From NCBI RefSeq assembly GCF_022009635.1, contig NZ_CP091716.1, forward strand, positions 2,309,001 to 2,373,000: a stretch of 64,000 bases of DNA, written 5' to 3'. The notes beneath the pieces are model-generated. The model searched no databases, was not told the origin of the DNA, and saw only the letters and a list, made by a program, of their open reading frames with translations. The DNA is from Variovorax paradoxus. Lineage in GTDB: Bacteria > Pseudomonadota > Gammaproteobacteria > Burkholderiales > Burkholderiaceae_C. The position numbers and the translations under genes are program-made. Below, in pieces: positions 1-64,000 of this stretch (positions are counted from its first letter, which is position 1; each line of letters opens with the position of its first letter).

Positions 1-72
1 GCGGGAGGCCGTCGGGCGGTGGAGGGGGGCCGTCGCAACGGCGGGGGTGATGGGTTGCGGCTTCTTGGCCAT
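1..72 (-). CDS. N-terminal fragment of a gene downstream of purM
   Basis: An ATG on the minus strand at 72 opens a frame (Met-Ala-Lys-Lys-Pro-Gln-Pro) that stays open for 24 codons to the window edge. It lies 51 bases after the purM stop on the same strand. In many Burkholderiales purM is followed by an AI-2E-family (PerM-like) permease, so this may be its cytoplasmic N-terminus. The visible residues are low-complexity and do not identify a family; the assignment is by neighbourhood only. Confidence 0.35.
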   Translation of the reverse strand, partial: MAKKPQPITPAVATAPLHRPTASR

Positions 73-123
73 CCGGGGGGTGTCGCGTGCTCTGCTCAGG
101 TTATCGGACGGAGCAGCCGGCGG

Positions 124-1164
124 TCAGCCGACGACCACCGCGGCGCCTTCGCCACGCTCGGCGATCACGCCGATTTCATGGACCGACTCGCCGGCGGCGC
201 GCAGGGTGGCGGCGCAGGCGGCGGCTTCGGCCGCATCGATGACCACGACCATGCCGATGCCGTTGTTGAAGGTGCGGTTCATCTCGATGTCGTCGATGCC
301 GGCCACCTTCTGCAGCCAGGCGAACAGCTCGGTCTGCGGCCAGCTGCCCTTCTTGAGGTGGGCGGCGGTGCCTTCGGGCAGCACGCGCGGAATGTTTTCC
401 AGCAGGCCGCCGCCGGTGATGTGGGCCAGCGCCTTGATCGGGTGCTTGCCCAGCGCTTCGAGCACCGGCTTCACGTAGAGGTGGGTGGGCTCCATCACGG
501 CTTCGCGGAAGGGCTTGCCGTCCAGCGTGGCGGGGAGGTCTGCGCCGGCGCGTTCGATCACCTTGCGCACCAGGCTGAAACCGTTGGAATGCACGCCGGC
601 CGAGGCCAGGCCCAGCACCACGTCGCCGGGCTTGACGTTCTGGCCCGTGAGGATCTTCGATTTTTCGACCGCGCCGACCGCGAAGCCCGCCAGGTCGTAT
701 TCGCCGGCCGGGTACATGCCGGGCATTTCGGCGGTTTCGCCGCCGATCAGCGCGCAACCCGAGAGTTCGCAGCCGCGGGCGATGCCGCCGACCACGGCGG
801 CGGCCGTGTCCACGTCGAGCTTGCCGCAGGCGAAGTAGTCGAGGAAGAAGAGGGGCTCGGCGCCCTGCACCAGCACGTCGTTGACGCTCATGGCCACCAG
901 GTCGATGCCGACGGTGTCGTGCATGTTCCATTCGAAGGCCAGCTTGAGCTTGGTGCCCACGCCGTCGGTGCCGCTCACCAGCACCGGCTCCTTGTAGCGC
1001 TTGGGCACCTCGAACAGGGCGCCGAAGCCGCCGATGCCGGCCAGCACGCCTTCGCGCATGGTCTTCTTCGCGAGCGGCTTGATGCGGTCGACCAGTGCGT
1101 CGCCGGCATCGATGTCGACACCGGCGTCCTTGTAGCTGAGCGGGGTGGGCGTGGAGGAAGTCAT
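124..1164 (-). CDS. purM: phosphoribosylformylglycinamidine cyclo-ligase (AIR synthetase)
   Basis: PurM makes aminoimidazole ribotide from FGAM with ATP, step five of cytoplasmic purine synthesis. The 346-residue product has the usual length for the family. The glycine-rich GIGGFGALF lies at about residues 43-51 and SGTDGVGTK at about 64-72, both typical ATP-binding segments of PurM. I start at the ATG at 1164 (Met-Thr-Ser-Ser); the frame stays open upstream to 1374, but that extension overlaps hda and is not conserved-looking. It is divergent from hda across about 140 bases. A core gene, confidently identified. Confidence 0.96.
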
Positions 1165-1303
1165 GGGTGGTCGAGGTCGGAAGGACGCGAAAGGACGCGG
1201 GGAGTAGGAGCGGAAGGCGGCCCCGGTAACCATGTTGGCCGGGCCGATAGAATTCCTCACGATTTTAAGGGCCCTCGCGGCCCCCTCCATGAACCTTCCC
1301 GGG

Positions 1304-1990
1304 ATGAAACAGCTCGCGCTCGATATCGGCATTGCGACGGGCCCCAGCTTCGACGCCTTTTTTGCCGGCCCCAACGAGGCGGCGCTGCGACACCTGCAAG
1401 TGTGGGTGGGCGGCGCCGGCGCCCCCGCGCTGCACTCGCCGGTGCCGACCTATCTGTGGGGCGAAGGCGGCAGCGGCAAGACCCATCTGCTCGAATCGGT
1501 GCGTGTCGCACTGCGCGAGCAGGGCGCCAGCGTGGGCTGGCTGCACGCGGGCCTGCTGGAGCCGCCGGAGTTCGACGAGCGCTGGGGCGCCGTCCTGCTC
1601 GACGACGTCCACCTCTACACCGCGGTGCAGCAGCACGCGGCCTTCAACTGGTTCGTCAACGCCCAGACCCTGCAGCGCGGCGTGGTTGCCGCCGGCGCCT
1701 TGCCGCCGGCCGACCTGCCGCTGCGCGAAGACCTGCGCACCCGCCTCGGCTGGGGCCACGTCTTCCACCTGCAGGTGCTGAGCGAAAGCGAACGCCGCGC
1801 GGTGCTGCGCCAGGCGGCCGACGCGCGCGGCGTGATGCTGTCCGACGACGTGCTCGACTACATGCTTCACCGCTTCAGCCGCGACCTGGGCAGCCTGATG
1901 GAGCTGCTCTCGCAGCTCGACGGCTATGCCCTGCAGACCCAACGGGCGATCACCATTCCGCTGATCCGCTCCATGCTCGAGAACGAATAA
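1304..1990 (+). CDS. hda: DnaA regulatory inactivator Hda
   Basis: Hda is a DnaA-like AAA+ protein that, bound to the DNA-loaded sliding clamp, stimulates ATP hydrolysis by DnaA and prevents re-initiation of replication. The 228-residue product has a P-loop GEGGSGKT at residues 53-60 and a Walker B segment LLDDVH near 98-103. The start at 1304 gives an N-terminus beginning MKQLALDI, which places a clamp-binding QLxLxx motif at residues 3-8, as in known Hda proteins. This supports 1304 over the in-frame ATG at 1289. pcnB follows 28 bases downstream on the same strand. Confidence 0.93.
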
Positions 1991-2018
1991 AAGAGCGAAC
2001 TAGGCTTTCAACCAACAA

Positions 2019-3650
2019 ATGATCAAGAAATTCATCGACAAGCTGCTCGGCAAGACCGCCGGCGGCGCACAGGGCAAGAGCCGCTTCGGCAAGCGCCAGG
2101 AGGTGCCGGCAGAGGTTCACAAGATCGATCCGGCCCTGGTCGACGAACGCGCGAAAAACGTGGTCACCACGCTGCAGCAGGCGGGCTTCGAGGCCTACGT
2201 GGTGGGCGGCGCGGTGCGCGACCTGCTGCTGGGGCTGCGGCCCAAGGACTTCGACGTGGCCACCAACGCCACGCCCGAGCAGGTCAAGTCGCTGTTCCGC
2301 CGCGCCTTCATCATCGGGCGGCGTTTTCGCATCGTGCACGTGGTGTACGGCCGGGGGCGCGAGCATGAGGTGATCGAGGTCTCGACCTTCCGCGCCTACA
2401 TGGACAACACTGCCGCCGAGCAGGTGTCGGGCAACGAGCGCACCAGCAAGGGCGAGCTCGCGAGCATGAAGCACGCGGTGGACGCCAGCGGCCGGGTGCT
2501 GCGCGACAACGTCTGGGGCCCGCAGGAAGAAGACGCGGCGCGCCGCGACTTCACCGTCAACGCCATGTACTACGACCCGGCCAACCAGGTCGTGGTCGAC
2601 TATCACAACGGCATCAAGGACGCCCAGAAGCTCACCCTGCGCATGATCGGCGACCCGGCCACGCGCTACCGCGAAGACCCGGTGCGCATCATTCGCGCCA
2701 TCCGCTTCTCGGCCAAGCTCGCGGCCCTGGGCTTCAAGATGGAAGCCAAGACGGCCGCCCCGCTGGTCGAATCGAGCAAGCTGCTGGCCGACGTGCCGCA
2801 GAGTCGCCTGTTCGACGAAATGCTCAAGTTGTTGCAGACCGGCCATGCGATTGCCACGGTCGAGCAACTGAACAAGCTGGGGCTGTCCAAGGGCATCTAC
2901 CCGCTGCTCGACGTGGTGGTCGAGCGTGCCGACCAGCCCTTCGTGAAAGCCGCCCTGCAGGACACCGACCGCCGCGTCGGCGAAGGCAAGCCCGTGGCGC
3001 CCAGCTTCCTGCTGGCCTGCGTGCTGTGGGCCGACGTGCGCGACGGTTGGGCTCAGCGCCAGGAAGGCCAGCGCGGCCAGCGTCCGCAGGCGCCGTTCCC
3101 GGCGCTGCAGGACGCCATCGACGACGTGTTCAACGCCCGCATCGGTGACGTGTCCGGCCGAGGCAAGCTGGCCGCCGACATGCGCGAGATCTGGATGATG
3201 CAGCCGCGCTTCGACAAGCGTACCGGCTCCACGCCCTACAGCCTGGTCGAGCAGGCGCGTTTTCGTGCTGCCTTCGACTTCATGCGCCTGCGCGCCGACG
3301 TGGGCGAGGTCAGCGAAGCGATTGCCGAGTGGTGGCAGGAATTCAGCATCGCCGACGACGTGCGCCGGCAAGACCTGCTGGAGCAGGTGCGCGAAGAACA
3401 GAAGGTGCGCCAGCGCGTGCGGGTGCGCGACACCGCTGCGCCGGCCAAGCTGCGCAATGAGCCCGCGCCTCGGCAGAATCCGCCGCAGAACCGCGGCCAG
3501 GACGCGGAACCGGACGACGAGGCTGAGGTCGAGGCCGGCGCCGTGCCGCCCGATGGCGAAGCCGCCGCACCGCGCAAGCGCCGGCGCCGCCGCAAGCCGC
3601 GTCCCGCAGGCGGTGGTGGTGAGGGTGGCGGCAGCGCCGCTGGCGAATGA
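2019..3650 (+). CDS. pcnB: poly(A) polymerase I
   Basis: PcnB adds poly(A) tails that promote RNA decay. The 543-residue protein has the class II nucleotidyltransferase signature GGAVRDLLLG at residues 63-72 followed by KDFDV with the two metal-binding Asp at 77 and 79. Then come the tRNA-nucleotidyltransferase RNA-binding domain (RRDFTVNAMYYDP, DPVRIIRAIRFSAKL) and a strongly basic Arg/Lys C-terminal tail, as is usual for PcnB rather than Cca. Its stop overlaps the folK start by four bases (ATGA), so the two are probably translationally coupled. Confidence 0.95.
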   Translation: MIKKFIDKLLGKTAGGAQGKSRFGKRQEVPAEVHKIDPALVDERAKNVVTTLQQAGFEAYVVGGAVRDLLLGLRPKDFDVATNATPEQVKSLFRRAFIIGRRFRIVHVVYGRGREHEVIEVSTFRAYMDNTAAEQVSGNERTSKGELASMKHAVDASGRVLRDNVWGPQEEDAARRDFTVNAMYYDPANQVVVDYHNGIKDAQKLTLRMIGDPATRYREDPVRIIRAIRFSAKLAALGFKMEAKTAAPLVESSKLLADVPQSRLFDEMLKLLQTGHAIATVEQLNKLGLSKGIYPLLDVVVERADQPFVKAALQDTDRRVGEGKPVAPSFLLACVLWADVRDGWAQRQEGQRGQRPQAPFPALQDAIDDVFNARIGDVSGRGKLAADMREIWMMQPRFDKRTGSTPYSLVEQARFRAAFDFMRLRADVGEVSEAIAEWWQEFSIADDVRRQDLLEQVREEQKVRQRVRVRDTAAPAKLRNEPAPRQNPPQNRGQDAEPDDEAEVEAGAVPPDGEAAAPRKRRRRRKPRPAGGGGEGGGSAAGE

Positions 3651-4285
3651 GCGCGTCCGACCAGCCGAAGGACGGCAAGAAGAGCCCCGCGGCCAAGGCC
3701 AGGCCAAAGGCCGCGCCGCCGCGCACGGGAAGCAAGCCGCCATCGGCCGGTGCCCGGAGCGGCCCGCCCGCGCGCCGTGCGCCCGGCCGTGCGCCTTCGC
3801 GAGGCCCGCGCGAGGACTACCCGACCGTGCAGGCCTTCGTCGCCATCGGCGCCAACCTGGGTGATGCCGAGGCGGCCGTGAAGGCGGCCATGGACGCTCT
3901 GGGCGCCTTGCAGCGCACGCAGGTCACGGCCCGCTCGTCGCTCTACCGCAGCGCGCCGGTCGATGCGACCGGCCCCGATTTCATCAATGCCGTGGTGGCG
4001 CTGCGCACGGGGCTCGACGCCGAGCAGCTGCTCATCGCGATGCAGCGCCTGGAAGCGCAGGCCGGCCGCGAGCGGCCCTTTCCCAATGCGCCGCGCACGC
4101 TGGATCTCGACCTGCTGATGCACGGCAATTCCGTCATCAATACCCCCACTCTGACCCTGCCGCATCCACGCATGCGCGAGCGGGCCTTCGTGCTCAAGCC
4201 GCTGGCCGAGATCGCGCCGGACAAGGTGCCGCGCGTGGCGCTGTCGCGCGTTTCTGGCCAGGTCATCGAGCGCATCCGCAAGTGA
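3647..4285 (+). CDS. folK: HPPK (6-hydroxymethyl-7,8-dihydropterin pyrophosphokinase) with basic N-terminal extension
   Basis: FolK transfers pyrophosphate to 6-hydroxymethyl-dihydropterin in folate synthesis. The HPPK domain begins near residue 63 with FVAIGANLGD and includes SSLYRSAPV and the signature PRTLDLDLLMHG. About 58 residues of Ala/Pro/Arg/Lys-rich, probably disordered sequence precede it, making the product 212 residues against about 160 for a typical FolK. The start is fixed by the ATGA overlap with pcnB, but a shorter product from an internal start cannot be excluded. Confidence 0.93.
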   Translation: MSASDQPKDGKKSPAAKARPKAAPPRTGSKPPSAGARSGPPARRAPGRAPSRGPREDYPTVQAFVAIGANLGDAEAAVKAAMDALGALQRTQVTARSSLYRSAPVDATGPDFINAVVALRTGLDAEQLLIAMQRLEAQAGRERPFPNAPRTLDLDLLMHGNSVINTPTLTLPHPRMRERAFVLKPLAEIAPDKVPRVALSRVSGQVIERIRK

Positions 4286-4359
4286 CCGGTAGCGGGTGGG
4301 TATCCATCCGCCGCCGTCTGGTTCGCCCTCCCATTACACTTGCGCGGTTTTTCATGACT

Positions 4360-4377
4360 CTGTCACACGCCTGTGGC
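4360..4377 (+). promoter_or_regulatory. possible PhoB box
   Basis: CTGTCAC, four bases, CTGTGGC: two 7-base direct repeats 11 bases apart, close to the PhoB half-site consensus CTGTCAT, 32 bases before a DUF47/Pit phosphate-transport pair. The second half-site has two mismatches. The position fits a phosphate-responsive promoter, but one site judged by eye is weak evidence. Confidence 0.35.
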
Positions 4378-4408
4378 AGGGCGAGACCCGAGATTCCAGG
4401 AGAGCGCC

Positions 4409-5053
4409 ATGTTCGGCAAGCTGCTGCCCCGCGAGGGGAATTTTTTTGAGATGTTCAACCAGCACGCCGAGCGCATCGTCGAAGCGGCGCGGGCGTTCGA
4501 ACAACTCGTGGCCAACTACAGCGACGTGCACCTGCGCGAGCAGTACAACCGCGACGTCGACAACGCCGAGCGCGCCGCCGACCGCGTGACGCACGACGTC
4601 AACCGGCTGATCCACAAGACCTTCATCACGCCCATCGACCGCGAGCAGATCCACAAGCTCATCAACACGATGGACGACGTGGCCGACCTGATCCAGGACT
4701 CCGCCGAGACCATGGCGCTGTACGACGTGCGCCACATGACCGACGAGATCGTGCGCCTCACGGCACTGAGCGTGAAGTGCTGCGACCGCCTGAAGGACGC
4801 CGTCAAGTTCCTCGGCAAGATCGCCGACCCGGCCGTGGCCGAGGCCACGCTCAAGACCTGCGAGGAGATCGACCGCCTCGAGTCGGACGCCGACCGCGTC
4901 ATGCGCAGCGCCATGAGCAAGCTGTTTCGCGAGGAGCCGGATGTGCGCGAGGTCATCAAGCTCAAGGCGATCTACGAGCTGCTCGAGACGATCACCGACA
5001 AGTGCGAGGACGTGGCCAACGTGATCGAGGGCATCGTCCTCGAGAATTCCTGA
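4409..5053 (+). CDS. DUF47 (PhoU-like) phosphate transport accessory protein
   Basis: The 214-residue, all-helical product begins MFGKLLPREGNFFEMF and carries paired charged helices typical of DUF47 proteins, distant relatives of PhoU that accompany Pit transporters. It probably acts in the cytoplasm to modulate the neighbouring transporter. The start at 4409 is preceded by CAGGAGAG at suitable spacing; an upstream in-frame ATG at 4373 lacks this. The pit gene follows 13 bases after the stop, so the two form an operon. The family is clear; its exact biochemical role is not established. Confidence 0.9.
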   Translation: MFGKLLPREGNFFEMFNQHAERIVEAARAFEQLVANYSDVHLREQYNRDVDNAERAADRVTHDVNRLIHKTFITPIDREQIHKLINTMDDVADLIQDSAETMALYDVRHMTDEIVRLTALSVKCCDRLKDAVKFLGKIADPAVAEATLKTCEEIDRLESDADRVMRSAMSKLFREEPDVREVIKLKAIYELLETITDKCEDVANVIEGIVLENS

Positions 5054-5066
5054 GCGGGCAGCGCCG

Positions 5067-6077
5067 ATGGCAACGGTTCAGGTCGCCCTCTGGGTGGTGA
5101 TAGTGCTGGTCGCGCTCGCGATCCTGTTCGACTTCATGAACGGGTTCCACGACGCCGCCAATTCGATCGCGACGGTGGTTTCCACCGGGGTGCTCAAGCC
5201 GGGGCAGGCCGTGGTTTTCGCGGCCTTCTTCAACCTGATCGCGATCTTCATCTTCCATTTGAGCGTGGCGGCCACGGTGGGCAAGGGCATCGCCCAGCCG
5301 GGCGTGGTCGACGTGCACGTGGTGTTCGGCGCGCTGGTGGGCGCCATCAGCTGGAACCTCGTCACCTGGTACTACGGCATTCCGAGCAGCTCGTCGCATG
5401 CGCTGATCGGCGGCATCGTGGGCGCGGTGATCGCCAAGACCGGCACCGGCGGCCTCGTGGCTTCCGGCATCTGGAAGACGGTGGCCTTCATCTTCGTGTC
5501 GCCGCTGCTGGGCTTCCTGCTGGGCTCGATGATGATGGTCGTGGTGGCCTGGGGCTTCCGGCGCGCGACACCGTCGCGCGTGGACCGCTGGTTCCGCCGG
5601 CTGCAGCTGGTTTCGGCCGGTGCCTACAGCCTGGGCCACGGCGGCAACGACGCGCAGAAGACCATCGGCATCATCTGGATGCTGCTCATCGCCACCGGCT
5701 ATGCCAATGCCAGCGACGCGAGCCCGCCGACCTGGACCATCGTGAGCTGCTACGCCGCGATCGCGCTGGGCACCATGTTCGGCGGCTGGCGCATCGTGAA
5801 GACGATGGGGCAGAAGATCACCAAGCTCAAGCCCGTGGGCGGCTTCTGCGCGGAGACGGGTGGGGCGCTGACGCTGTTTTTGGCCACCGCGCTGGGCATT
5901 CCGGTGTCGACCACCCACACCATTACCGGCGCCATCGTTGGCGTGGGCTCCACGCAGCGCGCGAGCGCGGTGCGCTGGGGCGTGGCGGGGAACATCGTGT
6001 GGGCCTGGATCTTCACGATCCCGGCATCCGCCTTCGTGGCGGCGATTGCCTACTGGATCAGCATGCAGCTGTTCTGA
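5067..6077 (+). CDS. pit: low-affinity inorganic phosphate transporter, Pit family
   Basis: This 336-residue inner-membrane permease imports metal-phosphate driven by the proton gradient. It shows the duplicated PiT signature: FMNGFHDAANSIAT near residue 19 and the related GHGGNDAQKTIGI near 190, plus GIPSSSSHALIGG and GIPVSTTHTITGAIVG as the paired motifs of the two repeats. About ten hydrophobic segments are visible. It is the second gene of the DUF47-pit operon and converges on the TM2 gene at 6097. Confidence 0.93.
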   Translation: MATVQVALWVVIVLVALAILFDFMNGFHDAANSIATVVSTGVLKPGQAVVFAAFFNLIAIFIFHLSVAATVGKGIAQPGVVDVHVVFGALVGAISWNLVTWYYGIPSSSSHALIGGIVGAVIAKTGTGGLVASGIWKTVAFIFVSPLLGFLLGSMMMVVVAWGFRRATPSRVDRWFRRLQLVSAGAYSLGHGGNDAQKTIGIIWMLLIATGYANASDASPPTWTIVSCYAAIALGTMFGGWRIVKTMGQKITKLKPVGGFCAETGGALTLFLATALGIPVSTTHTITGAIVGVGSTQRASAVRWGVAGNIVWAWIFTIPASAFVAAIAYWISMQLF

Positions 6078-6096
6078 GCGGCAGCCGCCGCTGCGG

Positions 6097-6543
6097 CTAC
6101 TGCGAAATCTTCCGCCCCTCTTCGACCTGGTGCTCGAAGTACCGCTGAAAGCTGAACACGATGCTGGCCATCAGGATCGTGCTGCCGAAAAAGAGCGACA
6201 TCACCACCGCGCCGATGGTGAACCAGTTGGTGCGGCCGGGTGCTGCGTCTGCAGGGGCGCTCGCGTTGAAGCGGGCGTTCCACTTCTCGGGCGTCATGAG
6301 GCCGTAGACGATGGCCGTCAGCGCGCAACCGGCGATGGTGAACCCCAGCAGCGGAATCAGCGCCCAGCTCGCGCCGTCGTCCACGCCGTACATGCGCACG
6401 CGCTCGATGCCGTAGACGCCCAGTGCGGTGGGAATTGGCAGCAGCCAGCCGAGCCAGTCGCCCATGCCGCGCAGGTAGAAGCGGTGCAGTCCCAGCGGGC
6501 CACCGAGGAAGGTGAGCCAGGCGGCGGTGGTCTTGTTTTTCAT
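6097..6543 (-). CDS. TM2 / NINE-type small membrane protein
   Basis: The 148-residue product begins MKNKTTAAWLTFLGGPLG followed by LHRFYLRGMGDWLGW, the TM2-domain pattern of two membrane helices with a conserved G-x-H-xFY-G type turn. Two further hydrophobic segments follow (IPLLGFTIAGCALTAIVYG and a C-terminal helix). The function of such proteins is unknown. It lies 7 bases downstream of the GNAT gene on the same strand, so the two are probably co-transcribed. Confidence 0.75.
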   Translation of the reverse strand: MKNKTTAAWLTFLGGPLGLHRFYLRGMGDWLGWLLPIPTALGVYGIERVRMYGVDDGASWALIPLLGFTIAGCALTAIVYGLMTPEKWNARFNASAPADAAPGRTNWFTIGAVVMSLFFGSTILMASIVFSFQRYFEHQVEEGRKISQ

Positions 6544-6550
6544 GCGGTTT

Positions 6551-7075
6551 TCATTCGGGGCGGGTGGTGCTGCCTTCGCCGAGCACTTTTTCCATCAATA
6601 CGACATCGCGCCATTCGCCGAACTTCCAGCCGCAGTCCTTCAGCACGCCCACGTGCGTGAAGCCCTGGCCGCGGTGCACGCCGATGGAGCCCGCGTTGGC
6701 CGAGTCGCCGATCACCGCGATCAGCTTGCGCACGCCGGCCGCCTCGGCAGCCTGCGACAGCGCGGCCAGCAGCTTGGCGCCCAGACCCTTGCCGCGTGCT
6801 GACTCGGACATGTAGATCGAGTCTTCGGCCGAAAAACGGTAGGCCGGGCGCGGCTTGAACCAGTTGCAGTAGGCAAAACCCAACACTTCGCCATTTTCTT
6901 CTGCGACCAGATACGGCAAGTTCTTGCCCAGCACGTCGGCGCGGCGCGAAGCCATGTCGGCGGGGGAGGGCGGCTCTGTTTCGAAGGTGCCGGTGCCGTG
7001 AAGCACGTGGTGGGCGTAGATGGCCGTGATGGCTGCGATGTCTTCGTCGCGGCTGGGGCGGATGGTCAGGGGCAT
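6551..7075 (-). CDS. GNAT N-acetyltransferase, phosphinothricin/methionine-sulfoximine type
   Basis: The 174-residue protein starts MPLTIRPSRDEDIAAIT and has the features of the Pat/MnaT subgroup: IYAHHVLHGTGTFE, an early strand GFAYCNWFKPRPAYRFS, and the acetyl-CoA loop SARGKGLGAKLL. It probably acetylates the amino group of amino-acid analogues such as methionine sulfoximine. The ATG at 7075 matches the family N-terminus; the open frame above it runs antisense across rpsP and rimM and is not coding. It lies upstream of the TM2 gene and divergent from rpsP. Confidence 0.85.
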   Translation of the reverse strand: MPLTIRPSRDEDIAAITAIYAHHVLHGTGTFETEPPSPADMASRRADVLGKNLPYLVAEENGEVLGFAYCNWFKPRPAYRFSAEDSIYMSESARGKGLGAKLLAALSQAAEAAGVRKLIAVIGDSANAGSIGVHRGQGFTHVGVLKDCGWKFGEWRDVVLMEKVLGEGSTTRPE

Positions 7076-7105
7076 GAGCGAAAAACGGGCGGCGCGAGGC
7101 CGGAA

Positions 7106-7135
7106 TTCGGAAGAAAACGCGTGTCGGGCTATAAT
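7106..7135 (+). promoter_or_regulatory. rpsP operon promoter
   Basis: A perfect TATAAT at 7130-7135, followed by CGCGGGC, lies about 120 bases before rpsP. The best -35 is TTCGGA at 7106-7111 with an 18-base spacer, which is weak. It is the only good -10 in the GNAT/rpsP gap and probably drives rpsP-rimM-trmD, leaving a leader of about 115 bases. Confidence 0.6.
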
Positions 7136-7255
7136 CGCGGGCTTTTCAGCGTGTCGCTGGCCGGGTGGCCATGTCGCGTGTCTCGACGCTGGAAGAACAT
7201 TGTGAGCGGGCCTTTTCTTAATCCACAAGGCTTGCTGACCACCCAAGGATAAATC

Positions 7256-7519
7256 ATGGTCGTCATTCGACTCTCCCGCGGCGGCTCCAAAGGCCGTCCG
7301 TTCTTCAACATCGTCGTGTCGGACAAGCGCGTTCGCCGCGATGGCCGTTTCATCGAGCGCCTGGGTTTCTACAACCCGACCGCCAAGGAAAACGAAGAAA
7401 GCATCCGCATCGCCCAGGACCGCCTGGCGTACTGGAAGAGCGTCGGCGCACAAGCTTCGCCCACCGTTCTGCGCCTGATCAAGCAAGCTGCCGCGGCAGC
7501 TCCCAAGGCGGCGGCCTAA
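7256..7519 (+). CDS. rpsP: 30S ribosomal protein bS16
   Basis: The 87-residue protein begins [18 protein letters not shown] and contains [20 protein letters not shown], the unmistakable bS16 N-terminal half. It is a small-subunit assembly protein. It heads the conserved rpsP-rimM-trmD-rplS order, with rimM starting 16 bases after its stop. Confidence 0.98.
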
Positions 7520-7535
7520 GCCGCCCCGCACGGCG

Positions 7536-8090
7536 ATGCTGCCCACACTCGAAGCCGCCGAATTGCCGGCGGATGCGATCGAAGTAGGGCGCATCGCCGA
7601 TGCATGGGGAATCAAGGGCTGGTTCAAGGTCCTTCCCCACAGCGCCCAGCCCGAGGCGCTTTTTTCTTCCAAGCGCTGGTTCCTGCAGGCTCCCGGAGCC
7701 TCCGCGAGCACAGCCTTCCGGCTCGCGATCCGCGAAGCCAAAGAACATTCCGACTGCATCGTCGCGACGTCCGAGGACGTGCCCGATCGCAATGCAGCCG
7801 AAGCCCTGCGTGGCGCACGTGTTTTCGTGCCGCGCTCCAGCTTTCCCACTGCCGGCGACGACGAGTACTACTGGGTCGACCTGATCGGCTTGTCGGTGGT
7901 CAACCGCGAAGGCGTAGTGCTGGGCACAGTGCGCGAACTGCTCGCGACCGGCCCGCAGACCACGCTGGTGCTTGCCGCCGAGGAAGACGGCAAGGCCGTC
8001 GAGCGCATGGTGCCCTTCGTTTCAGTCTTCGTCGACAAGGTCGACTTGCCCGGCCGGCTCATCACGGTCGACTGGCAGCCCGATTTCTGA
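7536..8090 (+). CDS. rimM: ribosome maturation factor RimM
   Basis: RimM assists late 30S maturation by binding uS19. The 184-residue product has the N-terminal barrel start [18 protein letters not shown] and the C-terminal PRC-barrel region [17 protein letters not shown] through to a [16 protein letters not shown] type end, as in the family. It lies between rpsP and trmD; trmD starts 16 bases after its stop. Confidence 0.96.
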
Positions 8091-8106
8091 TCGGCGCTCG
8101 CGCGGC

Positions 8107-8853
8107 ATGCGCTTCGACGTCATCACCCTGTTTCCCGAACTGTTCGCGCCCTTCGTGGCCAGCGGCGTGACGCGCCGCGCCTACGAGTCGAAGCAGGTCG
8201 AGGTCGTACTCTGGAATCCGCGCGACTACGCGCTGGGCAACTACAGGCGCGTGGACGACCGTCCATTCGGCGGCGGGCCCGGCATGGTGATGATGGCCGA
8301 GCCGCTGGCGGCCTGCCTCGACGCGGCCCTGGCCGCACGCGGGGAGTCGGCGCCCGTGGTGCTGTTTTCGCCCATCGGCGAGGCCTTGCGGCACGAAGCG
8401 GTCGAGCGCTGGTCGGCCAGCGAGGGCGCGGTGCTGGTGTGCGGCCGCTACGAGGGCATCGACCAGCGCTTCATCGACGCGCGCATCACTCATCAGATCA
8501 GCCTTGGCGATTTCGTCCTCTCCGGCGGCGAGATCGCGGCGATGGCGTTGCTCGACGCCGTGGCCCGCCTGCAGCCGGGCGTGCTGGGCGATGAGGCGAG
8601 CCATGTGCAGGACAGCTTCAATCCCGCGCTCGACGGCCTGCTCGACTGCCCTCACTACACCCGTCCCGAGCAATGGAACGGGCAGGGCGTGCCGGCGCCG
8701 TTGCTTTCCGGCCACCATGCGCAGATCGAGCGCTGGCGCCGTGACCAGCGCCTGGCCATCACGGCCGCCCGGCGCCCTGAACTCATCGAGACGGCCCGCG
8801 CCGCCGGCCGCCTGGGCAAGGCCGATGAAGCTGTGCTGAAAAAAAAGCTATAA
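8107..8853 (+). CDS. trmD: tRNA (guanine-N1)-methyltransferase
   Basis: TrmD methylates G37 of tRNAs reading CNN codons and prevents +1 frameshifts. The 248-residue protein begins [16 protein letters not shown] and shows the SPOUT-knot residues [23 protein letters not shown] and [12 protein letters not shown]. The start at 8107 is set by the family N-terminus, although the frame is open further upstream inside rimM. Its TAA stop lies inside the TATAAT of the rplS promoter. Confidence 0.97.
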
Positions 8854-8854
8854 T
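8849..8854 (+). promoter_or_regulatory. -10 box of a separate rplS promoter
   Basis: A perfect TATAAT followed by CGCCGGC spans the last two codons and stop of trmD: the TAA at 8851-8853 lies within it. It sits about 110 bases before rplS. No convincing -35 is visible. The same TATAATCG(C) context occurs before rpsP. Confidence 0.55.
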
Positions 8855-8962
8855 CGCCGGCTCCCCGATCCTCTGCCCGGCCGCGCCCGGTCTTTTAGCG
8901 GTTCTTCCGTGAAAGCCCAAAGCGCCTTTTGTGTAGCCCGACATGATCGACATCAGGAAATC

Positions 8963-9343
8963 ATGAACCTCATCCAGACCCTCGAGCAGGAAGAAATTTC
9001 CCGCCTCGGCAAGACCATCCCCGATTTCATGCCCGGTGACACGGTCATCGTCAGCGTGAACGTCGTCGAAGGCACCCGCAAGCGCGTGCAGGCCTACGAA
9101 GGCGTCGTGATCGCCAAGCGCAATCGTGGCCTCAACAGCGGCTTCACCGTGCGCAAGATCTCCAGCGGCGAAGGCGTGGAGCGTACGTTCCAGACCTACA
9201 GCCCGCTGATCGCCAACATCGAAGTCAAGCGCCGTGGCGACGTTCGCCGCGCCAAGCTGTACTACCTGCGCGACCGCAGCGGCCGTTCGGCACGTATCAA
9301 GGAAAAGCTGCCGAGCAAGTCGACGGCTGCGTCGGCCGCTTAA
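8963..9343 (+). CDS. rplS: 50S ribosomal protein bL19
   Basis: bL19 sits at the interface of the two ribosomal subunits. The 126-residue product begins [15 protein letters not shown] and contains [32 protein letters not shown] and [18 protein letters not shown], all diagnostic. The ATG at 8963 has AGGAAA at good spacing; an upstream in-frame ATG at 8909 would add an unconserved 18-residue leader. It is followed by a clear terminator. Confidence 0.97.
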
Positions 9344-9367
9344 TAAGCAGCCCTCCTATCGTGCAAG

Positions 9368-9395
9368 AAAAGCCGCCGCTCTGGCGGCTTTTTGC
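9368..9395 (+). terminator. Rho-independent terminator after rplS
   Basis: AAGCCGCC, a 5-base loop, then GGCGGCTT followed by a short T run, 25 bases after the rplS stop. It closes the ribosomal block. Confidence 0.85.
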
Positions 9396-9511
9396 GTTGG
9401 TGCTCCGCGCGGGACACGGCCCGAAAGACAGCGCCGCTTTTTTACGCTCTACTCCCTCTAGCCGGTTCCCCGCCACGTCATCTCTTGATCACAACCATCA
9501 CCGCCATCCCC

Positions 9512-10231
9512 ATGCAATCCGTGCCCCTCGAACCCGTCAATGCCGTGGTGCCGCCCACGCTGCTGCAGTTCGATCCGCGCGAGGCGCCTTTCGTGGATGG
9601 CAGTGATGGCTTGCCCGCGGTGCGGCACTCGCAATTGACGGCGCAAGCCCTGCGCGCGCGTTTCGCCACCCCGCCGGCCTGGACGCCCGAGCTGCGCCGC
9701 GAGCCGCGCATGATCGACCGCGCACCCGCGCAAGCGGCCGTGCTGGTGCCGATCGTGCAGCGCCCCGAGGGCGCGACCGTGCTGCTCACCGAGCGCACTA
9801 CGCACCTGTCGAACCATTCCGGGCAGGTCGCGTTTCCCGGCGGCCGCGTCGATCCGGAAGACGCCAACATCTCCGCCGCCGCGTTGCGCGAGGCCTGGGA
9901 AGAGGTCGGCCTTTCCGCTCAGTTCATCGAGGTGCTGGGCAGCCTGCCGACCTACACGACCGTGACCTCGTTCATCGTCACGCCCGTGGTCGCGCTGGTG
10001 CAACCCGACTTCGAACTCACCATCAACCCCTACGAAGTGGCGCAGGCCTTCGAGGTGCCGCTCGCGTGGCTCATGGACCCCGCCAACCACCGCCGCCACG
10101 CCGTCAGCGCGACCGACGGACGCAAGCGCGAGTGGTATTCGATGCCCTACCAGGACGGGCCCGACGAGCGCTTCGTCTGGGGCGCGACGGCCGGCATGCT
10201 GCGCAATCTCTACCGTTTTCTCGCGGCCTGA
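9512..10231 (+). CDS. NUDIX hydrolase, CoA pyrophosphatase type
   Basis: The 239-residue protein has a NUDIX box near residues 110-132 (GGRVDPEDANISAAALREA, continuing WEEVGL), preceded by the LTERTTHLSNHSGQVAFPGG region typical of the NudL/CoA pyrophosphatase branch. Such enzymes cleave the diphosphate of CoA or related molecules. The ATG at 9512 was chosen because the open frame upstream crosses the rplS terminator. It is followed after 52 bases by the CobD/CbiB-like gene. Confidence 0.85.
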   Translation: MQSVPLEPVNAVVPPTLLQFDPREAPFVDGSDGLPAVRHSQLTAQALRARFATPPAWTPELRREPRMIDRAPAQAAVLVPIVQRPEGATVLLTERTTHLSNHSGQVAFPGGRVDPEDANISAAALREAWEEVGLSAQFIEVLGSLPTYTTVTSFIVTPVVALVQPDFELTINPYEVAQAFEVPLAWLMDPANHRRHAVSATDGRKREWYSMPYQDGPDERFVWGATAGMLRNLYRFLAA

Positions 10232-10271
10232 ATACGCTTGCGATTCGGCCTGAACCTTCAGGCTGTCTCGC

Positions 10272-10277
10272 TATCAT
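10272..10277 (+). promoter_or_regulatory. -10-like box just before the CobD/CbiB-like gene
   Basis: TATCAT lies only 6 bases before the ATG at 10284. If used, transcription would start at or next to the ATG, giving a leaderless or near-leaderless mRNA. The AAGG directly against the ATG is too close to serve as a normal ribosome-binding site. Confidence 0.35.
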
Positions 10278-10283
10278 CGAAGG

Positions 10284-11285
10284 ATGAGCTTCTTTGCCAT
10301 CCTGTGCGCGCTGCTGATCGAGCAGGTGCGGCCGCTGGGCCCGCACAACCCCGTGTACGGCAGCGTTCTGGCGTGGACCCGCTGGACCAGCCGCAACTTC
10401 GACGCGGGCAAGCCGCATCACGGATGGATCGCATGGGGCCTCGCGGTGTTCGTGCCCACGCTCCTCGCGCTGGGCGTGCACTGGCTGTTGGTGCTCACGC
10501 TGGGCCTGCCGTTCGCGGTGCTCTGGAGCATTGCGGTGCTCTATGTCACGCTGGGCTTCCGTCAGTTCAGCCATCACTTCACAGACATCCGCGATGCGCT
10601 CGACGAAGGCGACGAGCCGCTCGCGCGCTCGCTGCTCGCGCACTGGCAGGGCGTCGACGCTGCCGACCTGCCGCGCAGCGAGATCGTGCGCCACGTCATC
10701 GAGCATTCGGTGATCGCCGCGCACCGCCATGTGTTCGGCGTGCTCGCGTGGTTCTCGATCATCGCGGCCATCGGCCTCGGGCCGGCCGGCGCGGTGTTCT
10801 ATCGCATGAGCGAGTTCGTCTCGCGCTACTGGGCGCACAAGAACGGCGCCGCGGTGCAGCCCTCGAGCGTCTCGGTGCAAGAGGCGGCGGACCGTGCCTG
10901 GCATGCGGTCGACTGGCTGCCCGCGCGCATCACGGCGCTCGGCTTCGCGGTGGTCGGCAGCTTCGAGGAAGCCATCGATTGCTGGCGCAACGATGCACAG
11001 CGCTTCCCGAACGAGAACGACGGCGTGATCCTGGCTGCGACCTCCGGCGCGGTCAACGTGCGGCTCGGCGGCGGCTCGCTGCGGCCCATTCCCACGCTCG
11101 ACCCGCTGTCGCGCGCCCAGGCCGGCGATTCCATAGCCGACGGCCGTGCGCCAGACAGCGGCAGCACGCCCGGGCGCGAACCCGAACCTGCCCACCTGCG
11201 CAGCGTCGTCGGGCTGGTCTGGCGTTCGGTCGTGATGTGGATGGTGCTGCTGGCACTGCTCACGCTCGCGCGCCTGCTCGGCTGA
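10284..11285 (+). CDS. CobD/CbiB-family membrane protein
   Basis: The 333-residue integral membrane protein starts MSFFAILCALLIEQVRPL and shows the CbiB-like EFVSRYW segment and a C-terminal VWRSVVMWMVLLALLTL helix. The family includes adenosylcobinamide-phosphate synthase and the AmpE-like branch. No other cobalamin gene is near; it sits between a NUDIX hydrolase and hisC, an arrangement seen in other Burkholderiales, so its true substrate is uncertain. It ends 25 bases before hisC. Confidence 0.7.
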   Translation: MSFFAILCALLIEQVRPLGPHNPVYGSVLAWTRWTSRNFDAGKPHHGWIAWGLAVFVPTLLALGVHWLLVLTLGLPFAVLWSIAVLYVTLGFRQFSHHFTDIRDALDEGDEPLARSLLAHWQGVDAADLPRSEIVRHVIEHSVIAAHRHVFGVLAWFSIIAAIGLGPAGAVFYRMSEFVSRYWAHKNGAAVQPSSVSVQEAADRAWHAVDWLPARITALGFAVVGSFEEAIDCWRNDAQRFPNENDGVILAATSGAVNVRLGGGSLRPIPTLDPLSRAQAGDSIADGRAPDSGSTPGREPEPAHLRSVVGLVWRSVVMWMVLLALLTLARLLG

Positions 11286-11310
11286 GCCAGTCGCTCGGCA
11301 AGGAAACTTC

Positions 11311-12405
11311 ATGACCAACCCCGCACCGGCTTTCTGGAGCCCGCGCATCGGCGCGCTCGAACCCTACGTGCCCGGCGAGCAGCCGCGCATCGCGAATCTC
11401 GTCAAGCTCAACACCAACGAGAACCCATACCCGCCTTCGCCGGGTGTCGTCGAGGCCATCCAGCGCGCCGCGGCGAGCGGGCTTGAGCTCTACCCCGACC
11501 CGACTTCGCTCGCGCTGCGCGAAGCCGTCGCGCGGCGGCACGGCCTGAGCGTCGACCAGGTGTTCGCCGGCAACGGCTCCGACGAGGTGCTGGCTCACGC
11601 CTTCTTCGCGTTCTTCCAGCAGGCCGAGCCGCTGCTGATGCCCGACGTGAGCTACAGCTTCTACAAGGTCTACGCGCAGATCTACGGCATCGCCTGCGAG
11701 CTGCAGCCGGTCGACGAGGGCTTGCGCATCGACATCGACGCCCTCGCGGCGCGCGCCCGCGGGGGCTGCGGCGGCATCGTCATCGCCAACCCGAACGCGC
11801 CCACGGGCATGGGTGTGCCGCTCTCGCGCATCGAGCAACTGCTGCAGGCCTGCCCAGACCGCGTGTTGCTGGTCGACGAGGCCTATGTCGATTTCGGCGG
11901 CGAGAGCGCGCTGCCGCTGGTCGGCAAGTACCCGAACCTGCTCGTGGTGCAGACGCTCTCCAAGTCGCGCTCGCTGGCCGGTTTGCGCGTCGGTTTCGCA
12001 TGCGGCCAGCCGCATCTGATCGACGGCCTGGTGCGCGTCAAGGACAGCTTCAATTCGTACCCGATAGACCGGCTTGCGTCGGCCGGCGCGGCGGCGTCGT
12101 TCGAGGACGAGGCTGCATTCCGTGCGGCCTGCGACACGGTCATCGACACCCGCGAGGGCCTCACGCTGCAGCTCGAAGACCTGGGCTTCGAAGTGCTGCC
12201 TTCGCAGGCCAATTTCGTCTTCGCACGTCATCCGAAGCGCGACGCGGCCGAACTGGCCGCGCTGCTGCGCGAACGCGCGGTGTTGGTGCGGCATTTCAGG
12301 CAGCCGCGTATTGCGCAATATCTGCGCATCAGCATCGGCACGCGCGAGCAATGCAGCCTGCTCGTGCAACACCTGCAAGACATCCTCCACACTTCCGCGC
12401 CATGA
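11311..12405 (+). CDS. hisC: histidinol-phosphate aminotransferase
   Basis: HisC is a PLP enzyme that transaminates imidazole-acetol phosphate in histidine synthesis; relatives may act on aromatic amino acids or threonine phosphate. The 364-residue protein has LNTNENPYPPSP near the N-terminus, the substrate-binding NPNAPTG, DEAYVDFGG, and the PLP-lysine segment TLSKSRSLAGLRVGFA. It follows the CobD/CbiB-like gene, which recalls the CobC/CobD pairing of cobalamin synthesis, but length and motifs are those of HisC. The stop overlaps the next frame (ATGA at 12402). Confidence 0.88.
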   Translation: MTNPAPAFWSPRIGALEPYVPGEQPRIANLVKLNTNENPYPPSPGVVEAIQRAAASGLELYPDPTSLALREAVARRHGLSVDQVFAGNGSDEVLAHAFFAFFQQAEPLLMPDVSYSFYKVYAQIYGIACELQPVDEGLRIDIDALAARARGGCGGIVIANPNAPTGMGVPLSRIEQLLQACPDRVLLVDEAYVDFGGESALPLVGKYPNLLVVQTLSKSRSLAGLRVGFACGQPHLIDGLVRVKDSFNSYPIDRLASAGAAASFEDEAAFRAACDTVIDTREGLTLQLEDLGFEVLPSQANFVFARHPKRDAAELAALLRERAVLVRHFRQPRIAQYLRISIGTREQCSLLVQHLQDILHTSAP

Positions 12406-12419
12406 AGGAAACCCAGGCG

Positions 12420-13445
12420 ATGCCGACCATCGACACCGACCCGCGCTCTGTCGCCTGCGCCAGCTTCTGGCAAGCCGTGAGCAGCCAACTGGAGAGCCTG
12501 CGCGCATTGCCTGGGCGTGAGCTGATGGAGGCCTTGAACGGCCTGCTGGAGCCGTCCTTTCCGAAACTTGCCGTGGAGGTGGCGGGTGATTCGCCCGCAT
12601 TCACGCTCGTGGTCACGGCGCATGGATCGGTGGAAGACTTCGATGACGTGATGGTGCTCGTGCAGAGCGCGCCCGCGCTGCCGCAGGTGAGTGTCGAAGC
12701 CTTCCGCCAGCGCATGGGCAAGGGCTTCAGCATCCGCATGGACGACTTCGAGCTCTCCAGCGCCGACGTGCTGGTGAAGCACGAGCGCTACAAGGGCCTG
12801 GTGGCGCTGGAAATCGGCTTTGCCAAGCCCATTCCCATGGACATGCAGGACCATGCCCGCCACATGAGCCTGATCATGCTCGACCACATCCTGGGCGAGT
12901 ACGACACGGCCATCAAGGTCGGGCCGGTCGACTATGTCGAGACCGCCGAGCAGGCGTCTTTCGACGGCGTGCCGCTCGATGACTTCGTACCGCTGTTCGA
13001 CATCTGTTGGCGTGAGGAGCTTGGCCATACCGGCTTGTTTCCGGTGGGTGAGCACGCGTGGTCCGCGCTGAGCGCCACGCGCGACACCGAAGAAGGCGAC
13101 GAGATCGAACTGGTCGTGATGCGCAACGATTCGGCCGCCGCGCTGGTCGGGCGCGCCGACCTGTGCCACCGGCTATCGGCTGCGGTGCCGGTCGAGTCAG
13201 GCGAGGAGCTGGAGGAAGCGCGTGTCTTCGGCGATCAGCTGACGGCGCTGCTGCAGACGCATGAAGACGGCTGCTGCACGCACGTCGTGTTGGAAAACGG
13301 CGTGCGCACCATCAACTTTCACGTGGCGCACCCCGAGGCGGCCATCGTGCATGCGCAATCCATCCAGGAAAACTCGGAACTGCCGGTAACGCTCGACCTG
13401 GCCTTCGACCCGACCTGGAACTCGTACCGGACCTGGGTCAGCTGA
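12420..13445 (+). CDS. conserved hypothetical protein
   Basis: A 341-residue soluble protein with acidic composition and no membrane segment. I do not recognise a catalytic motif. The ATG at 12420 (Met-Pro-Thr-Ile) has GAAGGAAA about 9 bases upstream and is preferred; an in-frame ATG at 12402 overlaps the hisC stop and would add six residues. The N-terminal half (FTLVVTAHGSVEDFDD) and the C-terminal part (TLDLAFDPTWNSYRTW) look like mixed alpha/beta domains. It converges on rsgA with a 6-base gap. Confidence 0.7.
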   Translation: MPTIDTDPRSVACASFWQAVSSQLESLRALPGRELMEALNGLLEPSFPKLAVEVAGDSPAFTLVVTAHGSVEDFDDVMVLVQSAPALPQVSVEAFRQRMGKGFSIRMDDFELSSADVLVKHERYKGLVALEIGFAKPIPMDMQDHARHMSLIMLDHILGEYDTAIKVGPVDYVETAEQASFDGVPLDDFVPLFDICWREELGHTGLFPVGEHAWSALSATRDTEEGDEIELVVMRNDSAAALVGRADLCHRLSAAVPVESGEELEEARVFGDQLTALLQTHEDGCCTHVVLENGVRTINFHVAHPEAAIVHAQSIQENSELPVTLDLAFDPTWNSYRTWVS

Positions 13446-13451
13446 GGGGAC

Positions 13452-14411
13452 TCAGTACCGCTTCTGGCTCAGTTCGGCGAACAGCTCGCCGTAGATCTTG
13501 TAGCGGCTCGCGCTGATGGCGCCGGTGCCGTCCGCCGAAGCGACATTCGCGATCACGCCGCAGCCGGGCTCGTGCAGATGGGTGCAGTTGTAGAACTTGC
13601 AGTCGTTCGCGTGCTCGGCGATGTCGGGCATCAGCCCCGCGAGTTGCATCGGCGCGATGTGGTTCAGACCGAATTCCTGAAAGCCCGGCGAGTCGATCAG
13701 GCCGGTGGTGCGGGCCTCGTCGATCCAATACCAGGTGGTGCTGGTGGTCGTGTGCTTGCCCGAGTTCAGCGCCTGTGAAATCTCCTGGGTCAGCACGCTC
13801 GCGCCCGGCACCAGCAGGTTGGTCAGCGTGCTCTTGCCCGATCCGGAGGGGCCGAGCACCAGGGTCGACTTGCCCGACAGCAGCTTCATCAGCGAGGCGT
13901 AATCAGCTTCGCCCGAGGCCTTAAGCGACAGCGGCAGCACGCCGTGGTGCATGCGGCGGTACGGCGCCAACTTGGCCCAGGCGCGCTCGAAGGGCTCGAC
14001 CAGATCGCTCTTGTTGAGCGCGATGATCGGCTGGATGCGCTCGGCCTCCGCCGCGATCAGCGCGCGCGCCAGTTGATGTTCGGAAAACTCCGGTTCGGCC
14101 GCGATCAGGATCAGCACATGGTCGAGATTGGCCGCGAACGACTTGGTGCGGATCTCGTCCTGCCGGTAGAACAGGTTGCGGCGCGGCAGCACCTGCTCGA
14201 TGGTGCCTTCGTCTTCGCTGGCCTGCCAGTGCACGCGGTCGCCGACCACGGCCTGGCTCTTCTTTCCGCGCGGATGGCAGATCAGCCGTTCGCCGGTGGG
14301 TGTCTCGACCAGGCAATGACGCCCGTGGCTGGCGACGACGAGGCCGTCCTGGAGTGCCTTTGCAGCAGATGCGGCTGCTGCCGGCGCGGCGCGGCGGCCC
14401 GGCTTAGCCAA
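13452..14411 (-). CDS. rsgA: ribosome small subunit-dependent GTPase RsgA
   Basis: RsgA is a circularly permuted GTPase that checks maturation of the 30S subunit. The 319-residue protein shows an OB fold, then the permuted order of motifs: G4 ALNKSDLV, G1 [11 protein letters not shown]3 DSPGFQEF. A zinc-binding Cys/His region follows ([14 protein letters not shown]). It is the last gene of a minus-strand cluster after phhB (12-base gap). Confidence 0.95.
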
Positions 14412-14423
14412 GGGCAGGTACCG

Positions 14424-14783
14424 TCATGCGGCAGCGGCGGCCGGAGCGGCCACCAGCGCGTCGGCTTGGCGCGCGCAGTCGAAGTCGGTGGCGGACAGGC
14501 CGCTCACGTCGTGCGTGTTGAAGCGCACCACGCAGCGGTTGTAGTGGACCGACAGGTCGGGGTGATGGTCCTGCGTGTGCGCCACCATGGCCAGTGCGTT
14601 CACGAAGGCGATGGTCTCGAAGTAGTTGGCGAAGGTGAAGGTCTTCTCGATGGCCACATCGGCGCCGTCGCCGGTGAGCTTCCAGCCGTCCAGGCGCGCG
14701 AGGCCGGCGACGATCTCGGTGGCGCTCAGCGCCTTGCGGGGAGGAAGACTCTTCCAGTCTTTGGGCTTGAACATGCTGCTCAT
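14424..14783 (-). CDS. phhB: pterin-4-alpha-carbinolamine dehydratase
   Basis: The 119-residue protein recycles the pterin cofactor of phenylalanine hydroxylase. It shows the family residues: [19 protein letters not shown], then the motif [15 protein letters not shown] with the paired His, and a C-terminal Ala-rich tail. It lies between the M48 peptidase gene and rsgA. No phenylalanine hydroxylase gene is in the window. Confidence 0.92.
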
Positions 14784-14813
14784 GAGGGACTTCTTCTGAA
14801 TGAGGTGATGGGG

Positions 14814-16073
14814 TCAGGCGGCCGTCATGCGCGCAAGGCGCTCCGAGGCCGGCGGGTGCGAATAGTAGAAGCTGACGAACACCGGGTCCGGCGTGAGCGT
14901 CGACGCGTTGTCCTGATAGAGCTTGAGCAGCGCGGCCGACAGGTCGGCGCCGCTGGTCTGCGCTACGGCGTAGGCGTCGGCCTCGAATTCGTGCTTGCGC
15001 GAGAGCCGCGCGGGCAGCGGCGCCACGAAGAAGCCGAACACCGGCACCGCGAGCATGAACAGCAGCAGAGCCAGCGCGCTGTTCGGTGCCGCCATGTTGG
15101 GCTGCACACCCAGGCCTGTGTAGAACCAGACCTGTGTCGACACCCAGCCCAGCAGCGCGAAGCCGGCCAGGCTCAGTGCAAACATGGCGACCAGCCGCTT
15201 CACGATGTGGCGGTGCTTGAAGTGGCCAAGCTCGTGCGCCAGCACCGCCTCGACTTCGCCGGCGTTGAGCTGGCGCAGCAGCGTGTCGTAGAACACCACG
15301 CGCTTGCTGGCGCCGAAGCCGGTGAAGTAGGCGTTGGCATGCGCGCTGCGCGTGCTGCCGTCCATCACGAACAGGCCCTTGGCGGCAAAGCCGCAGCGCT
15401 TCATGAGAGCAGTGACACGGGCCTTCAGCGTGGGGTCGTCGAGCGGTTTGAACTTGTTGAACAGTGGCGCGATGAAGGTCGGGTAGATCAGCATCAGCAG
15501 CAGATTGAAGCCCATCCACGCACCCCAGGCCCAGAGCCACCACAGCTGGCCGGCGGCGCTCATGAGCCAGAGAATGAGCGCCGCGATCGGCAACCCGATC
15601 ACCGCGCCCAGCAGCGTCGACTTGACCGTGTCTGCCAGCCAGAGCTTCCAGGTCATCTTGTTGAAGCCGAAGCGCTCTTCGAGCCGGAAGGTCTGCCAGA
15701 GCGTGAAGGGCAGTTCCAGCAGCCCGCCGATGGCCGCGAAAGCCGCCAGCAGCGCCAGTTGCTGCACCATGCCGCCCCCGATCCATGCCAGCAGCAGCTT
15801 GTTGAGCATGTCCAGCCCGCCGAGCAGCGTCCAACCGAGCAGCAGGGCGGTGCCCCAGGCCATTTCGATCAGGCCGAAGCGCGCCTTGGCGATGGTGTAG
15901 TCGGCCGCCTTCTGGTGGGCGGCGAGGGTGATGGTCTGTGCAAAGGCGGCCGGCACGGTGCCGCGATGCCGCGCCACGTGGCGCACCTGCCGGGAGGCGA
16001 GCCAGAACTTCACGAGCAGCCCCGCAACCAGCGCGACCGCGAAAGCAATGGTGAAGATGAGCGAATAGGACAT
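14814..16073 (-). CDS. M48 family membrane metallopeptidase (Ste24/CAAX-type)
   Basis: The 419-residue integral membrane protein has several N-terminal hydrophobic helices, the zinc motif HELGH near residue 280 with a downstream Glu/Asp in EFEADAYAV, and C-terminal [10 protein letters not shown], all typical of M48 peptidases of the Ste24 group. It probably degrades misfolded membrane proteins. The start at 16073 (MSYSLIF) is selected because the frame above it is antisense to orn. It is divergent from orn across 60 bases. Confidence 0.9.
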
Positions 16074-16133
16074 AGGAGCGGCGAGTTTAGCCCTCGCTAT
16101 CTGGGGCCGCAGCCCTTCGACGACAATCCTGCG

Positions 16134-16730
16134 ATGCCCGAATCCCTTGACCCGACGCCCCCGGCCGCCGTGCCCACCCTCAAGAAAAGCGACCAGAACC
16201 TGGTCTGGCTCGACTGCGAAATGAGCGGCCTCGACCCCGAGAAAGAGCGCCTGCTCGAAATCGCGGTGGTCGTCACCGGCCCCGACCTCACACCCCGCAT
16301 CGACGGCCCCGTGCTCGTCATCCACCAGAGCGACGTCGTGCTCGACGGCATGGATGCCTGGAACAAGGGCACCCACGGGCGCAGCGGCCTGATCGACAAG
16401 GTCAAGGCTTCCACGCTCGACGAAGCCGCGGCCGAGCAGCAATTGCTGGAATTCATCGCCAAATACATCCCGCGCAGCGGTTCGCCCATGTGCGGCAACA
16501 CCATCGGGCAGGACCGGCGCTTCCTGGTCAAATACATGCCCAAGCTCGAGGCGTATTTCCACTACCGCAACCTCGACGTCAGCACGCTGAAGGAGCTGGC
16601 CAAGCGCTGGAAACCGGCGGCCTACAGCAGCTTCAAGAAGCAGCAGGCGCACACGGCCCTGGCCGACGTGCACGAGTCCATCGAGGAACTGGCGCACTAC
16701 CGCGAAACCTTCCTGCGTTTGGCAGATTGA
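16134..16730 (+). CDS. orn: oligoribonuclease
   Basis: Orn degrades 2-5 nt RNAs and pGpG, completing RNA turnover and c-di-GMP breakdown. The 198-residue DEDDh exonuclease has [10 protein letters not shown], the segment [24 protein letters not shown] and [15 protein letters not shown] with the terminal catalytic His/Asp. A -10-like GACAAT lies 7 bases before the ATG at 16134 and no ribosome-binding site is visible, so the mRNA may be leaderless. Confidence 0.95.
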
Positions 16731-16978
16731 TGGCGATTAGGTAAAAACCCGAATTCGTGCCATAATTGCGGGCTTCGCTGATCGGGCCATGTGTTTCAAG
16801 CCCGGCCAGCGTCTCTTGCATCTCCCTATCTTGCACACCGCGCCCGATCGCATTAGCTGATCAAAAAGGGCCGCAGCCCCAGGTGAAAGCCTGAAGCTGA
16901 ATGTCGTTGGATGGTTGATGTTTTTAACCACCAACGGGGCGCCGCCTACGGCAGCGCTCGCGTTTGAGATTGACATTC
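16731..16978 (+). promoter_or_regulatory. promoter and structured leader of the DEAD-box helicase gene
   Basis: CATAAT at 16761-16766 followed by TGCGGGC resembles the rpsP and rplS promoters. The leader that would follow (about 205 bases) contains GATCGGGC at 16780-16787 matching GCCCGATC at 16842-16849, and a strong hairpin at 16905-16934 (GTTGGATGGTT against AACCACCAAC around a T-rich loop). No ORF fits here. Long leaders are common for cold-shock RNA helicase genes, so autoregulation or temperature control is possible. Confidence 0.45.
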
Positions 16979-18862
16979 ATGACCGACGCTTTTGAAGCGC
17001 AGGGCGAGTTCGCGCCTGTGCAATCCGCTACCAACAACGAGTTCACCGCTGCCGTGGACACCGTTTCCGAGGCTCCCATCCTCGAGGCGCTCGACGCCGC
17101 CGCTCCCGAAGCGGCCGTGGCCGAAGAGCCCGCCAAGCCCAACGGCTTCATCAAGCTGGGCCTGGCGCCCGAACTGATCGCCGCCGTGGCCGACATGGGC
17201 TTCACCCAGCCCACCACCGTGCAGGAAAAGGTCATCCCGATCGCCATGGGCGAGCAGGCCGGCGGCGCCCAATCGGCGCGCTTCGTCGACCTGATGGTGT
17301 CCAGCCAGACCGGCTCGGGCAAGACCGCAGCCTTCCTGCTGCCCGTGCTGCACACGCTGATCAAGCGCCAGGCCGAAGCCGAAGCCGAAGCCAAGGCCGA
17401 GTTCCAGCGCCTGGCCGCCGAAGCCGCCGCCCGCGGTGAAGCCGTGCCGAAGAAGCCGAAGCGCAAGGACCCGACCAACGCCCGTCACTTCAAGGCCGCC
17501 ACCCCCGGCGCCCTCATCCTGTGCCCGACGCGCGAACTCGCGCAGCAGGTCGCGCATGACGCCATCGAACTGGTTCGCCACTGCCGCGGCCTGCGCATCG
17601 CCAACGTGGTGGGCGGCATGCCCTACCAGCTCCAGATCGCCCGCCTGCAGAACGCCGACCTCGTCGTCGCCACGCCGGGCCGCCTGCTCGACCTGCAGCG
17701 CTCGATGCAGATCAAGCTCGACCAGGTCAAGTTCCTGGTGGTCGACGAAGCCGACCGCATGCTCGACCTCGGCTTTGCCGACGACCTGGCGGAAGTCAAC
17801 CAGCTCACCATCGAGCGCCAGCAGACCATGATGTTCAGCGCCACCTTCGCGCCGCGCATCCAGCAACTGGCCACCCGCGTGATGCGCGAGCCGCAGCGCG
17901 TGACCATCGACAGCCCGCAGGAAAAGCACGCCAACATCAAGCAGGTGCTGTTCTGGGCCGACAACGCCCAGCACAAGCGCAAGCTGCTCGACCACTGGCT
18001 GCGCGACACCAGCATCAACCAGGCCATCGTGTTCGCGAGCACGCAAGTCGAGTGCGACGGCCTCGCCAATGACCTGCAGCAAGACGGCTTCAGCGCCGTG
18101 GCGCTGCACGGTGCCCTGAGCCAGGGCCTGCGCAACCGCCGCCTGATGGCGCTGCGCCAGGGCCAGGTCCAGATCCTGGTGGCCACCGACGTCGCTGCCC
18201 GCGGCATCGACGTGCCGACCATCACCCACGTCTTCAACTTCGGCCTGCCGATGAAGGCCGAGGACTACACCCACCGCATCGGCCGCACCGGCCGTGCCGG
18301 TCGCGATGGCCTGGCCATCACGTTCGCCGAGTTCCGCGATCGCCGCAAGATCATGGACATCGAGCACTACAGCCGCCAGCAGTTCAAGGCGGAAGTGGTG
18401 CCGGGCATGGAGCCGCAACAGCGCATGCCGCAATCGCGTCCGCAGGGTGACTTCGGCGGCCGCGGCCGTGACAACCATTCGCGCGACCGCAAGTTCGGTG
18501 GCGGCGGTGGTGGCCACCGCGGTGGCAATGGCGGTGGCTTCGGCGGCGGCAACAGCAACTACGCTGGCGCCAGCGGCTTCAACGACCGCGGTTCGCGCGC
18601 TCCCGGCCCGCGTACTGGCGGCTTCGGCGGCCAGAACGCCGGTTTCGGCGGCGGCCGTGACGAAGGCAACGGTGGCGGCGGTTACGGCCGCAAGCCGGGC
18701 TGGGGCGACAGCGCCCCGCGCGGCGGCAACGGCGGTGGTCGTGGCGACTTCGCTCCCCGCGAAGGTTTCGCGCCCCGCGGCAACGGTGCCGGCCACGGCG
18801 GCCCGGGCAAGGTGTTCGTGCCCCGCGACGCGCAAAAGCGTGCGTTCAAGCCCAGCCGCTGA
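16979..18862 (+). CDS. DEAD-box ATP-dependent RNA helicase, RhlE-like
   Basis: The 627-residue protein carries all helicase motifs: SSQTGSGKT, PTRELAQQ, TPGRLLD, DEADRMLD, SATF, ARGID and HRIGRTGRAGR. It has a roughly 60-residue acidic N-terminal extension, a charged Ala/Glu/Lys-rich insert between motifs I and Ia, and a C-terminal tail of about 140 residues rich in Gly, Arg, Asn and Phe, an RGG-like RNA-binding tail. It probably remodels RNA in ribosome assembly or decay. The ATG at 16979 is preferred; a TTG lies 15 bases upstream. Confidence 0.92.
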   Translation: MTDAFEAQGEFAPVQSATNNEFTAAVDTVSEAPILEALDAAAPEAAVAEEPAKPNGFIKLGLAPELIAAVADMGFTQPTTVQEKVIPIAMGEQAGGAQSARFVDLMVSSQTGSGKTAAFLLPVLHTLIKRQAEAEAEAKAEFQRLAAEAAARGEAVPKKPKRKDPTNARHFKAATPGALILCPTRELAQQVAHDAIELVRHCRGLRIANVVGGMPYQLQIARLQNADLVVATPGRLLDLQRSMQIKLDQVKFLVVDEADRMLDLGFADDLAEVNQLTIERQQTMMFSATFAPRIQQLATRVMREPQRVTIDSPQEKHANIKQVLFWADNAQHKRKLLDHWLRDTSINQAIVFASTQVECDGLANDLQQDGFSAVALHGALSQGLRNRRLMALRQGQVQILVATDVAARGIDVPTITHVFNFGLPMKAEDYTHRIGRTGRAGRDGLAITFAEFRDRRKIMDIEHYSRQQFKAEVVPGMEPQQRMPQSRPQGDFGGRGRDNHSRDRKFGGGGGGHRGGNGGGFGGGNSNYAGASGFNDRGSRAPGPRTGGFGGQNAGFGGGRDEGNGGGGYGRKPGWGDSAPRGGNGGGRGDFAPREGFAPRGNGAGHGGPGKVFVPRDAQKRAFKPSR

Positions 18863-18902
18863 ACCCGCTTGCCGGGCGGCCTGACGGCCGTCCCGCTCCA
18901 AG

Positions 18903-18935
18903 AAAGCCCGCGCTTCTCACGAACGCGGGCTTTTT
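18903..18935 (+). terminator. Rho-independent terminator after the DEAD-box gene
   Basis: AAAGCCCGCG and CGCGGGCTTT form a 10-base stem around an 11-base loop, followed by TT, 40 bases after the helicase stop. Confidence 0.85.
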
Positions 18936-18975
18936 CATTTCGGGTTTCCGAGCAGGCCGGTGCCGTCGAATTTGA

Positions 18976-19004
18976 TTGACACCGGAATCTATGAAAAGTA
19001 ATGT
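18976..19004 (+). promoter_or_regulatory. promoter of the opine-dehydrogenase operon
   Basis: A perfect -35 TTGACA (18976-18981), a 17-base spacer and the weak -10 TAATGT (18999-19004), 72 bases before the ATG at 19076. It lies right after the preceding terminator. Confidence 0.5.
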
Positions 19005-19075
19005 AATGGCGCATTGCTTCCCCGGGTCCGTCCTGCGGCCGCCGGTTCATCGACACCTGCTTTTCGACTTTCGAC

Positions 19076-20149
19076 ATGAAAATTGCGATTCTTGGGGGTG
19101 GTCACGGCGCCTATGCGGCCGCCGCCGACCTGTCTGAAACCGGCCACGAAGTGCGCCTGTGGCGCCGCGACGCCGCCGCGCTGGAACCCGTTGTCCGGGC
19201 CGGATCGATCACGCTGAAAGACGCTGCCGGCGCACGGGAAGTGCCGATCGCGCTCGCCACCGCGGACATCGGCGCGGCCCTGAAAGACGCCGAACTCATC
19301 GTCATTCCCACGCCCGCGATCGCCCAGCACGACATCGCGCTCGCGATGGCGCCGCACCTAGTCGACGGGCAGGTCGTGTTCCTGCCGCCGGGCACCTTCG
19401 GCAGCTACGTGATGGCCAGGACGGTGAAAGACGCCGGCAGCCGCGCCGACGTCGCCTGGGCCGAGACCGGCACCTTGCCTTACCTGGCGCGCAAGCACGG
19501 CGAGCGCGAGGTCAACGTCACCATCCGGGCGATCCGGCTGCCCACGGGCGTGTATCCGGCCCGCAAGGAAGCGCAGGCCATCGAGGTGATTCGCCGCGCC
19601 TACCCGTCGGTGCATGGCTGCGGCGACGCGCTCTCGGGCGCCCTCATGAACGCCGGCCCCGTCATCCATCCGCCGCTGATGGTGATGAATGCCGCGCCGC
19701 TGCAGCACTTCGAACGCTGGGACATCCACAACGAAGGCACGCAGCGCGCGGTGCGCGACGTGACCGACCGGCTCGACCAGGAACGCATCGCCGTGCGCGA
19801 GGCCTTCGGGCAGGGCGCGCCGCACTATCCGTTGGCCGACCACTACAACAACGACCGTTGGATGTATGGCGACGCGCACAAGCAGCTGGTCAAGTCGGGC
19901 GACTGGCGCGAGAACATCGACCTGCACACGCACCGCTACATCACGGAAGACACCGAACTCGGCCTCGCCTTCCTGGCTTCTGCCGCGCGTCATGCGGGCG
20001 TCGATGCGCCCATCGCGCATGGCCTGCTGGCCATCGTCGGAGGCTTCCTCGGCCGCGACCTGCGGCAAGGCCCGCGCACCTTCGAAAGCCTGGGCCTCTC
20101 CGGCCTGAGCGCAACGCAGCTCAAGCAGAGGCTGCACGATGGCGAATGA
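19076..20149 (+). CDS. NAD/NADP octopine/nopaline dehydrogenase family protein
   Basis: The 357-residue protein opens with a Rossmann motif KIAILGGGHGAYAAAADL and has the family C-terminal helical domain (NAGPVIHPPLMVMNAAPL, then DHYNNDRWMYGDAH). Members oxidise or form opine-type secondary amines, or act on other N-alkylated or hydroxy acids; the substrate cannot be read from sequence. It is the first gene of a four-gene unit and overlaps the next frame by 11 bases. In a rhizosphere organism an opine or betaine substrate would be reasonable, but this is inference. Confidence 0.8.
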   Translation: MKIAILGGGHGAYAAAADLSETGHEVRLWRRDAAALEPVVRAGSITLKDAAGAREVPIALATADIGAALKDAELIVIPTPAIAQHDIALAMAPHLVDGQVVFLPPGTFGSYVMARTVKDAGSRADVAWAETGTLPYLARKHGEREVNVTIRAIRLPTGVYPARKEAQAIEVIRRAYPSVHGCGDALSGALMNAGPVIHPPLMVMNAAPLQHFERWDIHNEGTQRAVRDVTDRLDQERIAVREAFGQGAPHYPLADHYNNDRWMYGDAHKQLVKSGDWRENIDLHTHRYITEDTELGLAFLASAARHAGVDAPIAHGLLAIVGGFLGRDLRQGPRTFESLGLSGLSATQLKQRLHDGE

Positions 20150-21143
20150 GGCCGCACTGCCGCGATTCGCCGCCGTCGGCGCGGGCCGCATGGGGCGGGG
20201 CATCGCCATCGCGTTCGCCTATGCCGGGCACCGCATCTCGCTGATCGACCTGCGCCCGCGCGGCGCCGAAGCCTGGCAGCGTCTGCTCGACGAAGCCAAG
20301 GCCGAAATCGAAGCCAGCCTCTCGGGCCTGGCGCAGCTTGGCGTGATCGACGCAGCGCAGATCGAGCGCATCGCCGCGCGCGTGGATTTCGTCGATGCCG
20401 CGGCCGCACCTCGCGCGCTGGCCGCTGCCGAACTCGTGTTCGAGGGCGTGCCCGAAACCATCGAAGCCAAGCGCGAAGCCTTCGAGCACATCAACCGCCA
20501 TTGCCGCGACGACGCCATCCTCACCTCGACCACCAGCAGCATCCTGGTAACGCAGCTGGCCGCGTTCGTGAGGCTGCCAGAGCGCTTCCTCAACATGCAC
20601 TGGCTCAACCCCGCCTATGTGATCCCGGTGGTGGAGCTGAGCTGCCATCCCGGCACCGATGCCGCCGTGCTCGCTCGCACCAAGGCGCTGATGGAGCAGA
20701 TCGGCAAGCTGCCCGTGGTCTGCGGTGCGTCGCCCGGATACATCGTGCCGCGCCTGCAGGCGCTGGTGATGAACGAGGCAGCCCGCATGATCGAGGAGGG
20801 CGCCGCCACCGCCGAGGAAATCGACAAGGCCACGCGCTACGGCCTGGGCCTTCGCTTCGCGGCGCTGGGCGTGGTCGAGTTCATCGACTTCGGCGGCTGC
20901 GACATCCTGCACCATGCGAGCCGCGAGATGTCGGCATCGCTCGACAAGGGGCGCTACACGGCGCCCGCCATCGTCGGGCGCATGGTCGAGGAGGGGCGGC
21001 TGGGCCTGAAGAGCGGCAGCGGCTTCTACGACTATGAAGGCCGCGACATCGGTGCCTATCGGCGCGACGTGCTGTCGCGCACGCTCGGCGAACTGCGACA
21101 TGCGGGCCTGTGGCGCGCACCCGCCGACGAGACGCAGCCATGA
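20139..21143 (+). CDS. 3-hydroxyacyl-CoA dehydrogenase (NAD-dependent, HBDH/carnitine-dehydrogenase type)
   Basis: The 334-residue protein has a Rossmann motif FAAVGAGRMGRGIAIAF, the catalytic region TTSSILVTQLA followed by NMHWLNPAYVIPVVEL with the conserved His and Asn-Pro, and a C-terminal domain ending GLKSGSGFYDY. Single-domain members act on 3-hydroxybutyryl-CoA, L-gulonate or carnitine. It overlaps genes on both sides (11 and 4 bases), so it is part of a tightly coupled operon. Confidence 0.82.
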   Translation: MANEAALPRFAAVGAGRMGRGIAIAFAYAGHRISLIDLRPRGAEAWQRLLDEAKAEIEASLSGLAQLGVIDAAQIERIAARVDFVDAAAAPRALAAAELVFEGVPETIEAKREAFEHINRHCRDDAILTSTTSSILVTQLAAFVRLPERFLNMHWLNPAYVIPVVELSCHPGTDAAVLARTKALMEQIGKLPVVCGASPGYIVPRLQALVMNEAARMIEEGAATAEEIDKATRYGLGLRFAALGVVEFIDFGGCDILHHASREMSASLDKGRYTAPAIVGRMVEEGRLGLKSGSGFYDYEGRDIGAYRRDVLSRTLGELRHAGLWRAPADETQP

Positions 21144-21943
21144 CCACCATCCGCCGTGCCTTTGCCGACCTGTCGGTGGGGCAGGTGCACTACGCCGAAT
21201 GCGGCGGCCATGATGCGCGCGCCGTGCTGCTGTTGCACCAGTCGCCGCGCAGCTGGGCCGAGTACCGCGCAGTGCTGCCGCTTCTGGGCGCGCATCGCCG
21301 GGCCATTGCCATGGACACGGCCGGCTTCGGCGATTCCTCGGACGGCGGCGTGCCCGCGAGCATCGAGCAATGGGCGCGCGTTGCCTGCGAACTGCTCGAT
21401 GCATTGGGCATCGCGCAGGTCGATGTAGTCGGCCATCACACAGGCGGCGTCGTGGCGATCGAGCTTGCGGCGGCGTTCCCCGATCGTGTTCACAGCCTCG
21501 TGCTGTCTTCGACACCCTATACCGACGAGCCATTCCGCCGTGCGCGCGCGCAACGCCCGCCCATCGACGAAGTCGCACCCAGTGAAGACGGCAGCCATCT
21601 CGCCGCGCTGTGGCGGAAGCGCCAGGGTTTCTATCCGGCCGGGCGGCCTGAGCTGCTCGAAGCCTTCGTGCTGGACGCATTGAAGGTCGGCCGTCGCGTC
21701 GAGGAAGGCCACCGCGCGGTGGCCTCCTACCGCATGGAAGACCGCATCGGCCGCATCACGCAACCCACGCTGATCGTTCGTGCCACCGAAGATCCCTTTG
21801 CCGCGCCGCATGCGGTGGAGTTGCAGCACCACCTGCCGCATGCCCGCATCGTCGACATCGAAGGCGGCATGGTGCCGCTGCCCGACCAGATGCCCGAAGC
21901 CTTCGCGCGCACGGTGCTCGGCTTTCTTTCGGACTTGCCATGA
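21140..21943 (+). CDS. alpha/beta-hydrolase-fold protein with non-canonical active site
   Basis: The 267-residue protein has the fold's landmarks: an LLLHQSPRSWAEY oxyanion loop, DTAGFGDS, a nucleophile-elbow region VVGHHTGGVVAIEL, and RATEDPF with the likely acid. At the elbow the nucleophile position of G-x-Nuc-x-G is His instead of Ser, and where the catalytic His is expected the sequence reads EGGMVPLPDQ with no His. It may be inactive, or use a different mechanism. The start overlaps the previous stop (ATGA at 21140), and its own stop overlaps the next start. Confidence 0.8.
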   Translation: MTTIRRAFADLSVGQVHYAECGGHDARAVLLLHQSPRSWAEYRAVLPLLGAHRRAIAMDTAGFGDSSDGGVPASIEQWARVACELLDALGIAQVDVVGHHTGGVVAIELAAAFPDRVHSLVLSSTPYTDEPFRRARAQRPPIDEVAPSEDGSHLAALWRKRQGFYPAGRPELLEAFVLDALKVGRRVEEGHRAVASYRMEDRIGRITQPTLIVRATEDPFAAPHAVELQHHLPHARIVDIEGGMVPLPDQMPEAFARTVLGFLSDLP

Positions 21944-22824
21944 AGGCGATTCGCATCCACGGCTTCGATGCGGTGCCGGTGCTGGAAGAGATGGCCGATC
22001 CGGCTGCCAGGCCTGGCCGCACTCTCGTGCGGATGGCGGCGGCGACGGTCGGCCATATCGATCGCACGGTGTGGCGCGGCAGTTTCCTGCGGCATCCGCC
22101 ATTGCCTTACACGCCTGGTGTCGAGGCAGCGGGCATCGTTGTCGCGAGCGAGCGCTACGAGGTGGGTCAACGCGTGTGGCTGCGCGGAAGCGGCCTTGGC
22201 ACGCTCTTCGACGGCACATGGTGCGAGTGCATCGACGCGCCAGACGAAGCACTCGGCCTACTGCCGGACGGCGTGCCGATGCCGCTGGGTGCCGCGTTCT
22301 TCTCGCCGACGACGTCGGCTTGGGTGGCATTGCACGAAGTCGCGAAGCTGCGCGCCGGAGAGCAGGTACTGGTGACGGGCGCGACCGGTGCCGTGGGTTC
22401 ACTGGTGATGCAGCTCGCGCTCGAAGCAGGCTGCGTCGCCACGGCGGTGCTCCCGGATGCCGAGCCGCCACCTGTGGCCAGCGCGGACCTGCTGATAGAT
22501 ACAGTGGGCGGCGATGTCCTCACGAAAGTCCTGCCCTCCGTGCGGCCGGGTGGACGCGCCGTGCTGGTCGGCTACACCGCTGGCCCGACGCTGCAGTTGG
22601 ACATCGCCCACTTCCTGCAACGCGATGTTGCGCTGCTGCCCTTGAACATGTTCCGGCGCGAAGCGGCAGGCCGTGCTGCCGCGCCGGAGCTGCTTGCAAG
22701 GCTGGCCGATGGCCGTTTGCATCTCGACGTGAAGCTGTTCGCGCTTGCGGATGCCGCCCTTGCCCTCGACTGGATTGCGCAACGCGGCCATCGCGGCCGG
22801 GCCGTTCTCGTGCCTCGCCTCTGA
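21940..22824 (+). CDS. zinc-independent MDR-family oxidoreductase (quinone-oxidoreductase-like)
   Basis: The 294-residue protein has the MDR N-terminal domain (PYTPGVEAAGIVV) and the nucleotide-binding domain beginning EQVLVTGATGAVGSLVMQLAL, with LIDTVGGDVL and GGRAVLVGYTAG later. The structural-zinc Cys cluster is absent, as in quinone oxidoreductases and crotonyl-CoA reductase relatives. It is shorter than the usual 320-340 residues. Last gene of the four-gene operon; converges on the MarR gene. Confidence 0.82.
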   Translation: MKAIRIHGFDAVPVLEEMADPAARPGRTLVRMAAATVGHIDRTVWRGSFLRHPPLPYTPGVEAAGIVVASERYEVGQRVWLRGSGLGTLFDGTWCECIDAPDEALGLLPDGVPMPLGAAFFSPTTSAWVALHEVAKLRAGEQVLVTGATGAVGSLVMQLALEAGCVATAVLPDAEPPPVASADLLIDTVGGDVLTKVLPSVRPGGRAVLVGYTAGPTLQLDIAHFLQRDVALLPLNMFRREAAGRAAAPELLARLADGRLHLDVKLFALADAALALDWIAQRGHRGRAVLVPRL

Positions 22825-22865
22825 GCCTTCGAAGAAGCGCGCGTCATTCGGCGCGCCTCCATCCT

Positions 22866-23342
22866 TCAGTCTTCCTCTGGCCCTTCGACGGGCACATGCA
22901 CGTGCAGCTCGATCATCTGCCGCAGCGTCTGCTTGAGTTCCTCGGCGCGGCGCAGGCCGAAGGGCTCCAGCACGCGCCGCTCGTGATCACGCGCCAGTTC
23001 CATCAGATGCTCGACCGCCTTCAGGCCTTCGCGCGTGATGCGCACCAGCGTGATGCGGCGATCACTTTCGTGGGGCAGCCGCTCGACTTGTCCGCGCGAT
23101 TCCATGCGGTCCAGCAGCCGCGTCACCGTCGGCTGCTTGGTGACGGTCACCTGTGCGAGCTGGCCGATGCTCAGCGGCTCGCTGCCTGCAAGAGATGCCA
23201 TCACACGCCACTCCGACACCGAGAAACCCTGCTGCCGCGCGACCTCGTGGAACTCCGAGGAGATCAACTGGCTGGCCTGCGCCAGCAGCGCCGGAAGGTA
23301 GTCGTCGACGAAGCGATGCGAAGGAGGCGACGACTCAGCCAT
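22866..23342 (-). CDS. MarR-family regulator divergent from the auxin-type catabolic operon
   Basis: The 158-residue winged-helix protein has the MarR order: dimerisation helix, LSIGQLAQVTVTKQPTVTR as recognition helix, LLDRMESRGQVERL, and the wing ESDRRITLVRITREG. Its start is 144 bases from the start of the 2-oxoacid oxidoreductase gene, with candidate operator repeats between them. It is a good candidate for the IAA-responsive repressor of the locus (IadR in published work on Variovorax). A second MarR lies at 47789, and I cannot tell from sequence which one corresponds to IadR. Confidence 0.88.
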   Translation of the reverse strand: MAESSPPSHRFVDDYLPALLAQASQLISSEFHEVARQQGFSVSEWRVMASLAGSEPLSIGQLAQVTVTKQPTVTRLLDRMESRGQVERLPHESDRRITLVRITREGLKAVEHLMELARDHERRVLEPFGLRRAEELKQTLRQMIELHVHVPVEGPEED

Positions 23343-23390
23343 GAACGCACCCCGCGCATGTGGTGGGCACGCAGCTTGCGTGTCTAGGGT

Positions 23391-23428
23391 AATTCATGAT
23401 TGTGGATACATTCATTTGTAAACATTAT
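23391..23428. promoter_or_regulatory. promoter and candidate MarR operator for the 23487 operon
   Basis: TTGTGG at 23400-23405, a 17-base spacer and CATTAT at 23423-23428 form a plausible plus-strand promoter. Within it lie two direct ATTCAT repeats (23392-23397 and 23410-23415), an inverted TACA-N6-TGTA (23407-23420), and the unit ATTCA-TTTGT-AAACATT at 23410-23426. A similar unit recurs at 46993-47010. The region is AT-rich against a GC-rich background and lies between divergent genes. Confidence 0.5.
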
Positions 23429-23486
23429 AGGAAGCGTGATGTGGCAACCGATGCCCATCCTCCCACGATAGAGAACAAGGACCCAC

Positions 23487-25679
23487 ATGGCTGAGCGTTC
23501 GTTCGTCGAAGAAGTCAAGAAGCTGCGGCTTTCTGGCGGAGAGGTGTTCCGTGGAGAGGGCATTCTGGCCGTCACCAAGGCCCTGCTCGAATCCGGGGTT
23601 TCCTATGTGGCGGGCTACCAGGGCGCGCCCATCTCTCATTTGATGGACGTGCTGGCCGACGCGCAGGACATCCTCGCCGACCACGGCATCCGCTTCGAGA
23701 ACAGCGCGAGCGAGGCCACCGCCGCCGCCACGCTGGCCGCTTCCGTCAACTACCCGCTGCGCGGCGCCGTCACCTTCAAGGCCACTGTCGGCACCAACGT
23801 CGCATCCGATGCACTGGCCAATCTTGCGTCGGGCGGCGTGACCGGCGGCGCGCTCATCATCGTGGGCGAGGACTACGGCGAAGGCTCCTCGATCATGCAG
23901 GAGCGCAGCCATGCCTTCGCGATGAAGTCGCAGATCTGGCTGCTCGATCCACGCCCCAACCTGCCGAGCATCGTCGATGCGGTGAAGCAGGGCTTCGATC
24001 TCTCGGAGGCCAGCAGCACGCCCGTGATGCTCCAGCTGCGCATCCGCGCATGTCACGTGCACGGACACTTCGTCGCGGGCGACAACAAGCGCGCGAAGTT
24101 CACGCTGAAAGATGCGCTCGAGAACCCGCGGCGCGACGTCGGCCGCATCGTGCTGCCGCCCGCGAGCTTCGTGCACGAGCAGGAGAAGGTGAAGGACCGC
24201 TGGCCCGCCGCCGTGCGCTTCATCGAGGAGCGCAAGCTCAACGAGTTCTTCTCGGAAGACGCCGACGACATCGGCATCATCGTGCAGGGCGGCAGCTACA
24301 ACACGCTGCTGCGCGCGCTCGAACGGCTGGGCCTTGCCGACGTGTACGGCAATACGCAGGTGCCGCTGTACGTGATGAACGTGGCCTACCCGGTCATCGA
24401 GAGCGAGGTGATCCGCTTCTGCAAGGGCAAGCGCGCGGTGATGATCGTGGAAGAGGGGCAGCCCAACTTCGTCGAGCAGAACCTCGCGACCATCCTGCGC
24501 CAGGCGGGCTCCAACACCGCGCTGCACGGCAAGGACATGCTGCCGGTGGCCGGCGAGTACACCGCCGCCGAGTTGCTCAAGGGCGCGCGCAGCTTCTGCG
24601 AACGCTACGGGCGCCTGGCACCGCTGCCGGTGCCCGCGCCGGTGCGCAAGGTGATTCCACTGAAAGAAGTGGCCGCCATCGGCGTCGACGCCGCACCCGA
24701 GCCCGTGCAGCCATCGACCGCGCTCGGCGACGTGGTGCATGCGCGTCCGCCGGGCTTCTGCACCGGCTGCCCCGAGCGTCCGATCTTCAGCGCGATGAAG
24801 CTGGTCGAGCGCGAACTGGGCCCGCACCACGTGAGCGCGGACATCGGCTGCCACCTGTTCTCCATCCTGCCGCCCTTCAACATCGGCAACACCACCATGG
24901 GCTACGGCCTGGGCGGCGCGGGTGCCGCGGCGCTCAACGCGCCGGCGGGCAAGCGCGCGATCTCGATGATGGGCGACGGCGGCTTCTGGCACAACGGCCT
25001 CACCAGCGGCGTGGCCAACGCGGTCTTCAACAAGAGCGACAACCTCACCATCGTCGTCGACAACAACTACACCTCGGCCACGGGCGGACAGGACATCCTT
25101 TCCTCGCACGCCGTCAACAAGACGCGCAGCACCGGCCACGAGATCGAGCGCGCCGTGCGCGGCGTGGGCGTGGAATGGGTGAAGACGATGCGCCGCACCT
25201 ACGACATCGCCGGCATGCGCGACGCGCTCAAGGAAGCGCTGACCACGAAGGAAAAAGGCCCGAAGGTGCTGATCGCCCAGTCGGAGTGCATGCTCAACAA
25301 ACAGCGCCGCGAGAAGCCGCTGGTGCGCAAGGCCATCGCCGACGGCAAGCGCATGGTGCGCGAAAAATTCGGCGTCGACTCCGACACCTGCACCGGCGAC
25401 CACTCGTGCATCCGCCTCTCGGGCTGCCCGTCGCTGTCGATCAAGCCCAACCCCGATCCGCTGCGCACCGACCCCGTGGCGACCGTGCTCGACAGCTGCG
25501 TGGGCTGCGGCGTGTGCGGCGAGGTCTCTCACGCCGCGGTGCTGTGCCCCTCCTTCTACAAGGCGCAGATCGTGAGCAACCCCAGCCGCTGGGACATGCT
25601 GCGCGAGCGCGTGCGCGCGGCCGTCATCGGCTGGCTGCAGCGCGGCGAAGCGCGTCGCCGCGAAGCCTATGCCTTCTGA
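23487..25679 (+). CDS. indolepyruvate ferredoxin oxidoreductase alpha-like subunit
   Basis: The 730-residue protein resembles IorA: a pyrimidine-binding N-terminal region (GYQGAPISHLMDVLADA), a TPP-binding domain (GDGGFWHNGLTSGVANAV, then DNNYTSATGGQD), and a C-terminal ferredoxin-like domain. IorA/IorB enzymes turn arylpyruvates such as indole-3-pyruvate into aryl-acetyl-CoA. The Cys spacing is unusual: CTGDHSCIRLSGCP and CVGCGVCGEVSHAAVLCP are not two standard CxxCxxCxxxCP clusters. It is the first gene of the catabolic operon; in the published iad order it would take the first position, but the letter is not assigned here. Confidence 0.85.
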   Translation: MAERSFVEEVKKLRLSGGEVFRGEGILAVTKALLESGVSYVAGYQGAPISHLMDVLADAQDILADHGIRFENSASEATAAATLAASVNYPLRGAVTFKATVGTNVASDALANLASGGVTGGALIIVGEDYGEGSSIMQERSHAFAMKSQIWLLDPRPNLPSIVDAVKQGFDLSEASSTPVMLQLRIRACHVHGHFVAGDNKRAKFTLKDALENPRRDVGRIVLPPASFVHEQEKVKDRWPAAVRFIEERKLNEFFSEDADDIGIIVQGGSYNTLLRALERLGLADVYGNTQVPLYVMNVAYPVIESEVIRFCKGKRAVMIVEEGQPNFVEQNLATILRQAGSNTALHGKDMLPVAGEYTAAELLKGARSFCERYGRLAPLPVPAPVRKVIPLKEVAAIGVDAAPEPVQPSTALGDVVHARPPGFCTGCPERPIFSAMKLVERELGPHHVSADIGCHLFSILPPFNIGNTTMGYGLGGAGAAALNAPAGKRAISMMGDGGFWHNGLTSGVANAVFNKSDNLTIVVDNNYTSATGGQDILSSHAVNKTRSTGHEIERAVRGVGVEWVKTMRRTYDIAGMRDALKEALTTKEKGPKVLIAQSECMLNKQRREKPLVRKAIADGKRMVREKFGVDSDTCTGDHSCIRLSGCPSLSIKPNPDPLRTDPVATVLDSCVGCGVCGEVSHAAVLCPSFYKAQIVSNPSRWDMLRERVRAAVIGWLQRGEARRREAYAF

Positions 25680-25683
25680 CGCA

Positions 25684-27189
25684 ATGACGAGCACTGCACA
25701 ACCCATCAAGATCGCGATCCTCGCCATGGGCGGGGAGGGCGGCGGCGTGCTGGCCGACTGGATCGTCGACATGGGCGAGGCCAACGGCTACGTCGCTCAG
25801 ACCACTTCCGTGCCGGGCGTGGCCCAGCGCACCGGCGCGACCATCTACTACGTCGAGCTGTATCCGACGGCGCAGGCCGAGGCCGATGGCGGCTTGCCGA
25901 TTCTGGCGCTGATGCCGCTGCCCGGCGACGTCGACGTGGTGCTGGCCTCCGAACTCATGGAGGCAGGGCGCGCCGTGCAGCGCGGCCTGGTCACGCGCGA
26001 CCGCACCACGCTCATCGCATCCACGCACCGCGTCTTCTCCATCGCCGAGAAGAGCGCGATGGGCGATGGCCGCGTCGACAGCGACCAGCTCCTCGCGCAC
26101 ACCGCCAAGGCCGCCAGGCGCTTCATCCGCTTCGACATGGCGCAGGCGGCGGAAGCCTCGGGCAGCGTGATCAGCGCGGTACTCTTCGGCGCCCTGGCAG
26201 GCTCGGGCGTGCTGCCTTTCAGCCGCGCGCAGTTCGAGGCAACCATCGAGCGCGGCGGCGTCGGCGTGAAGCCCAGCCTCAAGGCTTTCGGTGCCGCCTT
26301 CGCCCGTGCACAGGGCGGCGACGACGGCGAACCAACAAGCGAGGCGGCGAGTGCCGCGCCGGCGCCGCAGCCGCGCCACCCCGCCGTGCGCGCACTGGTC
26401 GAGCGTGTGCAGCGCGACTTTCCGGTGGCGGCGCAGGACCTGCTGCTCGAAGGTGTGCGTCGCCTCATCGACTACCAGGATCCGGCCTATGCCGGCCTGT
26501 ACCTCGACCGCATGGCGGCCGTCGCGGCATTGCCGGCGAGCGACCACCGCCTGCTGCGCGAGACCGCGCGCCACCTCGCGCTCTGGATGTCCTACGAGGA
26601 CACGGCCCGCGTCGCGGCCCTGAAGACCCGCGCCACCCGCTTCGAGCGCGTGCGCGGCGAGGCCCGCGTGCAGCCGGGCCAGGTGCTCGCCATCAACGAA
26701 TACATGCACCCGCGCCTGCAGGAAATCTGCGAGACGCTGCCCGGCGGCGTCGGCCGCTGGCTCATGAACTCGACGCTGCCGAAGAAACTGGTCGAGCGCT
26801 TCACGCAGCATGGCCGCGTGATCCAGACCAGCTCGCTGCGCGGCTATCTCATGCTGCGCATGGTGGCGGCCTGCAAGCGCTGGCGTCTCTCGACCATGCG
26901 CTATGCCGAAGAAAACCGCCGCATCGAGGAATGGCTGCAGCGCATCGCCGCCACCGCGCAGCGCAACCCCGAACTGGCCGTCGAACTGGCGCAGTGCCAA
27001 CGCCTCGTCAAGGGCTACAGCGACACGCACGAGCGCGGCATCCGCAACTACGACACCGTGATGCGCGCCTTCGAGCGTGCAGGCGCCGCGCTCGCACCGG
27101 CCACGTTGCGCGAACTGCGCGACGCGGCGCTGGCCGACGAACACGGCCACAAGCTGCAGGCTGCACTCGCGCAGCACGCACTGGTTTGA
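25684..27189 (+). CDS. indolepyruvate ferredoxin oxidoreductase beta-like subunit with long C-terminal domain
   Basis: The N-terminal 190 residues are a 2-oxoacid:acceptor oxidoreductase gamma-type domain (IAILAMGGEGGGVLADWIVD, QTTSVPGVAQRTGAT). About 290 further residues form an all-helical domain found in the long IorB forms of aerobic proteobacteria. Total length is 501 residues from the ATG at 25684; an in-frame ATG at 25669 overlaps the previous stop and would add five residues. It is the partner subunit of the 23487 product. Confidence 0.84.
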   Translation: MTSTAQPIKIAILAMGGEGGGVLADWIVDMGEANGYVAQTTSVPGVAQRTGATIYYVELYPTAQAEADGGLPILALMPLPGDVDVVLASELMEAGRAVQRGLVTRDRTTLIASTHRVFSIAEKSAMGDGRVDSDQLLAHTAKAARRFIRFDMAQAAEASGSVISAVLFGALAGSGVLPFSRAQFEATIERGGVGVKPSLKAFGAAFARAQGGDDGEPTSEAASAAPAPQPRHPAVRALVERVQRDFPVAAQDLLLEGVRRLIDYQDPAYAGLYLDRMAAVAALPASDHRLLRETARHLALWMSYEDTARVAALKTRATRFERVRGEARVQPGQVLAINEYMHPRLQEICETLPGGVGRWLMNSTLPKKLVERFTQHGRVIQTSSLRGYLMLRMVAACKRWRLSTMRYAEENRRIEEWLQRIAATAQRNPELAVELAQCQRLVKGYSDTHERGIRNYDTVMRAFERAGAALAPATLRELRDAALADEHGHKLQAALAQHALV

Positions 27190-27202
27190 AGAGACAACGA
27201 CG

Positions 27203-28195
27203 ATGACCGCTCCCTCAGCCACCCTCTCGCTGCGCGTCGTGCAAGCGCGGGAACTCAACCCGCTGATCCGCATGCTGCGCCTGCACGCCGAAGACGGCCG
27301 CGCGCTGCCCGGCTTCTCGGCCGGTGCGCACATCCGCGTACAGGTGTCGCTGCCCGACGGAAAGACCGACTGGCGCCACTACTCGCTCATCAACTTCGAC
27401 ACGGCGCGCAATGCCACCAACGCGCCCACCGAGTACGTGATCGCGGTGCGCAAGGAAGCCGAAGGCCGGGGCGGTTCGCGCTTCATGCACGAGCAGTTGA
27501 AAGAGGGCGACACCATCGCCATCGAGCCGCCGAAGAACGACTTTCCCCTGCACACCGGGCCGGGGGGCTCCGTACTGGTGGCAGGCGGCATCGGGGTGAC
27601 GCCGTTGGCCACGATGGCTGCGCGCCGTCGTGCCGAAGGCGCGGCCGTGCACATGCATTACGCCGGCCGCAGCCGCGACCTGATGGCCTTCCTGCCTGAA
27701 CTGCAAACGTTGCTCGGAGACGACTTGCGCGTGCATGCGGATGCCGAAGCCGGCACCCCGCTCGATATCGACACGCTGCTCGACGGCGTGCCCGCGGGCG
27801 ATCGCCTGTACGTCTGCGGCCCGAAGGTCATGCTCGACGCGGTGCTCGAGCGCACCCAGGCGCGCGGCTGGGAACACGACCGCGTGCACTTCGAGCTCTT
27901 CACGGAACCCGTCGCGGAAGAGGGCGACCAGCCCTTCGAGGTGGAGCTTGCCCAGTCGGGCCAGCGCTTCACCGTGCCGGCGGACCAGAGCATCCTCGAC
28001 TGCCTCATCGAGCACGGCTGCGACCCGATGTTCGACTGCAAGCGCGGCGAATGCGGCGTGTGCGCCGTGCCCGTGCTCGAAGGCGAGATCGAACACCGCG
28101 ACTACGTGCTCACCGCCCGCGAGAAGGCGGAAGGCAACGTCATGCAGATATGCATCTCGCGCGCCAAGGGTGCGCGGCTGGTGCTCGACATCTGA
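27203..28195 (+). CDS. iadC: FMN/2Fe-2S oxygenase reductase (PDR/VanB family)
   Basis: The 330-residue class IA reductase has an FMN-binding barrel with RHYS at residues 58-61, the NAD-binding GGIGVTPLATMAA and YVCGPKVML, and a C-terminal plant-type [2Fe-2S] domain with Cys at 279, 284, 287 and 317. It passes electrons from NAD(P)H to a Rieske oxygenase. It lies directly before the oxygenase alpha and beta genes, the same reductase-alpha-beta order as iadC-iadD-iadE, whose products are reported to convert IAA to 2-oxindole-3-acetate. The symbol rests on this order and family. Confidence 0.82.
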   Translation: MTAPSATLSLRVVQARELNPLIRMLRLHAEDGRALPGFSAGAHIRVQVSLPDGKTDWRHYSLINFDTARNATNAPTEYVIAVRKEAEGRGGSRFMHEQLKEGDTIAIEPPKNDFPLHTGPGGSVLVAGGIGVTPLATMAARRRAEGAAVHMHYAGRSRDLMAFLPELQTLLGDDLRVHADAEAGTPLDIDTLLDGVPAGDRLYVCGPKVMLDAVLERTQARGWEHDRVHFELFTEPVAEEGDQPFEVELAQSGQRFTVPADQSILDCLIEHGCDPMFDCKRGECGVCAVPVLEGEIEHRDYVLTAREKAEGNVMQICISRAKGARLVLDI

Positions 28196-28215
28196 AGCCA
28201 GGAGCCCCAGGAACC

Positions 28216-29529
28216 ATGACCTCCTACAGAGACAACCCCGACGCCATCCGCGCGCTGGTGCAGAACGACCGCGTGCACCGCGACCTGTACACCAGCCAGG
28301 AGCTCTTCGAGCTGGAGCAGGAGCACTTCTTCGCCAACACCTGGAACTACGTCGGCCATGAAAGCCAGCTGCCCAAGCCGGGCGACTGGATCAGCAACGA
28401 GATCGCGGGGCGGCCGCTGATCATCGTGCGCCACTCCGACGGCAGCGTGCGCGCGATGATGAACCGCTGCGCCCACAAGGGCTCGCGGCTCGTGAATGGA
28501 CCCTGCGGCAACACCGGCAAGTTCTTCCGCTGCCCGTACCACGCCTGGACCTTCAAGACCGACGGCGCGCCGCTGGCGATTCCGCTGAAGACAGGCTACG
28601 AGAACACCCAACTGCACGAGTGCGAGACGGGCAAGGGCCTGACCACCGTGAAGCACGTGCGCAGCCACCGCGGCTTCATCTTCGTGAAGATCAACGATGC
28701 CGGCCCGGACTTCGACGAATACTTCGGCGACTCGCTGAGTTCCATCGACAACATGGCGGACCGCTCGCCCGAAGGCGAACTGGAGATCGCCGGCGGCTGC
28801 CTGCGCTTCATGCACCAATGCAACTGGAAGATGTTCGTGGAGAACCTCAACGACACCATGCACCCCATGGTGGCGCACGAATCGTCGGCCGGCACCGCCA
28901 AGCGCATGTGGGCCGACAAGCCCGAGAGCGAGCCCAAGCCCATGGCCGTGGAGCAGTTCGTGCCCTTCATGTCCGACTACAAGTTCTTCGAGGACATGGG
29001 CATCCGCACCTACGACAACGGCCACAGCTTCACGGGTGTGCACTTCAGCATCCACAGCAAGTACAAGGCGATCCCCGAGTACGACAACGCGATGAAGGCG
29101 CGCTACGGCGAGGAGAAGACCGCGCAGATCCTCGGCATGGCTCGGCACAACACCGTGTACTACCCGAACCTCACGATCAAGGGCGCGATCCAGGCGATCC
29201 GCGTGGTGAAGCCGATCTCGGCCGACAAGACATTGATCGAGAGCTGGACCTTCCGCCTCAAGGGCGCGCCGCCGGAGCTGCTGCAGCGCACCACCATGTA
29301 CAACCGGCTCATCAACTCGCCGTTCTCCGTGGTGGGGCATGACGACCTTCAGGCTTACCGCGGCATGCAGGCCGGCCTGCATGCGAGCGGCAACGAATGG
29401 GTGAGCCTGCATCGAGACTACGACCCGGCCGAACTCAAGGGCGGCGAGATCACCACCGGCGGCACCAACGAGCTGCCGATGCGCAATCAATACCGCAGCT
29501 GGGTCCAGCGTATGACGGAGACGATGTGA
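28216..29529 (+). CDS. iadD: Rieske non-heme iron ring-hydroxylating oxygenase, alpha subunit
   Basis: The 437-residue protein has a Rieske [2Fe-2S] domain with ligands Cys85, His87, Cys106 and His109 (NRCAHKG and RCPYH), and a catalytic domain with the mononuclear iron ligands Asp213, His216 and His221 in NDTMHPMVAH. It follows the reductase gene by 20 bases, and its stop overlaps the beta-subunit start by one base (TGATG). By order and family it matches IadD, the catalytic subunit of the indole-3-acetate dioxygenase. A paralogue of the same layout lies at 38037. Confidence 0.87.
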   Translation: MTSYRDNPDAIRALVQNDRVHRDLYTSQELFELEQEHFFANTWNYVGHESQLPKPGDWISNEIAGRPLIIVRHSDGSVRAMMNRCAHKGSRLVNGPCGNTGKFFRCPYHAWTFKTDGAPLAIPLKTGYENTQLHECETGKGLTTVKHVRSHRGFIFVKINDAGPDFDEYFGDSLSSIDNMADRSPEGELEIAGGCLRFMHQCNWKMFVENLNDTMHPMVAHESSAGTAKRMWADKPESEPKPMAVEQFVPFMSDYKFFEDMGIRTYDNGHSFTGVHFSIHSKYKAIPEYDNAMKARYGEEKTAQILGMARHNTVYYPNLTIKGAIQAIRVVKPISADKTLIESWTFRLKGAPPELLQRTTMYNRLINSPFSVVGHDDLQAYRGMQAGLHASGNEWVSLHRDYDPAELKGGEITTGGTNELPMRNQYRSWVQRMTETM

Positions 29530-30020
29530 TGGCCAACGCCGCGGAAGTCACCCGACAGCAGCTGATCGACTTCGTCGTGAACGAAGTCCACCTGCTCGAC
29601 ACGCGCCGCTACGAAGAGTGGAACGCGCTATTCACCGACGACGCCTTCTACTGGATTCCGCTGGTGCCCGACCAGGAGGACGGACTCAACCACACCTCGC
29701 ATCTCTACGAAGACAAGCTGCTGCGCGACCTGCGCATCGAGCGCCTGAAGAGCCCGCGCGCCTTCTCGCAGCAGCCGCCGAGCCGCTGCCACCATCTGCT
29801 GCAGATGCCGGTGGTCGAGCAGTTCGATGCGGAAGCCAACCGCTACGTGGTGCGCACATCGTTCCACTACACCGAATCGCAAGGCGACGAGCTGCAGTTC
29901 TACGTCGGCACCTTCTTTCACCATCTCTCGGTGCAGGACGGCGCGCTGCGCATGACGCTCAAGCGCGTCAACCTGCTCAACTGCGACGCGGCCCTGCCGG
30001 CCGTCCAGCTTTTCATCTGA
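29529..30020 (+). CDS. iadE: aromatic-ring-hydroxylating dioxygenase beta subunit
   Basis: The 163-residue protein has the small-subunit fold of ring-hydroxylating dioxygenases (SnoaL/NTF2-like): LIDFVVNEVHLLDTRRYEEW, FYWIPLV, RIERLKSPRAFSQQPPSR and a C-terminal LLNCDAALPAVQLFI. It is needed for assembly of the alpha3beta3 oxygenase and is non-catalytic in known systems. Translationally coupled to the alpha subunit. The symbol follows position next to the iadD-like gene. Confidence 0.86.
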   Translation: MANAAEVTRQQLIDFVVNEVHLLDTRRYEEWNALFTDDAFYWIPLVPDQEDGLNHTSHLYEDKLLRDLRIERLKSPRAFSQQPPSRCHHLLQMPVVEQFDAEANRYVVRTSFHYTESQGDELQFYVGTFFHHLSVQDGALRMTLKRVNLLNCDAALPAVQLFI

Positions 30021-30034
30021 CAGGGACGAAAGCG

Positions 30035-31663
30035 ATGCCACACGCCACCGTCCATCAAGTCTTCGCGGCCACCGCGGCGCGCACGCCGCAGGCCGAGTTC
30101 CTGTTCACCGAATCGGTGACGGCCGCCGCCTACGGCATCGAAGCGGGCGCCATCCGCTGGGGCGATGCCGCCGGGCGGATTGAGCGCCTGCGCGCCGCCT
30201 ACGCGCAGGCCGGCTATGGTCACGGCCACCGCGTCGGCCTGTTGCTGGAGAACCGGCCCGCCTTCATCTTCCACTGGCTCGCGCTGAACGCGCTGGGCGT
30301 GAGCGTGGTGCCGATCAACGCGGAGATGCGCTCGGCCGAGCTGGTCTACCTGATCGGCCACAGCGAGATCGGGCTGGCCGTGACGCTGCAGGAGCGCGCC
30401 GCGGACCTGCGTGCGGCGGCTGCCCAGGCGGGCATCGAGTTCGAGACGATGGGCCCCGACGATGCGGTGCCTCCGGCGAGGACGCCAGCGCCACGCGCGC
30501 ACGAGCCGGTCGGCACCGACACCGAATGCGGCCTGCTCTACACCTCGGGCACCACGGGCCGGCCCAAGGGCTGCATCCTGAGCAATGCCTACTTCCTGCG
30601 CGCTGGCGAGTGGTATGCCGCGCTGGACGGCGTGTGCAGCATCCGCCCGGACAAGGAGCGCGTCATCACGCCGCTGCCGCTCAACCACATGAACGCGATG
30701 GCCTTCTCCACCATGGTGGTGCTGGTCGCGGGCGGCTGTCTGGTGCAGCTCGATCGCTTCCATCCGAAGACCTGGCTGGCGAGCGCGAAGGAGAGCGGCG
30801 CGACCATCGTTCACTACCTGGGCGTGATGCCGGCGATGCTGCTGTCCGCGCCCGCGTCGGCGGCAGACCGCGACCATGCCATCCGCTGGGGCTTCGGCGC
30901 CGGTGTTGATCGCAAGAACCACGCGCCCTTCGAGGAGCGCTTCGGCTTCCCGCTGGTCGAGGCCTGGGCCATGACCGAGACCGGCGCGGCCGCCTGCATC
31001 ATGGCCAACCGCGAGCCTCGGCTGGTGGGCACCAGCTGCTTCGGCCGCCAGGAAGACTTCGTCGAGATCCGCCTCGTGGGCGAGGACGGCGGGGACGCAG
31101 CCGTCGATGCGCCGGGCGAACTGCTGGTGCGATCGGCCGGCTCCGACCCGAGGCGCTATTTCTTCTCCGGCTATCTCAAGGACGAGGAAGCCACCCGCGA
31201 AGCCTGGGCCGATGGCTGGTTCCATACCGGCGATCTGGTGCGCCGCGACGCGCAGGGCAACTTCTTCTTCGTCGATCGCAAGAAGAACGTGATCCGCCGC
31301 AGCGGAGAGAACATCTCCGCCGTCGAGGTCGAGAGCGTGCTCAACCAGCATCCGGCCGTGAAGGCATCCGCCGTGGCCGCCACGCCCGACGCCGTGCGCG
31401 GCGACGAGGTGCTGGCATGCGTCGTGATGCGCGAAGACGCCGGCGCGGTGCATCCCGAACAGATCGCGGCGAGCATCGTCCAGCATGCGCTGGCGCAGCT
31501 CGCCTACTACAAGGCGCCGGGCTACGTTGCCTTCGTCGACGCGCTGCCGCTCACGCCGTCACAGAAGATCCAGCGTGGGCAACTGCGCGAGATGGCCCGG
31601 GCGCTGCCCGGCCAGGGCCATTGCATCGACACGCGCGCCATGAAGAAGAGGCAGCAGCCATGA
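30035..31663 (+). CDS. AMP-forming acyl-CoA ligase (first of two)
   Basis: The 542-residue ANL-superfamily enzyme has the P-loop [16 protein letters not shown], the EAWAMTETGAAA aromatic motif, FHTGDLVRRDAQG and the hinge region VDRKKNVIRRSGENIS, with the C-terminal catalytic Lys in LTPSQKIQRGQL. It probably forms the CoA thioester of IAA or of an oxidised or ring-opened product. It lies 14 bases after the dioxygenase beta subunit and overlaps the next gene by four bases. Confidence 0.88.
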   Translation: MPHATVHQVFAATAARTPQAEFLFTESVTAAAYGIEAGAIRWGDAAGRIERLRAAYAQAGYGHGHRVGLLLENRPAFIFHWLALNALGVSVVPINAEMRSAELVYLIGHSEIGLAVTLQERAADLRAAAAQAGIEFETMGPDDAVPPARTPAPRAHEPVGTDTECGLLYTSGTTGRPKGCILSNAYFLRAGEWYAALDGVCSIRPDKERVITPLPLNHMNAMAFSTMVVLVAGGCLVQLDRFHPKTWLASAKESGATIVHYLGVMPAMLLSAPASAADRDHAIRWGFGAGVDRKNHAPFEERFGFPLVEAWAMTETGAAACIMANREPRLVGTSCFGRQEDFVEIRLVGEDGGDAAVDAPGELLVRSAGSDPRRYFFSGYLKDEEATREAWADGWFHTGDLVRRDAQGNFFFVDRKKNVIRRSGENISAVEVESVLNQHPAVKASAVAATPDAVRGDEVLACVVMREDAGAVHPEQIAASIVQHALAQLAYYKAPGYVAFVDALPLTPSQKIQRGQLREMARALPGQGHCIDTRAMKKRQQP

Positions 31664-32835
31664 CGAACGCAAGGCGGCTCTCCTATGAAGGCGTCGCGGT
31701 CGCGGTGCCGGTGACCGTGCCCTATGTGCGCTATTCCACGCGCACCGCGCACTGGTTCATCGGGCAGGCGCTGCAGGCACTGGTCGAAGCCAGCGGCGTG
31801 ACCAAGGAGCAGATCGACGGTCTGTGCCTCAGCAGCTTCTCGCTCGCGCCCGACACGGCCGTGGGCGTCACGCAGCACTTGGGCCTGTCGCCGCGCTGGC
31901 TCGACCATGTGCCGACCGGCGGCGCCTCGGGCGTGATGTGCCTGCGCCGCGCGGCGCGGGCGGTGCAGGCGGGCGATGCCGACATCGTGGCCTGCGTGGG
32001 CGCCGACACCAACCATGTCGACTCCTTCCGCCAGACGCTGGGCAGCTTCAGCAACTTCGCGCGGGACGCGAGCTACCCCTATGGCTCGGGCGGCCCGAAC
32101 TCGATCTTCGCCTTCATCACCGCCAACTACATGCGCACCTATGGCGCGAAGCGCGAAGACTTCGGCCGCATCTGCGTGGACCAGCGCACCAACGCGCTGG
32201 GCAACCCCAACGCCATGTTCAAGAAGGCGCTGACGCTCGATGAATACATGGCGGCGCGGCCCATTTCCGACCCGATCCATTTGTTCGATTGCGTGATGCC
32301 CTGCGCTGGCGCCGACGCCTTCCTCGTGATGAGCGAGGAGCGAGCGCGCGACCTGGGCCTGGCGCACGTGGTGATCCGCGGCGCCATCGAGCGCCACAAC
32401 GCCTATGCCGAAGACCCGGTGATGGTGCAGGGCGGCTGGCGCAAGGACCGCGAGGACCTGTACGCGCAGGCCGGCATCAGGCCCGCGGAACTGGACTTCG
32501 TGCAGACCTATGACGACTACCCCGTCATCGCGATGATGCAGTTCGAGGATCTGGGCTTCTGCGAGAAGGGCGAGGGCCCGGCCTTCGTGCAGGCCAACAC
32601 CATGACCTTCGACGGCAGCTTTCCGAACAACACCAGCGGCGGGCAGCTCTCGGCGGGGCAGGCCGGTGCGGCCGGCGGCTTTCTCGGCATGGTCGAGTCG
32701 ATCCGCCAATTGACGGACGAGGCCGGCGCACGCGCGGTGCCCGATGCGCGATTGGGCCTCGTCGCCGGCTTCGGCATGGTGACCTACGACCGCTGCCTGT
32801 GCACAGGCGCCGTCATTCTCGGGAGAACCGCATGA
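31660..32835 (+). CDS. thiolase-fold protein lacking the usual nucleophilic Cys
   Basis: The 391-residue protein belongs to the SCP2-thiolase-like group. At the position of the catalytic Cys the sequence is VPTGGASGVMC, with Gly88 in place of Cys, and the usual G-H-P of the active-site loop reads SAGQAGAAGG, with Gln for His. A C-terminal CTGA is retained. Proteins of this type work with DUF35 partners; in steroid side-chain degradation the Ltp2/DUF35 pair is a retro-aldolase. The next gene, overlapping by four bases, encodes a DUF35 protein, so a similar complex is likely. Confidence 0.83.
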   Translation: MTNARRLSYEGVAVAVPVTVPYVRYSTRTAHWFIGQALQALVEASGVTKEQIDGLCLSSFSLAPDTAVGVTQHLGLSPRWLDHVPTGGASGVMCLRRAARAVQAGDADIVACVGADTNHVDSFRQTLGSFSNFARDASYPYGSGGPNSIFAFITANYMRTYGAKREDFGRICVDQRTNALGNPNAMFKKALTLDEYMAARPISDPIHLFDCVMPCAGADAFLVMSEERARDLGLAHVVIRGAIERHNAYAEDPVMVQGGWRKDREDLYAQAGIRPAELDFVQTYDDYPVIAMMQFEDLGFCEKGEGPAFVQANTMTFDGSFPNNTSGGQLSAGQAGAAGGFLGMVESIRQLTDEAGARAVPDARLGLVAGFGMVTYDRCLCTGAVILGRTA

Positions 32836-34085
32836 CGATGCCCCTGATACGCCCCCCGCGCAAGAACCCGGTTCTGCGCACCCGGCAGATGAACCTGCCG
32901 CCCGGCGCGCGCGGCCGCGTGGCGCTCGGCCTCACGGCGGCCGCCGCAGAAGGCCGCTTCGAACTGCAGACCTGCGAAGACTGCGGCGCGGTGCAGTACC
33001 CGCCGCGCGAGGTCTGCCACAAGTGCCTCTCGGCCGCGCTGCGCTGGCGCGAGCAGGGCGGCGAAGGCGAGCTGCTCGGCAGCACCACCCTGCATCACAG
33101 CAACGACCTGTTCTTCCGCGAGCGGCTGCCCTGGCGGCTGGGCCTGGTGCACCTGGATGCCGGCCCCACGCTCATGGTCCACCTGCACGGCGAGGTCGGC
33201 GATGCGCCGCAGCGCGTGCGCGTGGGCGCCCGGCTCGACCGCGCGGGCCAGGCCGTTCTCATTGGTTTTCCGAATGAAGGGAGTCCCCACATGGCCGACG
33301 ACAAGATGCTGCGCGAAATGACCAGCGACCCCAAGTTCCGAAAGGTGCTGGTGACCGACGGCAAGACCGAGACCGGACAGGCCATCGTGCGTGCGCTGGT
33401 GAAGGCCGGCGCCGACATCGTCTGGGTCGGCCATGCCGAGCCCTGGAAGAAGATGGGCGACGGGCTGGACGACATCTCCGCGCTGCCCCAGGTCACGCTG
33501 GTGCCGCTGGATTTGACCAACGGCCGCCAGGTGACGGAGCTCGCGGGCTCCATCGGCGGCAAGGTCGACATCGTCATCAACAACGCCGAGGTACACCGCA
33601 CCTTCGGCATCGGCGCACGGCGCGGCACCGACGTGGCCAGGGCCGAGATGGACATCAACTACTTCGGCCTGCTGCGCCTGGCGCAGGAGTTCGGCCCCGC
33701 GCTCAAGGGCCGCTCGGCCGACGGCGTGACGGGCGCGACGGCCTGGGTGAACCTGCTGTCGATCTACGCGCTGAGCAACTTCCCGCCGCACGGCACCTTC
33801 AGCGCATCGAAGGCGGCGGCGCATTCGCTCGCGCAATGCCTGCGCGCAGAGATGCGACCGGCCGGCATCCGCGTGATCAACGTGTTCCCTGGCCCCATCG
33901 ACGACGAATGGAACCAGCACACCCCGCCGCCCAAGCTCGCGCCCACCGCGCTGGCCAATGCCATCGTGAAGGCGCTGCGAGATGGGGTGGAGGACGTGTA
34001 CCCCGGCGACGTGGCGCAGGAGTGGCTGGAGCGCTGGCGCGACAACCCCAAGGTGCTCGAGCGCGAGCTGGCCGCTGGCGGCTGA
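32832..34085 (+). CDS. DUF35 OB-fold protein fused to a degenerate short-chain dehydrogenase
   Basis: The 417-residue product is a fusion. The first ~140 residues are a DUF35 protein with rubredoxin-like zinc Cys pairs (CEDC ... CHKC) and an OB fold. From about residue 155 an SDR-like domain begins, but its cofactor motif reads VTDGKTETGQ instead of TGxxxGxG, NNAG is NNAE, and the catalytic YxxxK is FSASK. The SDR half is therefore probably not an active dehydrogenase and may be structural. An alternative reading as two genes is unlikely: there is one uninterrupted frame, and the internal ATG at 33291 lies within it. Confidence 0.87.
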   Translation: MTMPLIRPPRKNPVLRTRQMNLPPGARGRVALGLTAAAAEGRFELQTCEDCGAVQYPPREVCHKCLSAALRWREQGGEGELLGSTTLHHSNDLFFRERLPWRLGLVHLDAGPTLMVHLHGEVGDAPQRVRVGARLDRAGQAVLIGFPNEGSPHMADDKMLREMTSDPKFRKVLVTDGKTETGQAIVRALVKAGADIVWVGHAEPWKKMGDGLDDISALPQVTLVPLDLTNGRQVTELAGSIGGKVDIVINNAEVHRTFGIGARRGTDVARAEMDINYFGLLRLAQEFGPALKGRSADGVTGATAWVNLLSIYALSNFPPHGTFSASKAAAHSLAQCLRAEMRPAGIRVINVFPGPIDDEWNQHTPPPKLAPTALANAIVKALRDGVEDVYPGDVAQEWLERWRDNPKVLERELAAGG

Positions 34086-34101
34086 GACAGGAGCCACACG
34101 A

Positions 34102-34914
34102 ATGACCACGACAACCGAACTGATGTCCACCGCCGAAATCCTCGGCGGCCTCGTGACTGCCATGGCCAGCGGCCGCATCCGCGTGATCGACCTCACGCAG
34201 ACGCTGACACCCGAGTTCCCGCAGATCGCGCTGCCGCCCGAGATGGGCCAGTGCTGGCCCTTCCGCATCGAGGAAGTGTCGAAGTACGACGAGCGCGGAC
34301 CGGGCTGGTACTGGAACAACTTCTCCTGCGGCGAGCACACCGGCACGCACTTCGACGCGCCCATTCACTGGATCTCGGGCCGCGACCTGCCGAACAACTC
34401 CGTGGACACCATTCCCGTGCAGCACTTCGTGGCGCCGGCCTGCGTGATCGACTGCTCTCCGCAGGTGAAGGACGACCCCGACTACCTGCTCACTCTCGAG
34501 GACATCGAGGCCTACGAGGCGGCGCACGGCCGCATTCCCAAGGGTGCGTGGGTGCTGATGCGCACCGACTGGTCCAAGCGCACCGACCCCGAGGCCTACC
34601 AGAACTTCGACGAGACGGGTCAGCACACGCCGGGCCCGAGCACCGCGGCCGTGCGATTCCTGGTCGAGCAGCGCGATGTGCTGGGCTTCGGCTCGGAGGC
34701 CATCGGCACCGATGCGGGGCAGGGCTATCACCTTCGTCCACCTTATCCGTGCCACTACTACATGCATGGCGCGGGCCGATACGGCTTGCAGTGCTTGAGC
34801 AACCTCGACCTGCTGCCGCCGGCCGGCGCGGTGCTGATCTGCCCGCCGCTGAAGATCGAGAAGGGCAGCGGCAGCCCACTGCGGGTGCTGGCGCTGGTGG
34901 GAGCGCGGGCATGA
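34102..34914 (+). CDS. cyclase-family metal hydrolase (kynurenine formamidase / isatin hydrolase type)
   Basis: The 270-residue protein has the metal-binding signature GEHTGTHFDAPIHW near residues 77-90 and the conserved WVLMRTDW region. Family members hydrolyse cyclic amides or formamides: kynurenine formamidase, and isatin hydrolase, which opens an indole-derived lactam. In this context it is well placed to open the ring of oxidised indole-acetate. It starts 16 bases after the DUF35-SDR gene and overlaps the next SDR by four bases. Confidence 0.84.
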   Translation: MTTTTELMSTAEILGGLVTAMASGRIRVIDLTQTLTPEFPQIALPPEMGQCWPFRIEEVSKYDERGPGWYWNNFSCGEHTGTHFDAPIHWISGRDLPNNSVDTIPVQHFVAPACVIDCSPQVKDDPDYLLTLEDIEAYEAAHGRIPKGAWVLMRTDWSKRTDPEAYQNFDETGQHTPGPSTAAVRFLVEQRDVLGFGSEAIGTDAGQGYHLRPPYPCHYYMHGAGRYGLQCLSNLDLLPPAGAVLICPPLKIEKGSGSPLRVLALVGARA

Positions 34915-35645
34915 GCGCGGCACCCGGCAAGGTCGCGGCCGTCACGGGCGGCAGCGCGGGGATCGGCAAGGCGATCTGCGAAGACCTGCTCGCGCAGGGC
35001 TACGAAGTCGTGTCGCTGGCGCGCCGCAAGGCCGAGATCGATCATCCGAAGCTCCACAGCATCGAGGTCGACCTGAGCGACCGCGCCGCCACGGGCGAGG
35101 CGGTGCAGGAACTGGTGGAGCGCTTCTCGCCGACCACCATCGTCCACAACGCGGGCGTCATCCGTGCCGCGCTGCTGCCCGAGGTGAAGCTCGACGACCT
35201 CGACGCGCTGGTCGACCTGCACCTGGGCTGTGCGATCCAGCTCGTGCAGGGTTCGCTGCCCGCGATGCGTGCGCAACGCTTCGGCCGTGTGGTGCTGCTG
35301 TCTTCGCGCGCCGCGCTGGGCCTGGCCACGCGCACCAGCTACTCGGCCACCAAGGCCGGCATGCTGGGCATGGCCCGTACATGGGCGCTCGAGCTGGCCG
35401 CTGACGGCATCACGGTGAACGTGGTCGCCCCGGGGCCCATCCGCACCGACATGTTCTACGACGTGGTCGAGGCCGGCAGCGAGAAGGAACGCGCGCTCGC
35501 CGCCTCGGTGCCCGTCAAGCGCCTGGGCGAGTCGGCCGACGTGGCACGCGCCGTGCGTTTCTTCGCCGATGCCGACAACAGCTTCGTCACAGGCCAGGTG
35601 CTGTATGTGTGCGGCGGCACCAGCGTCGGAAGCCTCGCCCTCTGA
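34911..35645 (+). CDS. short-chain dehydrogenase/reductase (intact)
   Basis: The 244-residue SDR has an intact cofactor motif TGGSAGIG, NAG, a Ser in VLLSSRAALG and the catalytic YSATK, so it should be active, probably on a beta-hydroxyacyl-CoA or hydroxylated intermediate. It is four bases into the preceding frame. It could pair with the degenerate SDR domain of the gene two positions upstream. Confidence 0.86.
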   Translation: MSAAPGKVAAVTGGSAGIGKAICEDLLAQGYEVVSLARRKAEIDHPKLHSIEVDLSDRAATGEAVQELVERFSPTTIVHNAGVIRAALLPEVKLDDLDALVDLHLGCAIQLVQGSLPAMRAQRFGRVVLLSSRAALGLATRTSYSATKAGMLGMARTWALELAADGITVNVVAPGPIRTDMFYDVVEAGSEKERALAASVPVKRLGESADVARAVRFFADADNSFVTGQVLYVCGGTSVGSLAL

Positions 35646-35694
35646 GTTCGCAGTTTTTCTCACGTCCAACCAAAACCACCTCTGGAGCATCGCC

Positions 35695-36861
35695 ATGAAA
35701 GTCATGAACCGAATTCGCACACTCGCGGCCGTGGCCGTGGGACTCGGCGCGCTGAGCGCCGCGAGCGCCTGGGCCGCCGATCTCAAGGTCGGTTTCATCA
35801 CTTCGCTGTCGGGGCCGGTGTCGTCGCTGGGCATTCCCTACGACAAGGGCATGAAGGCGGCGGTGGCCTACAAGTCGGAGGTGGGCGGCCGCAAGGTGCA
35901 GGTGATCCAGCTCGACGATGCGTCCGACCCGTCCACGGCCGCGCGCAACGCACGCAAGCTGATCGAGGAAGACAAGGTCGACGTCATCATCGGCACGGCC
36001 GGCGCGCCGGGCTCGCTGGCGATTGCCGGCGTGGCGCGCGAGACCAAGACGCCGCTGATCTCCATCGCCAACGCCGACCTGGCCGGCGAGGAGGGCGCAT
36101 GGATGGTGACGCTGCCGCAGCCCGCGCCGCTGATGATGGGCGCGATGGTCGAGAAGATGAAGCAGGCCGGCGTGAAGACGGTGGCCTACATCGGCTACTC
36201 CGACGCCTGGGGCGACCTGGTGTACGACGCGCTCATGAAGTCGGCGCCCGCCGCCGGCATCAAGGTGGTGAGCAACGAGCGCTATGCGCGCAGCGATTCG
36301 TCGGTGGCCGGCCAGGTGCTGAAGATCGTGGCGCTGCGGCCCGACGCGGTGATCACCGGCGCCTCGGGCACGCCCGGCGCGCTGCCCTACCTGGCGCTGG
36401 CAGAGCGCGGCTACAAGGGAAAGATCTACGGCATGCATTCGCTGATCAACCCCGACTTCATCCGCGTCGGTGGCCCCTCGGTCGAAGGCCTGCTGGCGCC
36501 CACCGGCCCGGTGGTGGTGGCCGAGCAGTTGCCCGACAGCAACCCGATGAAGAAGATCGCGATGGACTTCCGCACCGCCTACCAGAAGGCCAACGGCGCG
36601 CCGCCCACGGACACCTTCTCGGCCTACAGCTTCGATGCATGGCTGATCTACCTCGACGCCGCGCAGCGCGCGCTGGCCAGCAAGGCCGAGCCGGGCACGC
36701 CGCAGTTCCGCCTTGCCCTGCGCGATGCCATCGTCAGCACCAAGGAGCTGGTGGGCACGCACAGCGTCTACAACTTCAAGCCGACCGACCGCTACGGCTC
36801 GGACGACCGCTCGCGCGTCGTCGTGAAGCTGGAAAAGGGTCAATGGAAGCTGGTGCCCTGA
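35695..36861 (+). CDS. periplasmic substrate-binding protein, Liv-type (1 of 3)
   Basis: The 388-residue protein has a signal peptide ending about AWA-ADLKVGF and the leucine-binding-protein fold (SLSGPVSSLGIPYDKGM, NARKLIEEDKVDVIIG, TYR-rich C-terminal part). It binds a small substrate for the ABC transporter downstream. It is the first of three paralogues in this locus; one Variovorax iad binding protein (IadK2) is reported to bind IAA, but which copy here corresponds to it cannot be decided by eye. Confidence 0.86.
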   Translation: MKVMNRIRTLAAVAVGLGALSAASAWAADLKVGFITSLSGPVSSLGIPYDKGMKAAVAYKSEVGGRKVQVIQLDDASDPSTAARNARKLIEEDKVDVIIGTAGAPGSLAIAGVARETKTPLISIANADLAGEEGAWMVTLPQPAPLMMGAMVEKMKQAGVKTVAYIGYSDAWGDLVYDALMKSAPAAGIKVVSNERYARSDSSVAGQVLKIVALRPDAVITGASGTPGALPYLALAERGYKGKIYGMHSLINPDFIRVGGPSVEGLLAPTGPVVVAEQLPDSNPMKKIAMDFRTAYQKANGAPPTDTFSAYSFDAWLIYLDAAQRALASKAEPGTPQFRLALRDAIVSTKELVGTHSVYNFKPTDRYGSDDRSRVVVKLEKGQWKLVP

Positions 36862-36862
36862 C

Positions 36863-38008
36863 ATGAAACTGAAGCTCACACACATCCTCGGCGCCACGGC
36901 GCTCGCACTGACCGCCGCGCAAGCCATGGCGGCGGACCTGAAGATCGGCTTCATCAGCTCGCTCTCGGGCCCGGTGGCCGCACTCGGCATTCCGTACGAA
37001 AAGGGCATTCGCGCCGCGATCGCCGAACACCCCGAGATCGCCGGGCGCAAGGTGCAGCTGATCGTGCTCGACGACGCTTCCGACCCCACCACCGCCGGGC
37101 GCAATGCGCGCAAGCTGGTGACGGAGGACAAGGTCGACGTGCTCATCGGCACCTCGGGCGTGCCCGGCGCGATGGCCATCGCCGCGGTGGCCAAGGAGCT
37201 GAACACGCCGCTGATCTCGCCCACCCCCGTGACCATTGCCGGCCCCGAGGGCGCGTGGACGGTGACGGTGTCGCAGCCGTTCCCGCTCATGGTGGCGGGC
37301 GTGGTCGATCGCATGAAGAAGTCGGGCGTGAAGACGGTGGCCTTCATCGGCTTCTCCGACGCGCTGGGCGACCTAGCCTACGACTCGCTGATGAAGAGTG
37401 CCGATGCCGCCGGCATCAAGGTGGTGGCGAACGAGCGCTATGCGCGCAGCGATTCGTCGGTGGCCGGGCAGGTGCTGAAGATCGTCGCGGCGCGGCCCGA
37501 CGCGGTGTTCGCGGGCAATTCGGGTACGCCGGGCGCGCTGCCCTACATCGCGCTGGCCGACCGTGGCTACAAGGGAAAGATCTACGGCACGCACGGCCTC
37601 ATCAACGCCGACTTCGTGCGCGTGGGCGGCGCTTCCATCGAAGGACTGCAGGTGCCCAGCGGCCCAGTGCTGGTGGCCGACCAGCTGCCCGACAGCAACC
37701 CGATCAAGAAGGTGTCGATGGGCTTTCGCAGCGCCTACCAGAAGGTCAACGGCGCGGTGCCGACCGATGCTTTCTCGTCGTACACCTACGACGCCTACCT
37801 GCTGTTGGCCGATGCCGCATCGCGCACCAAGGGCGAGCCGGGCACGCCGGCCTACCGCACGGCGCTGCGCGATGCCATCGTGAGCACGAAGGAGCTGGTG
37901 GGCACGCACGGCGTCTACAACTTCAAGCCCGACGACCGCTATGGCTCCGACCAGCGCGGCGTGGTCATCGTGCAGATGACCAAGGGCCAGTGGAAGCTAG
38001 TCCCGTAG
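36863..38008 (+). CDS. periplasmic substrate-binding protein, Liv-type (2 of 3)
   Basis: A 381-residue protein with a signal peptide ending about AMA-ADLKIGF, closely similar to the previous gene along its whole length (shared ERYARSDSSVAGQVLKIV, NFKPDDRYGSD region). It starts two bases after its neighbour's stop. A tandem duplication, probably followed by divergence in ligand specificity. It may be the IadK2 counterpart by position (second of the adjacent pair), which is inference. Confidence 0.86.
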   Translation: MKLKLTHILGATALALTAAQAMAADLKIGFISSLSGPVAALGIPYEKGIRAAIAEHPEIAGRKVQLIVLDDASDPTTAGRNARKLVTEDKVDVLIGTSGVPGAMAIAAVAKELNTPLISPTPVTIAGPEGAWTVTVSQPFPLMVAGVVDRMKKSGVKTVAFIGFSDALGDLAYDSLMKSADAAGIKVVANERYARSDSSVAGQVLKIVAARPDAVFAGNSGTPGALPYIALADRGYKGKIYGTHGLINADFVRVGGASIEGLQVPSGPVLVADQLPDSNPIKKVSMGFRSAYQKVNGAVPTDAFSSYTYDAYLLLADAASRTKGEPGTPAYRTALRDAIVSTKELVGTHGVYNFKPDDRYGSDQRGVVIVQMTKGQWKLVP

Positions 38009-38036
38009 TCCCGGACCGGCCACCGAGCACACAGCC

Positions 38037-39362
38037 ATGACCACCTACCGCAACCGCCCCGATCTTGTCGCGGCGCTGGTCCGGGACGACCGGGTGCACC
38101 GCGACCTGTACCTCAGCGAGGAGCTTTTCGCGCTGGAGCAGGAGCACCTGTTCGCGAACACCTGGGTCTTTCTCGGCCATGCGAGCCAGGTGCCCGAGGC
38201 CGGGGACTTCGTCACGCAGGAGATCGCGGGCCGGCCGTTGCTGATGGTGCGGCAGCCCGATGGCGACGTGCATGTGCTCTACAACCGCTGCGCCCACAAG
38301 GGCACGCAGCTGGTGACGGACGAGTGCGGCAACACCGGCCGCTTCTTCCGCTGCCCGTATCACGCATGGACCTACAAGCTCGACGGAGCGCCGCTCGGGC
38401 TGCCGCTGAAGAACGGCTACGAAGGCACGCAGCTCAAGGCCTGCGAGTCGGGGCAGGGGCTGTCGGTGGTGAAGAACGTGAAGGTGTACCGCGACTTCGT
38501 GTTCGTGCGCCTCTCCGAAACCGGGCCTTCCTTCGAGGACTACTTCGGCGAGGTGCTGGGCGCGCTCGACAACATGGTCGACCGTTCGCCCGAAGGCAGG
38601 CTGACGGTGGGCGGCGGCGTGCTGCGCAACATCGTCCACTGCAACTGGAAGATGTACCTGGAGAACATCAACGACACGGTGCACCCGATGTCGACGCACG
38701 AGTCGGCCACCAAGGCGGCCGAGGCGCTGTGGGAGGGCCATGCGCCCACGGACCCCAAGCCGATGGCGATGGAGCAGATACTGCCCTTCGGCTCGGGCTA
38801 CGAATTCTTCGACAAGATGGGCGGCCGGGTGTTCGCCAACGGCCACAGCGTGCTGGGCGTGAACTTCAGCATCCATTCCAACTACGCACAGTTGCCGGAG
38901 TACGAGGCAGCGATGCGCGCCGCGCACGGCGAAGAGCGTGCCGCGGAGATATTGCAGCGCTCGCCGCAGAACTCGGTCTTCTATCCGAGCCTGTCGGTCA
39001 AGGGCTCGCCGCAGGCCATCCGCGTGATCCGCCCGCTGGCGGCCGACCGCACGCTGATCGAGGCCTGGAGCTTCCGCGCGGCGGGCGCGCCCGCGCTACT
39101 GTTCGAGCGGGCCATGAGCTACAACCGGCTCGTGTTCTCGCCGATGTCGGTGGTCGCGCACGACGACGTGCACCTGTTCGAGAGCATCCAGCAGGGCCTG
39201 CGGGCCGGCGGCAACGAGTGGGTGAGCCTACACCGCAACTACGACCCGGCCGAGACGCAGCAGGCGACGGTCACCACCAACGGCACCAACGAGCTGTTGA
39301 TGCGCAACCAGTTCCGTGCCTGGGCGAAGTCCATGGCCGCGGGCATGGAGGCCTCGCCATGA
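38037..39362 (+). CDS. Rieske oxygenase alpha subunit, second copy
   Basis: The 441-residue protein is clearly paralogous to the 28216 product: same N-terminal pattern, Rieske ligands Cys85/His87 and Cys106/His109, and iron ligands Asp213/His216/His221 in NDTVHPMSTH. No reductase gene accompanies it, so it probably shares the one at 27203. The substrate may be a later intermediate or a different indole compound. Its stop overlaps the beta-subunit start by four bases. Confidence 0.86.
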   Translation: MTTYRNRPDLVAALVRDDRVHRDLYLSEELFALEQEHLFANTWVFLGHASQVPEAGDFVTQEIAGRPLLMVRQPDGDVHVLYNRCAHKGTQLVTDECGNTGRFFRCPYHAWTYKLDGAPLGLPLKNGYEGTQLKACESGQGLSVVKNVKVYRDFVFVRLSETGPSFEDYFGEVLGALDNMVDRSPEGRLTVGGGVLRNIVHCNWKMYLENINDTVHPMSTHESATKAAEALWEGHAPTDPKPMAMEQILPFGSGYEFFDKMGGRVFANGHSVLGVNFSIHSNYAQLPEYEAAMRAAHGEERAAEILQRSPQNSVFYPSLSVKGSPQAIRVIRPLAADRTLIEAWSFRAAGAPALLFERAMSYNRLVFSPMSVVAHDDVHLFESIQQGLRAGGNEWVSLHRNYDPAETQQATVTTNGTNELLMRNQFRAWAKSMAAGMEASP

Positions 39363-39823
39363 CGGACCCGCGCGATTTCGTCGCCCATGAAGCGGCACTG
39401 CTCGACGAGCGCCGGCTCGATGAATGGCTGGCCCTGTTCGCCGAAGACGGCCACTACTGGGTGCCGCTGCTCGGCGCGGCGCAGGCCGACCCCTTCTCGC
39501 ACAACTCGCTGGCCTACGAAGACCGGCTGCTGCTGCAGTTGCGCGTGGACCGCCTGAAGAACCCGCGCGCGCATTCGCAGCATCCCGCCAGCCACAGCCA
39601 GCACGTGCTGCAGCCTTCGCGCGTCGAACGCGAGGAAGGCGACGAGGCATGGCTGCGCACCCCCTTTCTGTACGTGGAGGCACGCGGCGGGCAGCAGATC
39701 CTGCTGAGCGGCACCGCCCGCCACCACCTCGTTCGCACGCCCACCGGCTGGCTGATCCGCGAGAAGCGCATCGACCTGCTCGATGCCGGGCGCGCATTGC
39801 CGGCCATCCAGTTGTTCATCTGA
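39359..39823 (+). CDS. dioxygenase beta subunit, second copy
   Basis: The 154-residue small subunit matches the 29529 product in layout (DERRLDEWLALFAEDGHYWVP, RVDRLKNPRAHSQHPASHS, C-terminal LLDAGRALPAIQLFI), somewhat shorter. It forms the second alpha/beta pair with the preceding gene. The duplicated pair sits between binding-protein genes, suggesting duplication of a larger block. Confidence 0.85.
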   Translation: MTDPRDFVAHEAALLDERRLDEWLALFAEDGHYWVPLLGAAQADPFSHNSLAYEDRLLLQLRVDRLKNPRAHSQHPASHSQHVLQPSRVEREEGDEAWLRTPFLYVEARGGQQILLSGTARHHLVRTPTGWLIREKRIDLLDAGRALPAIQLFI

Positions 39824-39866
39824 GTTACCTGTCCATTCCAACAACCATCCTCACCGGAGCTACGAC

Positions 39867-41030
39867 ATGAAGAGCCTGATGCAGACCTTGACGCGCGGCA
39901 CACTCGCCGCGGTGCTGACCGCCTGTGGCGTTGCGAGCGCGTTGGCGGCCGACCTCAAGGTCGGCCTCAGCGTGTCGCTGTCGGGGCCGAATTCCTCGCT
40001 GGGCGTGCCCTACGCCAAGGGCATGCAGGCCGCACTGGCCTACAAGGGTGAGGTGAACGGCCGCAAGGTGCAGCTCATCGTGCTCGACGACGGCTCCGAC
40101 CCCACCACGGCCGGGCGCAATGCGCGCAAGCTGATCGAGGACGAGAAGGTGGATGTGCTCATGGGCACCTCGGGCGTGCCCGCGGCCATCGCGATGGCGC
40201 AGGTCGGCAAGGAAGCGAAGACGCCGATGATCGGCCTCACGCCCATCCTGCTCGACCCCAACGAGAACCCGTGGGTGATGACGGTGGCGCAGCCCACGCA
40301 GTTGATGATCGACGCGGTGGTCGAGCGCATGAAGCGCAACAACGTGAAGACCGTGGGCTACATCGGCTTCTCCGACGCCTGGGGCGACCTGGTCTATGAC
40401 GCGCTCATGAAGGCCGCGCCCGGCGCCGGCATCAAGGTGGTGAGCAACGAGCGCTATGCGCGCGCCGACGCCTCGGTGACCGGCCAGGTGCTGAAGATCG
40501 TGGCGCTGCGGCCCGACGCGGTGATGACCGGCGGCGCCGGAACGCCGGGCGCGCTGCCGTTCCTGGCCCTGCAGGAGCGCGGCTACAAGGGCGGCGTGTA
40601 CGGCCAGCATGGCCTGATCAACCCCGACTTCGTGCGCGTGGTCGGCGCGGCCGGCCAGAACGCGCTGATGCCCACAGGCCCGGTGATCGTGGCCGAGCAG
40701 TTGCCCGACAACTATCCGACCAAGAAGATCGCGACCGACTTCCGCGCCGTGTTCCAGAAGGTCAACAACGCGCCGACCAGCGATGCCTTCTCGGCCTACT
40801 CTTTTGACGGCTGGCTGGTGTTCGCCGACGCCGCATCGCGCGCCATGAAGAAGGCCGAGCCCGGCACGCCCGAGTTCCGCGTGGCGCTGCGCGACGCCAT
40901 CTTCAGCACCAAGGAAGTGGTGGGCACGCACGGTGTCTACACCTTCAAACCCGGTAGCCTTTACGGCGTGGATGAACGCGCCCGGGTGATCGTCAAGCTC
41001 GACAACGGCCAATGGAAGCTCGCACCTTGA
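39867..41030 (+). CDS. periplasmic substrate-binding protein, Liv-type (3 of 3)
   Basis: The 387-residue protein has a signal peptide ending about ALA-ADLKVGL and the same fold and conserved segments as the two binding proteins at 35695 and 36863. It immediately precedes the permease genes, the usual place for the cognate binding protein. The start at 39867 has CCGGAG about ten bases upstream. Differences in the ligand-facing segment (TPILLDPNENPWV against IANADLAGEEGAW) suggest a different specificity. Confidence 0.86.
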   Translation: MKSLMQTLTRGTLAAVLTACGVASALAADLKVGLSVSLSGPNSSLGVPYAKGMQAALAYKGEVNGRKVQLIVLDDGSDPTTAGRNARKLIEDEKVDVLMGTSGVPAAIAMAQVGKEAKTPMIGLTPILLDPNENPWVMTVAQPTQLMIDAVVERMKRNNVKTVGYIGFSDAWGDLVYDALMKAAPGAGIKVVSNERYARADASVTGQVLKIVALRPDAVMTGGAGTPGALPFLALQERGYKGGVYGQHGLINPDFVRVVGAAGQNALMPTGPVIVAEQLPDNYPTKKIATDFRAVFQKVNNAPTSDAFSAYSFDGWLVFADAASRAMKKAEPGTPEFRVALRDAIFSTKEVVGTHGVYTFKPGSLYGVDERARVIVKLDNGQWKLAP

Positions 41031-41064
41031 ACCTCATGCATTCGACTTTCCGGAGGGCCGCGCG

Positions 41065-42120
41065 ATGACGTGGGACGTGGCGCTGATCCTCCTCACCGAC
41101 GGCCTGGCCAACGGGGCCGTCTACCTGCTGGCCGGGCTCGGGCTGGTGCTGATCTTCTCGGTCACGCGGGTGGTGTTCGTGCCGTTCGGCGACATCGCGG
41201 CCTTCGCGGCGCTGTCGCTCGCGGCCTTCGAGACCGACCGCGTGCCGCCGACCATCGGCATGGTCGCGGTGCTGGCCGCGCTGGCATTGGCCACCGAGGT
41301 CGGCAGCCTGCTGCGCCGCGGCGAGGCCAAGCGCATCCCGAAGGCGGTGCTGATGTGGGGCGTGCTGCCAGCCATTCCGTGCGTGTTGGCGTGGCTGGCC
41401 GCGCGGCCCGGCGTGCCGGTGGCTGTGCACATCGCGGTGGCCGTGCTGCTGGTGGTGCCCATCGCGCCGCTGCTGGCGCGGGTGGTGTTCCAGCCGATCG
41501 CGGATGCGTCGGTGCTGGTGCTGCTGATCGTTTCGCTGGCGCTGCACTTCCTGCTGTCGGGGTTGGGCCTGCTGTTCTTCGGGCCTGAAGGTTCGCGCAC
41601 CACGCCGCTGACCAGCGCTGTGTTCACACTGAGCGATGGTTTCACCGTCAGCGGGCAGGTGGTGCTGATGGTGGGAGCGGCCATCGTGCTGAGCGGGCTG
41701 TTCTTCCTGGTGTTCGAGCGCACGGTGGCCGGCAAGGCGCTGCGCGCCACGGCGGTGAACCGGGTGGGCGCGCGGCTGGTGGGCATCCGGCCAGTGCGCA
41801 CGGCGCTGCTGGCCTACGGCTGCGCCTCGCTGCTGGCCGGGCTGATCGGCGTGCTGATCGCGCCGGTGACGACCATGTATTACGACTCGGGCTTCATCAT
41901 CGGACTGAAGGCCTTCGTGGCCGCGATCATCGGCGGGCTCGTGAGCTACCCGATGACGGCCGTGGGCGCGCTCGCGGTCGGCGTGGTGGAGAGCTTTGCC
42001 TCGTTCTGGAGCGGCGCGCTGAAGGACGTGATCGTGTTCAGCCTGCTGATTCCGGTGCTCATGCTGCGCTCCTTCATGGCGGCGCACGCGGAAGAGGAAG
42101 AAGACGAGGTGGACCAATGA
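41065..42120 (+). CDS. branched-chain-type ABC transporter permease (LivH-like)
   Basis: The 351-residue inner-membrane permease begins with the LivH-type ILLTDGLANGAVYLLAGLGL and has about eight to nine hydrophobic helices. It is longer than the usual ~290 residues because of an extra segment between the first two helix groups (about residues 70-130). It overlaps the next gene by four bases. With the fused LivM-LivG and LivF genes it makes a complete importer for the substrate recognised by the binding proteins. Confidence 0.86.
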   Translation: MTWDVALILLTDGLANGAVYLLAGLGLVLIFSVTRVVFVPFGDIAAFAALSLAAFETDRVPPTIGMVAVLAALALATEVGSLLRRGEAKRIPKAVLMWGVLPAIPCVLAWLAARPGVPVAVHIAVAVLLVVPIAPLLARVVFQPIADASVLVLLIVSLALHFLLSGLGLLFFGPEGSRTTPLTSAVFTLSDGFTVSGQVVLMVGAAIVLSGLFFLVFERTVAGKALRATAVNRVGARLVGIRPVRTALLAYGCASLLAGLIGVLIAPVTTMYYDSGFIIGLKAFVAAIIGGLVSYPMTAVGALAVGVVESFASFWSGALKDVIVFSLLIPVLMLRSFMAAHAEEEEDEVDQ

Positions 42121-43904
42121 ACGGCAATCGCAAACGCATGGCGTGGATCGCCGGGCTGGTCGTGGTGCTGGCGCTGGTGCCGGCGGTGGCGGGCAGCTTC
42201 ACCGTCTCGCTGCTCAACGACATCGGCATCGGTGCGCTGGTGGCGCTGGGGCTGGTGCTGCTGACCGGCGTGGGCGGCGCGACCTCGTTCGGGCAGGCGG
42301 CCTTCGTGGGCATCGCGGCCTATGCGACGGCATGGCTCACGACGACGCAGGGCATGTCGCCCTGGATCGGGCTGCTGTTCGCGCTGCTGCTCACGGGGGT
42401 GTCGGCGCTGGCCATCGGCATGCTCACGCTGCGGCTGGGCGGACACTTCCTGCCGCTGAGCACCATCGCCTGGGGGCTGTCGATCGCGATGCTGTTCGGC
42501 AACGTCGATGCGCTGGGCCGGCACACGGGGCTGTCGAACATTCCGCCGCTGCAGGTGGCGGGCTGGTCGCTGGCCGATCCGCGCGCGATGTACTACCTGA
42601 TCTGGGTGGTGGTGGGGCTGGCCTGCCTGTTCAGCCACAACCTGCTGCAGTCGCGGCCGGGGCGTGCCATTCGCGGGCTGCGCGGCGGCGCGACGCTGCT
42701 GGCGAGCGTGGGGGCGGATGCGTACCGCGTGCGGCTGTCGCTGTTCGTCACGGCCGCGCTGTTCGCGGGGCTGGCGGGCTGGCTCTATGCGCACATGAAC
42801 CGCTTCGTGAGCCCGTCGCCATTCGACGTGCGCGCCAGCATCGAGTACCTGCTGATGGCGGTGGCCGGCGGCCTCGGCCAGCTTGCGGGCGCGCTGGTGG
42901 GCGCCGCGCTGGTGCTGGTGCTCAAGAACGGCCTGCAGGACGTGCTGCCCATGCTCACGCAGCGGGCAGGGCAGCTGGAGGCGGTGGCCTTCGCGGCGCT
43001 CTTCATCCTGCTGCTGCACTTTGCGCGCGGCGGTGTGATGGGCCTGCTGCGCCGCTGGACGCGCAGGCGCGGTTCGGCGCGAGAGCCGTCGCGCCACGAT
43101 GCGCCGCCGGTCGAGCCTCTGCCGCACCGCACGCTGCCCGAGCGCGGCTCGCAGGTGCTGTCGGTGAACGGCGCGGTCAAGCGCTTCGGCGGGCTGGTGG
43201 CGGTGAACGACGTGAGCTTCGACGTGAAGGCCGGAGAGATCGTCGGGCTGATCGGGCCCAACGGCGCAGGCAAGTCGACCATGTTCAACCTGCTGACCTG
43301 CACGCTGCCGATGAGCTCGGGCCAGGTGCGCTTCCTGGCGCACGACATCGCCGGCATGCCGCAGCGCGAGGTGGCGCGGCTGGGTCTGGCGCGCACCTTC
43401 CAGCATGTGAAGCTGCGCCCGCACATGAGCCTGCTGGACAACGTGGCGCTGGGCGCGCATTCGCGCACGCGCTCGGGCATCCTGAAGGCCGGGCTGCGGC
43501 TGGACCGCACGGAAGAGCGGCAGATCCTGCAGGAGGCGCAGCGACAGCTCGACCGCATCGGCCTGGGCGACCGCGCGCATGAACTCGCGGGCAGCCTGCC
43601 GCTGGGCACGCAGCGCATTCTGGAAATCGCACGCGCGCTGGCTGCCGACCCCGTGCTGCTGGTGCTCGACGAGCCCGCCGCCGGCCTGCGCCGCAAGGAA
43701 AAGATGGCGTTAGGCGATCTGCTTCGCAAGCTGCGCGAGGAGGGCGTGACCATCCTCATCGTCGAACACGACATGGACTTCGTGATGAAACTGGTAGACC
43801 GGTTGGTGGTGATGAACTTCGGCTCCAAGCTCGTGGAGGGCGTGCCGTCCGCGGTGCGCGCGGACGAGCGCGTGCAGGCGGCCTACCTGGGGAGCGTCGT
43901 ATGA
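42117..43904 (+). CDS. fused ABC permease-ATPase (LivM-LivG-like)
   Basis: The first ~320 residues are a LivM-type permease with about ten membrane helices; residues ~345-595 are a LivG-type ATPase with P-loop [13 protein letters not shown], a signature-like loop [20 protein letters not shown] and Walker [13 protein letters not shown]. The fusion replaces two separate subunits and is known in several Burkholderiales. It overlaps genes on both sides by four bases. Confidence 0.9.
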
Positions 43905-44632
43905 CCGCGATGCTCGAGATTGGCGACCTGCACGTGTCGTACGGGCAGGTGGAGGCGGTGCGTGGCGTGTCGCTCGACCTGCAGCCGGGGCAGATCATCT
44001 CGGTGATCGGCCCGAACGGCGCGGGAAAGACCACGCTGCTGGCTGCCGCCATGGGCCTGCTGCCCTGCAAGGGCACGCTGCGCTTCGAGGGCGAAGACCT
44101 GCAGGGGCTCGACGTGGAAGCGCGCGTGGAGCGCGGCCTGTGCCTCGTGCCGGAGAAGCGCGAGCTGTTCGGCGAACTCACCGTGCTCGACAACCTGCAG
44201 CTCGGCGCCTATGCCAAGCGGCTGCGCGGCGATGCGATGAAGAAGCGGCTGCAGTCGGTGTACGACCGCTTTCCCCGGCTGGCGGAACGGCGGACGCAGC
44301 GCGCCGACACGCTCTCGGGCGGCGAGCGGCAGATGCTGGCGGTGGGCCGCGCGCTGATGTCGGCGCCCCGGCTGCTGATGCTCGACGAGCCCAGCCTGGG
44401 CTTGGCGCCGCTGATCGTGCGGGACATCCTGACCATCGTGCGCAAGCTGCGCGATGACGGCGTGTCGATCCTGCTGGTGGAGCAGAACGCGCGCGCGGCG
44501 CTGGAAAGCTCGGACCAGGGCTACGTGCTGGAGACCGGCGAGATCGCGCTGTCGGGCGCCTCGGCCGAACTGGCGAGCGACCCGCGCGTGCAGGCGACCT
44601 ACCTCGGCGGAGGCACGCACGATGACGACTGA
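43901..44632 (+). CDS. ABC transporter ATPase (LivF-like)
   Basis: The 243-residue ATPase has P-loop [15 protein letters not shown], signature [16 protein letters not shown] and Walker [14 protein letters not shown], in the LivF pattern. It is the second ATPase of the importer. Its C-terminus ends with a His/Asp-rich GGGTHDDD, and its stop lies 11 bases inside the following ligase gene. Confidence 0.92.
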
Positions 44633-46211
44633 TGTTCGCGCCGTGCCGCCTGCCCGGCGCACGCTGCCTGCAATGCTGCTGCGGCAGGCCGATGTGTTCG
44701 GTGCGCGCGCGCTGCTGCGCATCGGGGCGCACGCCTGGACGCATCGCGACGCGGCGCAGGCCGCCGCAGTCCGTGCCGGTGCGTTGGCGGCCGCGGGCGT
44801 GGCGCGCGGCGACCGCATCGCGGTGATGTGCGGCAACCGCATCGAGTTTCTGGAGAGCTTTCTCGGCGCGGGCTGGCTGGGGGCGTCGACCGTTCCGGTC
44901 AACACCGCATCGATGGGGCCGCAGGTCGAATACTTCCTGGCGAACAGCCAGGCGAAGCTGCTGGTGATCGAGGCGGCGTTCGTCGAGCGGCTTGCGACAG
45001 CCGACCTGGCGCGCACGTCATTGCGCGAGATCTGGGTGGTAGGAGGCTCGGAGGCTGTCGAATGGCAGGTGCCCGCCGGCGTGCGCGTGGTGCCGTACCC
45101 CGAAGCAGGAGACGCCCTGGAGCCGGCGCCGGTGCAACCCGGCGATCCGCTTGCCATCCTCTATACCTCGGGCACTACAGGGCCCGCCAAGGGCGTGATC
45201 TGCCCGCATGCGCAGTATTTCTGGTGGGGCGTGAACAGCGCGGAAGTGCTCGGCGTGGGAGCCGATGACGTGCTGTGCACCACGCTTCCGCTGTTCCATA
45301 TCAACGCGCTCAACACCTTCGCGCAGGCTGCGCTGACGGGTGCCGAGGTGGTGTTCGAATCGCGCTTCTCGGCGTCGGGCTTCTGGCCCGCGATGCGTGC
45401 GAGCCGCGCGACGGTGGTGTACCTGTTGGGCGCGATGGTGCCGATTCTGTTGGCGCAGCCGGAAGGCGCGGGGGAGCGGGAGCATCGGGTGCGCATCGGG
45501 CTCGGGCCTGGCGTGCCTTCCGCCGCGGGTGCGACGTTCAAGGCGCGCACGGGCGTGTCGCTGCTCGAGGGCTACGGCTCGACCGAGACCAACTTCGCCA
45601 TCGCCACCGCGCCCGATTCGCCGCGCGGCGGCGTCATGGGCTGGTTGCGGCCAGGTTTCCAGGCGCGCGTGGCCGATGAAGACGACGTGGCGTTGCCGCC
45701 TGGCGAAGCCGGCGAATTGCTGCTGCGCGCGGACGAGCCCTATGCCTTTGCGAGCGGCTACTTCAACATGCCGGAAAAGACGGTCGAGGCCTGGCGCAAT
45801 CTCTGGTTCCATACCGGAGACCGCGTGGTGCGCGATGCCGACGGGGCCTTTCGTTTCGTCGACCGCATCAAGGACGCGATCCGGCGGCGGGGCGAGAACA
45901 TCTCTTCGTTCGAGGTCGAGCAGGTGCTGCTGAGCCATCCGGGCGTGGCCGCGTGTGCCGTGTATCCGGTGCGCTCCGAACTGGCGGAAGACGAGGTGAT
46001 GGCGGCGCTGGTTGCGCGCGAAGGCGTGCCGGTCGATCCTGCCGAACTGGCGCGTTTCTGCGAAGGGCGCTTGCCTTACTTCGCGGTGCCGCGCTACATC
46101 GACGTGCTGGCCGATCTGCCGCGCACCGAGAACGGCAAGGTGCAGAAGTTCAAGCTGCGCGAGCGCGGCGTGGGGCCGCTGACGTGGGACGGCCGGCCCG
46201 CGAGGAGCTAG
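44622..46211 (+). CDS. AMP-forming acyl-CoA ligase (second of two)
   Basis: The 529-residue ANL enzyme has [59 protein letters not shown] and the terminal catalytic Lys in [12 protein letters not shown]. It differs in substrate-pocket segments from the ligase at 30035. Two ligases suggest activation at two stages of the pathway, or of two related substrates. It overlaps livF by 11 bases and is followed after four bases by an SDR gene. Confidence 0.88.
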
Positions 46212-46215
46212 ACGC

Positions 46216-46962
46216 ATGATGGACGCAGCGTCGACCCTTTCCGGCCGCGTGGCGTTCGTGACGGGGGCAGGACGCGGGCTTGGCGAGGCCATTGCCCGCG
46301 GGCTGTCGGAGGCGGGAGCGAAAGTCGCGTTGGCGGATGTCGATCTTGCAGGCGTGGAGGCGGTGGCAAAGGAGATCGGCGGCCTCGCGCTGCGGCTCGA
46401 TGTGCGTAACGAGGCCGGGTTCCGCGCCTGCTTCGACGAGGCCGTGGCGCACTTTGGCGCCGTCGACATCATGGTCAACAACGCGGCGCGCACGCCGACC
46501 ACCTCGCTGTGGGAGATCACGCCCGAGGAGTGGGACGACGTGCTCGCCATCAACCTGCGCGGCAGCTTCTTCGGCTGCCGCATTGCCGGCCGGCACATGC
46601 GCGAGCGGGGTACAGGGCGCATCGTCAACCTGGCGTCGATGGCGGGGCAGCAGTCCAGCGCGGCGACCGGCGTGCACTACGCGGCGAGCAAGGCGGGGTT
46701 GCTGGCGCTGACGCGCTCGTTCGCGCAGGAACTGGCACCGCACGGCGTGACCGTGAACGCGCTGGCGCCAGCGGCGATCCGGAGCCCCCTGCTCGAGGCG
46801 CTGGACCCCGCGCGGCGGCAGACGCTGCAAGCGAGCATTCCGATCGGGCGCTTCGGTTTGCCGGAGGAAGTGGCAGCCGCGGTGGTTTATCTCGCGTCCC
46901 CGGCGGCGGCCTTCTTGACCGGCGCCACCCTGGATCTCAACGGCGGCCGTTTCATGCGGTGA
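46216..46962 (+). CDS. short-chain dehydrogenase/reductase
   Basis: The 248-residue SDR has TGAGRGLG, NNAA in place of NNAG, an LASMAG Ser segment and YAASK, so it should be active. The C-terminus (FLTGATLDLNGGRFMR) is of the FabG-like group. It is the last gene of the contiguous run that begins at 23487; a possible internal promoter follows it. Confidence 0.86.
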   Translation: MMDAASTLSGRVAFVTGAGRGLGEAIARGLSEAGAKVALADVDLAGVEAVAKEIGGLALRLDVRNEAGFRACFDEAVAHFGAVDIMVNNAARTPTTSLWEITPEEWDDVLAINLRGSFFGCRIAGRHMRERGTGRIVNLASMAGQQSSAATGVHYAASKAGLLALTRSFAQELAPHGVTVNALAPAAIRSPLLEALDPARRQTLQASIPIGRFGLPEEVAAAVVYLASPAAAFLTGATLDLNGGRFMR

Positions 46963-46985
46963 CAACCCGTGCTCGTCCGCACCGC

Positions 46986-47013
46986 TAAAATGATTCAGAA
47001 CTAAAACATTCAG
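46986..47013. promoter_or_regulatory. candidate internal promoter and MarR operator
   Basis: TAAAAT at 46986-46991 is a -10 candidate with only a weak -35 (TGACAA at 46960, spacer 20). It is followed by two ATTCAG repeats (46993-46998 and 47008-47013) and by ATTCA-GAACTA-AAACATT at 46993-47010, which parallels the element before 23487. It sits 2 bases before the SDR-MarR-thioesterase unit. Confidence 0.4.
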
Positions 47014-47015
47014 GT

Positions 47016-47792
47016 ATGTACTCAAATTCATTGACTGGCCGCCATGCACTCGTCACGGGTGCCGCACGCGGCATTGGCGCCGAGATCGCCCGTACCCTTG
47101 CCGCCCAGGGGGCTCTTCTGACCCTGCTGGGGCGTGATCGCGAGGCACTGCAGCGGGTGGCCGACTCGCTGGAAGGCGACGGGCATGGCGTGGTTGCCGC
47201 GGATGTGGCGAACCAGGAGGCGGTACAGGCGGCCTTCGCCGAGGCGCGCGCCGTACGCGGGCCGGTCGCGATCCTCGTCAACAACGCGGGTGCGGCCGAG
47301 AGTGCGCCGTTCCTCAAGACTTCGTTTGATCTCTGGCAGCGGATGCTGTCGGTCAACCTCACGGGCAGCTTCCTGTGCGCGCAGGCGGCGCTACCCGACA
47401 TGCTCGACGCCGGCTGGGGGCGCATCGTCAATATCGCCAGCACGGCGGGGCAGAAGGGCTATGCCTATGTGGCGGCCTACACGGCCGCCAAGCACGGCGT
47501 GGTCGGGCTCACGCGTTCGCTGGCGCTCGAAGTGGCGCGCAAGGGCATCACGGTGAATGCGGTGTGCCCCGGCTATACCGACACCGACATTTTGCGCAAC
47601 AGCGTGGCCAATGTGGTCGGCAAGACAGGACGCAGCGAAGCCGATGCGCTGGCGGAGTTCTCGAGCGTCAACCCGCAGCGCCGCATCGTGCAGCCGGCAG
47701 AGGTGGCCGACACAGTGCGCTGGCTGTGCGGCGAAGGTGCTGCGTCGGTTACGGGGCAGTCGATCTCGGTTTCAGGAGGAGAAGTGACATGA
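47016..47792 (+). CDS. short-chain dehydrogenase/reductase (3-hydroxyacyl-CoA type)
   Basis: The 258-residue SDR has [22 protein letters not shown] and YTAAKHG, all intact; the [10 protein letters not shown] lid and [12 protein letters not shown] end are typical of 3-hydroxybutyrate/3-hydroxyacyl-CoA dehydrogenases. Its stop overlaps the MarR start by four bases. The third active SDR of the locus. Confidence 0.86.
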
Positions 47793-48319
47793 CACGCAAC
47801 GATGCTTCTCATGCGGCGTTGAGCGACGCCGAAGAACTGGGCCACGAAGCGCGCGCCGGCCATGAAGACCACGCGATGCTCAAGCTGTGGCTGCGCATGC
47901 TGGCCAGTACCACGCAGATCGAGGCCGAGATCCGGCGCCGGCTGCGGGAGCGCTTCGGTATCTCGCTGGCACGCTTCGACTACATGGCGCAGCTCTACCG
48001 CTACAAGGACGGGCTGAAGATGCGCGTGCTGTCGCGCTATCTGATGGTGACGGGCGGCAACGTCACGGGCCTGACGGACGAACTCGAACGCGAAGGCATG
48101 GTGGCGCGCGCACCCAGCCCGGACGACCGCCGTGCGTGGATCGTGAGTCTCACGCCCACCGGGCGCCGCACTTTTGAGACCATGGCGAGCGAGCACGAGC
48201 AATGGATCCTCGAAATGTTCTCGGGGCTCGACATGAAGACGGTGAAGCAACTGCATACGCAGCTTGGCCTGCTGCGTGTGCACGTGATGCGCGGCGAGCC
48301 TTCGGGCGAGGAGGGGTGA
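47789..48319 (+). CDS. MarR-family regulator at the distal end of the catabolic locus
   Basis: The 176-residue winged-helix protein has a ~25-residue N-terminal extension, a recognition region [19 protein letters not shown], and the wing [18 protein letters not shown]. The start overlaps the preceding SDR stop, and GGAG lies just upstream. A regulator of the aromatic-acid MarR type, probably binding a pathway CoA-thioester or acid. Two MarR genes flank the locus, as in the Variovorax auxin locus. Confidence 0.88.
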
Positions 48320-48321
48320 GC

Positions 48322-48756
48322 ATGGGCGAGAGCAGCGAGTTTTGCCGGCCGAGGCTGATCCGCTTCTCGGACTGCGATCCGGCGGGAATCGTCTTCTATC
48401 CGCAGTACTTCGTGATGCTCAACGGCCTCGTCGAAGACTGGGTGAACGAAGGCCTCGGGCTCAGCTATCACGGGCTGGTGGCGCAGCGGCGAATCGGCCT
48501 GCCGACCGTGAAGCTCGAAGCCGACTTCCGCGCGGTGAGCCGCATGGGCGATCAGGTGATGCTCGGACTGGCCGTCGAGCGACTGGGTTCGCGTTCGATG
48601 ACCTTGCGCGTGCGCTGCTTCGATCCCGTCGATGGTGAGGTGCGCATGCAGATGCAGCAGGTGCTGGTGACCACGTCGCTCGAAACGCATCGCGCGGTTG
48701 CCATTCCGGATGACATGCGCGCGGCCATCGTGCGCAACGCGCCCGAATTGGGCTGA
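48322..48756 (+). CDS. hotdog-fold acyl-CoA thioesterase (4-hydroxybenzoyl-CoA type)
   Basis: The 144-residue protein has the active-site motif RFSDCDPAGIVFYPQYF of 4-hydroxybenzoyl-CoA thioesterases, with the catalytic Asp in DCD. It probably releases the aromatic acid product (an anthranilate-type acid) from CoA at the end of the pathway, or relieves CoA trapping. It starts two bases after the MarR gene stop. Confidence 0.87.
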   Translation: MGESSEFCRPRLIRFSDCDPAGIVFYPQYFVMLNGLVEDWVNEGLGLSYHGLVAQRRIGLPTVKLEADFRAVSRMGDQVMLGLAVERLGSRSMTLRVRCFDPVDGEVRMQMQQVLVTTSLETHRAVAIPDDMRAAIVRNAPELG

Positions 48757-48762
48757 GCTTCT

Positions 48763-49158
48763 TCAGGCAGCGGGCTCGCTGCCGGCCGTAGCGTCCTGAG
48801 CGCGCTTCTTCAGCCAGCCGGTGAGTTCCTTCTTTCCCTTGGCATTGGCGGCACGCCACGCCTCGCGTGCCGCCGCGATGAAGCGCTCTTCCGCCGCATC
48901 GGGCACTTCGCTGGGACGGTCTTCCTTGTCGAGCCAGCCGGTTTCCACGTTGCAGTGCCGTTCGATCTGTCGCGCCAGGTTGTCGCCGATGGGCCGCGAA
49001 CTCTTGATCTGGCTCCACATGCTGGGAGATATTTCGATCTTCTTCGCGAACGCCTGGTCCAGGCCCTTGGCAGGCAGGCCCGCGGCAACGGCCTCTTCGA
49101 GAAAACGGCGATGAAGCGCGAGGGCATTGCGGCGACGCGCGACGGTGATATTGGGCAC
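48763..49158 (-). CDS. XRE-like DNA-binding protein
   Basis: A 131-residue, basic protein. Its N-terminal half contains a helix-turn-helix-like stretch (FAKKIEISPSMWSQIKSSR, then NLARQIERHCNV) resembling XRE/Cro-type regulators; the C-terminal part is Ala/Lys-rich and probably flexible. Divergent from the small ORF at 49312 across a region with dyad sequences, consistent with autoregulation. I cannot assign a target. Confidence 0.65.
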   Translation of the reverse strand: MPNITVARRRNALALHRRFLEEAVAAGLPAKGLDQAFAKKIEISPSMWSQIKSSRPIGDNLARQIERHCNVETGWLDKEDRPSEVPDAAEERFIAAAREAWRAANAKGKKELTGWLKKRAQDATAGSEPAA

Positions 49159-49177
49159 TGTTCAAAAACAACAACAA

Positions 49178-49230
49178 GACAAAAAAAGATTGTCCCGGTT
49201 GTTGACGTCGCCGTAAACACTATTTACAGT
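49178..49230. promoter_or_regulatory. divergent promoter/operator region
   Basis: TTGACG (49202-49207), a 17-base spacer and TACAGT (49225-49230) form a plus-strand promoter candidate. GTAAA-N5-TTTAC (49213-49227) overlaps the -10, and GACAA (49178-49182) pairs with TTGTC (49190-49194) inside a larger CAAC...GTTG dyad. These are candidate operators for the XRE-like protein at 48763. Confidence 0.4.
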
Positions 49231-49311
49231 TGTCTTCATTCGCGGCCCAAGCCGTACCTTTTTTCCAACCCCTAACAGCCGACAGCGGCAATTTTTGACT
49301 CAGGAACCATC

Positions 49312-49515
49312 GTGAACATCGCATTGACCCTCGCCAGCATTCGACCCGCCTCGGGCCGATCGCTCGTGCGCGTCTGGGCGTGCGGTGGTTTCGGCGGCAT
49401 GCCGTCGACCCGACTGAATCAGCACCAGAGCCACGTGTATTCCACGAAAGCCGCAGCCAGCCTGCGCGTTGGAAAAGTCGAGGATCAGGTGCTACCGGGT
49501 GGAGGTTGCGCGTAG
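49312..49515 (+). CDS. possible small protein (or small RNA)
   Basis: A 67-codon frame starts with GTG at 49312, with AGGAA five bases upstream, a promoter candidate about 80 bases before it, and a strong terminator about 30 bases after its stop. The product (Met-Asn-Ile-Ala-Leu-Thr ...) is basic, without a recognised domain. Third-position GC is somewhat lower than in neighbours. The transcription unit looks real, but whether it is translated, or is an sRNA, is uncertain. Confidence 0.4.
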   Translation: MNIALTLASIRPASGRSLVRVWACGGFGGMPSTRLNQHQSHVYSTKAAASLRVGKVEDQVLPGGGCA

Positions 49516-49545
49516 GCGCATACCTTCCAAGCTCTCTCTTGCAGA

Positions 49546-49582
49546 GGCCCGGACACCGAAAGGTTCCGGGCCTTTTTGTTTT
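49546..49582 (+). terminator. strong Rho-independent terminator
   Basis: GGCCCGGA and TCCGGGCC form an 8-base stem around an 11-base loop, followed by a TTTTTGTTTTG tract. It closes the 49312 unit. Confidence 0.9.
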
Positions 49583-49901
49583 GCTTGTTTGTTTGTTGTC
49601 GGCCGTGCTTGGCCATTCCGGGTGTGCCTTCACCACACCGCCAGAGCCCACCGCGTAGACGGTCTGGCGGGATGTGCAGGAATTGATCACTCCTGTGCAG
49701 CGACGTCGTACGGGACAGCGCCCAGCGTGCTGTTCGTCGCGTGAGGACACAACCGGAATGGAAAGCGAGCGGGCTACCGCTTTCACCACCGAACCCGAGC
49801 GGGACCGGGCCATGCAGATGGCCCTCCCGCGGAAACCGGCCGCAAAGATTGGGCGGCGCCGGAACTCGTAACCGGACACTTTTTCGATTCTTGTTTTTCG
49901 A
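49583..49901. other. non-coding gap before tRNA-Arg
   Basis: About 320 bases without a supported gene. The short frames here have no ribosome-binding site and no recognisable product. The promoter of tRNA-Arg should lie within the last part of it, but I cannot point to a clear one. Confidence 0.4.
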
Positions 49902-49978
49902 CCCGCGTTAGCTCAATGGATCAGAGCACTTGCCTACGAAGCAAGGGGTTGCACGTTCGAGTCGTGCACGTGGGGCCA
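49902..49978 (+). tRNA. tRNA-Arg (ACG)
   Basis: A 77-base cloverleaf including the encoded CCA. Acceptor CCCGCGT/ACGTGGG, D stem GCTC/GAGC, anticodon stem CTTGC/GCAAG with loop CTACGAA (anticodon ACG at 49936-49938), T stem GCACG/CGTGC with loop TTCGAGT. Confidence 0.95.
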
Positions 49979-50015
49979 TTTTTCTGTTTGCTGTCACACC
50001 AACCAAGGAGCCGTC

Positions 50016-50222
50016 ATGCGCAAGCGCAATACCCCGATCCGGATGATCACCGTGCGTCCCGCACAGCCGCGCAAGCGCATGGTGCTGGCCTTGGCCCAAC
50101 GCTTCGGCATCGTGACCGATGCACGGCGTGCCTCGGAAAGCGGCGACGCACCGCCCGGTCGCGAGCTTCAGCTCGAAGGCCTCGATCTCGACCAGCGCGT
50201 GCGCGCGGTCGGCGAGTGGTAG
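50016..50222 (+). CDS. small basic protein between two tRNA genes
   Basis: A 68-codon frame with AAGGAG well placed upstream. The product begins MRKRNTPIRMITVRPAQPRK and is rich in Arg, with an acidic middle. No domain is recognised. It lies 37 bases after tRNA-Arg and 21 before tRNA-His, so it is probably co-transcribed with them. Moderate confidence that it is real. Confidence 0.55.
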   Translation: MRKRNTPIRMITVRPAQPRKRMVLALAQRFGIVTDARRASESGDAPPGRELQLEGLDLDQRVRAVGEW

Positions 50223-50243
50223 AGCCGACCGATCATGTTTCAT

Positions 50244-50318
50244 GGTGCGCGTAGCTCAATGGCAGAGCCGCGGGTTGTGGTCCCGCTGACGACGGTTCGA
50301 TCCCGTTCGTGCACCCCA
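50244..50318 (+). tRNA. tRNA-His (GTG)
   Basis: A 75-base cloverleaf with the extra G at -1 (50244) and C73, the tRNA-His identity pair, and encoded CCA. Acceptor GTGCGCG/CGTGCAC, anticodon stem GCGGG/CCCGC with loop TTGTGGT, T loop TTCGATC. Confidence 0.95.
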
Positions 50319-50379
50319 TCGTTTTCTGGATTTCACTCAACGTCGTCACGACGACCATCGCCGCGAAAGGAGGCGAGAC

Positions 50380-50943
50380 ATGCATCCTCACGTCCTGCAA
50401 CTCGATATTCAGGGCACGCCGCAAGCCTGGATCTCGCTGGAGCAGGCGGTGTTGCACTACGCCACCGGCTCCGTGGCCTGGGAAGACGGCGACCTGCCGC
50501 TGGCGACGCTGCGCGGCGGTTTCAACGTAGCGCGCGGTGTGCAGTCGCGCGTCGAGGTGGCGCCGATCATCGCGCTGCGCGGTGCTTCGAAGATCAATCT
50601 CTTCGACGTGGTCCCGAGCGTCACCAAGACCAAGCTGCTTCGCCGCGACCGCCACACCTGCGCCTACTGCGCAGGCGTGTTCCAGGAGCGCGATCTGCAG
50701 TGCGAGCATGTGATGCCCGAGTCGCGCGGCGGCCCGTGGACATGGACCAACCTCGTGAGCGCGTGTGCGGTCTGCAACAACCGCAAGGCCGCGCGCACGC
50801 CGGAGGAAGCAGGCATGCCGCTGGTGTACCTGCCTTATGTGCCGAGCCGCTTCGAGAACTTTCTGCTCGAAGGTCGCAACATCCGTGCGGACGTGCACGA
50901 GTGGCTCGCGAAGCGGCTGCCCAAGGGTTCGCGGCTCCAGTAG
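50380..50943 (+). CDS. HNH endonuclease
   Basis: The 187-residue protein has a C-terminal HNH domain: zinc CAYC, then LQCEHVMPESRGG with the catalytic His, then TNLVSACAVCNNRKAAR. Lone HNH proteins of this kind are common in Burkholderiales; the substrate is unknown, and nothing nearby suggests a phage or restriction system. The ATG at 50380 follows a GGAGG by about 5 bases. It follows tRNA-His by 61 bases. Confidence 0.85.
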   Translation: MHPHVLQLDIQGTPQAWISLEQAVLHYATGSVAWEDGDLPLATLRGGFNVARGVQSRVEVAPIIALRGASKINLFDVVPSVTKTKLLRRDRHTCAYCAGVFQERDLQCEHVMPESRGGPWTWTNLVSACAVCNNRKAARTPEEAGMPLVYLPYVPSRFENFLLEGRNIRADVHEWLAKRLPKGSRLQ

Positions 50944-50984
50944 GGGCTTGGCGGTGATGTTCGTTCTCGCCGGTGCCTATGAAA

Positions 50985-51015
50985 AAAGCCCGCTGTCCTG
51001 GAGGCAGCGGGCTTT
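50985..51015. terminator. bidirectional terminator
   Basis: AAAGCCCGCTG and CAGCGGGCTTT form an 11-base stem with A/T runs on both sides, so it can serve the HNH gene (plus) and the small membrane protein gene at 51035 (minus). Confidence 0.85.
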
Positions 51016-51034
51016 GTCGTTTGAGGCGTGCGGA

Positions 51035-51211
51035 TCAGCGTCCGACGCCGAAGAAGCGGTAGGCGATCACCCCCGCAGCTGCAAGTCCTCCCACGATGAC
51101 AGCGATCACTTTGGTGGCGCGGCCGGTGCCGCGTCGCGGGCGAGGCCAATGGTCCGGCCCGATCAAGTCGATGGGTACCGTGGGTTTGCCTATGTCGGAA
51201 GCCTTTTCCAT
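51035..51211 (-). CDS. small single-pass membrane protein
   Basis: A 58-residue product starting MEKASDIGKPTVPIDLIG, with a basic stretch (PRPRRGTGRATK) followed by one hydrophobic helix (VIAVIVGGLAAAGVIAYRFF) and a short C-terminus. N-in topology by the positive-inside rule. No family is recognised. A shared terminator lies just downstream. Confidence 0.6.
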   Translation of the reverse strand: MEKASDIGKPTVPIDLIGPDHWPRPRRGTGRATKVIAVIVGGLAAAGVIAYRFFGVGR

Positions 51212-51302
51212 GGCAAGAAATATAGCCTACGCCCAGAATCACATGCCGCTACCGGCCCGCACCTTGGTTGTCAGGTATCGCTGCGGGCACCGGCGATAGA
51301 CG

Positions 51303-51329
51303 GGCAAAAAAATACCCGCAGGAGCGGGT
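51303..51329 (-). terminator. minus-strand Rho-independent terminator
   Basis: On the minus strand ACCCGC, four bases, GCGGGT is followed by A and seven T. The next annotated minus-strand gene upstream of it is the response regulator ending at 51903, so its transcript may run across the plus-strand gene at 51484 before stopping here. Confidence 0.7.
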
Positions 51330-51432
51330 CTGAACGAGCTTTTGAGCTTCGAGTTTGTGTCCCTGTCGTAATGTTCTTGTGATGCGTGACAGCCATTGCA
51401 AGATGCCACGCCGTACCGGGGGCTTTTGTAGG

Positions 51433-51453
51433 TTGCGTCTGGGTAAGACGCAA
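51433..51453. promoter_or_regulatory. inverted repeat before the 51484 gene
   Basis: TTGCGTCT and AGACGCAA, an exact 8-base inverted repeat with a 5-base spacer, 30 bases before the ATG. It could be an operator or a leader hairpin. Confidence 0.4.
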
Positions 51454-51483
51454 GTGGTCGATAAAAATGTGAAATATTGCCGT

Positions 51484-51921
51484 ATGGACAAGAAAATCAT
51501 TCTCGAAAGTTTGACGAGAGCACTGGAGAGCTGGGTTCGCAACGCTCCGGCGGCGCAACTCTGGCAGGTGCATCAATCGGGTGGCCTAGGTGCGTCCATC
51601 GATATGGATGAAGACATCGTGCGGGTCCGCGTTACGCTGGGCGGGCCGCGCAACGCGCTGTCGGATGTCGGCAAGACAGACGGGCGTTTGCCGGTGACGG
51701 AGGCTTTTCTGGGTGGCGGCAATGCGGTCTGGGGCGCGCCGCCGCTTCAGGGCAGCCTTGCGCGCGAGCAGTGGTTCCTGTCGAGCGAACTCGCACAGGA
51801 GCATGCGCGTCAGTACTTGATTGCCGAACTGGGTGAGCAGCGGGAGGCGCTGGTACGCTTTCTTGACGACTGGGTTGCCAGGCAGAGCGCCTCCGGTGCT
51901 ATTCATATCGCAGGAATGTGA
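51484..51921 (+). CDS. hypothetical protein
   Basis: A 145-residue soluble protein beginning MDKKIILESLTRALESWV. It is rich in helix-forming residues, without membrane segment or recognised domain. The ATG at 51484 is the first plausible start; the open frame before it runs through the inverted repeat. Its 3' end overlaps the convergent response regulator by 19 bases, so the two may affect each other's expression. Confidence 0.65.
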   Translation: MDKKIILESLTRALESWVRNAPAAQLWQVHQSGGLGASIDMDEDIVRVRVTLGGPRNALSDVGKTDGRLPVTEAFLGGGNAVWGAPPLQGSLAREQWFLSSELAQEHARQYLIAELGEQREALVRFLDDWVARQSASGAIHIAGM

Positions 51922-52724
51922 ATCTCCTCGACACGCAGGCTCGCGAAAGATCCCATTCTCCGTGCTGCATGCGAAGGCGGCGAAACCCGCCCCAGTTCGT
52001 AGCCGCGCCCGTACACCGTGTGCAGGATGAAGCCGTTCTCCCTCGACAAGGCGAGCTTGCGGCGAATGCCAGACATGCAGACATCGAGCACGCGGCTGTC
52101 CTTGCGCGCCACCTCGGCGCCCCAGAGCAGCGAGAGTATCCAGTCCCGCTCCAGCAGTCGCCCGCTGTTGCGAAAAAGCAGTAGCGCAAGTTCGAATTCG
52201 CGCGGCTTCAGCCGCACCTCCCGGTCGTCGTGCACCACCACGCGGTTGGGACCGAGAAAGCGATAGCCGTCGAACACGAGGTCGACGGTGCGTGCAGGCG
52301 GTGCAGGCGGGGCGGACGATACGTCGATGCGGCGGGCAAGAGTGCGTATCCGCCAGTCGAGGTCGAGATCGCTGCTGATTGGCCAGACGATGAAGTCGAT
52401 GGCGTGATTCTTAGAAGTTTCTTCGCGCATCGTGACCAGTTCAGCGATTGGCATATGACGCTGTGCTTCGCTGATGATCAGGAGTGCCGGGATATGCAGC
52501 ACCTTGCACATGGCCACGAGACCCGTCCATCCTTCCTCGCCCTGCAGCGTCAGCAGGAGCAGGCCGAACTTCTTGCCGCTCCCCAGTGCCACCAGGAAAT
52601 CGGCACCGCTGTCGAATGTCATGGATGTGTGCCCCATGGACCGAAGCTTTTCGGTCAACAGCACTGCCTGTACTCTGTCGCAACCCACGAGCGCGATGGG
52701 TTTCAGTTCCGCCAACTGGTTCAT
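51903..52724 (-). CDS. OmpR-type response regulator without phosphoacceptor Asp
   Basis: The 273-residue protein has a receiver-like N-terminal domain and a clear OmpR winged helix (LKPREFELALLLFRNSGRLL, RVLDVCMSGIRRKL, TVYGRGYEL). In the receiver, the strand that should end in the phosphorylated Asp reads KFGLLLLTLQGEEGW with no Asp. It is therefore probably an orphan (pseudo-receiver) regulator controlled by ligand, protein contact or abundance. No histidine kinase is adjacent. Confidence 0.85.
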   Translation of the reverse strand: MNQLAELKPIALVGCDRVQAVLLTEKLRSMGHTSMTFDSGADFLVALGSGKKFGLLLLTLQGEEGWTGLVAMCKVLHIPALLIISEAQRHMPIAELVTMREETSKNHAIDFIVWPISSDLDLDWRIRTLARRIDVSSAPPAPPARTVDLVFDGYRFLGPNRVVVHDDREVRLKPREFELALLLFRNSGRLLERDWILSLLWGAEVARKDSRVLDVCMSGIRRKLALSRENGFILHTVYGRGYELGRVSPPSHAARRMGSFASLRVEEIHIPAI

Positions 52725-52983
52725 TGCCAGTTCCCCCTGTTAAGAAATTGTCGATCGAGCCATGACGGCGCGCGGTTGGCAGCGCCGGATTCTTCGACGG
52801 TCCCTGAAGGGATCGCCGATGGCTTGAATCTCCACTTTTCAATGCATCGAGAAAAGGTTGGAACGAGACAGCTATGGGTTCTGTTCGGTCAAACGCTCAG
52901 ACTTGTTCAACTAGGTCTGCACGTTTGTGAAGAAAGTCCCGCCTGACAGGATGGCTCTGCGCGGCCATCGAGAGCGCAAAAAG

Positions 52984-53014
52984 AAAAACCTCGCCAGCTT
53001 GCGCTGGGAGGTTT
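52984..53014. terminator. hairpin terminator-like repeat
   Basis: AAAACCTC and GAGGTTTT enclose CCAGC/GCTGG, forming a long stem with A- and T-rich ends. No gene is clearly served by it. Confidence 0.5.
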
Positions 53015-53065
53015 TGCATTTGCGAAAGTGCGTTCGCGAGTCCCGTAGTGGGAAAAGTCCAGACG

Positions 53066-53095
53066 AAAAAATAGCGCGGAGACCGCGCTATTTTT
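53066..53095 (-). terminator. terminator of tRNA-Lys
   Basis: AAAAATAGCGCGG and CCGCGCTATTTTT form a 13-base stem with a 3-base loop just downstream (minus strand) of tRNA-Lys. Confidence 0.85.
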
Positions 53096-53103
53096 AGTGT
53101 TGG

Positions 53104-53179
53104 TGGTGGGCCCTGAGTGACTCGAACACTCGACCTACGGATTAAGAGTCCGCTGCTCTACCAACTGAGCTAAGAGCCC
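53104..53179 (-). tRNA. tRNA-Lys (CTT)
   Basis: A 76-base cloverleaf with encoded CCA. Acceptor GGGCTCT/AGGGCCC, anticodon loop CTCTTAA (anticodon CTT), T arm GTGTTCGAGTCAC. A good promoter lies 40 bases upstream. Confidence 0.96.
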
Positions 53180-53218
53180 TTGCTTTGAAAACGTTTAGTG
53201 TTTTCTGGCAAGACCACG

Positions 53219-53247
53219 AGTATATCCCAGATTTTGATCTTGTCCAA
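53219..53247 (-). promoter_or_regulatory. promoter of tRNA-Lys
   Basis: On the minus strand TTGGAC, a 17-base spacer and TATACT, about 40 bases before the tRNA. A near-consensus sigma-70 promoter. Confidence 0.7.
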
Positions 53248-53318
53248 AAAATTTGTGAGTCGCAGCGTTAGGATTCGCCACACCCGATGGGCAAGCCCCT
53301 TCAACCAGGAGAATTTCG

Positions 53319-54026
53319 ATGAGCGATGCAAGCATCACGTCCCATGTATTGATCACAGGCGCCGCTGGCGCACTGGGCCGCGCCGTGGCTCAGCACTTCC
53401 TCGAGCAGGGCGCGCGCCTTGCATTGGTCGACCATCACGCGGGCCGGCTCGCCGAGGTCTTTCCGGGCCTCGACAACTCCCGGCACCTGCTGCTCGCGGG
53501 CGATGTGACCTCGGCGCCCGGCATGGCCGGTCTCGCCGAGCAGGTGCTCAAGTCCTTCGGCCAGATCGACGCGCTCGTGCACATCGCGGGTGGTTTTGAA
53601 ATGGGCGAGGCCACGCATGCACTCTCTCGCGAGAGCTGGGACCGGATGATGAATCTCAACGCGTGGTCGTTCGTCGCGGTGACTCAAGCAGTGCTGCCTT
53701 CGATGATCGAGCGCGGCGCGGGCAGCGTCGTGGCCGTGACGGCGAAGGTCGCCGCACGCGGCCTGCCGGCGATGGCGGCCTACATCGCGTCGAAGAGTGC
53801 GCTGCAGCGACTGGTGGAAGCCATGGCCGCCGAGGCCGCGCCGCACGGCGTCAACGTGAACAGCGTGGCACCGAGCGTGCTCGACACGCCCGCGAACCGC
53901 CAGGCCATGCCCGACGCCAACCCGGCCGAATGGGTGTCGACCTCGGTCGCCGCGCAGACCATCGGCTTTCTTGCGTCGCCGGCGGCCGCCGCGCTGCATG
54001 GCCAGCACTTGACGCTCGACACCTGA
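53319..54026 (+). CDS. short-chain dehydrogenase/reductase
   Basis: The 235-residue SDR has TGAAGALG, an IAGG segment, a Ser replaced by Thr in VAVTAKVAAR, and YIASK. The Ser-to-Thr change at the catalytic Ser position is uncommon but occurs. AGGAG lies 7-8 bases before the ATG at 53319. Function unknown. Followed by a terminator. Confidence 0.82.
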   Translation: MSDASITSHVLITGAAGALGRAVAQHFLEQGARLALVDHHAGRLAEVFPGLDNSRHLLLAGDVTSAPGMAGLAEQVLKSFGQIDALVHIAGGFEMGEATHALSRESWDRMMNLNAWSFVAVTQAVLPSMIERGAGSVVAVTAKVAARGLPAMAAYIASKSALQRLVEAMAAEAAPHGVNVNSVAPSVLDTPANRQAMPDANPAEWVSTSVAAQTIGFLASPAAAALHGQHLTLDT

Positions 54027-54040
54027 GCCGCAAAATGAAA

Positions 54041-54068
54041 AGGCCTTGGCAACAAATGCCAAGGCCTC
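54041..54068. terminator. terminator between the SDR and tRNA-Ala
   Basis: AGGCCTTGGCA and TGCCAAGGCCT form an 11-base stem with a 5-base loop; it can serve the SDR (plus) and tRNA-Ala (minus). Confidence 0.8.
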
Positions 54069-54080
54069 TTCGGTGTCGGT

Positions 54081-54156
<76 letters not shown>

Positions 54157-54247
54157 AACGCAGGGCAAATTTTAACCAGAACTCCGGTTTTGGAACATGC
54201 CGCCGTGCCAAGATTCGCGCCTTTCGAAGCACGGAGAAAAGAACCGC

Positions 54248-55114
54248 ATGGCCTCGTACGAACCCGCCTGGCTGGAAGGCATGTACAACAACCTCGCGCG
54301 GGTGAAAGACCACCCCGAGTACTTCCAGCGCTGGGCCCGCGACTCCGCCGCCGCGCGCGACGCCTTGCCTGCCCGGATCGACGTGCCCTACGGCAGCGGC
54401 ACGAACGAAACCCTCGACATCTTCCCGGCACCCGTGCCCGACGCGCCCGTGCTGGTCTTCATCCACGGTGGCTACTGGCGCGCCATGGACAAGAAAGACC
54501 ACTCCTTCATCGCCCCGGCGTTCAATGACCGCGGCGTGTGCGTGGTCCAGCCCAACTACGCGCTGTGTCCCGGTACGCCGGAACAGCCGGTCACGGTGCC
54601 CGGCATCGTGATGCAGATGGTGCGCGCCCTCGAATGGACCTGGCGGCACGTCGCCAACTACGGCGGTGACCCCTCGCGCATCACCGTTGCGGGCCATTCG
54701 GTCGGCGGCCACATGGCGGCGGCACTCCTCTCGTGCGACTGGAAGGCGGTCGCCCCCGATCTGCCCGCGCAACTGGTGCGCAATGCGCTGTCGGTCTCCG
54801 GCCTCTACGACCTGCGACCGCTGCAGCACACGCCGTTCCTGGTGAACACGCTGAAGCTGACCGATGCCGACGCATTGCGCGCCAGCCCCGCGCTGTGGCC
54901 CGCGCCAAAGCGCGGCCAGCTCTATGCATTGGCCGGCGGCGAGGAGAGCGAGGAGTTCATCCGCCACAACGCGATGATCCGCGAGGCGTGGGGCCGCAAC
55001 ACCGTGCCGGTGTGCGAGGTGCTGCCGGGCCTCAACCACTTCGGCGTGGTCGATGCGCTCGCCGATCCGGCCCATGCGTTGCACCGCCACGCGGTGCATC
55101 TGCTCGAAGCCTGA
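54248..55114 (+). CDS. alpha/beta hydrolase, arylformamidase-like
   Basis: The 288-residue protein has the kynurenine-formamidase-type oxyanion motif FIHGGYWRAMDK, the nucleophile elbow AGHSVGGHMAAAL with a normal Ser, and LNHFGVVDAL with the catalytic His. It may hydrolyse N-formylkynurenine or a similar formanilide or ester. The ATG at 54248 (MASYEPAW) is the family start. It stands alone, convergent with guaC across 25 bases. Confidence 0.82.
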   Translation: MASYEPAWLEGMYNNLARVKDHPEYFQRWARDSAAARDALPARIDVPYGSGTNETLDIFPAPVPDAPVLVFIHGGYWRAMDKKDHSFIAPAFNDRGVCVVQPNYALCPGTPEQPVTVPGIVMQMVRALEWTWRHVANYGGDPSRITVAGHSVGGHMAAALLSCDWKAVAPDLPAQLVRNALSVSGLYDLRPLQHTPFLVNTLKLTDADALRASPALWPAPKRGQLYALAGGEESEEFIRHNAMIREAWGRNTVPVCEVLPGLNHFGVVDALADPAHALHRHAVHLLEA

Positions 55115-55139
55115 TCGGCGCGGCGGCAGGGCAGGGCGC

Positions 55140-56117
55140 TTACATCAGCAGGTGTTCGCCCGCGTTGTCGCCGCCCAGCGTGACGTAGTTGACCTTGCGG
55201 ATGTCCATCAGTGTGCGGCCGCCCGCGTAGCTGATCGAGCTCTGCACGTCCTGTTCCATCTCGACCAGCGTGTCGGCCAGCTTGCCCTTGATCGGCTCGA
55301 GGATGCGCTTGCCTTCGACGTGCTTGTACTCGCCCTTGTTGAAGTCGCTGGCGGAGCCGTAGTATTCCTTGAACAGCGTGCCGTCGACATCGACCGTCTT
55401 GCCCGGCGACTCTTCATGGCCCGCGAACAGCGAGCCGATCATCACCATCGACGCGCCGAAGCGCACGCTCTTGGCAATGTCGCCGTGGTCGCGGATGCCG
55501 CCGTCGGCAATGATCGGCTTGGTCGCCACGCGGGCGCACCACTTGAGCGCCGACAGCTGCCAGCCGCCCGTGCCGAAGCCGGTCTTGAGCTTGGTGATGC
55601 AGACCTTGCCCGGGCCGATGCCGACCTTGGTCGCGTCCGCGCCCCAGTTCTCGAGGTCGATCACGGCTTCGGGCGTGCCGACGTTGCCGGCAATCACGAA
55701 GGCCTTCGGCAGCTTCTGCTTGAGGTAGCCGATCATGTTCTTCACGCTGTCGGCATGGCCATGGGCGATGTCGATGGTGATGTACTCGGGCGTCAGGCCC
55801 TCGGCCACCAACTGGTCGACGGTGTCGTAGTCGGGCTTCTTCACGCCGAGCGAGATCGAGGCGAACACGCCCTTGCCCTGCATGTCCTTGACGAACTTGA
55901 CGTTGTCGAGGTCGAAGCGGTGCATCACGTAGAAGTAGCCGTTCTGCGCCAGCCACAGGCAGATCGACTCGTCGACCACCGTCTTCATGTTGGCGGGCAC
56001 CACCGGCAGGCGGAAGCTGCGTTCGCCCAGCGTGACGCTGGTGTCGCACTCGGAACGGCTCTCGACGCGGCACTTGCGCGGGAGCAGAAGAATGTTGTCG
56101 TAGTCGAAGATTTGCAT
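55140..56117 (-). CDS. guaC: GMP reductase
   Basis: GuaC converts GMP to IMP with NADPH. The 325-residue protein has the IMPDH/GMPR-family core: [20 protein letters not shown], the catalytic-Cys loop [17 protein letters not shown], and [11 protein letters not shown] near the end. The length and N-terminus ([13 protein letters not shown]) fit the short GuaC type rather than IMPDH, which would carry CBS domains. A plus-strand promoter for uvrD lies upstream, divergent. Confidence 0.94.
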
Positions 56118-56311
56118 GGCCAGGCTCCAGAAAGGAATCGTTGAAGGGAACGAAAGAGCGCTTGGTCCGGCCGGTTTTCGCGGTGCGTTCAGCAAAGAAA
56201 ACGCCCACAAAAAACCGGGCGCAAGAAACTTGGGCCCGGTGATTGATTTTACGCGGTCTTGCGAAGCCGGGTCTTCCGCTTCTTCGTATAACCCGCATAC
56301 GCAGTGGTTTC

Positions 56312-56317
56312 TACAAT
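56312..56317 (+). promoter_or_regulatory. -10 box directly before uvrD
   Basis: TACAAT followed by CGCAGG ends 6 bases before the ATG at 56324, so the transcript would start at about the A of the ATG. No clear -35 is visible. Confidence 0.4.
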
Positions 56318-56323
56318 CGCAGG

Positions 56324-58765
56324 ATGTTGTTTAACGATCCCGCGGCTGACGCCCCCTTCCCGAATCCTTCGGACCTGCCGCTGCTCAAGAACCTGAACGC
56401 GGAGCAACTGGCAGCGGTCACGTTGCCCGCAGGCAACGCGCTGATCCTCGCGGGTGCCGGCTCCGGCAAGACCCGCGTGCTGACCACCCGCATTGCATGG
56501 CTGCTCCAGACGGGCCAGGTGTCGGCCGGCGGCATCCTCGCCGTGACCTTCACGAACAAGGCCGCCAAGGAAATGATGACGCGGCTGACGGCGATCCTGC
56601 CCGTCAACGTGCGCGGCATGTGGATCGGCACCTTCCACGGCCTGTGCAACCGCCTGCTGCGCGCGCACTGGAAGCTCGCCAACCTGCCGTCCACCTTCCA
56701 GATCCTCGACACGCAAGACCAGCTCTCGGCCATCAAGCGGCTGATGAAGCAGTTCAACGTCGACGACGAGCGCTTCCCCGCCAAGCAGACCCAGTGGTTC
56801 ATCGCCGGCGCCAAGGAAGACGGCCTGCGCCCCGGCGACATCGAGGTGCGCAGCGACGACGACCGCAAGAAGGTCGAGCTCTACCAGCTCTACGAAGAGC
56901 AGTGCCAGCGCGAAGGCGTGGTCGACTTCGGCGAACTCATGCTGCGCAGCTACGAACTGCTGCGCGACAACGCACCGGTGCGCGAGCACTACCAGCGGCG
57001 CTTTCGCCACATCCTGATCGACGAGTTCCAGGACACCAACCGCCTGCAGTACGCGTGGATCAAGATGCTCGCTGGCAACACCGTCGGCGGCCAGTTCGAG
57101 CCCGGCCGCGACAACAGCGTGATCGCCGTGGGCGACGATGACCAGAGCATCTACGCGTTCCGCGGCGCGCGCGTCGGCAACATGACCGACTTCGTGCGCG
57201 AGTTCGACGTGCGCCACCAGATCAAGCTGGAGCAGAACTACCGCAGCTACAGCAACATCCTCGACTCGGCCAACGAGCTCATCAGCCACAACAAGAAGCG
57301 CCTGGGCAAGAACCTGCGCACCGACCAGGGGCCCGGCGAGCCGGTGCGTGTGTACGAATCGACCACCGACCTGGCCGAGGCGCAGTGGATGGTCGAGGAA
57401 ATGCGCCAGCTCGCGCGCGACGGCTTCGACCGCAAGGAGATGGCCGTGCTCTACCGCAGCAATGCGCAGAGCCGGGTGATCGAAACCGCGCTCTTCAATG
57501 CGTCGGTGCCCTACCGCGTGTACGGCGGCCTGCGCTTCTTCGAGCGCGCCGAAATCAAGCATGCGCTGGCCTACCTGCGCCTGCTGGAGAACAAGGACGA
57601 CGACACCAGCTTCCTGCGCGTCGTGAACTTCCCGCCGCGCGGCATCGGCGCGCGCACGCTCGAAACCCTGCAGGACGCGGCCCGCGCGGCCGGCCGTTCG
57701 CTGCACGACGCGGTGAGCGTGGTCGGCGGCAAGGCGGGCGCCAACCTCACCGGCTTCGTCGCCAAGATCGACGTGCTGCGCGAGCAGACGCAGGGCGTGA
57801 GCCTGCGCGAGATCATCGAGCTGGTGCTCGACCACAGCGGCCTCGTCGAGCACTACAAGGCCGACCGCGAAGGCGCCGACCGCATCGAGAACTTGGACGA
57901 ACTGGTGAACGCGGCCGAGAGCTTCGTCACGCAGGAAGGCTTTGGCCGCGACGCCGTGGCGCTGCCGGTCGACGAACTGCGCCAGTCGCCCGCCAGTCAG
58001 GGCATCGACCTGACGCGCCCGGTGATCGACGAACCTCTCGCGCCCGACGCGGAGACCGGCGAAACGTTGAGCCCGCTGGCCGCGTTCCTCACGCACGCGG
58101 CGCTCGAGTCGGGCGACAACCAGGCGCAGGCCGGGCAGGACGCGGTGCAACTGATGACCGTGCACGCCGCCAAGGGCCTGGAGTTCGACTGCGTGTTCAT
58201 CACCGGCATGGAAGAGGGCTTGTTCCCGCACGAGAACTCGATGAGCGATTTCGAGAGCCTCGAGGAAGAGCGCCGCCTGATGTACGTGGCGATCACCCGC
58301 GCCCGCAAGCGCCTGTACCTGAGCCATTCGCAGACGCGCATGCTGCACGGCCAGACCCGCTACAACGTGAAGAGCCGCTTCTTCGAAGAACTGCCGCAGG
58401 GTGCGCTCAAGTGGCTCACGCCCAAGAACCAGGGCTTCGGCGGCGGCACGTCGGCCTTCGGCTACGGCGGCGGCTATGGCAGCACGCGCGGCGGGGCAGG
58501 GGGCGGTGGCGGCTACGGTGGTGGCAGCAGCTACGGCGGCGGCAGCCGCGACAAGGACACCTTCGCCAGCCCGCCGGTGCCCCCGCAGAAGACGGCGCCT
58601 TCGCACGGTTTGCGCTCGGGCATGCAGGTCTTCCACAACAAGTTCGGCGAAGGCACGGTGACGGCCCTCGAAGGCACCGGGGACGACGCGCGTGCGCAGG
58701 TCAAGTTCGCGCGGCATGGCGTGAAGTGGCTGGCCTTGTCGGTGGCCAAGCTCACGCCGATCTGA
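56324..58765 (+). CDS. uvrD: ATP-dependent DNA helicase UvrD/PcrA type
   Basis: The 813-residue SF1A helicase has LNAEQLAAV, the P-loop [59 protein letters not shown] and [10 protein letters not shown]. It unwinds DNA in nucleotide-excision and mismatch repair. Near residues 704-745 there is a glycine-rich stretch ([14 protein letters not shown] and repeats), then a C-terminal Tudor-like domain that ends [14 protein letters not shown]. The start at 56324 is fixed by the family N-terminus and the -10 box just before it. Confidence 0.94.
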
Positions 58766-58871
58766 GTTGCTACTAAAACTATAGCTAACAATCCAGACTG
58801 CTCGGGGCGCCGTGGCGCCTCGCGCCTTGAACCGCCGTAAACTCCGCACTCGCCAAACAAGGGGAGTCAGG

Positions 58872-61800
58872 ATGTGGTTCATTGGCATCATTGCCGGCCT
58901 GTTCATCGGGGCGCTGTTCGAGTCGGTGCCCGTGGCGCTGGTGCTCGCGGTGGTCGGCGCCTTCGTGTTGCCGCAGCTGCTCGGCAAGAAGAAGGAGAAG
59001 GCCCCGCCGCATCGCACCGAGGCTGAACGCATTCCGGGCCAGGCCCCCGCCGATTCTGCGACCGTCGACGGCGGCATGATGAAGCTGCAGCGGCGCGTGA
59101 TGGAGCTCGAACAGCGGGTCGCCACGCTCGAGCGTCGGCTGACGCAGGGCGCAGGCGAGGTGGCGGCGCCAACCGAGTTGCCCGCCGCGCCCGAAGCCAT
59201 GCCGGCAGAGATCTCACCGCCGCCGGCAAAGCCTGTCGAAGTGGCGCGGCCCCAAGTCGCGGTCGTTCAGGTGCCGGAGCCGTCGCCTAAGCCCGAGCCG
59301 GTCGTCGCACCCGTCGTTCCGGTGCCCAAGCCACCGGTCGCCGCGCCCGCGCCGGTGCGCCGTCCACCGCCGCCGCCTTCGGTCCCGCTGCGAGACCGTC
59401 TCCCCGCGCCCATCGCCAACCTGATCTTCGGCGGCAACATGCTCGTCAAGCTCGGCGTGCTGATCCTGTTCCTCGGGCTGGCCTTCCTGCTGCGCTACAC
59501 GGCCGAACGCGTGACCGTGCCGATCGAACTGCGTTATGCGGCGGTGGCGCTGGTCGGCGCCGGGCTGCTGGTGCTGGGATGGCTGCTGCGCAAGAAGCGC
59601 GCGGGCTATGCACTGATCCTGCAGGGCGCCGGCATCGGCGTCTTCTATCTCACCACGCTCGCGGCCATGAAGCTCAGCGGGCTGCTGCCGGCCAGCGTCG
59701 GCTTCGCTTTCCTGTTCGGCGTGGCGGTGCTGAGCGCCGCGCTCGCCGTGCTGCAGAACGCGCCGGTGCTGGCCATCGTCGCGGCGCTCGAGGGCTTCGC
59801 GGCGCCGGTGCTCGCATCCACCGGCTCCAATCAGCCGGTGGGGCTCTTCACCTATCTGCTGGTGCTCGATGTCGGCATCGTGCTGATCGCATGGTTCCGG
59901 GCCTGGCGCGTGCTCAACCTGATCGGCTTCGTCGGCACCTTCACGCTGGCGGCCGGCTGGGCGCACAAGTACTACACCGACGACCAGTACGCCACGGTGC
60001 AGCCGTTCCTGATTGTGTTCTTCCTGCTGTTCACCGCGATCGGCCTGCTGTTCGCGCGCCGCACGCTGTTCGACGCGCCGGTGCAGCCCGCGCAGCCGCT
60101 GGCCACCCGCGCGCTCGACACCCTGCGCCGCGCTGGCCGCGTCGACAGCTCGCTGGTGTTCGGCACGCCGATGGTCGCGTTCGGCATGCAGGTCCTGCTG
60201 ATGCGTCCGTGGGAATACGGCGCCGCGTTCTCGGCGATGGCGCTCGCGGCTTTCTATCTCGTGCTGGGCCGGATGGTATTTGCCACGCAGCCCAGGGGGC
60301 TGGCGCTGCTCGCGGAGGCCTACGCCATCGTCGGCGTGATCTTCGGCACGCTCGCGATTCCGCTGGGTCTCGAAGGGCAATGGACCGGCGCGGCCTGGGC
60401 GGTCGAGGCCGCGGGCATGTACTGGCTGGGTGCACGGCAGCAGCGGGTGTATGCGCGCGCCTTCTCGTTCCTGGTGTTTGCCGGCGCCGTGCTGAAACTG
60501 CTGGAAGCCACCCGGCTCGACGCCGCGCCGGGCCATCCCCTGCTCGACGGTTCAGTGATCGGCCCGGTGCTCGTGGCCGTGAGCGCGTTCGCGATGTGGG
60601 CCATCCATCGGCGCGCCAAACTCGATGAGGGCAAGGGCGTGGAGGCCGTGGCCGGTGGCGCCCTGCCGTGGCTCGGCATGGCCGCGCTCACGCTGCTGCT
60701 GTGGCAGTGGTGGACGCCGCCGTGGGCGGCCGCCGCAACGGCCGTGCTCGCCTCGGTCACTTTCGCGGTGGCGATCCGCTTCGCGCTGCTACCGCTCGCG
60801 CAGGTGAGCTTCGGCATGCAGGCGCTGGCGGTGGCGGGCTTTATCGCGACGCTGCACCGCACCGGCGAGATCGTCGACGGACGCGTGCTCGAAAGCGGAT
60901 GGCAGGGCGCCCTGGCGGCCACCGTCATCGCGCTCAGCGTGCTGGGCAGCGCCGCGTGGTCGATGCGGCAGGCGCACCGCGCCGCGCTGGCGCGTGGCGT
61001 GCAGCCGGTGTGGTCAACGGGCAATGTGGTCGGCGTGCTGGCCGGCGTGAGCCTTCTGCACCTGGCGATGCTGTTCCAGCTGAGCCTTGCGCAGGCCGCG
61101 CTGCTGTGGCCGCTGACCGCGACGGTGGTGCTGTGGGTCGGGCTGCGCATGGCACATTTCCCGCTCGCTGCGCTGGCCGGGGTGCCGCAGGTGATCAGCG
61201 CCGTCGCGTTTGGCGCGACACAGTCGGTGGAACTCGATGCCGCCAACGCACCGGCCTTCGCCAGCCTGCATTTCTGGACGCCCGTGGTGCTCGGCCTGGC
61301 CGCGCTGCTGGCCGGCGACTGGCTGCGCGACGAGGCAAGGCCGCGCGTGAGCGAGCCGGCCGGCACCGCCCGCAAGCGCTGGAGCAATGCATGGTGCGCC
61401 ATTCCGGTGGTGCTGTGGGCGCCAGTGGTCTGGGGGCTCGGCTGGTGGCTGTTCGGCATGCTGGGCGAAAGCGTGCGCGTGCTCGATCGCCACGGGTTGT
61501 CGATCTACGTGCCGGCGGCCGCGATGGCCGTGGCGCTCGTCACCTCCGCGCTGGCGGCGCTGGTCGCGCATCGCCGCGATTGGCAGCAGCTAGGCAGGGC
61601 GACCATCGCCACCTTGCCGGGCTTCGGTCTGATCGCGGCTTACTGCGTCGTGGGCGGGCCAACGCTGTTCTATGTGCCGTCGAGCGCGCTGGGCTGGATC
61701 GCCTGGCCGCTCGCGCTCGTCTGGCACCTGCGCCTGCTGCGCGCGCAGAGGCAGTGGTTCGAGGCGTGGGTGCTGCAGCCTTTCCATGTCGCCGGCTTCT

Positions 61801-62594
61801 GGCTCTTCCTGCTGCTGGCTGCGCGCGAAGGCCAATGGCAGCTCGGCCGTGTCGGCGCCGAGTGGTCGAGTTGGCAACTGCTGGGCTGGGCGATCGTGCC
61901 GGCCCTGGTGCTGTGGGCGATGCGCTCGCGCGCGCTGCTGCGGCGCTGGCCGCTGGCCGAGTACCGCCCCGCCTACCTGGAACTGGCCGCGACACCGGTG
62001 GCCGCCTATCTGCTCGCCTGGGTGTGGGTGACCAACGCCTTCAGCCCCGGCGACGCGGCGCCGCTGCCTTATGTGCCGCTGCTGAACCCGCTCGAACTTG
62101 CGCAATGGCTGGTGCTGTTCGCGCTGGTGCTGTGGTGGCGCGCGCTGCCGCCGAGGTCGTTCGCGCGCGTGCAGCCGATGGTCGCCAAGGGCGCGGCCGG
62201 CCTCACCGGTCTCGCGCTGCTGACCGGCATGGTGCTGCGCACCTGTCACCACTACGCGGGTGTCGAATGGCGCTTCGATGCGCTCTACGCCTCCTGGCTC
62301 ACGCAGGCGGCGCTGTCCATCACCTGGGCAATCTGCGGCGTGGTCGCGATGGTCCTCGGCCACTCGCGCCGGGTGCGCACGCTGTGGGTGGCGGGCGCGG
62401 CGCTGCTCGGCGTGGTGGTGCTGAAGCTGTTCTTCGTCGAGCTGGCGGAGCGGGGCGGGCTGTTCCGCATCGTGTCGTTCATCGCGGTGGGAGCCTTGCT
62501 CCTGCTGGTGGGGTACTTCGCGCCCGTGCCGCCGAAGCGGGAAGAGCAGCAAGAGCCGCCGGAGAAGGCGCCAGCGGAAGGCGGTGTGGCATGA
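58872..62594 (+). CDS. DUF2339 large multi-pass membrane protein
   Basis: A 1240-residue protein with an N-terminal membrane helix, a coiled-coil segment (about residues 65-95), a Pro-rich linker rich in PVPKPPVAAPAP-type sequence, and then more than 20 hydrophobic helices. This is the DUF2339 architecture. Function is unknown; it probably acts in the envelope. The ATG at 58872 follows CAGG closely. Its stop overlaps the DUF3999 gene by four bases. Confidence 0.87.
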   Translation: MWFIGIIAGLFIGALFESVPVALVLAVVGAFVLPQLLGKKKEKAPPHRTEAERIPGQAPADSATVDGGMMKLQRRVMELEQRVATLERRLTQGAGEVAAPTELPAAPEAMPAEISPPPAKPVEVARPQVAVVQVPEPSPKPEPVVAPVVPVPKPPVAAPAPVRRPPPPPSVPLRDRLPAPIANLIFGGNMLVKLGVLILFLGLAFLLRYTAERVTVPIELRYAAVALVGAGLLVLGWLLRKKRAGYALILQGAGIGVFYLTTLAAMKLSGLLPASVGFAFLFGVAVLSAALAVLQNAPVLAIVAALEGFAAPVLASTGSNQPVGLFTYLLVLDVGIVLIAWFRAWRVLNLIGFVGTFTLAAGWAHKYYTDDQYATVQPFLIVFFLLFTAIGLLFARRTLFDAPVQPAQPLATRALDTLRRAGRVDSSLVFGTPMVAFGMQVLLMRPWEYGAAFSAMALAAFYLVLGRMVFATQPRGLALLAEAYAIVGVIFGTLAIPLGLEGQWTGAAWAVEAAGMYWLGARQQRVYARAFSFLVFAGAVLKLLEATRLDAAPGHPLLDGSVIGPVLVAVSAFAMWAIHRRAKLDEGKGVEAVAGGALPWLGMAALTLLLWQWWTPPWAAAATAVLASVTFAVAIRFALLPLAQVSFGMQALAVAGFIATLHRTGEIVDGRVLESGWQGALAATVIALSVLGSAAWSMRQAHRAALARGVQPVWSTGNVVGVLAGVSLLHLAMLFQLSLAQAALLWPLTATVVLWVGLRMAHFPLAALAGVPQVISAVAFGATQSVELDAANAPAFASLHFWTPVVLGLAALLAGDWLRDEARPRVSEPAGTARKRWSNAWCAIPVVLWAPVVWGLGWWLFGMLGESVRVLDRHGLSIYVPAAAMAVALVTSALAALVAHRRDWQQLGRATIATLPGFGLIAAYCVVGGPTLFYVPSSALGWIAWPLALVWHLRLLRAQRQWFEAWVLQPFHVAGFWLFLLLAAREGQWQLGRVGAEWSSWQLLGWAIVPALVLWAMRSRALLRRWPLAEYRPAYLELAATPVAAYLLAWVWVTNAFSPGDAAPLPYVPLLNPLELAQWLVLFALVLWWRALPPRSFARVQPMVAKGAAGLTGLALLTGMVLRTCHHYAGVEWRFDALYASWLTQAALSITWAICGVVAMVLGHSRRVRTLWVAGAALLGVVVLKLFFVELAERGGLFRIVSFIAVGALLLLVGYFAPVPPKREEQQEPPEKAPAEGGVA

Positions 62595-64000
62595 ACCGGC
62601 ATCCTCCTGTTTCGATGCGCGCGCTTGGCGCGGGCGCCGCGCTCGTGGCAGTGATGGCGGGAAGCGCCTTCGCACAACCGGCGCCCACCGCGCCCATCGC
62701 GCTGCAGGGCGCGGGGCCGTACCACCGCCTGACGCTGCCGCTGACCATCTACAGCCGGGCGGCTTACGCCGACTTGCGCGACCTGCGGGTGCGCAACGCC
62801 GCCGGTCATGCCGTGCCCTATGCATGGCTGCGCAGCGAAGCCGCGACACCGCGAACCGCCTCGCGGAACGTGCCGATCTTCGCGCTGCCGGGCATCGACG
62901 CCAGCGCGGCGTCGGGCGATGCGGCACTCGCCTTCACGGTGCGCCCCGACGGCTCCCTGGCGCTGGACGGCAAGTCGGCCGCCGCGAGCCGGAAGACGAC
63001 CGACGCGGCCCAGTGGCTCATCGACCTGAGCCAGGTCAAGGGCAGTCTGCTGCAGGCGCGTTTCGAGATCGCGCCTGATGCACGCGGGCTGTTTGCCTTC
63101 CGCCTCGAAGCCAGCGACGACCTGCGGCGCTGGCGCCCCGTGGGCGATGAGGAGCAGCTCGTGCGGCTGGCTCACGGCGGCCAGACCATCGAGCGCCTCG
63201 CGGTCGACCTGGGCAACCTGCGCACGCGCTTCCTGCGTTTGCGCTGGAGCGATCCGCAGCACGGCGTGGCGCTGACCGGCGTGGGCATCGACAGCGTGCA
63301 GGAGGTCGAGCCGGTCGCGCCGCTTGAATGGTCGGCTGCCCTGAAGCCCGAGCGCTGCGCCGCCGACTACTGCGACTACCTGCTGCCGCGCGGCCTGCCG
63401 GTGCGGAGCCTGCGCGTCGACCTAGCCGACATCAACACCCTGGCGCAGGTCGCGATTTCTGGCCTGTCCGGTCCCGCGCCCGCGTCGTCATCGGCCGTGC
63501 CGCCGCAGCCGGTGCCGCGCAACCCGCTCTATGCGCTGCGGCATCAGCAGCGCCAGCCGGTCCAGCGCCCGGCCCTGGCGGACGAAACACCGCTTGTCGA
63601 CACCGTGGTGTACCGGCTCGCACAGGCCGGCGGCGAAGCGCGTTCGCCGGTGCTGGCGCTCGACGGGGCGGTGCACGCGCGGCTGCGGCTGCGCACCTCG
63701 GGCCCGGTGAGCGTGCTGGGTGCCACGCCGCCGAGCATCGCCGTGGGCGCGGTGCCGCGCACGCTGGTGTTCCTGGCGCAGGGCGCGGCGCCGTTCTCGC
63801 TGGCATGGCGTTCGGCGCCGGAGGCCGTGGGCACGTTGGAAGGCGCGGAACCCGGCGCGCCGCTGGCGCTGTCCACGCTGATCCCGGGTTATGCGGCGGA
63901 CAAGCCCGTCAGCGCCGACGACGCATCGGTCGAGCTGCCGCTGATGAGCGTTGCCGCCGCCGTGGCGCCTGCGGCCCAGGTGCCAGCCGCTCCCGTGCAG
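62591..64000 (+). CDS. DUF3999 family protein, 5' part (runs off the window)
   Basis: The frame opens at the ATG overlapping the DUF2339 stop and stays open for 470 codons to the window edge. It has a signal peptide (MRALGAGAALVAVMAGSAFA) and an extracytoplasmic beta-rich region with VRNAAGHAVPYAWLR and later RFLRLRWSDPQHGVALTGV. DUF3999 proteins are usually encoded next to DUF2339 proteins, which supports both calls. The C-terminal membrane helix expected in the family lies outside. Confidence 0.85.
   Translation, partial: MNRHPPVSMRALGAGAALVAVMAGSAFAQPAPTAPIALQGAGPYHRLTLPLTIYSRAAYADLRDLRVRNAAGHAVPYAWLRSEAATPRTASRNVPIFALPGIDASAASGDAALAFTVRPDGSLALDGKSAAASRKTTDAAQWLIDLSQVKGSLLQARFEIAPDARGLFAFRLEASDDLRRWRPVGDEEQLVRLAHGGQTIERLAVDLGNLRTRFLRLRWSDPQHGVALTGVGIDSVQEVEPVAPLEWSAALKPERCAADYCDYLLPRGLPVRSLRVDLADINTLAQVAISGLSGPAPASSSAVPPQPVPRNPLYALRHQQRQPVQRPALADETPLVDTVVYRLAQAGGEARSPVLALDGAVHARLRLRTSGPVSVLGATPPSIAVGAVPRTLVFLAQGAAPFSLAWRSAPEAVGTLEGAEPGAPLALSTLIPGYAADKPVSADDASVELPLMSVAAAVAPAAQVPAAPVQ

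Follow-up and report, generated by a model that had tools for sequence, protein, structure and literature searches.

Positions 22866 to 48756 of the window, the whole 64,000-nucleotide stretch of Variovorax paradoxus DNA analysed here, hold what is almost certainly, judging from protein sequence, a complete and ordinary iad-type locus of a Variovorax strain for catabolism of the auxin indole-3-acetate (IAA). Its features are:

22866..23342, minus strand: iadR, MarR repressor of MarR_73 type (7kki, E 7.6e-92)
23343..23486, no strand: divergent iadR-iadA promoter/operator interval, most conserved at about 23372-23430
23487..25679, plus strand: iadA, indolepyruvate ferredoxin oxidoreductase alpha-like (IotA; TPP_enzyme_C)
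25669..27189, plus strand: iadB, indolepyruvate oxidoreductase beta family (IorB; NF006179, 744 bits, cut-off 348)
27203..28195, plus strand: iadC, FMN/2Fe-2S reductase (7ylr, E 2.2e-209)
28216..29529, plus strand: iadD, Rieske oxygenase alpha subunit, Arg310-His311 type (9o71, 7yls, E about 1e-300)
29529..30020, plus strand: iadE, Rieske oxygenase beta subunit (7yls_A, E 9.6e-102)
30035..31663, plus strand: iadF, acyl-CoA ligase (AMP-binding)
31660..32835, plus strand: iadG, thiolase-like (Thiolase_C_1)
32832..34085, plus strand: iadH, DUF35 (ChsH2-type)-SDR fusion in a single ORF (zf-ChsH2, OB_ChsH2_C, adh_short)
34102..34914, plus strand: iadI, cyclase/kynurenine formamidase family (PF04199)
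34911..35645, plus strand: iadJ, SDR dehydrogenase (adh_short_C2; position)
35695..36861, plus strand: iadK2, homologue of the IAA-binding protein (7ylt, 712 bits)
36863..38008, plus strand: iadK3-type binding protein (7ylt, 571 bits)
38037..39362, plus strand: D2, second Rieske alpha subunit, Pro310-Gln311 type (57.7% to IadD; ligands kept; own clade)
39359..39823, plus strand: E2, beta subunit of the second Rieske pair (45.8% to IadE; overlaps the end of D2)
39867..41030, plus strand: third binding protein, SBP3 (7ylt, 546 bits)
41065..42120, plus strand: LivH-type permease (BPD_transp_2)
42117..43904, plus strand: LivM-LivG fusion, permease plus ATPase in a single ORF (BPD_transp_2, ABC_tran)
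43901..44632, plus strand: LivF-type ATPase (ABC_tran)
44622..46211, plus strand: second acyl-CoA ligase (AMP-binding; NF004808, 854 bits, cut-off 722)
46216..46962, plus strand: SDR (adh_short_C2)
47016..47792, plus strand: SDR (adh_short)
47789..48319, plus strand: second MarR, IadR2-like by position (MarR_2; best PDB match 3boq, 88 bits)
48322..48756, plus strand: 4HBT-type thioesterase (PF13279)

An earlier note on this DNA had proposed an auxin-degradation locus from gene architecture, and every gene it listed is present near where it was placed: two MarR genes, a reductase and Rieske alpha/beta in iadC-D-E order, an isatin-hydrolase/kynurenine-formamidase-type enzyme, two acyl-CoA ligases, thiolase-like and DUF35 proteins, SDRs, a thioesterase, and a Liv-type importer (41065-44632) with three binding proteins. 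Absent from that list were the iadA/iadB pair (23487-27189) and the second complete Rieske pair. The identification, which low identity to iad proteins would have undermined, also holds up in alignments of the proteins that have solved Variovorax relatives: by counts made by eye, 147 of 158 residues are identical in IadR (93%, from the printed alignment), 307 of 330 in IadC (93%), 418 of 437 in IadD (95.7%) and 147 of 159 in IadE (92.5%). With E values of 2.4e-301 for IadD (against 9o71), 7.6e-92 for IadR and 2.2e-209 for IadC, these matches are not due to chance. The core genes iadC-D-E-F-G-H-I-J-K2 are complete and in the order published in PMC12633357, with which the IMG gene numbers in PMC10374108 agree; IadA, IadB, IadF to IadJ and the genes after K3 were identified by family and order. 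IadA scores 290 bits against the IOR_alpha model, under its cut-off of 651. Both iadA and iadB, described as exclusive iad markers in PMC9613470, are present here. All fifteen ligand and pocket residues checked in IadD are kept, as are the seven IAA contacts of IadR published in PMC9613470 (Y15, A18, S28, H32, W45, R46, V65). A substrate other than IAA is extremely improbable for this locus: the evidence for this strain is homology, nothing was found that points to another substrate, and the checked pocket residues kept in oxygenase and repressor and the 92.5-95.7% identity to characterised proteins argue against one.

The iad locus as such is already published and is not new. It is usual in the genus, with a prevalence above 0.95 (PMC9613470), and that of V. 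paradoxus CL14 (HS33; PMC9613470, PMC10374108, PMC12633357) has the same core content and order, sharing IadR and IadC/D/E at the identities above, iadA/iadB, a second MarR gene and more than one binding protein; the window comes from another strain and differs in an IadK2 with A104/Y168. Minimal iad loci on plasmids of Ruegeria pomeroyi, Sulfitobacter sp. and Labrenzia sp. have the C-D-E-F-G-H-I-J order seen here, and no match to D2, iadA or iadB was found in the 17-25 kb stretches of these alphaproteobacterial loci. The iac locus (Pseudomonas putida 1290, Caballeronia glathei) also degrades IAA, starting in the published papers with the flavin enzyme IacA and ending at catechol, and IadD and IadE have been termed weak homologues of IacC and IacD (PMC9613470). 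No acyl-CoA-dehydrogenase-type domain, such as an iacA-type flavin monooxygenase would have, was found among the scanned proteins of our locus. Of 80 named loci, 71 extend more than 9 kb beyond the start of the iadD frame, and 70 of these carry iadJ; the sole exception is L081, and a contig of equal length (G583:C7) has iadJ about 105 kb from iadD.

Protein identity and gene order suggest how IAA would be handled in this strain, by steps that others have shown or proposed for V. paradoxus CL14. IadR would sit on the divergent promoter and be released upon binding IAA; the published 24-bp MarR_73 site (PMC9613470) falls in the iadR-iadA interval, where we placed it by position only, and conservation of the interval was read from an alignment of 64 intergenic regions that includes the window's own. 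Import would proceed through IadK2 and the Liv importer. The three binding proteins, for which the earlier note had called for alignment, all match the IadK2 structure 7ylt (712, 571 and 546 bits). In IadK2 the pocket residues N126, W172, R199, F308 and Y311 are kept, but Ala104 and Tyr168, a pair common to 10 of 64 IadK2 homologues, replace the published Ser104 and Phe168, so that IAA affinity is not assured; the Ser104/Thr125 numbering of PMC10374108 was mapped onto 7ylt with an offset of 27. Position 125 is Ala both in 7ylt and in the window's IadK2, and the text of PMC10374108 gives Thr. The iadK3-type protein has V104 and L172, matching those published for IadK3. Once inside, the indole ring would be oxidised by IadDE with electrons from IadC. 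The earlier note's assignment of this oxygenase stands, but the product it named, 2-oxindole-3-acetate (oxIAA), is disputed by a 2025 preprint that assigns an epoxide-type C10H9NO3 instead, taken on by IadJ to dioxindole-3-acetate (PMC12633357). IadJ would dehydrogenate a hydrated product to dioxindole-3-acetate, IadF-G-H would remove the acetyl side chain via CoA thioesters, and IadI may act on the resulting oxindole, with anthranilate as the likely end product; the iadC-K2 region is sufficient for anthranilate formation (PMC12633357).

The second Rieske pair, D2E2, is given no role in the text of the iad papers searched, gene-map figures aside. The published CL14 IMG numbering would, we infer, leave room for it beside IadK3 (gene 61). 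D2 is not a lone alpha subunit, as a true beta gene, E2, lies in another frame; it is easily missed because the ORF listed there (39424-39870) is in a different frame, and that ORF gives no Pfam hit at E 0.001. Nor is D2 a decaying duplicate: of 11 loci chosen, 6 could be aligned without gaps over nearly the full length, and in these dN/dS against the window was 0.07-0.36. The pair is a paralogue that has diverged from IadDE. All metal ligands of D2 are kept (Rieske Cys/His, the His-His-Asp iron site and the bridging Asp213), and so is most of the IAA pocket (N210, F251, K322, R329, Y362). What differs is Pro310-Gln311 in place of the Arg-His of IadD: His311 is found in 120/120 Arg-His-type proteins and Gln311 in 74/74 of the Pro-Gln type. 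The types are defined by residues 310-311; independently of that definition, Asn367 to Phe and Tyr381 to Phe are fixed between them. In a tree of 217 alpha subunits, from which 18 frames were excluded for having fewer than some 380 aligned residues, the 74 Pro-Gln proteins group in a single clade with support of 1.0. The Arg-His proteins do not hold as a clade of their own: they did so in a smaller tree (81/81, support 0.92), and in the larger ones the Pro-Gln clade is nested among them.

The distribution of iadJ suggests, without proving it, that the product of D2E2 goes straight to IadF, perhaps through 3-hydroxylation of oxIAA, because there are Pro-Gln pairs that occur with iadF-G-H-I and no iadJ. 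Seven such loci were found in four other genera. Four of the seven genomes have, across the whole genome, a best IadJ match of no more than 43% identity, or none at E 1e-30; in the other three (G1131, G1132, G1090) iadJ lies elsewhere in the genome. Among Arg-His loci in which a ligase and G, H and I could all be seen, iadJ is present in 13 of 17; in four of the 13 (L220, L221, L223, L225) the ligase is nearer to the second ligase than to IadF. The contrast of 0/7 with 13/17 gives p 0.00095 in a Fisher test whose rows are not independent, the seven coming from four genera and the four Arg-His loci without iadJ from two. The test leaves out L206 (a Pro-Gln locus showing none of the remaining iad genes), L166 (a Pro-Gln locus that has I and J and whose Arg-His partner lies some 106 kb off), loci with both types (L167-L169, L226-L230), Arg-His loci with incomplete F-I or at contig ends (L089, L092, L094, L095, L197, L198, L200, L202, L203, L213, L214, L216-L218, L224, L231), and L232, fetched for a generic SDR. 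Against direct feeding of IadF stand the 4 of 17 Arg-His loci that also lack iadJ (L201, L207, L208 and L209, with F-I in view), which led us to reject the idea that iadJ strictly accompanies the Arg-His oxygenase, and the iac pathway, where an SDR like IadJ, IacE, does the oxIAA step (PMC7225977). On the Arg-His side, a genome-wide search at E 1e-30 gave no IadJ match in G254, G284 and G029 and only matches of 35-38% in G1111.

Several other roles for D2E2 have to be weighed. A serious contender, still short of an even chance, is that its substrate is a different indolic or aryl acid (a substituted IAA, indole-3-propionate or indole-3-butyrate) or a late intermediate, with the second ligase, the SDRs and the thioesterase as a side-chain module. 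These genes do lie downstream on the same strand, and IadCDE does not turn over indole-3-propionate or indole-3-butyrate (PMC10374108), so a substrate gap exists. The seven J-less Pro-Gln loci (18-19.5 kb), however, gave nothing at or above 30% identity to the second ligase, the two later SDRs or the thioesterase, and the module is therefore not a fixed partner. An SDR of 28% identity is present in L164. It is unlikely that D2E2 is a redundant second IAA oxygenase with the substrate and product of IadDE. The retained metal ligands and pocket residues fit such an isozyme, and so does its distribution, as D2-type proteins are found in 90 of 101 genus genomes, each with at least one further match at E 1e-60 (type read among the matches listed); the fixed changes near the pocket at 311, 367 and 381, the seven loci with F-G-H-I and no iadJ, and anthranilate formation by the iadC-K2 region alone argue against it. 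Equally improbable, in our estimate, is that IadJ alone handles oxIAA and D2E2 is uninvolved: IadJ is an SDR like IacE, which makes dioxindole-3-acetate from oxIAA with oxygen from water (PMC7225977), but the seven Pro-Gln loci have no iadJ nearby, and four of those genomes have at best the distant matches given above.

Our best single guess, weakly held, is that D2E2 gives IadF dioxindole-3-acetate made from already 2-oxidised auxin. Spelled out in full, D2E2 would be a distinct Rieske subfamily that oxygenates oxIAA, the plant's own auxin breakdown product, at C3 to dioxindole-3-acetate, bypassing IadJ; K3 would import oxIAA; and bacteria with the Pro-Gln pair only would scavenge spent auxin and leave active IAA alone. 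We regard this fuller version as possible but rather doubtful.

With this locus, the strain joins the group of auxin-degrading root bacteria that has been studied best. If D2E2 does open a route for oxIAA, it would account for part of the half of the published locus that has no assigned role. It would also provide a sequence marker by which bacteria that consume active auxin could be told from those that live on the spent form, and what becomes of plant oxIAA in soil could be tested directly.

Gene-by-gene re-calling of the 26-kb region gave 24 genes from iadR to the thioesterase, E2 included, and all of them match a domain or a homologue. The genome, in two contigs, totals 7.95 Mb. Every item that an earlier note had listed there, in proposing an iad-type locus for degradation of indole-3-acetate (IAA), was found, but its inventory had overlooked iadA/iadB and a second Rieske alpha/beta pair (38037-39823), here D2E2. 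The features discussed are:

19076-22824, upstream of the locus: in series, an octopine-dehydrogenase-family protein, a 3-hydroxybutyryl-CoA dehydrogenase, an alpha/beta hydrolase and a zinc-type dehydrogenase
23487-27189: iadA and iadB
32832-34085: IadH, a ChsH2-type DUF35 domain and an SDR in a single protein, adjoining the thiolase
35695-36861: IadK2
36863-38008: K3, an iadK3-type binding protein
38037-39362: D2, second Rieske alpha subunit
39359-39823: E2, its beta subunit
39867-41030: third binding protein
42117-43904: a Liv permease-ATPase fusion protein of 595 residues
49902-50318: tRNA-Arg(acg) and tRNA-His(gtg) genes, starting about 1.1 kb past the locus end

Thiolase/DUF35 pairs occur in other aromatic pathways, and the IadH arrangement is reminiscent of them.

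We searched ten locus proteins against PDB sequences and counted identical residues by eye in the alignments. The reductase and Rieske subunits, previously named iadC-iadD-iadE from gene order, align accordingly with characterised Variovorax proteins: IadC best with 7ylr (307/330 residues identical), IadD with 9o71 and 7yls (418/437) and IadE with 7yls_A (147/159). IadR is closest to the MarR_73 structures (147/158), and all three binding proteins have 7ylt as best match, again Variovorax proteins; the thioesterase and second MarR match only more distant entries. A contig scan placed the top IadD identities, 98-99%, in Variovorax loci (best 80 of 176 loci), and the source is probably a Variovorax as well. 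Residues given as holding IAA, described for IadR in PMC9613470 and for IadD in PMC10374108, are preserved in the window proteins. IadK2 carries Ala104 and Tyr168, a pair shared by 10 of the 64 IadK2 homologues of fetched loci, all 10 from Variovorax, while 52 have Ser104/Phe168. The earlier note's view that IadCDE makes 2-oxindole-3-acetate (oxIAA) is the version of PMC10374108 and is contested by a preprint (PMC12633357), which describes IadCDE as a monooxygenase whose proposed product is an epoxide, with IadJ leading to dioxindole-3-acetate and IadF-G-H-I to anthranilate.

Sequence identity between D2 and IadD is 57.7%, and between E2 and IadE 45.8%; the best PDB match of D2 is 9o71 (626 bits). 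Titles and abstract openings returned by a literature search name no additional Rieske pair for iad loci, and gene-map figures may draw it. D2 preserves the Rieske ligands, the iron ligands, Asp213, N210, F251, K322, R329 and Y362, and differs from IadD in Leu211 (Ile) and in His311 (Gln), the side chain that moves upon IAA binding according to PMC10374108. Classed by residues 310-311, the 217 distinct alpha subunits of all fetched loci comprise 74 of Pro-Gln type like D2, 120 of Arg-His type like IadD and 23 with another pair. The 74 Pro-Gln proteins make up a clade of their own (support 1.0) that includes nothing else, whereas no clade unites those of Arg-His type; an earlier tree, before the final loci joined, held 73 Pro-Gln proteins among 214. 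Fourteen sites, including 310, 311, 325, 348, 367 and 381, have no residue in common between the two types, and 12 more distant Ile-His proteins retain His311 and Asn367. Against the window, dN/dS is 0.07-0.36 for D2 (six loci) and 0.02-0.33 for IadD (eleven loci).

D2 is present in 62 of the 70 loci that extend at least 11 kb beyond the iadD frame start (best 80 of 176 loci). Of 101 genomes in the genus, 93 yield a D2 match at E 1e-60; 90 do so at 74% identity or more (one match spanning 350 of 441 residues), each with at least one additional match, and three (G352, G355, G365) have weaker matches only. Matching genomes number 29 of 299 in the family sample: 13 have the Pro-Gln type, each accompanied by another match at 54-60%, 12 have an Arg-His type only, and four have matches of 32-38% only. 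The order sample gave 29 of 300, with Pro-Gln in G000, G175, G180 and G254 among places where the motif was read, and the phylum sample 7 of 398 at E 1e-110 with the L164 protein as query. All 180 distinct proteins from two protein-database searches (best 120 matches of each), which are closest relatives only, are Pro-Gln.

According to PMC11630574, Sphingopyxis and Sphingomonas carry a second iad-like operon that is fragmentary. An Azospirillum thermophilum plasmid (L089, 9192-24036) has a variant cluster in the order A-B-C-D-E-F-J, followed by a gene annotated as salicylyl-CoA 5-hydroxylase, an enoyl-CoA hydratase and an acyl-CoA dehydrogenase in place of G-H-I. Three Arg-His loci of one genus (L207, L208, L209; genomes G254, G284, G029) hold A, B, F, G, H and I; iadC and iadJ matches were not found in the stretch, nor IadJ genome-wide at E 1e-30.

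K3 lies directly upstream of D2 in the window and in most loci whose gene order was read, the third binding protein taking its place in four named loci; weak oxIAA binding by K3 is reported in PMC10374108. Seven loci (L164, L165, L195, L196, L199, L204, L205) have a Pro-Gln pair and iadF-G-H-I within about 5 kb, and iadJ was not found within their 18-19.5 kb stretches; their alpha subunits all fall inside the Pro-Gln clade. Three of the seven genomes (G1131, G1132, G1090) carry an Arg-His D-E-J set on a separate contig (L197, L198, L200), with F-I not seen in the 12-19 kb read there. The assemblies G175, G180, G1080 and G1081, 89-98% complete, gave no second, Arg-His protein at E 1e-110; their best IadJ matches are 43% (G175), 39% (G1080) and 38% (G1081), with none at E 1e-30 in G180.

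Of the 17 Arg-His loci with F-I in view, 13 have iadJ. This pattern agrees with an oxygenase that feeds IadF directly, bypassing IadJ, and C3 hydroxylation of oxIAA would give such an entry. Against such a reading, one Pro-Gln gene (L166) adjoins I and J, another (L206) has no further iad gene in view, and the gene before D2 is not K3 in the four loci mentioned above. Moreover, because the other four Arg-His loci likewise lack iadJ, three of their genomes having no IadJ match at E 1e-30, its absence is not diagnostic. Conversion of oxIAA to dioxindole-3-acetate might instead be the work of IadJ, since an SDR, IacE, carries it out in the iac pathway (PMC7225977). That oxIAA was not depleted in an iad locus deletion, as preprint PMC12633357 reports, neither supports nor excludes its consumption by D2E2.
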